From Saprospiraceae bacterium (GTDB taxonomy: Bacteria > Bacteroidota > Bacteroidia > Chitinophagales > Saprospiraceae), in contig JALWSS010000208.1 of NCBI GenBank assembly GCA_026993525.1, positions 1-36,993 of the forward strand: DNA of 36,993 bases, written 5' to 3'. The notes under the pieces were generated by a model. The model worked only from the letters and a program-made list of their open reading frames with translations, had not been told where the DNA came from and ran no database searches. Positions 1-36,993 of the stretch are shown here, in pieces. Made by a program: the position numbers and the translations under genes. Numbering within the stretch: position 1 is the first letter of the stretch; every line of letters begins with the position of its first letter.

Positions 1-81
1 GTAATTGCGGGCAAAATACTGAAAATGAAATAAATAGGAAGAAATAAACGGTAATGCAATAATGAAAGTAAGTGCAATAAC

Positions 82-125
82 CCCCCTCCCTGCAATTGCA
101 AAGCGCAGCGGCACTTGCAGTCCTC
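82..125. repeat. Dispersed element, copy A (TGCAA-N14-GGCACTTGC)
   Basis: TGCAA at 91-95 is followed exactly 14 bases later by GGCACTTGC at 110-118. Two more copies with the same spacing lie at 36093-36120 and 36243-36270. Here AAGTGC at 70-75 can pair with GCACTT at 111-116. The rest of bases 1-171 is A/T-rich and shows no gene. Function unknown. Confidence 0.55.
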
Positions 126-171
126 AATCGAGCTTTTCCAGCTTGGGGTATTCACCCCCCCTCCATTTAAT

Positions 172-350
172 TTACAAAGCCGTCTTGTGACACCTTTCGT
201 TTTTCAAAGCTTCCACTTCTACACTCACCCCATACCTGGGTTTAAGGGTGATAAGGGGTTCAGGTTTGACGGAGTATTTGGGGCAGTTTGAAATTAAAGA
301 AGAAGAAAAGCATAAGAAACCAATTTCCTGGCCCGTACAGATTTCAGTTA
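172..350 (-). pseudogene. Degenerate 3' fragment of a cytochrome P450 gene
   Basis: Read on the minus strand, bases about 222-300 match the 3' end of the intact P450 gene (1963-2042) with only scattered differences. The peptide VKPEPLITLKPRYGV is identical in both. Just upstream, the reading FNFKL that precedes this segment in the intact protein lies in a different frame, so a small indel has shifted the frame. No heme-binding loop or other upstream P450 motif is present, so only the tail survives. The frame ends at a TAA at 172-174. This is probably a remnant of a tandem copy, or of the original 3' end displaced by the gene at 348-1823. The upstream limit of homology is approximate. Confidence 0.75.
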
Positions 351-1823
351 GTGAATGTGCAACTTTCGAACCTCTATGGTTCTTTTTGGCAGCATTGACA
401 CAATGTAAAGTGCTCCACTTTGGTAGCAAAAAGCCGGATTCTTCAATTGGCCAAGAGGCAGCTCAATTTCCGCTCCATCAGGGCTTTGAATTAGCGCAAT
501 GAAGTCTGAGTCATTCTGAAAAATGCGAATTATCCGTCTTTCACTGGTTCCGGAGGCATAAAACAACTTCCATTCTTCCTCTGCTCCAGACAAGTTGTGA
601 ACTTCTATTTCATTGGCTGGCTGCTTTGACACATACAGTGTCTCAGGATTATTCAAATAAATGATTCCGATTGCAGAATCAAGGTCAATAAAATAGCTCC
701 AGTTGTTGTAATAATAATCACCGGATTTGATTTGCCCCTGTGTCAATTCAAACCCGTCATAACCCAGAAATGCAAGCGAGTCCTTCCGCAATTGAAAAAT
801 AGCCGAAGTATGAAAACGGTCTTTCTGCACCTTATTGGGAACATAACCCGGCAGGTAGTCAGGATCATAAATCTTCACATGCAACAAGCTATCTTTTACA
901 TATAATTGTTTTCCAAAGAATCCATCCAGATAAAGTACTGAATAATTTGAATCGGAAATTTTTCTGTCCAGCGGCCATAAATGAATCAAGCTAAAATTCT
1001 GATCAATGGTGAACACCACAGGCAGGTAAATCAGGTCTCTGTCCTCATTGACATCAAAATTGAACTCACCAACACAATACAACATGTCATTGACAAGTAT
1101 TGCATTGCTGACGTGTAACACCTGCACCCTTGCCTTCTTACATATTTTTTTTATGTCGTCAAAATCACCGGAAAAGGTCTTTTCCAAATTCAATTTTTTA
1201 ATCAAACCATAGTATTCAGACTCTGACACATCCTGGTACCTGACAACATGACCACTCGCATCTGATTTCCAAAGGACATAAGGCAGATAATTTGATGTGT
1301 TCATAAAATACATATCTCCGTTATTACCAACTCCCAATAACACATTCAACAAAAAAGAGTACCTGGAATCATCAAGTTTCAACTCAACACTTTCATTCAG
1401 ACAACGCTCTACTACCTGCTTATTGCATACATTGATTATTGAATCAACATTCTCACTAAATCTGGCCAGCAAACCTCGATAGACCATATTTCCCCCACAA
1501 TCTTGTATTACCAAGCCAGACCGCAAGCCAACAGAAAGCTTTTGATAAAGTGCTGAATCTTGAATTACATACTTTTCGGCCATAAGGCTATCCCAGCCAA
1601 AAAATGAGTTGATGTAAATCTGGTTAATTTCTGACAGTGGATTGCCCATGACAACTTTCACTTCACCTATAAACTTCTCTTCAAGTTGCTCAAAGGCGAA
1701 CAATGGCAAATCAACACAGGCCGAACAATCAGACGGGGAGGCCGTGATATAAGCAACCTGTGAAAAGAGAGGAACACAAAATAAGATAGAATAGAACAGA
1801 GATACGAGTAACAGTTTTTTCAT
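348..1823 (-). CDS. Exported protein of unknown function with N-terminal CxxC motif
   Basis: This 491-residue protein starts at the ATG that gives MKKLLLVSLFYSILFCVPLF, a clear Sec signal peptide ending near a SQ/V cleavage site. Two further in-frame ATGs lie upstream (1835, 1868) but would put a polar extension before the signal. Just after the signal is a CSAC motif, and about 90 residues later GLVIQDCGGNMVYRG resembles the end of a thioredoxin fold, so an N-terminal thioredoxin-like domain is possible. The remainder has repeated short hydrophobic/aromatic strands and LYV/YLDG phrases compatible with a beta-propeller, but I do not recognise a family. The gene is visibly richer in A/T than its neighbours and lies between a P450 gene and a P450 fragment, which suggests acquisition by transfer. 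Function unknown. Confidence 0.7.
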   Translation of the reverse strand: MKKLLLVSLFYSILFCVPLFSQVAYITASPSDCSACVDLPLFAFEQLEEKFIGEVKVVMGNPLSEINQIYINSFFGWDSLMAEKYVIQDSALYQKLSVGLRSGLVIQDCGGNMVYRGLLARFSENVDSIINVCNKQVVERCLNESVELKLDDSRYSFLLNVLLGVGNNGDMYFMNTSNYLPYVLWKSDASGHVVRYQDVSESEYYGLIKKLNLEKTFSGDFDDIKKICKKARVQVLHVSNAILVNDMLYCVGEFNFDVNEDRDLIYLPVVFTIDQNFSLIHLWPLDRKISDSNYSVLYLDGFFGKQLYVKDSLLHVKIYDPDYLPGYVPNKVQKDRFHTSAIFQLRKDSLAFLGYDGFELTQGQIKSGDYYYNNWSYFIDLDSAIGIIYLNNPETLYVSKQPANEIEVHNLSGAEEEWKLFYASGTSERRIIRIFQNDSDFIALIQSPDGAEIELPLGQLKNPAFCYQSGALYIVSMLPKRTIEVRKLHIH

Positions 1824-1876
1824 TAGTGTCCTCATTTGCGAAATATTTATAGCTAAAATAACAATCAACTCAACTA

Positions 1877-3286
1877 CTACTTAGAACTTAACTTTTCCTT
1901 AATGCAACCAATTCTCTGGCGAACAGGAGGCCGCTCTTTGCGCCACCGATGTTCAACAGCCATCCTCACCCCATACCTCGGTTTTAGCGTGATGAGGGGT
2001 TCGGGTTTGACGGGGTGGCCGGGGAGTAGTTTGAAGTTGAAGCGGCGAACCAGCATGGCCAGCAGGAGTTGCATTTCCATCAGGGCGAAGTGGTTGCCGA
2101 TGCACATGCGGGGGCCGGCGCCGAAGGGCATGTAGGCCAGGCGGGGTCTTTCTTTTTCTGCTTCCGGGCTGAAGTGAGCTGGATAGAATTCGTGGGGGCG
2201 TTCGTACCATTCGGGGTTGCGGTGTACGGCGGCAATGGCGATGAACAGCACCGATCCGGCAGGTACGGGGTGGCCCAGGATCAGGTCGTCTTCGATGGGT
2301 TCCCTTCCGATGGCGAATGCGGGTGGATACAACCGCATGCCTTCCTTGATGACCTGCATGGTATAGGTCAGTTTTGGAAGCTCGCCGAAGTTTGGCGTGC
2401 GGTCGCCCAGGACGGTGTCCACTTCATTGCGCAGCGACTGAAGCACTTCCGGGTGTTGCGACAGCAGGTAGAGTATCCAGCTGAGGCCGTTGGAGGAGGT
2501 CTCGTGCCCGGCAGCGAACAGGGTGACGGCTTCGTCCCGGAGTTGCCGGTCATTCATGGCTTCGCCGGTGTCGGCGTCGCGGGCTTCCAGCAGCATGGTG
2601 AGCAGGTCGTTGGGGCGTTGGGTCATGGCCCGGCGTTCATCCACCAGGGCATACAATTGCCGGTCGAACCAGTCCATGTCCTTTCGGAAATGCCGGTGCC
2701 TGCCGTTGAGGTAGTAAAAAGGAACCAGGTGGGGTTTGGTGGTGCGATCCACGAGGTAATCCTGCGCATCCACCATGATGCGGTACATTTCAGCGATGTC
2801 GGCTTTGTTGTCGGTGCTGAAGAGGGTTTTGAGCACAATGTCAGCCGTCACTTTCATCATTTCCACGGTGATGTCCAGCACGGTGGGTTTTTCGGTTCGC
2901 TGCCGCAAATCCCCGATGTACCGTTCGGCCACTTCGCCCATTGCGACGAAAAGCCCTTCCAGCTTTGCCTTGTGAAAACCCGGTTGTATCAACCTGCGCT
3001 GATGAAACCAGGATTCCCCTTCGTTGGTCACCAGCCCGTAGCCGAGGGCGAGGCGAAGGTTCCGGTAGGCAAAGCTTTTCCGGTAGTTCTTCTGTTTGCG
3101 TTGCAAAACGTGGGCAATGGCCTCCAGGTCCGTTGTGACGAAAACTTTTCTGAACAAAAAGGGAATGCGGTAAAAACTGCCCAGCGACATGCCCCTGGTG
3201 GTGGTGAACTTGAAGGGGTCCACCAGAAATTCCGCACCCGGGATGAGCGGGTTCCTGCCTTTGAAAACCGGAAGCTCTGAAACCAT
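1877..3286 (-). CDS. Cytochrome P450 monooxygenase
   Basis: A complete 469-residue cytochrome P450, a heme-thiolate enzyme that inserts oxygen into a substrate using electrons from a redox partner. The I-helix motif AGHETSS is near residue 259, the K-helix ExxR (EGMR) near 314, and the heme loop FGAGPRMCIG has the axial cysteine near 395. There is no signal peptide or N-terminal membrane anchor, so it is probably cytosolic. The general pattern (WFHQRRLIQPGFH early, GHETSSNGLSW in the I-helix) resembles the bacterial CYP4/CYP102-like group that often acts on fatty acids or terpenoids. The substrate cannot be told from sequence, and no ferredoxin or reductase gene is nearby. After the usual PRYGV end there is an extra tail of about 28 basic residues. 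A broken copy of its 3' end lies at 172-350. Confidence 0.95.
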   Translation of the reverse strand: MVSELPVFKGRNPLIPGAEFLVDPFKFTTTRGMSLGSFYRIPFLFRKVFVTTDLEAIAHVLQRKQKNYRKSFAYRNLRLALGYGLVTNEGESWFHQRRLIQPGFHKAKLEGLFVAMGEVAERYIGDLRQRTEKPTVLDITVEMMKVTADIVLKTLFSTDNKADIAEMYRIMVDAQDYLVDRTTKPHLVPFYYLNGRHRHFRKDMDWFDRQLYALVDERRAMTQRPNDLLTMLLEARDADTGEAMNDRQLRDEAVTLFAAGHETSSNGLSWILYLLSQHPEVLQSLRNEVDTVLGDRTPNFGELPKLTYTMQVIKEGMRLYPPAFAIGREPIEDDLILGHPVPAGSVLFIAIAAVHRNPEWYERPHEFYPAHFSPEAEKERPRLAYMPFGAGPRMCIGNHFALMEMQLLLAMLVRRFNFKLLPGHPVKPEPLITLKPRYGVRMAVEHRWRKERPPVRQRIGCIKEKLSSK

Positions 3287-3631
3287 GGTTGAGGTTTTTT
3301 ACAGGCACCGGTCGGGAGACCGGCGCCAGCAGGTTTTTTGGGGTTTTTTGAGGTTTTTGAGGTTTTTGAGGTTTTTGAGGTTTTTGTCCCGAGGCAAGCT
3401 CGGGATTGAGGTTTTTGTCCCGAGGCAAGCTCGGGATTGAGGTTTTTGAGACCCCATCAGGCGCTGACTTTCAGTCAGCTCCTGAACTCTCCTTGCGGTT
3501 TCTTGAAGGGTTTTGTCCCGAGGCAAGCTCGGGACTGGAGGTTTTTTTGGGTGGGGTTGTCTTGGGTTTTTGAGAAGGTTGTTGCCTCCCTACTCCCTAC
3601 TCCCTACTCCCTACTCCCTACTCCCTACTCC
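3287..3631. repeat. Intergenic repeat region: GGTTTTTGA units, CCCGAG palindromes, CTCCCTA array
   Basis: No gene is seen here. Bases 3335-3385 hold tandem copies of TTTTTGAGG. Three identical 17-base palindromic units, CCCGAGGCAAGCTCGGG, lie at 3388-3404, 3419-3435 and 3517-3533, each able to form a 6-bp stem with a 5-base loop. Bases 3588-3631 hold about six copies of the heptamer CTCCCTA. Short open frames across this region only translate the repeats. Confidence 0.85.
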
Positions 3632-3632
3632 A

Positions 3633-3667
3633 AAAAAAGGTTGCTGTGCTTGACAACAACCTTTTTT
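3633..3667 (-). terminator. Rho-independent terminator of the aminopeptidase gene
   Basis: AAAAAAGGTTG (3633-3643) and CAACCTTTTTT (3657-3667) form a perfect 11-bp stem with a 13-base loop. It lies 24 bases past the stop of the minus-strand aminopeptidase gene. The A- and T-tracts at both ends make it usable from either strand. Confidence 0.8.
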
Positions 3668-3690
3668 CATTCTGGTTTTGGCCGCTTTTT

Positions 3691-6327
3691 TTAGGGTTTC
3701 AGGGGCGGGTCGGGGAAGCCGGCATACATGCGTTGTACCCGCTCGTCTTTCTCCCAGGCTTTTACCACTTCTATGATGGAGGTGAGTTGCTCATCGGCGG
3801 TGGCGATTTTCATTTTCTCCTCCTCTGTGGTTGCAGCTTGCTTTTGCTCTGCCAATGCGGCGTGCAGGTCGTTAATGCTTTTCGTCGCAACGTAGCGCAT
3901 CCAGAACAGCTTGCTGTCGTTCATGGCTATTTCCTTTAATTGCGTGGCCACCTTGACCATCTGTCCGGGATCGGCCTGGGCTGCCAGGTTGGTGTAATCT
4001 TCGATAAATCCGAACTGGCTGAAGCCGCCCACTTTGTTGAGGTTTTCTTCGAAAAACGGCAGTTTGTCCGTGCGGCCGGCATCGGCGTACAAGCCGGCCA
4101 GGGCCAGGATGATGCTCTCGCTTTTCTCAGACTCCAGCTTTTCGGCAACGTTGAGTGCTTCCGCTTTGTCCAGTTCCAGCAGCGCTTTCAGTGCAGCCGA
4201 CACCACGCTGAGCGCGGGGTCGTTGCTGATGGCGGACTTAATGGTCCCGATGTAAGTGCTGTCACCGCTTTCGGCCAGTTTGCCCAATGCGGTTTCCCGC
4301 ACTACTGAGTGTTGATCGTCGGTGGCCATTTTCAGGATTTGCGCTTCAGTTTCGTCGTCGAGGTCCACCAGGTTGGTGGCGAAGAGGCGCATCAGCCAGA
4401 AATCATCGTTGAGGGCTTTTTTGATCAGGGCCCGGGCTTTGGGGTTTTCGCTATCACGCAGTTCCTGCAAGGCCTTCAGGCGGTGCACGAGATTGGGGGC
4501 CAGTTCGAATTGGCTGATGTATTCCTCCTCGCTTTTGGCTTCATCGAGTTTGGCCAGCAGCATGCCGTCGCCGTCAAAAACGATGAGTTCGGGATCGGCA
4601 GCGGCAGGCAGGCGAAACTCCTGTCTGCGTTCATTGATCAGAATGCGGTGGCGCTGCACCTCGCCGTTGACGTACACATCCACATCCACCGGCAGGATGA
4701 ACACAGGTGGCATCTCATCCGGGTTTTGGGTCTGAGCCACTTCAAGGATCACCTCGTTGTTTTCGTCGTCGTAATCGTAATCCACTTTCAGTTCCGGATG
4801 GCCCTGGCTGTAAAACCACAGGTTGAAGAACCAGTTGAGGTCCTCGCCGGTCACATCCTCAAAAGCCAGGCGCAGTTCGTGGCCTTCCACATCAGAATAT
4901 TCGTTGTCCACCAGGTATTTGTTCAGCGAAGCAAAGAAGGCTTCGTCGCCAACGTAATTGCGGAGCATGTGCAGCACCAGCCCGCCCTTGTTGTAGCTGT
5001 GGGCATCGAACATGTCCTCTTTGTCATCGTAGCCAAAATGCACCAGCGGGTGGATGCCTTGTTCGGAGGATTGCAAATAGCCCTGCAACTCCTGAATGCG
5101 GTGAAAATCAGCTTCGTCTTTGCCGTATTTGTGCTCCAGCCAGAGGTACTCGCTGTAATTGGCAAAGCCCTCGTTGAGGGTGAGGTTGGCCCAGCTCTCG
5201 CAGGTCACCAGGTCGCCAAACCAGTGGTGGAACATTTCGTGAGCGACCACCTTTTCGTTTTGTAGATTGTCAACCAGTTCCCGGTCAGTGCCCTGCATGA
5301 ACTCTCCGAAAATGACTGCGGTGGTATTCTCCATGGCACCGGACACATAGTCCCTCACCACCACCTGATCGTACTTTTGCCAGGGGTAGGGATAGTGGAG
5401 GATGTCGGAAAAGAAAGAGAGCATTTCCGGCGTATGGGGAAATATCTTCCGTGCATAGGGCTCGTATTCCGGCTCCACATAGTAATCCACCGGTTTTCCT
5501 TTCCACTCGTCGTGCACCACAGCGTATTCGCCAACGGCCACCATGAACAGGTATGGTGCGTGCGGCAGGTCCATGTGCCAGTAATCGGTGCGGGTGCCGT
5601 CGGGGTTTTTCTTCGAAGAAATCAAAAGGCCGTTGGACAGGGTCACAAAGTTGTCGTCAACGGTGAGGTACATTTCCTGTGTACAGCGCTCGTTGGGTTT
5701 GTCAATGGTGGGGAACCACCGTGAGTTGTTTTCCGTTTCGCCCTGGGTCCATATTTGCCGGGGTTTGCCGGGGTCTTCCCCTCTGGGATTGATGAAGAAA
5801 AGCCCTTTGTCGGAAGTGATGGCTGCACTGCCCCCCGTTTCCGAAGGATGAGCGGTGTAGTCAATGAACAGCTTGTACTTTTCGTCCCGGTTGTAGCTCC
5901 GGTTCAGGTGGATGGTGATTTGATTTCCGTCGTAATCGTATTTCAGGTCTTCGCCCGTGTCCACCAGTTTTACTTCGTGAAAATCAAAGCCTTTGGCGTC
6001 CAGCACCACTTTGTCGGTGGCGTAGAAATAAGGCTTCAGGGTAAGGGTGGCTTTGCCGAGGACCTCCTCCTTTTCCCAGTCGAAACTGAGTTCCAGCCGG
6101 GTGTGCAACAGGTCATTGCTGCGGCGGGCACTGGGATTGTAAACCGGCAGGGTGTAATCCTCTTCGGCAATGTCCGGAAGGGTGTCGGGGGCGGTTTTGG
6201 GGGCTGTGACCACCAGGGTGTCGAGGTTCCGGTGTTCAGGCTCAGGCAGAATGATGGCGGAATATTCCTTTGGGGCGCAACTGCCCAGCAGCGCTATTGC
6301 GGCAGCGAAAAAAAGCAACTTCTTCAT
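3691..6327 (-). CDS. M1-family zinc aminopeptidase, lipoprotein
   Basis: This 878-residue protein is a gluzincin of the M1 family, which removes N-terminal residues from peptides. The GAMEN exopeptidase motif (SGAMENTTAVIF) is near residue 331, the zinc site HEMFH near 362, and the second zinc ligand in NEGFA near 386, the standard HExxH-18-E spacing. The N-terminus MKKLLFFAAAIALLGSC is an SPII lipoprotein signal with the lipidated Cys near 17, so the enzyme is likely anchored in the envelope. About 260 residues after the catalytic part look like helical HEAT-type repeats (for example ALGKLAESGDSTYIGTIKSA), as in other long bacterial M1 enzymes. It is divergent from the GH57 gene, with a possible -7 box at 6414-6421, and is followed by a strong terminator. 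Confidence 0.95.
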   Translation of the reverse strand: MKKLLFFAAAIALLGSCAPKEYSAIILPEPEHRNLDTLVVTAPKTAPDTLPDIAEEDYTLPVYNPSARRSNDLLHTRLELSFDWEKEEVLGKATLTLKPYFYATDKVVLDAKGFDFHEVKLVDTGEDLKYDYDGNQITIHLNRSYNRDEKYKLFIDYTAHPSETGGSAAITSDKGLFFINPRGEDPGKPRQIWTQGETENNSRWFPTIDKPNERCTQEMYLTVDDNFVTLSNGLLISSKKNPDGTRTDYWHMDLPHAPYLFMVAVGEYAVVHDEWKGKPVDYYVEPEYEPYARKIFPHTPEMLSFFSDILHYPYPWQKYDQVVVRDYVSGAMENTTAVIFGEFMQGTDRELVDNLQNEKVVAHEMFHHWFGDLVTCESWANLTLNEGFANYSEYLWLEHKYGKDEADFHRIQELQGYLQSSEQGIHPLVHFGYDDKEDMFDAHSYNKGGLVLHMLRNYVGDEAFFASLNKYLVDNEYSDVEGHELRLAFEDVTGEDLNWFFNLWFYSQGHPELKVDYDYDDENNEVILEVAQTQNPDEMPPVFILPVDVDVYVNGEVQRHRILINERRQEFRLPAAADPELIVFDGDGMLLAKLDEAKSEEEYISQFELAPNLVHRLKALQELRDSENPKARALIKKALNDDFWLMRLFATNLVDLDDETEAQILKMATDDQHSVVRETALGKLAESGDSTYIGTIKSAISNDPALSVVSAALKALLELDKAEALNVAEKLESEKSESIILALAGLYADAGRTDKLPFFEENLNKVGGFSQFGFIEDYTNLAAQADPGQMVKVATQLKEIAMNDSKLFWMRYVATKSINDLHAALAEQKQAATTEEEKMKIATADEQLTSIIEVVKAWEKDERVQRMYAGFPDPPLKP

Positions 6328-6413
6328 GCAATCGAGGTTGAGTGGTTTGTTGGAAATGACAGCCTTTCAGCAGGCTGATACAATTGTGATGTATTCTCCT
6401 TAACGAAAGTCGG

Positions 6414-6421
6414 CAAAGATA
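6414..6421 (-). promoter_or_regulatory. Candidate -7 box for the aminopeptidase gene
   Basis: On the minus strand this reads TATCTTTG, a perfect match to the Bacteroidota -7 consensus TAnnTTTG. It lies about 87 bases before the start codon. A TTTG exists upstream but only 15 bases away, shorter than the usual 19-21, so the -33 part is weak. The rest of 6328-6636 shows only a small AGCCT/AGGCT hairpin near 6361. Confidence 0.4.
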
Positions 6422-6636
6422 GGAACAATGACCACCCAAAACGCTGTCAGGTTGCCCGCTTCGACAAATGGCCGTCAATGATGTGCCAACGGCCCGATTC
6501 AGGCTATTGAGGTGTGCCGGCAGGGGAGAAGTTCTTTTAACGCAACGGGCACATTAGCACGGATTTGGTTTTCTCTGTTTCTTCGCCTGCGGCAAAATGT
6601 TGAATTTGGCCTTTCGCCGAGCAAAAAGCACCAATC

Positions 6637-9039
6637 ATGTCTGCCAATAAATTCGTCTGTATCCACGGTCATTTTTACCAGCCACCGCGTGAAAACGCCT
6701 GGCTGGAGGTGATTGAACTTCAGGAGAGTGCTGCCCCCTTTCACGACTGGAACGAACGGATCAATTTTGAATGCTACGCCCCCAACGCCGCCGCCCGCAT
6801 ACTTAACGAAGCAGACGAAATCCGGAAAATCGTCAACAATTACGCCTGCATCAGCTTCAACTTTGGCCCTACATTGCTGGACTGGCTGGAGCAAAAGGAC
6901 CCCGGCACCTACCAGGCCATTCTCAACGCCGATGCCGCCAGTGTACTCCGATTCGGCGGGCACGGCAATGCCCTGGCGCAAGCCTACAACCACATGATCA
7001 TGCCCCTGGCGGATGCCCTCGACAAAGAATCGCAGGTGCTGTGGGGCATCGCCGATTTCAGGCACCGCTTCGGGAGGCTCCCGGAAGGCATGTGGCTGCC
7101 CGAAACCGCTGCCGACACCCCCACCCTGGAAGTGTTGGCGGAGCATGGCATCAAATTCACCATCCTGGCACCACGCCAGGCCAGGGCCTTCCGGAAAATC
7201 GGCGAAGAGGCGTGGACGCCCCTCAGCGAAAACATTGACCCGCGCCGGCCCTACCGCTGTTTTCTCCCTTCGGGCAAATACATCGACCTGTTTTTTTACG
7301 ACGGCGGCAATGCCAAAGCCGTGGCCTTCGAAGGCCTGCTCAACAAGGGGGAGTTTTTCGCCGGGCGCATGCTGAGTGTTTTTGACGAAAACGACACCCC
7401 CCAGCTCTCCCACATCGCCACCGACGGGGAGAGCTACGGCCACCACCACCGATTTGGTGAAATGGCACTGGCCCATTGCCTCGATTTCATTGACAAAGGC
7501 GATCAGGCAGAGATCATCAACTACGGGTTTTACCTGGAGCGTTTCCCTCCGGAATACGAAGTGCAAATCCATGAGGCTTCGTCCTGGAGCTGTGTGCACG
7601 GCGTGGAGCGTTGGCGCTCCGACTGCGGCTGCTCCGACGGCGGCCAGCCCGGCTGGACCCAGGAGTGGCGCCGCCCCCTGCGCGATGCCCTGGACTGGCT
7701 GCGGGATGAGTTGCGGGTTGTTTTCGAAGAAAGAGCAGGAGCGCTGCTCAAAGACATCCGGGCAGCCCGCAACGATTACATCCAGGTCATTCTGAACCGC
7801 GACAAGGGCAACGTGAAGCAATTCCTCAACAGGCATGCTGCCAGGAAACTGTCGGCAGAAGAAACCACGACGGTGCTCCGAATGTTGGAAATGCAACGCC
7901 ACTGCATGCTGATGTACACTTCCTGTGCCTGGTTCTTTGCGGAGATTTCCGGCATCGAGACCAACCAGGTGTTGCAATACGCCCTTCGGGCAATAAAGCA
8001 TGCTGCCGCCGAAACCGGACAGGACCTTACCCCGGCGTTTGAAAAGAGGTTGGAACGGGCTCCGGGCAATGTTTACAAAAACGGCGCAGAGAGCTTCCGC
8101 ATCAACGTTTTACCGACGGAAATGAACCTGACCAGGGTGGGTATGCACTTTGCGGCATCCTGCGTTTTTGAGGACTACGAGAAAGAAGATGAGTTTCTGC
8201 ATTTCGAAGTTCAGAATGATTTCTTTGACAGAAAGCAGGCGGGCTTTCAACGCCTGGTTTTTGGCAGAACCTCTTTGGTGTCAGACATCACCTGGTCTGT
8301 CAAGAAATTCAGCTTTGTCGTGCTGTACCTCGGGCAACAAAACATCTTTGGCTCTGTGGGAATCAACATGCCCCTGGAAAAATTTGTGGAAATGCAACGA
8401 CAAATGGAAGAAGCTTTCAAGAGCTCCAGCCTCGGTGATACAATAGATCTCATCCACAGTTTCGGAACGAAGCGATTCTCCTTCCGCCACTTGTTCAAAG
8501 ACGAAAAACGGAAGTTCCTGAACCTGATCATGGCCCGCAATCTTCCGCCGGTCGAAACGGCCATCCGGGATTATTACGAAGACAACTACCAACTGATGGT
8601 GGGCATGAAAAACAGCAACATCCCCATTCCGGAAGGCTGGAAGAACATTGCCCAATACATCATCAACAGGGACCTGTATGAGTTTTTCCGGAACGGAAAC
8701 CTGAAGGTAAAGACCCTGATCCGGCTGGCAGAAGAATTTGAGCGCTGGGGCCTCAGCCTCTCCAACCCGGAGGCACTGAGCCTGGCAGCAGGAGAACGCA
8801 TCTTCGCTGAAATTCAGAAAGTGGCAGCCAGTGAAACCGGCCTGAAACACCTCAGCACCGTGATCAATATCATGGAGGCGCTGAATGTGCTGAATGTGCA
8901 TCCGGAATTGTGGAAAACGCAAAACCTGTATTACCAGTTGACGGAAGGCTACAGGAGAGGTGAATGGGTTTATGTCAACAGGGAATGGCAATCCAGCTTT
9001 GAAGAGCTGGGGCACCTGCTGAAAATCGCCATGGACTGA
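6637..9039 (+). CDS. Glycoside hydrolase family 57 protein with DUF3536 domain
   Basis: This 800-residue protein begins MSANKFVCIHGHFYQPPREN, the signature start of GH57 enzymes (retaining alpha-glucan-active or related glycosidases). ATDGESYGHHH near residues 260-271 is the conserved acidic region expected to hold a catalytic carboxylate. The N-terminal 300 or so residues form the GH57 barrel and the rest matches the length and style of the DUF3536 extension seen in this subgroup, including a CCGCSDGG-like stretch (RSDCGCSDGG). There is no signal peptide, so it is probably cytosolic and may act on glycogen or another alpha-glucan, but the substrate of this subgroup is not settled. Its stop codon is only 5 bases from that of convergent prfA. 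Confidence 0.92.
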   Translation: MSANKFVCIHGHFYQPPRENAWLEVIELQESAAPFHDWNERINFECYAPNAAARILNEADEIRKIVNNYACISFNFGPTLLDWLEQKDPGTYQAILNADAASVLRFGGHGNALAQAYNHMIMPLADALDKESQVLWGIADFRHRFGRLPEGMWLPETAADTPTLEVLAEHGIKFTILAPRQARAFRKIGEEAWTPLSENIDPRRPYRCFLPSGKYIDLFFYDGGNAKAVAFEGLLNKGEFFAGRMLSVFDENDTPQLSHIATDGESYGHHHRFGEMALAHCLDFIDKGDQAEIINYGFYLERFPPEYEVQIHEASSWSCVHGVERWRSDCGCSDGGQPGWTQEWRRPLRDALDWLRDELRVVFEERAGALLKDIRAARNDYIQVILNRDKGNVKQFLNRHAARKLSAEETTTVLRMLEMQRHCMLMYTSCAWFFAEISGIETNQVLQYALRAIKHAAAETGQDLTPAFEKRLERAPGNVYKNGAESFRINVLPTEMNLTRVGMHFAASCVFEDYEKEDEFLHFEVQNDFFDRKQAGFQRLVFGRTSLVSDITWSVKKFSFVVLYLGQQNIFGSVGINMPLEKFVEMQRQMEEAFKSSSLGDTIDLIHSFGTKRFSFRHLFKDEKRKFLNLIMARNLPPVETAIRDYYEDNYQLMVGMKNSNIPIPEGWKNIAQYIINRDLYEFFRNGNLKVKTLIRLAEEFERWGLSLSNPEALSLAAGERIFAEIQKVAASETGLKHLSTVINIMEALNVLNVHPELWKTQNLYYQLTEGYRRGEWVYVNREWQSSFEELGHLLKIAMD

Positions 9040-9049
9040 CCTGATCAGG
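9040..9049. other. Palindrome CCTGATCAGG between convergent GH57 and prfA genes
   Basis: The 10-base perfect palindrome lies immediately after the GH57 stop codon and contains the prfA stop codon on the other strand (TCA at 9045-9047). There is no room for a classic terminator between the two genes. Confidence 0.6.
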
Positions 9050-10115
9050 CAGATTCAGAAGCCTTCATTTTTTCTGCGTTGTCCGCAATGGTCAGCGCCT
9101 CGATGATTTTGTCGAGGTCACCTTCCAGGACCTGGTCCAGGTTGTATAGTGTGAGGTCGATCCGGTGGTCTGTGATGCGGTTCTGGGGGTAGTTGTAGGT
9201 CCTGATCTTTTCGGAGCGGTCGCCGGAACCGACGAGGGATTTGCGCTGGGCAGCCACTTCCGATTCCATTTTGTTTTTCTGCATTTCGTACACCTTCTGG
9301 TACAGGCGTTGTTCGGCAATTTCCTTGTTGGAGTGCTGTGAGCGGCCTTCGGTACACTCCACCACCACGCCGGTAGGCAGGTGGGTGAGGCGCACGCCCG
9401 ATTCGGTCTTGTTTACGTGCTGGCCACCGGCCCCGCTGGATCGGAAGGTGTCAATTTTCAGGTCGGAGCGTTTGATGTTTACGTCTTCCATTTCCATTTT
9501 GGGCATCACGGCCACAGTGGCAGCGGAGGTGTGTACCCGCCCTTTTGATTCGGTCTCCGGCACCCGCTGCACCCGGTGTACACCCGACTCGTACTTCAGC
9601 TTTCCGTAAACGTCGGTGCCGGTCACTTCCATGGAGACCTCTTTGAAGCCGCCAACCGAGCCGGGGTTTTCAGAGAGGATTTCCAGGTTCCACCCCTGCT
9701 TTTCAAAGTAGCGGCTGTACATGCGAAACAGATCGCCGGCAAAGAGGCTCGCTTCATCGCCGCCGGTTCCTGCCCTGATTTCGAAGATGACGTCTTTTTC
9801 GTCTTCGGGGTCTTTGGGGGTCAACAATATTTTGAGTTGCGCTTCCAGTTTTGCCTTTTCCGACTCCAGTTCTTCCTGTTCGGCTTTGGCCATTTCCCTG
9901 ATCTCCGGGTCTTTTTCAGCGGCCAGTTCCCGTGCATGTCCGAGGTTTTCGAGTACCGTTTTGTAGGCCAGGTAGGCATCCACTATTTCTTTGAGCTTTG
10001 CGTACTCCTTGTTCAGTCTGGCGTACCGGCTTTGATCCGAAATGACGGCAGGGTCTGACAGTTGCTCTTCCAGCATCAGAAAGTTGTTGCGTATGGCTTC
10101 TAACTTATCAATCAT
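9045..10115 (-). CDS. prfA: Peptide chain release factor 1
   Basis: This 356-residue protein is RF1, which reads UAA and UAG in the ribosomal A site and triggers peptide release. The tripeptide anticodon PxT is present as PET near residues 186-188 (RF2 would have SPF). The catalytic GGQ lies in SSGAGGQHVNKTESGVR near residue 228-230. The start MIDKLEAIRNNFLMLEEQL and the length are normal for the family. It is convergent with the GH57 gene and divergent from tsaB. A well-matched Bacteroidota promoter lies about 120 bases upstream. No hemK/prmC methyltransferase gene is adjacent in this window. Confidence 0.98.
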   Translation of the reverse strand: MIDKLEAIRNNFLMLEEQLSDPAVISDQSRYARLNKEYAKLKEIVDAYLAYKTVLENLGHARELAAEKDPEIREMAKAEQEELESEKAKLEAQLKILLTPKDPEDEKDVIFEIRAGTGGDEASLFAGDLFRMYSRYFEKQGWNLEILSENPGSVGGFKEVSMEVTGTDVYGKLKYESGVHRVQRVPETESKGRVHTSAATVAVMPKMEMEDVNIKRSDLKIDTFRSSGAGGQHVNKTESGVRLTHLPTGVVVECTEGRSQHSNKEIAEQRLYQKVYEMQKNKMESEVAAQRKSLVGSGDRSEKIRTYNYPQNRITDHRIDLTLYNLDQVLEGDLDKIIEALTIADNAEKMKASESA

Positions 10116-10238
10116 CGGTCAGCGGTTCATTGAAATGAAGGTGGAGGTGCTCCGGTTGCGGGAGCAGGAAAGCTTGAAGGAAGGCTAATAATTGTGGCGT
10201 GCCGGAGTCATGGACATCGTTCAGGCTGTTTCAGGCCG

Positions 10239-10270
10239 CAAAGGTAATGGCCCTGGATTCGGTTTACAAA
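10239..10270 (-). promoter_or_regulatory. Bacteroidota-type promoter for prfA
   Basis: On the minus strand TTTG (10267-10270) is followed after 20 bases by TACCTTTG (10239-10246). This matches the -33 TTTG and -7 TAnnTTTG consensus with correct spacing. It implies a leader of roughly 115-120 nucleotides before the prfA start codon. Confidence 0.65.
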
Positions 10271-10301
10271 CTTTACTTTCGCGGCTGATTTGGAAAAGTA
10301 C

Positions 10302-10997
10302 ATGGCCAGCATCCTTCACATAGAAACAGCTACCGATGTCTGCTCCGTTGCCGTTGCGGAGAGTGGGCAACTGCTGGCTTTCAAAGAAGAGCAATTCCGC
10401 CACCACAACGATCATTCGAAAAACCTGACCCTGTTCATCGGGGAATGCATGAGAAAGGCAGGTAAAACACTAAAAGACCTGAATGCCGTTGCCGTCAGCC
10501 GTGGTCCGGGTTCGTATTCCTCACTCCGGGTGGGCACCTCTGTGGCCAAGGGCATTTGCTATGCCTTTGACCTCCCGCTCATTGCAGTGGATACCCTGCA
10601 GTCTTTGGCCTTCGCTTCGCAAAAAGCAATGCCCACTCCCGGGGCCTTGTATGTGCCCATGATCGATGCCCGCAGAATGGAGGTCTATTGCCGTGTTTTC
10701 GACGAGAATAACAGCGCATTGACGGAAGCGGAAAGCCTGGTGCTGACAGAAGGCGTCTTTGCCAGCTATTTTGAGGAAGGCAAAACGATGGTTTTCTCCG
10801 GAAACGGCGCCACCAAAGCGCAACAAGTCATTGCGCACCCCCGGGCTCAATTCGCCCCGCTTCCGGCCTCAGCAAAGCACCTCGTAGCCCTGGCCTTTCA
10901 CAAGTTTGAAGACCAGGCCTTCGAAAACCTGGCACTGTTTGCTCCTTTCTACCTCAAACCGCCCAACATCACTACTCCCCGGAAACGGGCACTATGA
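10302..10997 (+). CDS. tsaB: tRNA threonylcarbamoyladenosine biosynthesis protein TsaB
   Basis: This 231-residue ASKHA-fold protein is TsaB, the partner that TsaD needs to make t6A at position 37 of ANN-decoding tRNAs. The phosphate-binding start ILHIETATDVCSVAV, the DHSKNLTLFI segment and SRGPGSYSSLRVGTSVAKG are the family hallmarks. I chose the ATG at 10302 (MASILHIETAT) because it places the first strand at the normal position; an in-frame TTG at 10290 would add four residues. The gene is divergent from prfA and stands alone. The other t6A genes (tsaC, tsaD, tsaE) are not in the window. The 247 bases after it show no clear terminator. Confidence 0.95.
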   Translation: MASILHIETATDVCSVAVAESGQLLAFKEEQFRHHNDHSKNLTLFIGECMRKAGKTLKDLNAVAVSRGPGSYSSLRVGTSVAKGICYAFDLPLIAVDTLQSLAFASQKAMPTPGALYVPMIDARRMEVYCRVFDENNSALTEAESLVLTEGVFASYFEEGKTMVFSGNGATKAQQVIAHPRAQFAPLPASAKHLVALAFHKFEDQAFENLALFAPFYLKPPNITTPRKRAL

Positions 10998-11244
10998 CCA
11001 CAGAAGTAGCCGGTTTCATATTAAACATTCCAATACTTTCAACATTTTTTTTATTTTGAAAACCTATTTCTATTTTCGCCTTGAACTCAGCCGGTTTAGG
11101 CATAGCGGAAAGAACTTATTTTTTCGATTGGTATAGTTCTTGGTTAACCATGTATCGAAATTTCGCTAATTTGTAAGGGACTATCAAAGGCGAGTTTCAT
11201 GTTCAATGAAAGCAATTTTTTAACCACAGTCTAAAAACATAAGT

Positions 11245-11583
11245 ATGAGAAAGCAAAAGAACGAGACGATCGTGTTGAAGAAGGGAAAGCAAGAGATTCA
11301 ACTCGATTACGCTGAGTTACGCAAAGCGGTGCTGGTTCTTAGGGCCATCAACCACAAATTGCGGCAGCGGATGATCAACTTGTTGGAAGAAAACGGCAGC
11401 ATGACCGTTACCGACATATATGTGAAACTCCGCCTCGAGCAATCCGTAGCTTCGCAACACCTCGCTATTCTGCGCCGTGCAGGAGTGGTGTCCACTCAGC
11501 GTCAGGGTAAGTACATCTACTACTCCCTCAACAAAGATCGCCTTGAGCAGATCTCCGGCTTGATTGAAGAGCTGGCTGCGTGA
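11245..11583 (+). CDS. ArsR-type winged-helix transcriptional regulator (first paralog)
   Basis: This 112-residue protein has the ArsR/SmtB winged-helix fold: LRAINHKLRQRMINLLEENG as the first helices, then VTDIYVKLRLEQSVASQHLA as the DNA-recognition helix-turn-helix, and STQRQGKYIYYSLN as the wing. It has no cysteine and no histidine pair at the metal-sensing positions (TVTDIY replaces the ELCVCD-type alpha-3 site), so it is unlikely to be a classic metal sensor. The core is closely similar to the next gene (LEQS-SQHL and GKYIYY are shared). No obvious target gene follows, only the second regulator, and two hairpins separate them. Confidence 0.93.
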   Translation: MRKQKNETIVLKKGKQEIQLDYAELRKAVLVLRAINHKLRQRMINLLEENGSMTVTDIYVKLRLEQSVASQHLAILRRAGVVSTQRQGKYIYYSLNKDRLEQISGLIEELAA

Positions 11584-11713
11584 CGAAAGCCAGGCTTTCA
11601 GAACAGCAGACCAAGGCAGCATTTATTGGATAACGGCTTCACACACAATTCGAGAAATAATCCTGTGATTCAAGAATCATTACAAAACGTTGAAAGCAGG
11701 CACTGAAAGAGTA

Positions 11714-11743
11714 AGCCCGAACCGCCCCCCGGCAGTTCGGGCT
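11714..11743 (+). terminator. GC-rich hairpin after the first ArsR gene
   Basis: AGCCCGAAC (11714-11722) pairs perfectly with GTTCGGGCT (11735-11743) around a 12-base C-rich loop. There is no T-tract after it. It may assist the stronger terminator that follows. Confidence 0.5.
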
Positions 11744-11761
11744 AAATCGTGTGAACCATAC

Positions 11762-11800
11762 AAAAAATGCTGCAAATCAGAGGGTTTGCGGCATTTTTTT
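11762..11800 (+). terminator. Rho-independent terminator between the two ArsR genes
   Basis: AAAAAATGC (11762-11770) plus GCAAA (11772-11776) pair with TTTGC (11785-11789) and GCATTTTTT (11791-11799), leaving an 8-base loop and a T-tract. An in-frame ATG at 11767 lies inside this hairpin, which argues against it being the start of the next gene. Confidence 0.8.
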
Positions 11801-11808
11801 ATACTGTT

Positions 11809-11839
11809 TTTGAAAAAATAAATAATTGCCGCATATTTG
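11809..11839 (+). promoter_or_regulatory. Bacteroidota-type promoter for the second ArsR gene
   Basis: TTTG (11809-11812) is followed after exactly 19 bases by CATATTTG (11832-11839), one mismatch from TAnnTTTG. The start codon at 11878 lies about 39 bases after the box. It overlaps the end of the preceding terminator, so the two regulators have separate transcripts. Confidence 0.6.
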
Positions 11840-11877
11840 CTCAGGCGGTTTTGCAAACTTCTATTAAAACAACTTCT

Positions 11878-12195
11878 ATGAGAAAGGCTAAACTATCGAT
11901 TGACAACGATAAACTGCAGGAGTCTGCCGAGATACTAAGGGCTCTGGCACACCCACTCCGAATGAAAATACTCGGGTTCATTGATCAGCACTCAATGATC
12001 AACGTCAACAAAATCTACAACACCCTCAAACTCGAGCAATCCATTACCTCTCAACACCTTAGAATCCTCAGAACGGTCGGGCTTGTGAATACCCGCCGGG
12101 AAGGGAAATACATTTACTACCAGATCAACTACGAAAGGCTGAGCCAGGCAGTGGGGGCCATAGACACTTTTCTGAAGAGATTCGAAGAGGCTTAA
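11878..12195 (+). CDS. ArsR-type winged-helix transcriptional regulator (second paralog)
   Basis: This 105-residue protein starts at MRKAKLSIDND, which aligns with MRKQKNE of the first paralog. ILRALAHPLRMKILGFI is the typical ArsR opening, followed by VNKIYNTLKLEQSITSQHLR as recognition helix and NTRREGKYIYYQIN as wing. Like its neighbour it lacks Cys/His metal-binding residues. A longer reading from 11767 is rejected because it starts inside a terminator and upstream of a good promoter. The conserved pair of paralogs may arise from local duplication. The ligand and targets are unknown. Confidence 0.92.
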   Translation: MRKAKLSIDNDKLQESAEILRALAHPLRMKILGFIDQHSMINVNKIYNTLKLEQSITSQHLRILRTVGLVNTRREGKYIYYQINYERLSQAVGAIDTFLKRFEEA

Positions 12196-12273
12196 CCTGG
12201 TTGGGTCCTGGCCTCAGAATAACTGTTCAACGCCGTGGAGGCAGGTTGATCGGGAATCACTTAACAATGCACA

Positions 12274-12315
12274 CACAAAGGGCTGAAGCCAATTCAATGG
12301 TCTCAGCCCTTTGTG
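12274..12315. terminator. Bidirectional terminator between ArsR and prs
   Basis: CACAAAGGGCTGA (12274-12286) and TCAGCCCTTTGTG (12303-12315) form a perfect 13-bp stem with a 16-base loop between two convergent genes. GTTTT follows on the plus strand. The T-run is short, so efficiency is uncertain. Confidence 0.65.
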
Positions 12316-12340
12316 GTTTTCCAAAACCTGTGGTCACACC

Positions 12341-13273
12341 CTAACCTTCAATAAACAAGGCGGAAATCGAGCGGTGCTCGTGCGTGTTTCTGATGGCACG
12401 GGCAAACAGTTTGGCCGTTGAAAGCACCTTGATCTTCTTTGAAGTTTTCCGAAGCGGGATGGTATCGCAAACGATCAGTTCCTGAAGCGAAGAAGATTCG
12501 ATGTTCTTGTAGGCATTGCCGCTCAACACGGGGTGCGTGCAAATGGCCCTTACGCTTTTGGCCCCTTTCTTCAGAATGATATCGGCGGCCCGGCAGAGCG
12601 TGCCGGCGGTGTCAACGAGGTCGTCAACGAGGATTACATCGGCGCCGGAGACATCACCGATGACGGTCATGCCAGCCACCTCATTGGCTTTCTTGCGGTA
12701 CTTGTCGCAAATGACGAGCTCACGGCCGAAGTATTTGGCGTAAGTCCTGGCCCGCTTGACCCCGCCCACATCCGGAGAGGCGAAAATGACGTTTTCGAGG
12801 TTTTGCTGTTCGAGGTAGGGTATGTAAATGGCCTCGCTCTTCAGGTGGTCAACGGGGATGTCAAAAAAGCCCTGGATCTGGTCGGCGTGGAAGTCCATGG
12901 TCATCACCCTGTTGGCGCCGGCGGCCTGCAACAGATCAGCCACCAGTTTGGCGGAAATGGGCACCCGGGGCTTGTCCTTGCGGTCCTGGCGGGCATAGCC
13001 GAAATAGGGCATCACCGCTGTGATATAGCCCGAGGAGGCCCGCTTGGCAGCATCTATCATGAGCAACAGCTCCATGAAGTTTTCGGCAGGAGAAAAGGTG
13101 GACTGGATCAGGAAAACAAAAGCACCTCTGACCGATTCGTTGATCACAGGTTGCATTTCTCCATCGCTGAAGCGGTTCAGCGTTACATCGCCAAGGGGCT
13201 GGCCGTAATAATCAGCGATTTTCTCTGACAGGTACAGAGAACCGGTTCCGGAAAAGAGTTTGACTTCAACCAT
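12341..13273 (-). CDS. prs: Ribose-phosphate pyrophosphokinase (PRPP synthetase)
   Basis: This enzyme transfers pyrophosphate from ATP to ribose 5-phosphate to make PRPP for nucleotide, His, Trp and NAD synthesis. From the ATG at 13273 (MVEVKLFSGTGSLYLSEKIA) it has 310 residues, the family's usual size; an ATG at 13360 would add 29 residues with no family counterpart. The ATP loop region NRFSDGEMQPVINESVRG, the YFGYARQDRKDKPRVPISA flexible-loop segment and the PRPP-binding loop VILVDDLVDTAGTL are all present. It is convergent with the second ArsR gene with a shared terminator. PRPP also feeds the NAD pathway begun by nadB, further along. Confidence 0.96.
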   Translation of the reverse strand: MVEVKLFSGTGSLYLSEKIADYYGQPLGDVTLNRFSDGEMQPVINESVRGAFVFLIQSTFSPAENFMELLLMIDAAKRASSGYITAVMPYFGYARQDRKDKPRVPISAKLVADLLQAAGANRVMTMDFHADQIQGFFDIPVDHLKSEAIYIPYLEQQNLENVIFASPDVGGVKRARTYAKYFGRELVICDKYRKKANEVAGMTVIGDVSGADVILVDDLVDTAGTLCRAADIILKKGAKSVRAICTHPVLSGNAYKNIESSSLQELIVCDTIPLRKTSKKIKVLSTAKLFARAIRNTHEHRSISALFIEG

Positions 13274-13613
13274 GGTATTTGATGAAAAAGGAGTTGGGGA
13301 GCCGGCCAAAGGATGCGCTGCGCCTTTCACCTGGCTCAATAGTATGTCACTATAGCTCATAAAAGAACCCGAAGGTGGTATTTGTGGCCCCGAAAGTGGG
13401 TGAATATTGAATTTCGTCGCCTTAATGTGAGGAGGATATCAGGCCGTTTTCCGCAAAGTAGTTATCTTGCTCGCTCCAAATCCCATTCGCAAAATCTATC
13501 CCCGACAATTCCACCACAAAAGTAGAAATTCTCAGAACAAAGCCGGGGAGCTTCATTGTTCTTTTTGCGTCATATTCAGCAGCCCTTGACAACACTATTG
13601 AAACCTGATTGAA

Positions 13614-14552
13614 ATGAACCGCCTGAAAGCTACACCCATACCTGCCTTTTTGCTGGCTGTATCCCTGATTGTTACCGCTTTTGCCTGCCAGCAAATTACC
13701 CGGCAAGACAGCCAAAAAGTACTTGTTTCTTCAAATGACGGAAAATCCAGGTTTGCCGGTTACTGGTACGCCGGAGAAGCTGAACTCAACACCTACAAGG
13801 TGGAGCAGTCCCGCTACGGTGAAATGCGGAACGGGAAAGCGGTTATGGTTTTCGTCACGGAGGATTTTTCCAAATCCCGGCAGGTCAAACTGGACGATCC
13901 TGAAAAGGACTGGGAAGACAAGGTCTCGGTGATGAAGCTCAATTTTGTAAAACGTTTTGTAACCGGTATCTATGATTACTCCATGATGCTATCGGTTTTC
14001 ACACCCGTTGACCTCGAAGAGCAGCCCCACAGCCTGAAGGCCACCACCACATCACAGGACTGGTGCGGCCAATCGTTCGTGCAGATGAATTACAAAGGGA
14101 GCAAGTACAAAGTGCAACTGAGGTCTTATTTCGGCTCAGAAGGCGACAGGGATTTCTCCACCCGTGGAGACCTGCTGGAAGACGAATTGTGGAACCGCAT
14201 CCGAATTGACCCCACCAGCATCCGGGCCGGTGAGCTGGACCTGGTTCCGGCAACCTTTTTCACCCGCCTCAAACACGAGCGCATCAAACCCCGGCGGGCA
14301 CGCATTCGCCTGGAGCAATCGGAAGCCATGAACCGCCTCATCGTGGAATACATGCACCTGGACCGAACCCTCATCATCGGCTACGAGCCGCAGTTCCCCT
14401 ACCGCATTCTCAGTTGGGAAGAACAGGACGATGGCAAACTGACTTCGAGAGGAATACTGTTACAATCCGTCAAAGCTCCTTACTGGACCCAACACGACAA
14501 CGGCGATTTGTATTTGCGCGACAGCCTCCGCCTGCCTAAGACGATCTTTTGA
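13614..14552 (+). CDS. Conserved Bacteroidota lipoprotein (often mislabelled septum formation inhibitor Maf)
   Basis: This 312-residue protein has an SPII signal, AFLLAVSLIVTAFAC, with the lipidated Cys near residue 25. The sequence then carries phrases conserved in a Bacteroidota-wide family: YWYAGEAELNTYKVEQSRYG, VFVTEDFSKSRQVKLDD, QDWCGQSFVQMNY and ELWNRIRI. From memory, database entries of this family are sometimes called Maf, but none of the Maf nucleotide pyrophosphatase motifs is present. The function is unknown. It stands alone, and the bases after the stop are a degenerate G-rich repeat. Confidence 0.85.
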   Translation: MNRLKATPIPAFLLAVSLIVTAFACQQITRQDSQKVLVSSNDGKSRFAGYWYAGEAELNTYKVEQSRYGEMRNGKAVMVFVTEDFSKSRQVKLDDPEKDWEDKVSVMKLNFVKRFVTGIYDYSMMLSVFTPVDLEEQPHSLKATTTSQDWCGQSFVQMNYKGSKYKVQLRSYFGSEGDRDFSTRGDLLEDELWNRIRIDPTSIRAGELDLVPATFFTRLKHERIKPRRARIRLEQSEAMNRLIVEYMHLDRTLIIGYEPQFPYRILSWEEQDDGKLTSRGILLQSVKAPYWTQHDNGDLYLRDSLRLPKTIF

Positions 14553-14663
14553 TTGGGTGGAAGGTGTAGAGTTTAGGGGGCAGGGGTTGCTAAAATGTTT
14601 CCTTGAGTGACATCATGAGTCATCTGCAGAAAGTGCCATCAATTGTTGAGAGAGGTTCAGAGA

Positions 14664-15026
14664 GGTTGAGAGGAGTTGAGAGTGGTTGGCGAGAGGGTGT
14701 TCATTAAAGTGTCTCAGCAACTCGGCTTCATTGAATGTGAAAAAATCATTTATACATCCCGGTTCCTGCCTGTGAAAAAGGCCCCAATAACATCAGCCAT
14801 CTTGTAACCCGCTGTTTCCTGCCTCGTCGGCAGACAGGCGACGGGGGGAAGAACCTCGAACCCCCTCGCTGAAGCAAGGGGTTTCAAGATGTTTGATGGA
14901 GTGAAATGCCTTTTGGCCCTCAGGAATTTAACCTGCAACTTCAGGATCAGATCGCTCATGCAATACCCACCGAGCCTGAATGGCGGATTTGTGGGTAATG
15001 GATAGCCCTCTCAACCCCTCTCAACC
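14664..15026. repeat. Gene-free stretch with 19-bp imperfect inverted ends
   Basis: GGTTGAGAGGAGTTGAGAG (14664-14682) is the inverse complement of 15008-15026 with one mismatch; the right copy overlaps the stop codon of the von Willebrand A gene. Inside are GTCGGCAGACAGG (14826-14838), repeated at 36375-36387, and an 8-bp hairpin in the minus-strand reading CCCCTTGC-TTCA-GCGAGGGG near 14863-14882. The whole gene-free interval runs from 14553 to 15020. It could be a small MITE-like element or two low-complexity tracts in opposite orientation. No target duplication was seen. Confidence 0.4.
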
Positions 15027-16139
15027 ATCACGACTGATAAAACGGCCAAAGCGCTGGCCCTTGAAAGCAGCTTCCATCAGGTCCGGAAACTTGTCGGGTG
15101 TGCAGGCAAAGGCGGGGATGTCCATACCTGCCAGCCGGGCAGCCATTTGGTGGTCGTAGGCAGGAGCGCCGGCGTCATCCAGGGCCAGCAGGGAAACGAC
15201 CTGCACTCCGCTCTCTTTCAACTGTGCGGTTCTTCGCAACATTTCATCGCGGTTTCCACCTTCGAAAAGATCGCTGATCAGCACCAGGAAGGTTTTGGCC
15301 GGAGCAGTGACCAGCCTTTCGGCGTAGGCCAGGGCGGAATTGATATCGGTGCCACCGCCAAGCTGCACGCCAAAGAGCATTTCAACGGGATCGTGAAGCT
15401 GGTCGGTGAGATCAGCCACGCTGGTGTCAAAAGCCACAAAATGGGTTTTTACCGAAGGCAAAGAAGCCAGAATGGCCCCGAAAATGCCGGCATAAACCAC
15501 CGAACCGGCCATGGACCCGCTCTGATCCACCAGCAGGACAACATGGCGCAGCGAATGCTGCCGGCGGCCATGTCCGAACATTTGTTCCGGAATGATGGTG
15601 TTGAGGCTGGGCTGGTAGTTTTTCAGGTTGGCCCTGATGGTCCGGTGCCAGTCAATCTCCCGCAATTTGGGCCGGCGGTTGCGGTCGGCACGGTTGAGGC
15701 TGCCCCGAATGGCCTGCTTCAGTGGGTTTTCCAGCCGGCGGCGCAGGTCTTCCACCACCTGGCGAACCACTTGTCTGGCCGTTTCTTTGGTTTTCTCCGG
15801 CATCACCTTGCTGAGTGAAATGAGGGTGGCCACGAGCGACACATCCGGCTCCATCATGCACAGCAGTTCAGGTTCCATCAGCATGCGTTTAAGGTCAAGT
15901 CGCTCCAGGGCATCCTTTTGGATCAACTGCACAACGGACCGGGGAAAGTACTTCCGGATATCGCCCAGCCAGCGGTTGACGTTGGGCGAAGAGCTTCCCA
16001 GCCCCCCCTGCCGCTCGCTGTCGTAAAGCGCCTCGAGGGTGGCATCCATGCCGGCCAGTTGCTCTCCCAGTGAGATTTCATTTTCAGGGTCGGCCTTCCG
16101 GCCAAGGATCATCCGCCATTTTTGCAGGTGGTCTGCCAT
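15021..16139 (-). CDS. von Willebrand factor A domain protein (CoxE/YehP-like)
   Basis: This 372-residue protein has an N-terminal helical region of about 195 residues followed by a VWA domain. The metal-ion-dependent adhesion site is complete: DQSGSM near residue 205, a Thr in GGGTDINSA, and an Asp in ISDLFEGG. There is no signal peptide, so it is cytosolic. Such proteins usually work with a MoxR-type AAA+ ATPase in metal insertion or complex remodelling, but no ATPase gene is in this window. I prefer the ATG at 16139 (MADHLQKWRMILG); one at 16163 would add eight residues. It is divergent from nadB. The end of the gene, GGTTGAGAGGGGTTGAGAGGG, is a short tandem repeat that supplies the TGA stop. 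Confidence 0.88.
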   Translation of the reverse strand: MADHLQKWRMILGRKADPENEISLGEQLAGMDATLEALYDSERQGGLGSSSPNVNRWLGDIRKYFPRSVVQLIQKDALERLDLKRMLMEPELLCMMEPDVSLVATLISLSKVMPEKTKETARQVVRQVVEDLRRRLENPLKQAIRGSLNRADRNRRPKLREIDWHRTIRANLKNYQPSLNTIIPEQMFGHGRRQHSLRHVVLLVDQSGSMAGSVVYAGIFGAILASLPSVKTHFVAFDTSVADLTDQLHDPVEMLFGVQLGGGTDINSALAYAERLVTAPAKTFLVLISDLFEGGNRDEMLRRTAQLKESGVQVVSLLALDDAGAPAYDHQMAARLAGMDIPAFACTPDKFPDLMEAAFKGQRFGRFISRDG

Positions 16140-16206
16140 GCGGCAAAGATAACCGGGGGTCATTTACCCGAAGGGAAAAATGGTGATGGAATAAGGTGCA
16201 GCCCGT

Positions 16207-16214
16207 TACTTTTG
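16207..16214 (+). promoter_or_regulatory. Candidate -7 box for nadB
   Basis: TACTTTTG is a perfect match to TAnnTTTG and lies about 50 bases before the nadB ATG. No TTTG is present at -33, so the call is tentative. Confidence 0.45.
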
Positions 16215-16264
16215 TGCGGCACCGCAATGGCTGCGGGTCTCCTTTTCACGCTCAATTGTTGAAG

Positions 16265-17869
16265 ATGAAAGAAAGCGACATTCTCGTTTTGGGCAGCGGC
16301 ATTGCCGGGCTCACCTTCGCCCTGAAAATGGCCCATGCCAGGCCCGATTTGAAAATAATTGCCCTGAGCAAAACCGCCGACACCGAGAGCAACACGGCCT
16401 ACGCCCAGGGGGGTGTGGCCGCCGTGTGGAACCCCGAAGTTGACAGCTACGAAAAGCACATCAGGGACACCCTCATCGCCGGCGACGGCCTTTGCAAGGA
16501 GGACATTGTAAAGATCGTGGTGCACGAGGGGCCGGAGCGCGTGCGGGAAATCATCGAATGGGGGGCCCGTTTTGACAAAAAAGAAAACCAGAAATACGAC
16601 CTGGGCCGCGAGGGCGGCCACAGCGTGAACCGCATCCTGCACTACAAAGACATCACGGGTTGGGAATTGCAGCGCACCCTGCTGGCACAGGTGGAACACA
16701 CCCCCAACCTGGAGGTGCTGGAGCATTATTTCGCCATTGACCTGATCACGCAGCACCACCTGGGCTACACCATCACCAGGGTAACTCCGGGAATTGAATG
16801 CTACGGCGCTTATGCCCTCAACAAAAAAACCGGCGAGATAGAAACCCTCCTGGCCAAAAGCACCGTGGTGGCTACCGGGGGCGCCGGCCAGGTGTACCGC
16901 AACACCACCAACCCCGTCATTGCCACCGGCGACGGCATCGCCATGATGTACCGGGCCAAAGGACGCATCGAGAACATGGAGTTCGTGCAGTTTCACCCTA
17001 CGGCGCTGTACAACCCACAGGGAGAAAATCCTTCCTTTCTTATTTCTGAAGCGGTTCGTGGCTTCGGCGCCATCCTGAAAACCCCTTCCGGCCAGGAGTT
17101 CATGAAGAAGTACGACGAACGGGGCAGCCTGGCACCCAGAGACATCGTGGCCCGGGCCATAGACCGGGAAATGAAGATACTCGGTGCCGAATACATGTGC
17201 CTGGATTGCCGGCACCTGGACAAAGAGGCCTTCCTGGCCCACTTCCCGAACATCTACGAAAAGTGCCTGTCCATCGGCATTGACCCGATGAAGGACATGA
17301 TCCCGGTAACACCGGCCTGCCACTACATGTGCGGGGGCATCCGCACCGATGAGTGGGGCCGCACTTCTGTCAAAAACCTGTATGCCGCCGGAGAGTGTAC
17401 CTGCACCGGCCTGCACGGCGCCAACCGGCTGGCCTCCAACTCACTGCTCGAGGCCATGGTTTTTGCACACCGCATTTTCCTGGACCTGGAAAAGAAAATT
17501 GACAGCCTGCCCCCCGTCAACAAAAACATCCCGGACTGGAATGCCCAGGGTACCACCGAACCCGAAGAACTGGTGCTCATCGTGCAAAGCCTCAAAGAAC
17601 TGAAAGACCTGATGAGCTATTACGTGGGCATCGTTCGCTCCAATGTCCGTCTGAAAAGAGCCGCCGACAGGCTCTACCTCCTCTACCGGGAAACAGAGGA
17701 ACTTTACACACACACCACCCTGTCTCCCCAACTTTGTGAACTGCGAAACCTCATCACCATCGCCTACCTGGTGACCCGCTCCGCCTCCATGCGAAAGGAA
17801 AGCCGGGGCCTCCACTACACTACCGACTACCCGAACAAACTGCCCTTTCTGGACAAAAGCATTTTGTAG
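16265..17869 (+). CDS. nadB: L-aspartate oxidase
   Basis: This 534-residue flavoprotein oxidises L-aspartate to iminoaspartate, the first step of de novo NAD synthesis. The FAD dinucleotide-binding GSGIAG is near residue 11, followed by SNTAYAQGGVAAVW, the active-site and substrate region REGGHSVNRILH, and GEC-TGLHGANRLASNSLLEA near the FAD end, all typical of NadB and distinguishing it from succinate dehydrogenase by its soluble stand-alone context. I chose the ATG at 16265 (MKESDILVLGSGIAG); an in-frame GTG at 16196 would add a non-conserved 23 residues and precede the likely promoter box. nadA and nadC are not nearby. The stop TAG opens an array of TTGATTTG/TTGAAGTG repeats. Confidence 0.97.
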   Translation: MKESDILVLGSGIAGLTFALKMAHARPDLKIIALSKTADTESNTAYAQGGVAAVWNPEVDSYEKHIRDTLIAGDGLCKEDIVKIVVHEGPERVREIIEWGARFDKKENQKYDLGREGGHSVNRILHYKDITGWELQRTLLAQVEHTPNLEVLEHYFAIDLITQHHLGYTITRVTPGIECYGAYALNKKTGEIETLLAKSTVVATGGAGQVYRNTTNPVIATGDGIAMMYRAKGRIENMEFVQFHPTALYNPQGENPSFLISEAVRGFGAILKTPSGQEFMKKYDERGSLAPRDIVARAIDREMKILGAEYMCLDCRHLDKEAFLAHFPNIYEKCLSIGIDPMKDMIPVTPACHYMCGGIRTDEWGRTSVKNLYAAGECTCTGLHGANRLASNSLLEAMVFAHRIFLDLEKKIDSLPPVNKNIPDWNAQGTTEPEELVLIVQSLKELKDLMSYYVGIVRSNVRLKRAADRLYLLYRETEELYTHTTLSPQLCELRNLITIAYLVTRSASMRKESRGLHYTTDYPNKLPFLDKSIL

Positions 17870-17928
17870 ATTGTTGATTTGTTGATTTGTTGAAGTGTTG
17901 AAGTGTTGAAGTGTTGAAGTGTTGAAGG
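17867..17928 (+). repeat. Octamer array beginning at the nadB stop codon
   Basis: After TTGTAG the sequence runs TTGTTGAT, TTGTTGAT, then about five copies of GTTGAAGT. The stop codon itself fits the unit loosely. Each unit carries a TGA. Confidence 0.8.
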
Positions 17929-17959
17929 GGGGTAGGATCAGACGTTGCGGTGCAGGTTC

Positions 17960-17980
17960 AGACGTTGCGGTGCAACGTCT
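17960..17980 (+). terminator. Perfect hairpin downstream of nadB
   Basis: AGACGTTGC pairs with GCAACGTCT around a 3-base loop. The left arm plus loop (GACGTTGCGGTGCA) is also present as a direct repeat at 17941-17954. There is no T-tract, so it could be a terminator or a fold of unknown role. Confidence 0.45.
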
Positions 17981-18175
17981 CTACTCCCTACTCTCTACTC
18001 TTTAAAACCACAGAGTTGAACAGAGTAACGGTCCCTACTCCCTACACTCTACTCCCTACTCCCTACTCCCTACTCCCTACTCCCTACTCCCTACTCCCTA
18101 CTCCCTACTCCCTACTCCCTACTCCCTACTCCCTACTCCCTACTCCCTACTCCCTACTCCCTACTCCCTACTCCA
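17981..18175. repeat. Heptamer array ACTCCCT, about 17-18 perfect copies
   Basis: Bases 18051-18174 are an uninterrupted run of ACTCCCT units; 17981-18050 hold imperfect copies and a CACAGAGTTGAACAGAG segment. The other strand reads GGGAGTA with a TAG in each unit. The array lies between nadB and the next gene on the same strand. A long open frame over it only encodes a repeated LLPTPYS and is not a gene. Perfect copies suggest recent slippage and likely length variation. Confidence 0.9.
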
Positions 18176-18357
18176 AAAGTCAGGTTTCTGATTTCGCTTC
18201 GCAATGCAAATTCCTGGCAGCGAATTGGAGGTTTTATTAGTTTAAGCCCTGAAACACAGTAAATAGCTGAATTCCGGAACCTGTGAGAATAAGGAATTGG
18301 ATGCGGAAACAGGCAGTTGAAGTCAGGTTTTGGAACGGCACATTTCACACAGGACCC

Positions 18358-19899
18358 ATGCCCAAGACCCCTTCGGATAAACTGTACAAACTCATCAAGT
18401 CGCTGTCGAGTGGGGAGAAGCGCTATTTCAAGATATACATCAACCGAAAGGAAGATTCCAACAGCAAGTACGTGCAGCTCTTCGATGCCATCTACGCACA
18501 GGAGGAATTTGACGACGAGGCACTCCGGCTTGAGATTTACGGAAACGAGCAGGTGGAGGGCCGCAAGTTTTCGGAACTGAAAGCCTACCTCTACCAACTG
18601 GTACTGAAAAGCCTGGAGAGCTACGACGAAAAATCTTCCATTGACTACCGGCTGAAGGGCTACCTGCTGGGTGTGAGAACCCTGTTCCGGCGCTCTTTTT
18701 TTGACGATTGCAAAGACCTGCTGTACAAAGCCAAAAAGGTGGCCACGGAATACGAGCATTTTACCTCCCTGATTGAAATACTGGAATGGGAAAAACGCAT
18801 CGCCTATGCCCAAACGGACATCGCCTGGCTGGACCGGGAACTCAACCGCATTTCTGAAGAAGAAGCTCACTGGGCCAACTGCCTGAGTAATTTCGTGGCT
18901 TACCGGAACCTGTTTTTCAACATGCTGCTCAACGTGCGGAAAGAGGTGTCGAGGAGCCCGGAACAACTGGCCCAAATGCGCAAACTGATGGCACAGCCCC
19001 TGATGCAGGACGAAGCCCAGGCCTTGTCTTTTTCAGCCCGGGTGATGTACCACCGGATCAACTCCATCTACCATTTTACGGCGTCGGAATTCGAGGCCTT
19101 TTACCGCTCCAGCAAGCAACTGGTGGAACTGATGGAAAGCCACCCCCACTTGCTCAAAGAGGATGTATCGGAATACATCTCCGCCCTCAACAACCACATC
19201 ATCAGTTGCGGGCGGCTGCAACGATACGAGGAGGTGGAACAAACCCTCAAAAAGCTGAAAGCCGTGAAGCCCCTGACCAAAGACGACGAGGCCAAAATCC
19301 ACCGCCAGTATTACCAGAACAAGTTCCGGCTTTGCATCAGCAGCGGAGATTTTGACGAAGGGAAAAAGGCGCTGGAAGCGCACCTGCGGGAAGTAGAGAA
19401 ATTTGACCAGGCGCAGTTCAGCAAAGGCAACTTTTACCTGCAATACTTCTGCATTTATTTTGGCTGCGGTGAATACGAAAAAGCCCTGGATGCCCTCAAC
19501 GACTGGCTCAGCCTTTCGGGCAGTGTAGAGCGCAAAGACCTCCAGAGCCTGGCACGCATCCTCAACCTCATCATTCACTACGAGCTGGGAAACAGCCTGC
19601 TGTTGGAGAGCCTGCTGCGCTCCACGTACCGGTACTTGTCACGGGAAAACCGCTTGTCGGAATTTGAGCGGAAGATGATGACCTTCATCCGGGACATGAA
19701 CAAGCCATTGAGGAAGAAAGAGCGGATCGCCTCGTTTGAGGCCGTGAAAGAAGAGTTCGGGCACTTGCGGTCGCAGCCGGCCCACAGCGTTTTCCAGCTG
19801 TTTGATATTGTGTCGTGGATAGAAAGCAAGGTGAGCGGAAAACCCTTCTCTCAGGTGGTGAAAGAAAGGTTTGAGAATGAGCTTCGCAAACGAGGCTGA
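18358..19899 (+). CDS. Large alpha-helical repeat protein of unknown function
   Basis: This 513-residue cytosolic protein starts at MPKTPSDKLYKLIKSLSSGE; an in-frame ATG at 18283 would add 25 residues of poor character. There is no signal peptide or membrane segment. The sequence is almost entirely helical, with TPR-like pairs such as SGDFDEGKKALEAHLREVEK and CGEYEKALDALNDWLSLSG, so it probably acts as a protein-binding scaffold. The N-terminal motif KLIKSLSSGEKRYFKIYI seems to define the family, which I associate with Saprospiria-like genomes without knowing a function. Its stop abuts that of a small convergent gene. Confidence 0.82.
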   Translation: MPKTPSDKLYKLIKSLSSGEKRYFKIYINRKEDSNSKYVQLFDAIYAQEEFDDEALRLEIYGNEQVEGRKFSELKAYLYQLVLKSLESYDEKSSIDYRLKGYLLGVRTLFRRSFFDDCKDLLYKAKKVATEYEHFTSLIEILEWEKRIAYAQTDIAWLDRELNRISEEEAHWANCLSNFVAYRNLFFNMLLNVRKEVSRSPEQLAQMRKLMAQPLMQDEAQALSFSARVMYHRINSIYHFTASEFEAFYRSSKQLVELMESHPHLLKEDVSEYISALNNHIISCGRLQRYEEVEQTLKKLKAVKPLTKDDEAKIHRQYYQNKFRLCISSGDFDEGKKALEAHLREVEKFDQAQFSKGNFYLQYFCIYFGCGEYEKALDALNDWLSLSGSVERKDLQSLARILNLIIHYELGNSLLLESLLRSTYRYLSRENRLSEFERKMMTFIRDMNKPLRKKERIASFEAVKEEFGHLRSQPAHSVFQLFDIVSWIESKVSGKPFSQVVKERFENELRKRG

Positions 19900-19905
19900 T
19901 CAGCC
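19894..19905. other. Palindrome GGCTGATCAGCC carrying both stop codons of convergent genes
   Basis: The plus-strand gene stops with TGA at 19897-19899 and the minus-strand gene stops with TCA (TGA) at 19900-19902. The two stop codons form the centre of a perfect 12-base palindrome with no spacer. Confidence 0.7.
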
Positions 19906-20115
19906 GCCGTACTTCAATTTGGTATTGAGCAAGCTGAAGCTGGCAGTGGGCTGGGGAGTGAAGCCTTCGTTGCGGATGTCCACGTCGTCCCAGTTGATGT
20001 AGCCGTATGAACCACTGGTGGAAGGGATGTAGTTGCGGCCGCCTTTTGCTTTAAGGGCCTCATTGCGATCGAGGGCCTGGCTGCGAAAATCTTTAAGTGT
20101 CAACTTCTTTTTCAT
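19900..20115 (-). CDS. Small 71-residue peptide of unknown function
   Basis: The frame begins MKKKLTLKDFRSQALDRNEA, a basic, helix-prone leader-like segment, and continues into a Ser/Thr/Gly/Asn/Asp-rich part (STSGSYGYINWDDVD) ending LKYGG. It has no cysteine, no signal peptide and no membrane segment. The MKKK-LTL-DF opening recalls leader regions of Bacteroidota peptide precursors, but no modification enzyme, ABC exporter or protease gene is adjacent, so a RiPP role is speculative. The start at 20115 is chosen over a longer frame (20292) because of the MKKKLTL start. Bases 20116-20329 upstream show no second gene. Confidence 0.6.
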   Translation of the reverse strand: MKKKLTLKDFRSQALDRNEALKAKGGRNYIPSTSGSYGYINWDDVDIRNEGFTPQPTASFSLLNTKLKYGG

Positions 20116-20329
20116 ACTGCAAACGTTTTGCGGGTTCTGTACAAAAAGGCGATTTCTCACCCAGCTTAAAATTACGGTGGGGTTGCATGCAGGAGCAGCC
20201 AAAATAAATGATAAGTCAGAATGCTGATCATGCACACACCTGAAAGTTCGCTTGCGAAGATAACCAAAAAACGCTCCCGGTACCAATCCCAATTGTCAGG
20301 CGAACAACTCCAGGCGCAAATAATGCCCG

Positions 20330-22627
20330 TCACTTACTTTCCACAACCACCAGCTTACCGGCAGGCCTGCCATTGAACAATACCAAATACAAGCCGGGAT
20401 ACCAACCCGAAACATCCAGGGCAATTGATCCGGACAGGGCAACCCTGACCACGGGTCGTCCGGTCAGGTCGGTGATCAGGAGCGCTCCGTTTGGTGTGTT
20501 TTTCGTCGAAAAAATGACCTGGCTGCCGGCTGGGTTGGGGTAATAGGTCAGCATTTCCAGCGGGGCTTCCCGGGTGGGGGTTGCGCAGGCCGCATCGTTG
20601 CCGGAGGCGAAGGAAGGCTCATTGGTGCTGAAGGGGCCGGTACCGTTGGGGCAACGGGAGAATGCAATGTCTTCGGCCAGGGGGGGGAAAACCACCTCGT
20701 CGGCCACCTGAAGGTTGGGGTTGAGCAGTTGCAGTTGCTCTCCGCCGGCAGAGAGTTTGAACGAAGCGTGCAGGCCGGCCTGGCCGGTATCGTTGTCAGC
20801 CCAGACGACGAGGTAGGCGCCGGGGTCGAGGAACACGCCATTTGGGAAGGTCCATTTGGCGGGCAGCAGGGGGTCATCGGTCAGGTGCCAGCCGCTGAGG
20901 TCAATGGTTTGTGAGCTGTTGTTGTAGAGTTCTATCCAGTCGTCGTACTCGCCGTCCTGGTCGGCGACGGTGCTGTTGTTTCTGGCCATCAGTTCATTGA
21001 TCACCACGTTGGCAGCCGTTGAAAGGGAGTAGTACACATGGGCCGCCTTTTCCGGCAGGAATTGTCCGGCCAGGTCATTTTCGGCATAGAAAAAGTACTG
21101 CCCGCCACCGGCGTTCACCGGCAGCACCACCCCGTAAACCAGGTCACCGGCAGCGCCGTCGCCGTGCAGTCCGTCGTCGGAAAGCTGGTAGTATTTGAAT
21201 ACCTCTTTGACATTGGATCGGAAACCCAGCCAGACGTCGGCGGCCTCGTCCAGTTCCACCGTGAACACGGCGTTTTCTCCGGGGGCGGGCACTGCCGGGC
21301 TGTGGCCCGGGTTGCTCAGTGTTGGGGGCTGGTATTGCCATTCGGGCAGGGATTGTAGCCAGGCCACCCGCCCGTCCATCAGTTCCAGCAAGCCGTAGGC
21401 ATCGTAGCCATCGTAGCTGTCCACCACCGCAGTGGTGAGGTTGTCTTCAAAATCCTGAAAACTGTAGAGGTTGTTGGGGTCGCTTTGCAGCTCGTCGGAA
21501 ATGAAATCCTGCAACTGACCGGCCCTGTTTTCCAGCCAGCCGGAGGAGACCAGTTCCTGCACCATGGTGCGGTAGTGGGCCAGGTACATCCGGCGCCAGG
21601 TTGCCTGGCCCAGCAGTGCCTGCAGCAAGGGCTTTTGCGGGTCGTCTTCTCCCTGCCAGGGACTCAGTTGCTGAAAAAAGCTGAGCGGGGGCTGGGCGCC
21701 GGCAGCGGCATCCACATCCACCCAGGGGTATTTGGCGAAGGACTCGTTGAGGTCATCCGGTACCGGCACGAAACGGCCGTCAGCGGTGGAGCCCAGGTAG
21801 TAATTGCGGGCGCCGGCTCCCAGATAGCTGTCGAGGTTCACGAACAGGTTGTTGAACACCGACCACCACAGCATGCGGTCGAGGTCAAAGTATTGGTCGG
21901 TGGCGGCGGGGTTGTTGGCAAGGGTCTGTGCGGCAGCGATGAGGGCTTCCCAGCCGGTGTTTGACTGCATTTCGTAATGATCGAAATAACAGGCAACGCC
22001 GGGCCCCAGGTATTCCAGGGATGCCCCATGCCCCACCGAGCAGCCAAAAGGCGGGTTTTGCGGAACGGCGTCAAAATCATACGAAGGGTTGCATTCAAAG
22101 CGCGGGGCATCGGGATCGAGCTGGAGCGCTCTTTCAAAGAAGCTTGCGTTGATGCTTTCCACGTTGGCGTACAGGCCGTGGTAAGCACCGTTGACGAACA
22201 CCCTGGCGTAATTGGCACGAGGGGCTTCCATGAATTGCCGTGCGGCCTCCAGCGACAATACCTCCCTGAGAAAGGAGGGGTCTTTGGCCCCGTTGGAGAG
22301 TTTGAGCACTTCGATGCCTTCGTAATCCTGGTTTTTTACATGGTCCAGCTTGATGTTGAGGGGGTTCTTGGGGTTGTCGGGATGGTAGGTGCCTCCGCCC
22401 CGGTAGCGCACCCCCACGCTGTCGAAACTGACGCCGTTGATCTCCACGGTGGCCAGCAGGCGCTCGCCGTTGCCGGCGGCGTAGTAATTGTCCAGGATGG
22501 CGTCCCAGTTGCTTTGCTCAAAATTGATTTCTATCGTCGCAATGACGAGCGGGCTGTAGAGGGGTTGCGAAGCGAGTTGCGAAGCGAAGAAAAAGAAGAT
22601 GAAGATGCAGGGGTACAGGCGGCTCAT
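20330..22627 (-). CDS. CotH kinase-family protein with lamin-tail domain and T9SS sorting signal
   Basis: This 765-residue secreted protein has a signal peptide (MSRLYPCIFIFFFFASQLAS). Residues about 30-400 form a CotH domain, seen from VRYRGGGTYH, IKLDHVKNQDYEG and GLYANVESINASFFERAL; CotH proteins are atypical kinases that phosphorylate surface proteins in spore-formers. Near residue 540 a lamin-tail domain begins (VVINELMARNNS, DDWIELYNNSSQTIDLSGWH). The last 75 or so residues are a type A T9SS sorting domain (YYPNPAGSQVIF, ITDLTGRPV, GWYPGLYLVLF). It is therefore probably exported by T9SS and attached to the surface. Starts at 22627 and 22639 are both possible; a longer frame would overlap the divergent gene's promoter. 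Confidence 0.92.
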   Translation of the reverse strand: MSRLYPCIFIFFFFASQLASQPLYSPLVIATIEINFEQSNWDAILDNYYAAGNGERLLATVEINGVSFDSVGVRYRGGGTYHPDNPKNPLNIKLDHVKNQDYEGIEVLKLSNGAKDPSFLREVLSLEAARQFMEAPRANYARVFVNGAYHGLYANVESINASFFERALQLDPDAPRFECNPSYDFDAVPQNPPFGCSVGHGASLEYLGPGVACYFDHYEMQSNTGWEALIAAAQTLANNPAATDQYFDLDRMLWWSVFNNLFVNLDSYLGAGARNYYLGSTADGRFVPVPDDLNESFAKYPWVDVDAAAGAQPPLSFFQQLSPWQGEDDPQKPLLQALLGQATWRRMYLAHYRTMVQELVSSGWLENRAGQLQDFISDELQSDPNNLYSFQDFEDNLTTAVVDSYDGYDAYGLLELMDGRVAWLQSLPEWQYQPPTLSNPGHSPAVPAPGENAVFTVELDEAADVWLGFRSNVKEVFKYYQLSDDGLHGDGAAGDLVYGVVLPVNAGGGQYFFYAENDLAGQFLPEKAAHVYYSLSTAANVVINELMARNNSTVADQDGEYDDWIELYNNSSQTIDLSGWHLTDDPLLPAKWTFPNGVFLDPGAYLVVWADNDTGQAGLHASFKLSAGGEQLQLLNPNLQVADEVVFPPLAEDIAFSRCPNGTGPFSTNEPSFASGNDAACATPTREAPLEMLTYYPNPAGSQVIFSTKNTPNGALLITDLTGRPVVRVALSGSIALDVSGWYPGLYLVLFNGRPAGKLVVVESK

Positions 22628-22645
22628 AGTGGTCGGCATTTTGGC

Positions 22646-22653
22646 CAAAGGTA
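22646..22653 (-). promoter_or_regulatory. Candidate -7 box for the CotH gene
   Basis: On the minus strand this reads TACCTTTG, a perfect TAnnTTTG, about 19 bases before the ATG at 22627. It would give a very short leader. No TTTG is present at -33. Confidence 0.35.
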
Positions 22654-22762
22654 GGCATAGGCCCGCTGCATTTTTTCGAAAAAGCGCCAAAAGCCACGCC
22701 GCGACAAAGGCCGGTGAACCGAAAGCACCCGCAGAATGCCTGCCAGTGCCGGCAGTTTGCAG

Positions 22763-22770
22763 TACCTTTG
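22763..22770 (+). promoter_or_regulatory. Candidate -7 box for the duplicated-motif membrane protein
   Basis: TACCTTTG, a perfect TAnnTTTG, lies about 88 bases before the ATG at 22859. The -33 element is not recognisable. Confidence 0.4.
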
Positions 22771-22858
22771 CCGCCGCTTTTGCAAAACGGTAGCAAGGGA
22801 GAGGAAGCCATCGGGCATTTTGCGAAGCGAAACCACTAATAAACAACCACTTAGAGTC

Positions 22859-23689
22859 ATGCACGCACTCATCGCCGTAATTACCGGTTTGCTATCCGGA
22901 TTGCACGCTTCCACCTGGGGTATGTACAAAGACAGCCCGCACGAGGGATTTTCGTGGGGCAAATATGTTCGCAGCGCCATCATCGGAGCCATCTTCGGCC
23001 CCATCGTATGGAAGCTGACGGGGCTGGACCTGGGCACACCCGCCGGCATCTTTCTGCTCTGGGGAGCCAACTACATGGCCGAGCGCCTGACCCTGGAAGT
23101 GTGGAAGACCTTCCTGCGTTCTGAAGACCAGTCAAAATACTTCATCCCCATGCAACTGCACGTGATGGGCCGGGTGGTGGAGAGCCGCCGGGCCCGCTAC
23201 CTGGCAGCGCTAGCTTATGTGGGTGGCATCATACTGGTGGGCTGGGGCATCATCAGCCTGTGGCAAGCCTGGAAGGCCGGTGATGTGAGCATCAACCCCT
23301 ACCTCGTTCTGTTGCTGTTGAGTGTGGGTGGCTGGGTGTCGGCATTCGGCGGTGCCTGGAAAGACGCTCCCATCGAGGGTTTTGAAACCTTCAAGTTTTT
23401 CCGCAGCCCCGGCATTGCTTATTTCTACGCCTGGGTGGCCGGCAACCTGACCGACAACTGGGTGGTCATCGCCATGTGCTCCATTGGCTTCACCGTGGCC
23501 AGCATCGAAACCTACAAGACCTTTTTCTTTCCGTCAAAACCACGTGGTAAATTTGCCGGCAAGCCAATCCTGTTCCCTGATATGGTGCAACGCCGCAAAC
23601 CCTTTGCCTGGCTGTATGTGGCCATCTGGGTGTTCGTCATCACAACGGCAGTGCTGGCTTTCACCGGTGAGCACCAGGGCCTGGTTTGA
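22859..23689 (+). CDS. Polytopic membrane protein with an internal repeat, unknown function
   Basis: This 276-residue protein has about seven hydrophobic segments. A motif occurs twice: STWGMYKDSPHEGFSWGKYVRS near residues 18-40 and AFGGAWKDAPIEGFETFKFF near 160-182, each next to a membrane span (consensus WKDxPxEGF--K--RS). This suggests an old duplication of a half-unit of about 140 residues. I recognise no family. The ATG at 22859 is chosen because it starts the first hydrophobic segment and follows a promoter box; a frame from 22736 would run through that box. The next gene follows 30 bases later and may be co-transcribed. Confidence 0.82.
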   Translation: MHALIAVITGLLSGLHASTWGMYKDSPHEGFSWGKYVRSAIIGAIFGPIVWKLTGLDLGTPAGIFLLWGANYMAERLTLEVWKTFLRSEDQSKYFIPMQLHVMGRVVESRRARYLAALAYVGGIILVGWGIISLWQAWKAGDVSINPYLVLLLLSVGGWVSAFGGAWKDAPIEGFETFKFFRSPGIAYFYAWVAGNLTDNWVVIAMCSIGFTVASIETYKTFFFPSKPRGKFAGKPILFPDMVQRRKPFAWLYVAIWVFVITTAVLAFTGEHQGLV

Positions 23690-23719
23690 CAGCTTTCTTC
23701 CTTCGGTAAAAACCAAGAC

Positions 23720-24175
23720 ATGCACAGGATATCCAGCAACTGGACCTTGTTTCTGAAAATCTTCCTGCCCACCTTCTGGATGGTGTTCTTCGGGGCCCTC
23801 ACCATCGGCCTTTGGATGGTGAACACACCCTACTTCGGCAACATCCCGGCCATGCCCTTCAAACTCGGTATGACCGTTTTTTTTCTCGCCGGAACGGCCG
23901 GCCTGTACTTCACCCTCATGCAATTGCTGCGCGTTGACCTGGACGAAAAACACCTCTTCGTAAGCAACTACTTCAAGACCTACCGCTACCCTTTCACGGA
24001 CATTGAAAACATCGTTGAACGCGACATCGGATTCTTCCACCTGGTACGCATCCAGCTCAAAGGCAAAGGCCGTTTTGGCTCCCGAATCAGTTTCCTCCTC
24101 GACGATTCCATGCTCCGGGCTTTCTTGCAAAAACACCCGGAAACAGCCGCCCAACTGCCCTTTGTGAGGAAGTGA
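23720..24175 (+). CDS. Small membrane protein, two transmembrane helices, unknown function
   Basis: This 151-residue protein has two hydrophobic helices (LFLKIFLPTFWMVFFGALTI and LGMTVFFLAGTAGLYFTLMQ) followed by a cytosolic part of about 85 residues with alternating beta-like segments (HLFVSNYFKTYRYPFTDIEN, VRIQLKGKGRFGSRISFLL), resembling a PH-like or bacterial PH-domain protein. It follows the polytopic membrane gene by 30 bases, so a shared operon is likely. Its last codons, GTGAGGAAGTGA, belong to the tandem array that continues downstream, so the ending VRK may come from the repeat. Confidence 0.75.
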   Translation: MHRISSNWTLFLKIFLPTFWMVFFGALTIGLWMVNTPYFGNIPAMPFKLGMTVFFLAGTAGLYFTLMQLLRVDLDEKHLFVSNYFKTYRYPFTDIENIVERDIGFFHLVRIQLKGKGRFGSRISFLLDDSMLRAFLQKHPETAAQLPFVRK

Positions 24176-24300
24176 GGAAGTGAGGAATTGAGGAATTGAG
24201 GAACTGAGGAACTGAGGAACTGAGCCTGTCCGGCCCGTCTGGCCGCCGGACAGGCTGGCGCCAGGCCAGACGGGGAACTGAGGAACTGAGGAAGTGAGGT
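24164..24300 (+). repeat. GAGGAACTGAGG-type array overlapping the gene end
   Basis: Units of 8-9 bases (TGAGGAAG, TGAGGAAT, TGAGGAAC) run from inside the last codons to 24223 and resume at 24275-24298. Between them, CCTGTCCGG and CCGGACAGG (about 24225-24254) form a hairpin, followed by a CTGGCGCCAG palindrome. No gene is seen from 24176 to 24579. Confidence 0.8.
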
Positions 24301-24330
24301 AGGAGTCCACTGCAAAAAGTGGTATTTCCA

Positions 24331-24412
24331 ATCCCGAGGCTCCCGAATGCTTTCGGGATCGGGATGGAAAGTTGACAAATAATTGAATGTTCAACCCCGA
24401 AAGCTTTCGGGG
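24331..24412. repeat. Palindromes of the CCCGA...TCGGG type
   Basis: A nested double stem, ATCCCGA/TCGGGAT (24331-24337 with 24359-24365) around TCCCGAA/TTCGGGA (24341-24347 with 24352-24358), is followed by a perfect 18-base palindrome CCCCGAAAGCTTTCGGGG at 24395-24412. Its core CCGAAAGCTTTCGG recurs at 28217-28230. Confidence 0.75.
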
Positions 24413-24510
24413 GATTACAATCAACGACGTATCACAATCCCGAGAGAAGCTCGGAAAAAAAAACCATTAAAAAACCTCACAAAAACCTGCTTTTCTTCGG
24501 AAAAGCAACA

Positions 24511-24544
24511 TTTGCAGAGCTCTCAAACAATTGCCTTAATCTTG
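24511..24544 (+). promoter_or_regulatory. Candidate promoter for the ABC-F gene
   Basis: TTTG (24511-24514) and TAATCTTG (24537-24544, one mismatch to TAnnTTTG) are 22 bases apart, at the upper end of accepted spacing. The ATG lies 36 bases after the box. Confidence 0.5.
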
Positions 24545-24579
24545 CCGGCCAAACGGGAAATGAAACACTTCGCTTCGCA

Positions 24580-26472
24580 ATGAATTACCTGACACTTGAA
24601 AACGTAGCCCGCAGTTATGGGGACAAAGTGTTGTTCAAGAACGTGAATCTCCGGATTAACAAAGGGGAGAAGGCCGCCCTCATTGCGAAGAACGGCTCCG
24701 GTAAAACCACCTTGCTCAAAGTGATTGCCGGTGAAGAACCCAGCGACGGGGATACCAGCAAGGTCATGTTGCGAAGCGAAATAAGGGTGGGATACCTGCC
24801 ACAAGAGCCGGAATTATACCCCGGCCACAACGTGCTGGAAGCTGCTTTCGACAGCGACAACCCCACCATCCGGGCCATCCGGGAATACGAACTGGCTCTG
24901 CTCCATCCCGACCGGGAAGAGGCCATGCAAAATGCCCTGGCAAAAATGGACGACCTCAAAGCCTGGGACTTCGAAGCCCGCATCAAGGAAATCCTCTTCA
25001 AACTGAACCTGACAGACCTGGAGCAATCCGTCGCCACCCTCTCCGGTGGTCAGCAAAAACGCCTGGCCCTGGCCAAACTGCTCATCGATTCCGATAGCTA
25101 TCAGAACGAATTCCTCATCCTGGACGAGCCCACCAACCACCTCGACCTGGACATGATCGAATGGCTGGAGGAATACCTCAAGTGCCCCAACCTGACCCTC
25201 TTCATGGTAACCCACGACCGCTACTTCATGGAGCGCATCTGCAACACCATCTACGAACTGGACCGGGGCACAGTGTACAAGTACACCGGGGGCTACGCCG
25301 ATTTCCTGGTGAAAAAAGCCATGCGCCAGGAAAACGAGGCCGCCGTGCTGGACAAAACCAAAAAACTCTACCGGAAAGAACTCGACTGGATGCGGCGATC
25401 CCCACAGGCCCGCACCACCAAGGCCCAGGCCCGCATAGATCGCTTCTTCGAAATTGAAGACAAAGCCTCCCAAAAGCCCGACACCGACGAACTGAAGATA
25501 GAAATCCAGGGCCAACGCCTCGGCAGCAAGATCCTGGAGCTGCAATACATCAGCAAAGCTTACGGCGATCTGAAGATCATCGAGGATTTCCATTACAAAT
25601 TCAAAAAAGGTGAGCGGGTCGGCATCGTCGGAAAAAACGGCGCCGGCAAAACCACCTTCCTCCGCCTGCTGACTGGCGAGGAAAAGCCCGATCGTGGCAA
25701 AATCGTCACCGGCGAAACAGTGGTCTTCGGCTATTACACCCAGGATGGCCTGCAGGTGATGGAAAACCAGGACAAAAGGGTCATTGATTTCATCCGGGAC
25801 ATCGCCGAATACATCCCCCTGGACAAAGGCCGCAAACTGACCGCCGCCCAACTGCTCGAACGCTTCCTCTTCTCCCGTGAGCAACAGCAGGTTTACGTCT
25901 CACAACTCAGCGGCGGGGAGCGCCGCCGGCTCTACCTACTGAGCATCCTCATGCAAAACCCCAATTTCCTCATCCTGGATGAGCCCACCAACGACCTCGA
26001 CGTCATCACCCTCAACGTATTGGAAGAATGGCTGCTGGAATACCCCGGCTGCCTGGTGGTGGTCAGCCACGACCGCTTTCTGCTGGACAAATTGTGCGAC
26101 CACCTCTTCGTCTTCCAGGGCAACGGCAAGGTCAAAGACTTCAACGGCCGATACATGGAGTACCGCAAATGGGTGCAGGAACAGGAAAAAATACAACGGG
26201 AAAAAACCAACGCAAACACTGCCAAATCGCCCAAACAAGAGGTCAGAACCGGCACCGGCCTCACCAAACAACAGAAAAACGAGCTGAAAAAACTGGAACG
26301 GGAAATCGCCGAACTGGAAAAACGCAAAACCGAACTCCACGAGGCTTTCACCCAAACCGACCTCGGCCTGGAAAAAATCCAACAACTCTCCAACGAACTC
26401 AAAGAAGTAGAAACCAACCTCGAAAAAAAAGAACTCCGCTGGATGGAACTGGCAGAGTTGATTCAGGAATGA
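24580..26472 (+). CDS. ABC-F family ATPase, Uup-like
   Basis: This 630-residue protein has two ABC ATPase domains and no membrane domain, the ABC-F arrangement; members act on the ribosome and modulate translation. Domain 1 has Walker A AKNGSGKTT (about 36-44), signature LSGGQQKRLALAK and Walker B LILDEPTNHLDLD. Domain 2 has Walker A GKNGAGKTT (about 350), signature LSGGERRRLYLL (about 442) and LILDEPTNDLDV (about 463). The interdomain linker contains TKAQARIDRFFEIE. The last 75 residues are a charged coiled coil (KKLEREIAELEKRK), as in Uup, so a Uup-like role in ribosome or DNA-structure tolerance is likelier than antibiotic resistance. Its stop codon lies in a GAATGAGG/GGGATGAGG repeat. Confidence 0.95.
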   Translation: MNYLTLENVARSYGDKVLFKNVNLRINKGEKAALIAKNGSGKTTLLKVIAGEEPSDGDTSKVMLRSEIRVGYLPQEPELYPGHNVLEAAFDSDNPTIRAIREYELALLHPDREEAMQNALAKMDDLKAWDFEARIKEILFKLNLTDLEQSVATLSGGQQKRLALAKLLIDSDSYQNEFLILDEPTNHLDLDMIEWLEEYLKCPNLTLFMVTHDRYFMERICNTIYELDRGTVYKYTGGYADFLVKKAMRQENEAAVLDKTKKLYRKELDWMRRSPQARTTKAQARIDRFFEIEDKASQKPDTDELKIEIQGQRLGSKILELQYISKAYGDLKIIEDFHYKFKKGERVGIVGKNGAGKTTFLRLLTGEEKPDRGKIVTGETVVFGYYTQDGLQVMENQDKRVIDFIRDIAEYIPLDKGRKLTAAQLLERFLFSREQQQVYVSQLSGGERRRLYLLSILMQNPNFLILDEPTNDLDVITLNVLEEWLLEYPGCLVVVSHDRFLLDKLCDHLFVFQGNGKVKDFNGRYMEYRKWVQEQEKIQREKTNANTAKSPKQEVRTGTGLTKQQKNELKKLEREIAELEKRKTELHEAFTQTDLGLEKIQQLSNELKEVETNLEKKELRWMELAELIQE

Positions 26473-26616
26473 GGAATAAGGGATGAGGGATGAAAGGGCT
26501 TCGATGTTTGTTTCGGAGGAATTCTCGGTTCTTCAGTTCTTCGATTCTTCAATTCCTCTCCCGACGAATGTCGGGATCAGTTCCTCAATTCTTCAAATCC
26601 TCGATTCCTCGCATCC
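26465..26616. repeat. Array and palindrome between convergent ABC-F and gatA genes
   Basis: On the plus strand GGAATGAGGAATAAGGGATGAGGGATGA-like units start at the ABC-F stop (26470-26472). On the minus strand GAGGAAGTGAGGATGCGAGG-like units start at the gatA stop (26617-26619). Between them is CCCGACGAATGTCGGG (26560-26575). Confidence 0.8.
26556..26579 (+). repeat. Left arm of a 24-bp perfect inverted repeat around gatA
   Basis: Contains the palindrome-like core CCCGACGAATGTCGGG. The whole 24 bases are the exact inverse complement of 28112-28135 on the other side of gatA. Confidence 0.85.
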
Positions 26617-28053
26617 TCACTTCCTCAAATCCTCAACCGCCTCCAGCAACGCTGCATCCTTCCCTTTGCCGGCCATGAGCTGAATGCCCACGGGCAGCCC
26701 CTCCGGGTGGGTGCCGATGGGGAAGGCGATGGCCGGCAGGCCACAGAGGTTGGCCAGCACGGTGTAGATATCCGAGAGGTACATTTTGACGGGGTCAGAG
26801 CTGAGCTCACCCAATTTCGGAGCGGTTTCGGGGGTGGCCGGCATGGCCAGCAGGTCGCAGTCGTTCAGGATTTCTTCCACTCGCTGCGCAATGAGGCGGC
26901 GGGCCTTCTGGGCTTTGGCGTAGTAGGCGTCGTAAAAGCCGGCGCTCAGCACAAAAGTGCCCAGCATGATGCGGCGCTTCACCTCCCTGCCGAAACCTTC
27001 GGTGCGGGAAAGCTTGAACACCTCTTCAACATTTCCTGCCTGCTCGCTGCGGTGGCCGTAGCGCACGCCGTCGTAGCGGCTGAGGTTGGTGCTGGCCTCG
27101 GCGGTGGTGAGTACGTAGTAGGCCGGGATGAGAAAGTCGAGGTAGTCGAAATGAACCGGTACGAGTTGATGACCCAGCTCCTCCAGCCCCTTCAGGTAGT
27201 CCTCGGTTATTTGCCGGATGGCAGGGTCGAGGCCCGGGTGTGTGAGCGTTTCTTCGATAAAGGCGATCTTCCTGGGATCAGGCTTGCCCTCCCATTGCGA
27301 CGAAAAAGAAAAAACCGGTGGCGGGTGTGGCAGGGCGGTGGCATCGTATTCGTCCGGGCCCGCCACCACGCTGAGCACCCTGGCAATATCTTCGGGGCTT
27401 CGCCCCAAAATTCCGATCTGATCGAAGCTGGAAGCATAGGCGATGAGCCCGTGGCGGGAGATGCGGCCGTAGGTGGGCTTGAAACCCATGACCCCGCAAA
27501 AGGCAGCCGGCTGGCGCACGGAGCCCCCCGTGTCGCTGCCGATGGAGATGAGGCAAGTGTCGGTCTGCACCGCCACTGCCGATCCACCGGAGCTGCCCCC
27601 CGGCACCCGTTCGGGGTCAGCGGCATTGAGGGTGGGGCCGTGGGCAGAGTTTTCGGTGGTGCTGCCCATGGCAAATTCATCGCAATTCACCCGGCCGATG
27701 ATGATGGCATCTTCGGCCAGCAAGCGCTCCACCACCGTGGCAGAGTACAGCGATTCAAAGCCCCCCAGCATTTTGGACGCCGCACTGATCCTGTGCCCCT
27801 CGTAACAGATCACGTCTTTGATGGAGACCACCAATCCGAAGAGTTTGCCGACAGCCGCAGGGTCGGTCCGGTACTTTTCATCAAGTTCCCTCGCCCGGGC
27901 GATGGCCTCTTCAGAAAAGACCTCCACCCAGGCATTCAGGTGCCCGCTGGCGGCAATGTTTCCGAGGTAGTGCTCCACCAGAATGGAGCAGTTGGTCTGC
28001 CTGGCGGCAATGGCTTCCTGAACGGCCTGCAGTGAATGGTATTTCGGACTCAT
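26617..28053 (-). CDS. gatA: Asp-tRNA(Asn)/Glu-tRNA(Gln) amidotransferase subunit A
   Basis: GatA is the amidase subunit of GatCAB, which frees ammonia from glutamine to amidate mischarged Asp-tRNA(Asn) or Glu-tRNA(Gln). The amidase-signature triad is visible: Lys in VSIKDVICYEG near residue 78, cis-Ser in GGSSGGSAVAVQTD near 152 and nucleophile Ser in GSDTGGSVRQPA near 176. From MSPKYHSLQAVQEAI at 28053 it is 478 residues, normal for GatA; an ATG at 28071 would add six. gatB and gatC are elsewhere, as is common in Bacteroidota. The gene is bracketed by a 24-bp inverted repeat and G-rich arrays, and its last codons (DLRK) have the same bases as the repeat that follows. Confidence 0.95.
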   Translation of the reverse strand: MSPKYHSLQAVQEAIAARQTNCSILVEHYLGNIAASGHLNAWVEVFSEEAIARARELDEKYRTDPAAVGKLFGLVVSIKDVICYEGHRISAASKMLGGFESLYSATVVERLLAEDAIIIGRVNCDEFAMGSTTENSAHGPTLNAADPERVPGGSSGGSAVAVQTDTCLISIGSDTGGSVRQPAAFCGVMGFKPTYGRISRHGLIAYASSFDQIGILGRSPEDIARVLSVVAGPDEYDATALPHPPPVFSFSSQWEGKPDPRKIAFIEETLTHPGLDPAIRQITEDYLKGLEELGHQLVPVHFDYLDFLIPAYYVLTTAEASTNLSRYDGVRYGHRSEQAGNVEEVFKLSRTEGFGREVKRRIMLGTFVLSAGFYDAYYAKAQKARRLIAQRVEEILNDCDLLAMPATPETAPKLGELSSDPVKMYLSDIYTVLANLCGLPAIAFPIGTHPEGLPVGIQLMAGKGKDAALLEAVEDLRK

Positions 28054-28089
28054 CGGGTTCTCTGTTTGCATTGGCCGGCAAAAGTAAAG

Positions 28090-28320
28090 GGATCGGAGGA
28101 GGAATGAGGGATGATCCCGACATTCGTCGGGAGAGGGATGAGGAGTGAGGAGTGAGGGATGAGGAATGAGGGATGAGGGATGAGGGATGAGGGATGAGGG
28201 ATGCCCCGTGCCGATACCGAAAGCTTTCGGTACCGGCATCGGGGAAGGGATGAAAGTGCTAACCCTCTCTACTCTCTACTCCCTACTCCCTAATCAGGAA
28301 TGGGAGCTAGCGCTTCCAAA
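28090..28320. repeat. GGGATGA array with two palindromes upstream of gatA
   Basis: Units of GGGATGA/GGAGTGA run from about 28094 to 28204. Inside is the right arm of the gatA inverted repeat (28112-28135). Next comes a long hairpin centred on AAGCTT: perfect 18-base palindrome 28215-28232 with outer CCCCG (28204) and CGGGG (28244). Then a short CTCTCTACTCCCTACTCCC tract at 28265-28290. No gene is seen from 28072 to 28320. Confidence 0.8.
28112..28135 (-). repeat. Right arm of the 24-bp perfect inverted repeat around gatA
   Basis: Exact inverse complement of 26556-26579, with core CCCGACATTCGTCGGG at 28116-28131. Confidence 0.85.
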
Positions 28321-28357
28321 CCCTACACCCTAAACCCTAAACCCTAAACCCTACACC
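28321..28357 (-). repeat. TTTAGGG array starting at the RidA stop codon
   Basis: On the minus strand GTGTAGGG is followed by three TTTAGGG units and TGTAGGG. The RidA stop TAG (28351-28353) is the first TAG of the array. The unit equals a plant telomere repeat by coincidence. Confidence 0.85.
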
Positions 28358-28770
28358 ACTGCAATGCACTTCAGCTCGATGGCGATGGGCGTAGGCAGGG
28401 CGCTGATCCCCACTGTGGTGCGGCAGGGTTGGTTGTCTTTGAAATACTCGGCATAGATTCGGTTGTAGGTGTGAAAATCCCGTTCCATGTTGACCAGGAA
28501 AACCGTCACGTCCACCAGTGAATCCCAGGTGGCGCCGGCGTCTTCCAGCACCCGCCTTACGTTTTGAAAAACCGAATGGCACTGTGCCTCGAAGTCGAAT
28601 TCGATGAAATTGCCGGAGGCGCTTCTTTTCAGGCCCGGCACTTCATTCGTTTCCGGGTCGCGGGGGCCAATTCCCGAGAGGAAGAGCAGGTTACCCACCC
28701 TGCGTGCATGCGGATACAAACCCACGGGTTTTGGGGCCGATCCGGCTTCTATTTTTTGTGATTTGCTCAT
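28351..28770 (-). CDS. RidA/YjgF family imine deaminase
   Basis: This 139-residue protein belongs to the RidA (YjgF/YER057c) family of small trimeric enzymes that hydrolyse reactive enamines and imines. The conserved active-site Arg is in QPCRTTVGISALP and the Glu in IAIELKCIAVV. The opening PVGLYPHARRVGNLLFLSGI resembles 2-aminomuconate deaminase members more than classic RidA, so that alternative exists; no other tryptophan- or nitrobenzoate-degradation gene is nearby. It lies 43 bases after the Gfo/Idh gene in the same direction and is probably the last gene of that operon. Its 3' end runs into a TTTAGGG array. Confidence 0.92.
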   Translation of the reverse strand: MSKSQKIEAGSAPKPVGLYPHARRVGNLLFLSGIGPRDPETNEVPGLKRSASGNFIEFDFEAQCHSVFQNVRRVLEDAGATWDSLVDVTVFLVNMERDFHTYNRIYAEYFKDNQPCRTTVGISALPTPIAIELKCIAVV

Positions 28771-28813
28771 GTTTTATTCATTTTCTTCGCCCTTCGGGCA
28801 ACGGGGGTGAATG

Positions 28814-29965
28814 CTAAAACCTGACCCATTTTTCTTTGCTGCTTCCGGCATACACGACCCGTTCAATGAAGCGCATGCCCCGCACGCCGTCTGACACGGT
28901 CGGAAAATCCAGGTACAACGGATCGGGTTCTTTCCCTTCCAGCCTTGCCCGAAGGCAGATGGCAAAGTTGCGGTAGATATTGGCGAAAGCTTCGAGGTAG
29001 CCCTCGGGATGTCCGGCTGGTATCCTGGTGTGAGCCGTGGCTTCGGGGTACAGGTTGCTGCCGCCGGTGCGCAGCACCTCCATGGGTTTGTCCAGCCACT
29101 TTACATACAGCGAGTTGGGTTCCATCTGGAGCCATTGCAGGCCGGCTTTGGTTCCGTAAATGCGGATGTTGAGGTTGTTCTCCTCACCGGCGCAAATCTG
29201 GCTGGCATGCAGTATGCCTTTGGCTCCGTTGTCGAAGCGGAGCAAGACGTTGCCGTCGTCGTCCAGCAAGCGGCCTTCCACGAAGGAGCTCAGGTCCGCA
29301 CACATTTCAGTGATCTGCAAACCGGTGATGTATTCTGCCAGGTTTTCGGCATGGGTTCCGATGTCGCCCATGGCGCCTGCTGCTCCCGACCGTGCGGGGT
29401 CTGTCCGCCAGGAGGCTTGTTTGCTGCCGGTATCTTCCACTTTGGTGGAGAGCCACCCCTGTGGATATTCAACCACCACCTTGCGGATCTCACCGATGTC
29501 GCCATTGCGCACCATGGCACGGGCTTGTTTCACCATGGGATAGCCGGTGTAGTTGTGGGTCAGTGCAAACAGGAGTCCGGAACGTTTGACCAGGGTTTCC
29601 AGGTGCAGAGCCTCTTCCATGTTGAAACAGAGCGGTTTGTCGCACACCACGTGAAAGCCGTTTTCCAGGGCCATGACAGCCGGCCGGAAGTGGACGTGGT
29701 TGGGGGTTACGATGGAGACAAAGTCCATGCGTGCGTCTTCGGGCAGCTTGCTTTCCTTTTCCATCATCTGTTTGTAGTTGCCATACACCCGTTCAGGCGG
29801 CAAACCCAGATCGGCACCGGAAAGCTTTGAGCGTTCAGGGTCAGAACTGAATGCTCCGCATACCAATTCAATTTCTCCATCCAGTGCGGCGGCCATTCGG
29901 TGCACAGCCCCAATGAAGGCCCCCCGGCCCCCACCAACCATTCCCATTCGTATCTTTCTCTTCAT
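28814..29965 (-). CDS. Gfo/Idh/MocA family NAD(P)-dependent oxidoreductase
   Basis: This 383-residue protein has an N-terminal Rossmann fold (MGMVGGGRGAFIGAVHRMA, GGGRGA as the dinucleotide loop) and the family CDKPLC (EKP-type) motif near residue 108. GAMGDIGTHAENLAEYITG matches the conserved catalytic H-containing GxHxxxL segment of the sugar-active subgroups. Such enzymes oxidise or reduce sugars, inositols or their derivatives, often at C3. There is no signal peptide or Tat motif, so it is cytosolic. It follows a DUF1080 lipoprotein gene by 12 bases, a common pairing in sugar oxidation/keto-glycoside cleavage loci. The exact substrate is unknown. Confidence 0.93.
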   Translation of the reverse strand: MKRKIRMGMVGGGRGAFIGAVHRMAAALDGEIELVCGAFSSDPERSKLSGADLGLPPERVYGNYKQMMEKESKLPEDARMDFVSIVTPNHVHFRPAVMALENGFHVVCDKPLCFNMEEALHLETLVKRSGLLFALTHNYTGYPMVKQARAMVRNGDIGEIRKVVVEYPQGWLSTKVEDTGSKQASWRTDPARSGAAGAMGDIGTHAENLAEYITGLQITEMCADLSSFVEGRLLDDDGNVLLRFDNGAKGILHASQICAGEENNLNIRIYGTKAGLQWLQMEPNSLYVKWLDKPMEVLRTGGSNLYPEATAHTRIPAGHPEGYLEAFANIYRNFAICLRARLEGKEPDPLYLDFPTVSDGVRGMRFIERVVYAGSSKEKWVRF

Positions 29966-29977
29966 TGACCAAGAGGG

Positions 29978-30736
29978 TTAGAGCGGTCTGATTTTGATGT
30001 TTTTGAACCTGACCTCGTGCTGGTGATCCTGCAGGCCTATGTGCCCGGGAGTGGTTTTGCCGTAATCCTGATATTCCGCAAACTTGGAGGCTTTCACCCG
30101 GGCCTTCCACGCTTCAGACCCCACCTGGTATTCAATGCACTTGTTGCCGTTGAGCCAGTGCTCTACATGACCATTTTTGTGAACGATGCGCCCGTGATTC
30201 CATTCGCTCAGTGGTTTGAGGTAAAAATCGGGAGCGGCCTGAAGGTCGTAATTGTCGCAGGTGCAATGCGTTGTGAGGTCAAAATCCGGGTGGGTTTTAG
30301 CATAGGCCTCGTGGTCCAGTATCTGGTATTCCGGCGCATTGGCCCACATGGGCAGGGTGCTGTCTTCTTTCACAAAATAGAAGACACCGCTGTTGGCCAT
30401 TGCTGATATTTTGAAATCAAAGACCAACTCGAAATTGCCGAATTTCTCTTTGGTAATGATGTCACCGCCGAAGTCTTCCGGTTTCGGGTCGGGTGTTGCC
30501 AGGATGACCATTTCACCGTTTTCGACGACCCAGCCATTTTTGGGAAGGTCGGGCCGGTTGTATCCACGCCAGTTGTCCATGGATTTTCCATCGAACAGCA
30601 AGGTCCAGTCTTCAGCTGTTTCTTCCGGTGCGGGCACGTTGTCTTTGGCAAGGTCAGTTTGGTCCGCATTTGTTGCGGGTGATTCACCGCATGATGACAA
30701 CATTGCGAAAGCGATGAGCAGGAGAAGTGGTTTCAT
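29978..30736 (-). CDS. DUF1080 (3-keto-disaccharide hydrolase-like) lipoprotein
   Basis: This 252-residue protein starts MKPLLLLIAFAMLSSCGES, an SPII lipoprotein signal with Cys near residue 16. The body is a concanavalin-like DUF1080 domain: WTLLFDGKSMDNWRGY, GWVVENGEMVI, GNFELVFDFKISAMANSGVF and the C-terminal HIGLQDHQHEVRFKNIKI are all typical. Some members cleave 3-keto-glycosides, which fits the oxidoreductase next door. It would act in the envelope. An ATG three codons upstream (30745) is possible. It appears to be the first gene of a three-gene operon, directly after the frr terminator. Confidence 0.92.
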   Translation of the reverse strand: MKPLLLLIAFAMLSSCGESPATNADQTDLAKDNVPAPEETAEDWTLLFDGKSMDNWRGYNRPDLPKNGWVVENGEMVILATPDPKPEDFGGDIITKEKFGNFELVFDFKISAMANSGVFYFVKEDSTLPMWANAPEYQILDHEAYAKTHPDFDLTTHCTCDNYDLQAAPDFYLKPLSEWNHGRIVHKNGHVEHWLNGNKCIEYQVGSEAWKARVKASKFAEYQDYGKTTPGHIGLQDHQHEVRFKNIKIRPL

Positions 30737-30789
30737 GATTGACATTTGGAAAATGAATGAAAAGGGCAAGATAGAAATTTCCCAAAACA

Positions 30790-30824
30790 GCAAACGCCCC
30801 GGGGCGTGGTCCACGGGGCGTTGC
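30790..30824 (-). terminator. Terminator of frr
   Basis: GCAACGCCCC and GGGGCGTTTGC (minus-strand reading) form a GC-rich stem with one bulge, then TGTTTTGGG. Two smaller palindromes (CGCCCCGGGGCG, CGTGGTCCACG) lie inside and could form alternative folds. Confidence 0.6.
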
Positions 30825-30848
30825 AAAATCTTTTGTCCGGAAATAATA

Positions 30849-31412
30849 TCAAACGGTCATGATGTCAGCTTCCTTGACTTCCACCAAGTGGTCTATCTTT
30901 TTTGAGTATTCAGTCACCATGTCCTGAATCTCCTGTTCGCGGCGTTTGCCGAAGTCTTCCGGATAACCGTCCTTGACGGCTTTCCTGATGGCATCGAGGG
31001 CTTTGTGGCGGGCATTTCGCACACTGATCTTGGCTTCTTCGCCAAAGTGTTTGGCCTGTTTGGCGAGTTCCTTTCTGCGCTCTTCGGTCAGGAGTGGAAA
31101 GCTCAGCCTGACCACTTCCCCGTCGTTCATGGGTGTTACGCCGAGGTTGGCTTCGAAAATGGCTTTCTCGATGACCGGGAGCATGTTTTTTTCCCAGGGT
31201 TGAATGGAGAGGGTCCGTGAATCAGAAGCGGAAATGTTGGCCACCTGGTTAAGCGGCGTTTGGGAACCGTAATATTCAACGGAGATATTTTCCAGGACTG
31301 CGGGCGATGCTTTTCCCGTTCTGACTTTGGTGAGTTCGTGTACCAGGTGATCAATGGCTTTGTCCATTGAACCTTTGGCCTCGTTCATGATCAATTCAAT
31401 CTCAGCATCCAT
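30849..31412 (-). CDS. frr: Ribosome recycling factor
   Basis: This 187-residue protein splits post-termination ribosomes together with EF-G. The family signatures HELTKVRTGKASPAVLENIS, YYGSQTPLNQVANIS, SIQPWEKNMLPVIEKAI and ARHKALDAIRKAVKDGYPED are all present, and the length is normal. The start is the ATG at 31412 (MDAEIELIMNEAKGSMDKAI); an upstream in-frame extension is not conserved. pyrH, its frequent partner, is not adjacent; instead the NYN-like gene lies 59 bases upstream on the same strand. A strong hairpin follows the stop. Confidence 0.97.
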   Translation of the reverse strand: MDAEIELIMNEAKGSMDKAIDHLVHELTKVRTGKASPAVLENISVEYYGSQTPLNQVANISASDSRTLSIQPWEKNMLPVIEKAIFEANLGVTPMNDGEVVRLSFPLLTEERRKELAKQAKHFGEEAKISVRNARHKALDAIRKAVKDGYPEDFGKRREQEIQDMVTEYSKKIDHLVEVKEADIMTV

Positions 31413-31471
31413 AGTTCTCAATAGTTGTTTGTTCAGGATCGGGTTACGGCCGCTAAGTTCTGATCTAAAAA

Positions 31472-32185
31472 TCAAAAATTATAAATAACCTGTCCTTTTG
31501 AGATCTCAATCTCCTGTTTGTCCTTCATTTTTTGAATGATCCGGTCCACAGTTTGATGAATTCCCACCTCCTGGTTATTGAGCAGGATGAACTCTTTCAA
31601 TTCGGCGATCTCCTTTGGGCGCCGGTCTTCAACGATCATTCTGTTGATGGTATCAGCCGCCGTTTTCTCGATAATCTCATCATCCACCAAAACATCGCTC
31701 AGTTCTCCACTGTCGTTGTTGAGGTAGAGCAGGCTGTTAAATGCTTCTCCGGGGTCTTCAAAATGCTCTGCCTGATCCTGCTCCAATTTGTCGCGGCTGT
31801 AAAAAGGGTCATCGGGATAGCGGGTCACCCTGCGGCATTTCCTCCTCGAGGCATTGATGAACCCGACGAGGGTGTCAAATTCAGGCTCATCAGAAACGAT
31901 GAGAAACTCCACGTCCAAACCCACTTTGTGGTGAAGCTGCCCCATGACAAATGCCATCTGGAAATTCAGACCGGAATCATCGAACTCGTTGGAAACCAGA
32001 ATCCACTTGAGATCTTTGCCAAAGGGTTGAACTTTTTTGACGAAGCTCAAAGGGATTTTGTCGTTTTGTGCGGTATCCACGAAGACGAACAACCTGGTGG
32101 CTACTTTCAACAACTTTTTCACTTTTACAAGTGTCAGCGTCTGGTAATCAATGAAAATGTAACGCCTTCTTCGTGTACGGTTCAT
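31472..32185 (-). CDS. NYN/PIN-like nuclease-fold protein, possibly with C-terminal winged helix
   Basis: This 237-residue protein has the layout of a NYN (PIN-like) nuclease domain: YIFIDYQTLTLVKVKKLL with an early acidic residue, FVFVDTAQNDKIP, LKWILVSNEFDDSGLNFQMAFVM and VEFLIVSDEPEFDTLVGFIN with conserved acids at strand ends, as expected for a metal-dependent RNase site. The last 65 residues (EIAELKEFILLNNQEVG, VDRIIQKMKDKQEIEISKGQ) look like a winged helix. This NYN plus helix-turn-helix arrangement suggests RNA binding or processing, but no target is evident. It is divergent from the glucosaminidase gene and upstream of frr. The call rests on motif reading only. Confidence 0.7.
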   Translation of the reverse strand: MNRTRRRRYIFIDYQTLTLVKVKKLLKVATRLFVFVDTAQNDKIPLSFVKKVQPFGKDLKWILVSNEFDDSGLNFQMAFVMGQLHHKVGLDVEFLIVSDEPEFDTLVGFINASRRKCRRVTRYPDDPFYSRDKLEQDQAEHFEDPGEAFNSLLYLNNDSGELSDVLVDDEIIEKTAADTINRMIVEDRRPKEIAELKEFILLNNQEVGIHQTVDRIIQKMKDKQEIEISKGQVIYNF

Positions 32186-32525
32186 AACGCGATATCGAGG
32201 TAGGTGTGTGAAAGTTTTGGTGATTGGCTAAGGTAAAGCAAAAGATGTCAGCCGGCAAAATTTTGGAGCTGTAAAGATAGCTGAATTAACTAATATGATT
32301 ATATTCTTTTGTGTACATCTTTTGAAACTCAGGACTTGCACTTACGAACTGCCCTGAAAATGAAAGAATTACTATGTGTTTTTTATTCTGACGATAAGCG
32401 TTGCCCCAGGCTGCCCCAATGCCCTCTCCACACAAACCCGGGAGCTTGTCTTTGTTGAACTTTCCTTAGCATTGTAGCTGCAATCAAACAGTTTGACACG
32501 GCGTTGAGTCCAAAACAAGTCAGCT
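32186..32525. other. Intergenic region between divergent NYN and glucosaminidase genes
   Basis: A gene-free 340-base stretch. TAAAGATA (32272-32279) is one mismatch from a minus-strand -7 box. No convincing promoter, repeat or RNA gene was identified. Confidence 0.5.
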
Positions 32526-33797
32526 ATGAACCGTTCTGCACTGCTCTTACTACTGCTTTCCATCGTCTGCGCTTCAGCCACAGCCCAAAGCAGTGATTAC
32601 TACAATTACATTGAGAAATACAAGAAGATAGCCATCAAAGAAATGGAGCGAACCGGCATTCCGGCCAGCATCAAACTGGCACAGGCCCTGCTGGAATCCA
32701 ACGCCGGCAAAAGCGAATTGGCCCGCAGGGCCCACAACCATTTCGGCATCAAATGCCACAACGGCTGGTCAGGCAGGAAATACTACAAAAAAGACGACGA
32801 CTACGACGAGTTTGGGAACCTGAAAAAATCCTGCTTCCGAAAGTACAAGAATGCAGAGGACTCCTACATCGCTCATTCCGAATTCCTCAGAGACCCCAAC
32901 AAGGCAAATCGCTACGGCTTTCTTTTCCGCTTGAATTCCGACGACTACAAACGGTGGGCCCGGGGACTGAAAAGGGCCGGCTATGCCACAGCAGCCAATT
33001 ACGACAAAAAGCTGATTCAGCTGATTGAAACGTACGAACTCTTTCGCTTTGACCAAATGGCACTCGACCGTTTCGAGGACGAGATCAAACCGGATGACAT
33101 GATTGCGGGGCTGGAACTCCGCCTCGTCAATGATGCGAAAGTTGTTTTTGCGAAGAACAATATCACCCCCCAGCAAATATCCCTTGCCAGTGGGGTGAAG
33201 ATGAAACGCCTGAAAAAATACAACGAACAACTGCCCGAAGAAACCGCCGTTCTGCCCGATGGATACCGGGTTTTCATTCAGCCCAAACGCTGCGCATACC
33301 GCGGACACCAAAAGTGGCACTATGTGCAGGAAGGGCAAACCATGTTCGACATCTCCCAAATGTACGGGGTAAAGCTCCGCAAGCTCTACAGCCGCAACCG
33401 CATGCCCGAAGGAAGCGAACCGCAGGCCGGCGAACGGATCAAACTTTCCGGATGGAAAATCAAAAAGGGAACCCGCCCAAGATTGCAGAATGAGCCCAAA
33501 CCTTCCGGCACCATCCCCAACCTGGACGATGAGTACCTGGATGAGGTGGAGGTGCCTGCACCAAATCCCCCCCAACCCCAGCCCGGCAACACCGTCGAAC
33601 CCGGCCAGCCCGGCAACAACACCGGGGGCAACAACACCACCGAACCCGCCGCACAGCCCGTCTATTACACCGTTGTGAAAGGCGACACCCTCTACGGTAT
33701 TTCCAAGCGCTTCGGCACCACCGTTGAGGCCATTCAGAAATTGAACAATATCAGCGGCACCACCATCAATATCGGCCAGGTTTTGCGGATCAAATAA
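32526..33797 (+). CDS. Glucosaminidase (GH73-type) with two LysM repeats
   Basis: This 423-residue exported protein has a signal peptide (MNRSALLLLLLSIVCASATA). Residues about 25-165 form a mannosyl-glycoprotein endo-beta-N-acetylglucosaminidase domain: IPASIKLAQALLESNAGKSE gives the catalytic Glu region, followed by AHNHFGIKCHNGWSG and FRKYKNAEDSYIAHSEFL. Two LysM domains follow, HYVQEGQTMFDISQMYGVKL (about 260-305) and YYTVVKGDTLYGISKRFGTT (about 378-421), joined by a Pro/Gly/Asn/Thr-rich linker. It probably cuts peptidoglycan in the periplasm or at the surface. It lies 80 bases upstream of a PorT-like gene and near rodA, a cell-envelope neighbourhood. Confidence 0.95.
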   Translation: MNRSALLLLLLSIVCASATAQSSDYYNYIEKYKKIAIKEMERTGIPASIKLAQALLESNAGKSELARRAHNHFGIKCHNGWSGRKYYKKDDDYDEFGNLKKSCFRKYKNAEDSYIAHSEFLRDPNKANRYGFLFRLNSDDYKRWARGLKRAGYATAANYDKKLIQLIETYELFRFDQMALDRFEDEIKPDDMIAGLELRLVNDAKVVFAKNNITPQQISLASGVKMKRLKKYNEQLPEETAVLPDGYRVFIQPKRCAYRGHQKWHYVQEGQTMFDISQMYGVKLRKLYSRNRMPEGSEPQAGERIKLSGWKIKKGTRPRLQNEPKPSGTIPNLDDEYLDEVEVPAPNPPQPQPGNTVEPGQPGNNTGGNNTTEPAAQPVYYTVVKGDTLYGISKRFGTTVEAIQKLNNISGTTINIGQVLRIK

Positions 33798-33877
33798 GCG
33801 CCGGTACATTCGGCTGGGAATTGGGCCTGTGAAATCAGATATTTGCAATTCTGATTTACCGACAACCGTCATTTGAA

Positions 33878-34606
33878 ATGAAAAAACACTTTCTTCTGCT
33901 TTGCTTCGCCGCCCTGGCGGCAACGACCCTGTCCGCTCAAAACTCTGCTTTCGGAATCAAAGGAGGCCCTACCCTGGGTGTGCAAAAATGGAACGGCTTT
34001 CAGCAAGATCCGCTCATTAAATACCACGCCATTGCCTTCATTGAAACGGCAGACGAAGAAGACCTCTTCTCAGTTTTTGCCCAGGCCGGCTACCACCTCA
34101 AAGGCAGCGCCATCAGAAACCGGAATTTCTTCAGCCCCATCAACGGGCAGTTTTACCGCCCCCCTGCCCAACAGTTCATCTTCCACAACGTGTCCCTCAC
34201 CCTGGGCGCCAAACGCAAATACGATTTCGGAGCCCGCAACAAAATGTACTACCTCTTCGGAATAAGGGGAGACTACACCCTGAGCACCAACCTGGACAAA
34301 TACCGGGAACTGAATGAACTGAACAACAGCCTCTTTTTTCCCGATGAGTTTTTCGTCAGAAAATGGAATTACGGCGTCACCATCGGAGGGGGTTTTGAAT
34401 TTCCTTTCAGCGACCTCGTCGGGGCCATGCTGGAATTCACCGTCAACCCGGACTTTTCTTACCAATACAAACAGCCCCAGATCCCCAATGTGTACGACCC
34501 CTACACCGGGCAAACCCGGGCCCTGGGCGAGCGGCTCATCCGGAATCTCACCTTTGAGATGACCCTGGGTGTCCGCTTTATGCGCATTGTGGAGTACATT
34601 GATTAA
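33878..34606 (+). CDS. PorT-like outer-membrane beta-barrel protein
   Basis: This 242-residue protein has a signal peptide (MKKHFLLLCFAALAATTLSA, then QNS) and a succession of amphipathic beta strands ending in an aromatic/charged C-terminus (GVRFMRIVEYID). AFGIKGGPTLGVQKWNG at the start and FEFPFSDLVGAMLEFTVNPD match the PorT/OmpA-like barrels of Bacteroidota; PorT is a component needed for type IX secretion. I cannot exclude a related barrel with another role. The rodA start is 10 bases after its stop, so they are likely co-transcribed, perhaps with the glucosaminidase gene. Confidence 0.82.
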   Translation: MKKHFLLLCFAALAATTLSAQNSAFGIKGGPTLGVQKWNGFQQDPLIKYHAIAFIETADEEDLFSVFAQAGYHLKGSAIRNRNFFSPINGQFYRPPAQQFIFHNVSLTLGAKRKYDFGARNKMYYLFGIRGDYTLSTNLDKYRELNELNNSLFFPDEFFVRKWNYGVTIGGGFEFPFSDLVGAMLEFTVNPDFSYQYKQPQIPNVYDPYTGQTRALGERLIRNLTFEMTLGVRFMRIVEYID

Positions 34607-34616
34607 CCCATCATTG

Positions 34617-36014
34617 ATGACTGTAAGAGACCGCGGAATAGATTGGATGACCTTCTCGCTCTACCTGGCCCTGGTGGCCATTGGCTGGGCCATGATCTAC
34701 ACGGTTGGATACAAATCAGGCTATCCGGATAATTTCCTCGACTTTCTGGAAACCAGCGCCGGAAAGCAACTGATCTGGGTGGGCATCTCGATGGCCGGGT
34801 TCTTCATTACCTGGTCCCTGGACGCCGTTTTCTGGCGAAACTTTGCCAACATCATTTACACCGCCAGCCTGGTGTTGCTGGTGCTGGTGCTCATCTTCGG
34901 CAAAACCATCAAAGGAGCCACTTCCTGGTTTGATTTCGGCGGGGGTGTGACTTTTCAACCTTCTGAGTTCGCAAAATTCGGCACCGCCCTGGCGCTTTCG
35001 TCTTACCTGGGCAACTACTCCAGGGGCCTCAAGTCCTTGAAACACCGCCTTTATGCCATTGCATTTTTCCTGGCTCCGTTGCTCCTCATTCTGCTTCAGC
35101 CCGACACGGGGTCCAGCCTGGTATTCCTCGGCTTTTTCATCGTGCTGTACCGGGAGGGCTTTCCGGGATGGGTGTTCGTTGCCGGGTTTCTTCTCGGAGC
35201 CATCCTGGTTGCCGGTCTGGTCAATCCTCCGTTGGTCGTGGTCACCATCATTGCACTTGCCGGCCTGGCAGTTTATTTCCGGAACATGCCCAACCGGCAC
35301 CGGTGGTGGACACTGGCACTCATCGCCTTGTGTATCGCTGCTTTTTACGGATTCAAATTGGGCTATGGCCGCTACACCTCCATTGGGGCCGGAGTGGCAT
35401 TGCTCGGCTTTTTCCTGTACCACTGGGCGGGAAAACAAAGAGACATGGCGGTGCTGGTATTCCTGTCATTCATCATTGGCAGTTCGGTTGCTTTCTTCGC
35501 AAATTTCGCCTTCAACAATGTCTTTGCACCCCACCAGCAGGAACGCATCCTCGTGTGGCTGAAACCCAACGAGGCCGACCCCCAGGGTGCCGCCTACAAC
35601 CTCAACCACTCAAAAATGGCCATCGGCTCCGGGGGACTCGTCGGCAAAGGCTACCTCAAAGGAAACCTCACGCAAGGAAACTTCGTTCCGGAACAGATTA
35701 CCGACTTTATCTTTTGCGCCATCGGTGAGGAGCAAGGCTTCCTCGGCGTTATGGTCGTCATCACCCTGTACATCCTCCTGCTGGGCCGCATCCTCATCAT
35801 CGGTGAGCGCCAACGATCTGACTTCGCCCGCCTGTACGCCTACGGCGTGGCCAGCATTCTCTTTGTCCATTTCTTCGTCAACATCGGAATGACCATGGGG
35901 CTGGTGCCCACCATCGGCATCCCGCTCCCCTTCCTCAGCAAAGGCGGCTCCTCCCTGCTCATCTTCACCGTCATGATCGCCGTACTGCTTAAAATGGATG
36001 CACGAAGGATTTGA
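34617..36014 (+). CDS. rodA: Rod shape-determining protein RodA (SEDS glycosyltransferase)
   Basis: This 465-residue polytopic membrane protein is a SEDS-family peptidoglycan polymerase of the elongation machinery. TWSLDAVFWRN, FGGGVTFQPSEFAKFG, LQPDTGSSLVFLGF and the late block FVPEQITDFIFCAIGEEQGF with GIPLPFLSKGGSSLL are the SEDS signatures, and the order QPDTGS matches RodA. The start is the ATG at 34617 (MTVRDRGIDWMTFSL), 10 bases after the PorT-like stop. It is about 90 residues longer than Escherichia coli RodA; the extra part lies around residues 190-290 and contains several added hydrophobic segments. The usual partners mreBCD and pbp2 are not in the window. Confidence 0.95.
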   Translation: MTVRDRGIDWMTFSLYLALVAIGWAMIYTVGYKSGYPDNFLDFLETSAGKQLIWVGISMAGFFITWSLDAVFWRNFANIIYTASLVLLVLVLIFGKTIKGATSWFDFGGGVTFQPSEFAKFGTALALSSYLGNYSRGLKSLKHRLYAIAFFLAPLLLILLQPDTGSSLVFLGFFIVLYREGFPGWVFVAGFLLGAILVAGLVNPPLVVVTIIALAGLAVYFRNMPNRHRWWTLALIALCIAAFYGFKLGYGRYTSIGAGVALLGFFLYHWAGKQRDMAVLVFLSFIIGSSVAFFANFAFNNVFAPHQQERILVWLKPNEADPQGAAYNLNHSKMAIGSGGLVGKGYLKGNLTQGNFVPEQITDFIFCAIGEEQGFLGVMVVITLYILLLGRILIIGERQRSDFARLYAYGVASILFVHFFVNIGMTMGLVPTIGIPLPFLSKGGSSLLIFTVMIAVLLKMDARRI

Positions 36015-36072
36015 TTAGGGTTTTTATTGAAGGTTTTTGTGAGGTTTTTAAGAGGTTTTTGCCCATGGGCCA
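36012..36072 (+). repeat. AGGTTTTT units starting at the rodA stop codon
   Basis: After GGATTTGATTAGGG come four spaced copies of AGG-TTTTT (GGTTTTTATTGA, GGTTTTTGTGA, GGTTTTTAAGA, GGTTTTTGCC), resembling the GGTTTTTGA array at 3335-3385. Confidence 0.7.
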
Positions 36073-36085
36073 TATTCTGCCAAAT

Positions 36086-36125
36086 CCGTCCTTGCAAGTG
36101 TTGAGCAAAGCGGCACTTGCAAACT
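36086..36125. repeat. Dispersed element, copy B (TGCAA-N14-GGCACTTGC)
   Basis: TGCAA at 36093-36097 and GGCACTTGC at 36112-36120 have the same spacing as copies A and C. TTGCAAGTG (36092-36100) and CACTTGCAA (36114-36122) form a perfect 9-bp stem. A related stem CGGCAAGTG/CACTTGCCG lies at 36136-36144 and 36168-36176. Confidence 0.6.
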
Positions 36126-36184
36126 CTCCTTTGTACGGCAAGTGACGTCTCGCCAGGCTCGACTTAACACTTGCCGGAACGGGG

Positions 36185-36218
36185 ACGTTTACTAAACCTT
36201 TGGAGGTTTAGTAAACGT
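36185..36218. repeat. Perfect 15-bp hairpin in the rodA downstream region
   Basis: ACGTTTACTAAACCT (36185-36199) pairs exactly with AGGTTTAGTAAACGT (36204-36218) around TTGG. It is followed by no T-tract, and flanked by GGGGAC on the left and GTCCCC at about 36230 on the right. Either a terminator fold or a mobile/regulatory element. Confidence 0.65.
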
Positions 36219-36235
36219 GGGTTAAACGACGTCCC

Positions 36236-36280
36236 CCGTCCCTGCAAGCATTGGGTAAATTGGCACTTGCTACCCCCATC
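36236..36280. repeat. Dispersed element, copy C (TGCAA-N14-GGCACTTGC)
   Basis: TGCAA at 36243-36247 and GGCACTTGC at 36262-36270, same 14-base interval. The rest of the gene-free stretch to 36449 holds GAGTTCCTCAGTTCCTC tracts, GTCGGCAGACAGG (36375-36387) and a hairpin TGCCGAT/ATCGGCA at 36418-36435 inside CCCC/GGGG. Confidence 0.6.
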
Positions 36281-36449
36281 TCCAACGCTGGCAGGGTTCC
36301 AAACCCTCCTTAATTCCTCAAAAAGGGCGAAGCCCGATCAATTCCTCCCTGCCTGCCTGCCCGGCGGCAGACGGGTCGGCAGACAGGAGTTCCTCAGTTC
36401 CTCAGTTCCTCCCCCGATGCCGATTATTATCGGCACGGGGCTCATTTCC

Positions 36450-36993
36450 TCACTCCACCACTACCTTGAAAAAGCCATAGCCTTCCAGATGGCCAAAGTA
36501 CACCCCCCCTGCCCAACCCGACACATCGAAAAACAACTGCCGCTCCCCGGCCCGGCTGAGCGTGCGGTACACCTCCCGGCCCAGGGCATCATACAACACC
36601 AAACGAACGGGGCGGGCCGGTGGCTGCGGCAGCTCCACGGCCACACCGGAGCGGGCGGGGTTGGGCCAGACCTTGATGGCGGGGGCCTGCGGGCCAGTTT
36701 CTTCTGTGGCATTGGGAGCATCTACGGTGACTTCCCGGCAGAAGGTGTCGCTGTCGTATTCATTGCTGACGGTGAGGCAGACCAGGTAGGTGCCCGGTTC
36801 GTCGTATTTGTGCAGGGGGTCTTTGAGGGTGCTGGTGCTGCCGTCACCGAAGGCCCAGAGCCAGTCGGTGGGCTCGTAGAAGCTGTTGTCGGTGAAGATG
36901 ACCCGCAGGCTGTTGCTGCTGTCTATGGCATGGCGGAAGCCGGCCAGCGGATGGTTGTCCAGCCCCAGCGTGTCGCAGGGAGAGCCGTCGAGG
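36450..36993 (-). CDS. PKD-domain protein with T9SS C-terminal sorting domain (partial at window edge)
   Basis: The minus-strand frame is open from the right edge to a TGA at 36450-36452; the start is beyond the window. The first readable residues (LDGSPCDTLGLDNHP) belong to an unknown upstream part. A PKD-like domain follows, with DWLWAFGDGSTSTLKDP and HKYDEPGTYLVCLTVSNEYD. After VTVDAPNATEE a type A T9SS sorting domain starts, with IKVWPNPARSG, VLYDALGREVYR and SGWAGGVYFGHL, ending FFKVVVE. The protein is therefore expected to be secreted through the type IX system and fixed to the surface. The stop is followed by a GGAGTGAGGAAATGAG-like repeat. Confidence 0.9.
   Translation of the reverse strand, partial: LDGSPCDTLGLDNHPLAGFRHAIDSSNSLRVIFTDNSFYEPTDWLWAFGDGSTSTLKDPLHKYDEPGTYLVCLTVSNEYDSDTFCREVTVDAPNATEETGPQAPAIKVWPNPARSGVAVELPQPPARPVRLVLYDALGREVYRTLSRAGERQLFFDVSGWAGGVYFGHLEGYGFFKVVVE

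Follow-up and report, generated by a model that had tools for sequence, protein, structure and literature searches.

Dispersed 7-bp tandem repeats, termed STRR, are found in the spacers of Calothrix and Nostoc, and the arrays analyzed here resemble them as far as the description goes. G-rich heptamer repeats of the types GGGAATC and GGGGA(C/T)T were reported in Xanthomonas and Nostoc by Rehm et al. 2015 (PMC4692102). In the parts of that paper considered here, these repeats lie on the sense strand within 50 bp of a stop codon or on the antisense strand in front of starts, overlap stop codons, are scarce between divergent genes, often occupy positions common to relatives, and have an unexplained function. 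TAACTGA direct repeats were described in Beggiatoaceae, some cyanobacteria and five Bacteroidetes (MacGregor 2015, PMC4679880); according to the portion of that account used here, the orange Guaymas strain has a single unit, mostly placed just upstream of start codons. An account of such arrays in Saprospiraceae was not found among the top-ranked matches of open-literature searches.

The window, i.e., the whole analyzed stretch of 36,993 nucleotides, belongs to a Saprospiraceae metagenome-assembled genome (G000), which is reported to be 100% complete. Like the Xanthomonas and Nostoc heptamers, as far as covered by the parts of the paper considered, its arrays are intergenic, occur genome-wide and are rare in genes (191 vs. 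10), and their G-rich strand is the sense strand near stops and the antisense strand near starts (71:3 and 21:0 in G000; 44:5 and 11:4 in the sister species G004, all within 30 nt). They are also under-represented between divergent genes in both genomes, overlap stop codons, and often share positions between relatives. Unlike the heptamers of that account, they consist of many units, mostly of 7, 8, 9 or 10 bp, in a Bacteroidota host, do not generally carry the tracts of three G of the G-quadruplex criterion (GGG is present in the unit of only 157 of 423 arrays), and have a different unit at a shared site in several cases. With the TAACTGA repeats, as represented in the portion used, they have in common intergenic heptamer arrays with stops in all frames, some of which extend over the stop of the preceding gene, but starts are not enriched in G000. 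TAACTGA was absent among the leading units listed for the present arrays.

Array detection and sites in the window

Tandem arrays with periods of 5–14 were counted in 1,006,136 of the 5,156,449 bases of G000 with our own detector, applying a threshold of 11 for distances to stops and starts, 12 for comparing intergenic and coding arrays in 689 kb, and a laxer one for the count in 1.0 Mb; "no array" means that nothing exceeded the threshold of this detector. The arrays of the window were also called with TRF. Genes were called with our own Markov caller, which gives approximate starts, misses small genes, and is under-trained for samples of 80 kb. G004 is the second array-rich genome, while G007, G012 and G006 are further genomes used for comparison; stop positions were compared with those of relatives via the trailing gaps of alignments. 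Because contigs C9, C19, C26, C30, C35 and part of a second batch were chosen from contigs with matches to the TGAGGAAN pattern, and the G004 stretches were chosen around orthologs of stop-abutting genes, the array densities in both samples are biased upward. The main tests were therefore repeated with a control set of 260 kb of G000 contigs chosen without regard to repeats. The following arrays were found in the window:

3335–3386, plus strand: TTTTTGAGG, 5.7 copies (TRF), about 49 nt before the start called for gene 1877–3286 (minus), G-rich strand directed away from this gene
3586–3631, minus strand: TAGGGAG, 6.6 copies (TRF), about 59 nt from the stop of gene 3691–6327 (minus), G-rich strand outward
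14645–14688, plus strand: GTTGAGAGAG, 4.4 copies (TRF), 92 nt past the stop of gene 13614–14552 (plus); the same stop in G004 is followed after 2 nt by a GGGTGTA array
15006–15026, minus strand: GGTTGAGAGG, 2.1 copies (TRF and detector), overlapping the stop of the VWA_CoxE gene 15021–16163 (minus; Pfam), which is at the same residue in G004 and shifted by 1–2 residues in G007 and G012
17872–17927, plus strand: TGTTGAAG, 7 copies (TRF and detector), beginning just after the nadB stop (TAG, 17867–17869), which is at the identical residue in G004, G007 and G012
17978–18174, minus strand: GTAGAGA, 3.4 copies, and GTAGGGA, 20 copies (TRF), in inverse orientation to the array beside nadB, on the flank of the following gene (plus, called start 18301)
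24165–24299, plus strand: TGAGGAAN, 7.5 copies (TRF), interrupted by a palindrome at about 24226–24273 and overlapping the stop of the small membrane gene 23720–24175 (plus), whose G004 ortholog is 5 residues longer
26465–26493, plus strand: AGGAATG/AGGGATG, about 4 imperfect copies (TRF and detector), overlapping the stop of the ABC-F gene 24580–26472 (plus), which is at the same residue in G004 and 3 residues earlier in G007 and G012
26577–26636, minus strand: degenerate TGAGGAAN array (TRF), overlapping the stop of the gatA-like amidase gene 26617–28071 (minus; Pfam Amidase)
28129–28203, plus strand: GAGGAAT/GAGGGAT, 10 copies (TRF), facing the start of gatA, with the G-rich strand directed outward
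28265–28292, minus strand: TAGGGAG, 4 copies (TRF), on the RidA side of the gatA-RidA spacer
28318–28357, minus strand: TTTAGGG/TGTAGGG, 5.7 copies (TRF and detector), overlapping the stop of the RidA gene 28351–28770 (minus), whose G004 ortholog has one more residue and no detected array at that place
36017–36061, plus strand: degenerate GGTTTTTGAGA-type array (TRF with 75–80% matches, not own detector), after the rodA stop (36014)
36388–36411, minus strand: TGAGGAAC, 3 copies (TRF), about 40–60 nt beyond the stop (36450) of a T9SS-sorted protein with Pfam domains PKD and Por_Secre_tail

Five arrays in the window were located by our detector within 10 nt of a stop, compared to 0.7 expected. 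A sequence-only reading of the window had proposed eight genes ending in an array, five of which are clear (VWA, nadB, small membrane gene, ABC-F and RidA). The array overlaps the stop as claimed at 15021, 24175, 26472 and 28351, while the further claim that the gene stop is the first stop codon of the array fails at nadB, where the TAG precedes the array. The array at gatA (26617) is present in degenerate form, with 76% matches in TRF and a detector score of 10, below the counting threshold of 11. The rodA site was rightly described as weak: TRF gave a period of 11, and our detector found nothing even at a threshold of 6. At the T9SS stop no array was detected, and the nearest clean one is the TGAGGAAC array listed above. 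Neither known RNA families at gathering score nor tRNAs were found in the window, and a promoter and terminator scan of positions 14500–30000 yielded nothing clearly above shuffles.

Placement and conservation in the genus

The pattern of stop-abutting arrays is real, but it represents one side of a wider pattern. In 689 kb of G000, 37 of 204 distances from an array to a stop were 10 nt or less, compared to 8.6 expected from uniform placement in the spacers, whereas the same held for 7 of 208 distances to starts (6.1 expected). The repeat-blind 260 kb gave 14 vs. 3.5 expected at stops and 2 vs. 2.7 expected at starts, and the proposed excess near stops, but not near starts, is thus borne out. 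The intergenic excess mentioned above, obtained in the same 689 kb at a threshold of 12, contrasts with no array in one shuffle of the spacers; with the laxer threshold, there were 315 intergenic vs. 37 coding arrays in 1.0 Mb. Divergent, tandem and tail-to-tail spacers contained 1.10, 1.97 and 2.02 arrays per kb in G000 and 0.73, 2.13 and 2.12 in G004. The idea that units differ between sites without any common repeat is contradicted by unit families recurring throughout the genome: three tandem copies of TGAGGAAN with up to two mismatches gave 892 overlapping matches genome-wide vs. none for the reversed control.

Among the genomes sampled, arrays are dense in G000 and its sister (108 intergenic arrays in 379 kb of G004) and sparse in five other members of the genus (1, 2, 4, 6 and 8 per 80 kb). 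Several general causes were considered and rejected. A telomerase-like or retroelement origin was dismissed with no RVT_1 match in G000 and one in G004, while 6 of 12 other genomes of the genus have one or two. Loss of mismatch repair does not apply, as mutS1 scores above the cut-off and lacks an internal stop in both genomes, and a bloom of REP transposases is not apparent: there are two Y1_Tnp matches in G000 and one in G004, while several array-poor relatives have more. Genes with arrays on both sides served to assess whether selection acts against their deletion between direct copies; few of these genes are flanked by the same unit, and direct pairs were not depleted (21/44 in G000, 8/19 in G004).

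The array-at-stop state was compared for 166 orthologs of G000 and G004, and an array was present in both for 17, in G000 only for 23, in G004 only for 13, and in neither for 113, giving an odds ratio of 6.4 for common positions. Trailing ends coincided at all 17 shared sites, one of which shows a 4-residue internal difference beside the end, and the units differed at several of them. Stops were at the residue of the sister in 29 of 36 cases; among these 29, the alignments for L009:8230 and C30:34614 contain an internal gap close to the end. Identity between G000 and G004 spacers over the first 10 nt was 0.50 after stops (n = 77) vs. 0.78 before starts (n = 92), relative to a baseline of 0.22–0.24 for unrelated pairs. 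This contrast shrinks to 0.60 (n = 34) vs. 0.78 (n = 77) once genes with an array within 100 nt are excluded, which slightly lowers the probability of the filler reading discussed below.

Polarity at gene ends

Polarity proved to be a stronger rule than anchoring at stops. Among arrays up to 60 nt from a gene end of either kind, 138 of 143 in G000 and, more weakly, 65 of 74 in G004 had their G-rich, C-poor strand running outward. The same was observed in spacers with a single array (33/34 and 23/26, respectively), in the repeat-blind contigs (37/41), and within 60 nt in head-to-head spacers (10:0 in G000, 3:0 in G004). Farther away, the mean sign at 31–60 nt downstream of stops was 0.83 in G000 (n = 35) and −0.25 in G004 (n = 12), and arrays at 31–100 nt upstream of starts in G004 were evenly divided (8:8).

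The direction is set by the G-C skew of the unit and not by its A-T skew. Within 60 nt in G000, units without GGG ran outward in a ratio of 94:4 and units without any stop codon in a ratio of 15:0. At 1–30 nt after stops in both genomes, stopless units gave 8:1 and units whose stop codons lie solely on the opposite strand 8:0, both from few arrays; units that carry stops solely on the C-rich strand and overlap a stop showed reversed polarity (0:2). Units without G-runs had little polarity within 60 nt in G004 (12:6) and none within 30 nt of starts in the two genomes together (3:3). G-quadruplexes and stop codons are therefore insufficient as causes of polarity after stops, while the classes lacking them are too small at starts. 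In each of the seven sampled genomes, the sense strand of array-free leaders has more C than G over the first 30 nt. Because the outward G skew of non-array sequence after stops is weak and uneven, being negative in G006, it lends no independent support to a polarity filter at 3' ends.

Competing explanations and significance

We consider it moderately probable that the arrays are a lineage-specific, fast-turnover filler of spacers which ends where constraint begins and is subject to a second filter for polarity, rather than a 3' element. Tandem repeats of the slippage type, from a limited set of mostly 7–10 bp units with one nearly C-free strand, would fill the intergenic spacers and would extend as far as stop codons because constraint ceases at that point, the spacer being less conserved from the first base past the stop, while leaders and promoters would keep the turnover off the starts. 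Where an array covers a stop, it often provides the codon itself without moving the protein end, and in some cases it leaves the protein a few residues longer or shorter. The second filter would act at both gene ends, favoring an outward G-rich, C-poor strand over a range of some 60 nt (some 30 nt at the stops of G004), and would match the general G shortage of genus leaders at 5' ends. Purifying selection may be its source, and the leading ideas for the 3' ends are selection on the transcript 3' end or outward transcription promoting array growth. Slippage growing from the stop context, as initially suggested, fits some loci such as C9:9946, where TGAATTGTTGA occurs at the same stop in G000 and G004, but not others such as C35:72112, where unit and stop codon changed together: G000 has TGA and TGAGGAA-type units, G004 has TAG, and G007 has TAA.

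The first alternative, already raised as a caveat in the sequence-only reading and justified in part, is that arrays enter gene ends randomly, with translation then terminating at the first in-frame stop that the array supplies. Four genes indeed end in an array-coded (G)VGSRE tail, GSRE being the commonest C-terminal tetrapeptide (6/610 genes), and for arrays detected only in G000, the stop was displaced in 9 of 14 overlapping cases vs. 1 of 9 with an array starting 1–12 nt after it. Likewise, stops were unmoved relative to G007 in 8 of 21 overlapping cases vs. 10 of 11 at 1–10 nt (6/17 vs. 10/11 with stricter matching, p 0.006). However, in a simulation the 35 observed overlaps required a C-terminal tolerance of about 20 codons (about 60 nt), which would leave about 10% of the stops unmoved, compared to 17/22 observed relative to G004 and 6/17 relative to G007. 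Overlapped stops were not significantly more often displaced than those of genes without nearby arrays, either relative to G004 (5/22 vs. 18/115, p 0.53) or to G007 (11/17 vs. 13/31, p 0.23), and the polarity at 1–60 nt and at starts is left unexplained. Such a bias alone is therefore an unlikely account, and the unmoved stops point to some attraction to stops beyond plain filler.

R-loops form where the non-template strand is G-rich and favor expansion. It is conceivable, if equally unlikely, that outward transcription drives array growth, with RNA leaving the gene by read-through at 3' ends and, as an assumption, by divergent antisense transcription at 5' ends, so that arrays with an outward G-rich strand expand via R-loops. 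This would provide a single rule for both ends and all four gene arrangements in G000, and it agrees with a polarity set by G-C skew, which in G000 is independent of G-runs and stop codons. On the other hand, directional growth inside the arrays was rejected: an age gradient along the G strand is absent (51 vs. 51 in G000), with a weak opposite tendency in G004 (12 vs. 24, p 0.07).

We regard as still less probable a functional 3' element supplying back-up stops, decoupling neighboring genes, or forming mRNA 3' ends. The enrichment at stops, the sense-strand polarity within 30 nt (115:8 in G000 and G004 combined), the frequency of arrays in tail-to-tail spacers (49% hold one in G000, vs. 31% of tandem and 19% of head-to-head spacers), and the sites common to both genomes are in its favor. 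Moreover, Xanthomonas transcripts start or stop more often at G-quadruplex-capable repeats than at control repeats, but this effect was independent of the strand transcribed, according to the parts of the paper considered (PMC4692102). Arrays come within 10 nt in only 53 of 610 genes, and at 23 of 40 such sites no array was detected in the sister. Since stopless units retain their polarity after stops, this rule does not require a back-up stop zone, and the outward polarity before starts (32/36 combined within 30 nt) and in head-to-head spacers is at odds with an mRNA 3'-end element. Of the sequence-only interpretation, which is supported in part, anchoring at stops rather than starts is confirmed. 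A mobile hairpin element of which the arrays form the arms, and whose gene-facing ends would look alike, is very improbable: a CTAG-containing core lies between some adjacent inverted pairs (16/67 in G000, 3/24 in G004), but the polarity in single-array spacers largely refutes it, and paired arms share a unit in 1 of 67 cases vs. 3.6 expected by shuffling, which is not significant.

As far as the parts considered show, the polarity rule was already reported in Xanthomonas and Nostoc, for G-quadruplex repeats and interpreted in that light (PMC4692102), and the new aspect is its presence in a third phylum, Bacteroidota. Because polarity after stops extends there to units without GGG and a few without stop codons, explanations by G-quadruplexes or stop codons are weakened. 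Only as a tentative and rather doubtful proposal, a general bacterial law may apply, by which the C-poor strand of a gene-near array runs outward at both ends in three phyla with unrelated units, independently of G-quadruplexes and stop codons, as the outcome of a directional process at gene ends such as outward transcription.

The presence of the rule in a third phylum with GGG-less and stopless units also makes the cause of polarity testable, and the sister species, with arrays at many of the same sites but partly other units, offers a ready system for studying their gain, loss and turnover. The results further suggest that both the gene ends and the contig ends of metagenome-assembled genomes in this clade are shaped by repeats.

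Outward polarity of the arrays

The G-rich strand of each repeat unit was taken from the sign of G minus C, and the orientation of the short tandem arrays was then compared with that of the neighbouring genes in the Saprospiraceae genome containing the window (G000) and in an array-rich sister species (G004). G000 comprises 5.16 Mb in 230 contigs, with the window at positions 1-36993 of contig C208, and its nadB product has its closest relatives in Saprospiraceae and Bacteroidota MAGs. Within 30 nt after stop codons, the G-rich strand was the sense strand at ratios of 71:3 in G000 and 44:5 in G004, and within 30 nt before start codons it was the antisense strand at 21:0 and 11:4. Within 60 nt of the nearest gene, it pointed outward in 138 of 143 arrays of G000 (65 of 74 in G004), including all four gene arrangements of G000, and the same polarity was found for 37 of 41 arrays on contigs chosen irrespective of their repeats (repeat-blind contigs) and in 33 of 34 G000 spacers carrying a single array. 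In G004, the polarity fades past 30 nt, with ratios of 0:4 at 31–60 nt in tail-to-tail spacers and 8:8 at 31–100 nt before starts. The window spacers exemplify this rule: the spacer between nadB and the next gene contains TGTTGAAG directed outward on the plus strand and TAGGGAG directed outward on the minus strand, and the spacers between ABC-F and gatA and between gatA and RidA follow the same plan.

Whether a unit has more G than C predicts its polarity; whether it has more A than T does not. Within 30 nt after stops (both genomes, overlaps included), the ratios were 22:3 for units without any G-run longer than one, 57:2 for those with runs of two and 36:3 for those with GGG. Stopless units gave 8:1 after stops, and units whose only stops are on the C-rich strand gave 8:0 at 1–30 nt and the reverse (0:2) where they overlapped the gene stop. 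Because polarity after gene stops persists in units without G-runs or stop codons, it does not require quadruplexes or stop codons there. The evidence by unit class is thinner near starts, where units without G-runs showed a sense:antisense ratio of 3:3 and stopless units 0:1 within 30 nt. Counting all arrays within 60 nt of the nearest gene end, units without G-runs, stopless units and those carrying stops solely on the C-rich strand showed 27:3, 15:0 and 11:3 in G000 and 12:6, 4:1 and 5:2 in G004. Array-free leaders carried more C than G on the sense strand over the first 30 nt in seven of seven genomes sampled, which can account for the start-side polarity at short range; no comparably consistent skew was present on the stop side in seven sampled genomes.

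Units, composites and related repeats

The array units recur across the genome. A search for (TGAGGAAN)x3 with up to 2 mismatches yielded 892 overlapping matches in G000 (reversed control, 0), 138 in G004, 7 and 6 in two further species of the genus and 0 in the remaining ten genus genomes searched; outside the genus, 9 matches occurred in one of 26 genomes. Among 315 arrays in 1.0 Mb of G000, the leading units were AGGGATG (31), AACTGAGG (25), AGGGAGT (22) and AGGGTGT (18). Five other genus members contained 1–8 intergenic arrays per 80 kb.

A recurring composite consists of an AGGGATG array, a short palindromic core (containing GCTAGC or CTAG) and an inverted AGGGTGT or AGGGAGT array. Short palindromes such as TCCCGAC-ATTC-GTCGGGA also break up arrays, which may restart with the identical unit beyond them.

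Composite and interrupted arrays (C, contigs of G000)
C35:24088-24600, composite
C150:23028, composite
C1:18733, composite
Window 28203-28292, composite
Window 24226-24273, interrupting palindrome
Window, about 28113-28133, interrupting palindrome
Window, about 28204-28244, interrupting palindrome
Other loci too, interrupting palindromes

GCTAGC occurs at 0.095 per kb in G000 spacers vs. 0.004 per kb in genes (20 and 3 sites). Contigs C9, C12, C41, C49, C51, C68, C75 and C78 have arrays no more than a few hundred bases from their starts, suggesting that arrays break the assembly.

Rehm et al. 2015 (PMC4692102) describe G-rich heptamers in Xanthomonas and Nostoc with the same polarity and stop overlap, scarce between divergent genes, and leave their function open; TAACTGA arrays near starts are the subject of MacGregor 2015 (PMC4679880). 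Compared with the former heptamers, the G000 case adds a third phylum, many different units and arrays without GGG, and most G000 and G004 arrays fall outside a Rehm-type G4 criterion.

Crowding at stop codons

Using our own gene caller and periodicity detector on 689 kb of G000, we counted 191 intergenic arrays vs. 10 coding ones, and 0 in a single shuffle of the spacers. The sequence-only reading had proposed that arrays are anchored on stop codons, and they do crowd there: 37 of 204 array-to-stop distances were 10 nt or less, with 8.6 expected from uniform placement of each array inside its own spacer, although this excess is overstated because the null forbids overlap with the gene, and 24 arrays touching or overlapping the stop make up its bulk. 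No like crowding was found at starts (7 of 208 distances, 6.1 expected). The repeat-blind contigs (260 kb) gave 14 vs. 3.5 expected at stops and 2 vs. 2.7 at starts. In both G000 and G004, array density in divergent spacers was about half or less of that in tandem and tail-to-tail spacers.

Among the eight window genes originally named as ending in arrays, four have arrays overlapping the stop; the nadB array directly follows a stop that itself lies outside it, the gatA array is degenerate, the rodA case is weak, and the T9SS gene has none at its stop. The unit at the RidA stop (window 28318-28357), TTTAGGG, is also the plant telomere repeat, which we take as coincidence.

Gene ends and array turnover

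Stop positions were compared via trailing gaps in alignments. Of 37 stop-abutting genes, 36 were matched in G004, and 29 of these end at the same residue, two with an internal gap near the end. Among 166 orthologs, an array at the stop was present in both species in 17 cases, in G000 only in 23, in G004 only in 13 and in neither in 113 (odds ratio 6.4, p 2e-5). The gene end was kept at all 17 shared sites, including those with different units, e.g., TCGGTTG vs. GGGATTATG or TGAGGAAC vs. AGGGATG.

Relative to the outgroup G007 and to G012, stops were unmoved in 10 of 11 and 4 of 4 genes with arrays 1–10 nt downstream, vs. 8 of 21 and 4 of 14 with overlapping arrays. The inference that overlap displaces the stop is weakened because array-free genes are displaced too: overlapped stops were displaced in 11 of 17 genes vs. 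G007 and 5 of 22 vs. G004, not significantly different from controls without an array within 100 nt (13 of 31 and 18 of 115). Random invasion, as simulated, required a tolerance of about 60 nt and predicted 10% unmoved stops, which the observed overlapped stops exceed (17 of 22 vs. G004, 6 of 17 vs. G007). Both therefore occur: some arrays have rewritten the C-terminus, as in the (G)VGSRE tails described next, and others lie at an old stop.

Array-coded tails end four G000 genes (L002:18572, C30:29160, C30:30000 and C30:34614), three with GVGSRE and the fourth with VGSRE; GSRE is the commonest C-terminal tetrapeptide (6 of 610 genes). The orthologs of C9:9946 and L010:9679 in the array-poor G007 carry arrays at the same two stops with other units (GTGAGAGA-like and AATGATG-like), perhaps of independent origin.

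Identity between G000 and G004 over the first 10 nt was 0.50 after stops (n=77) and 0.78 before starts (n=92), with 0.22–0.24 for unrelated pairs. Because the G004 stretches had been selected around stop-abutting genes, the comparison was repeated without genes having an array within 100 nt, giving 0.60 (n=34) and 0.78 (n=77). The contrast holds, though below the first estimate. The lower identity after stops argues that turnover reaches the stop codon and stays off the leaders.
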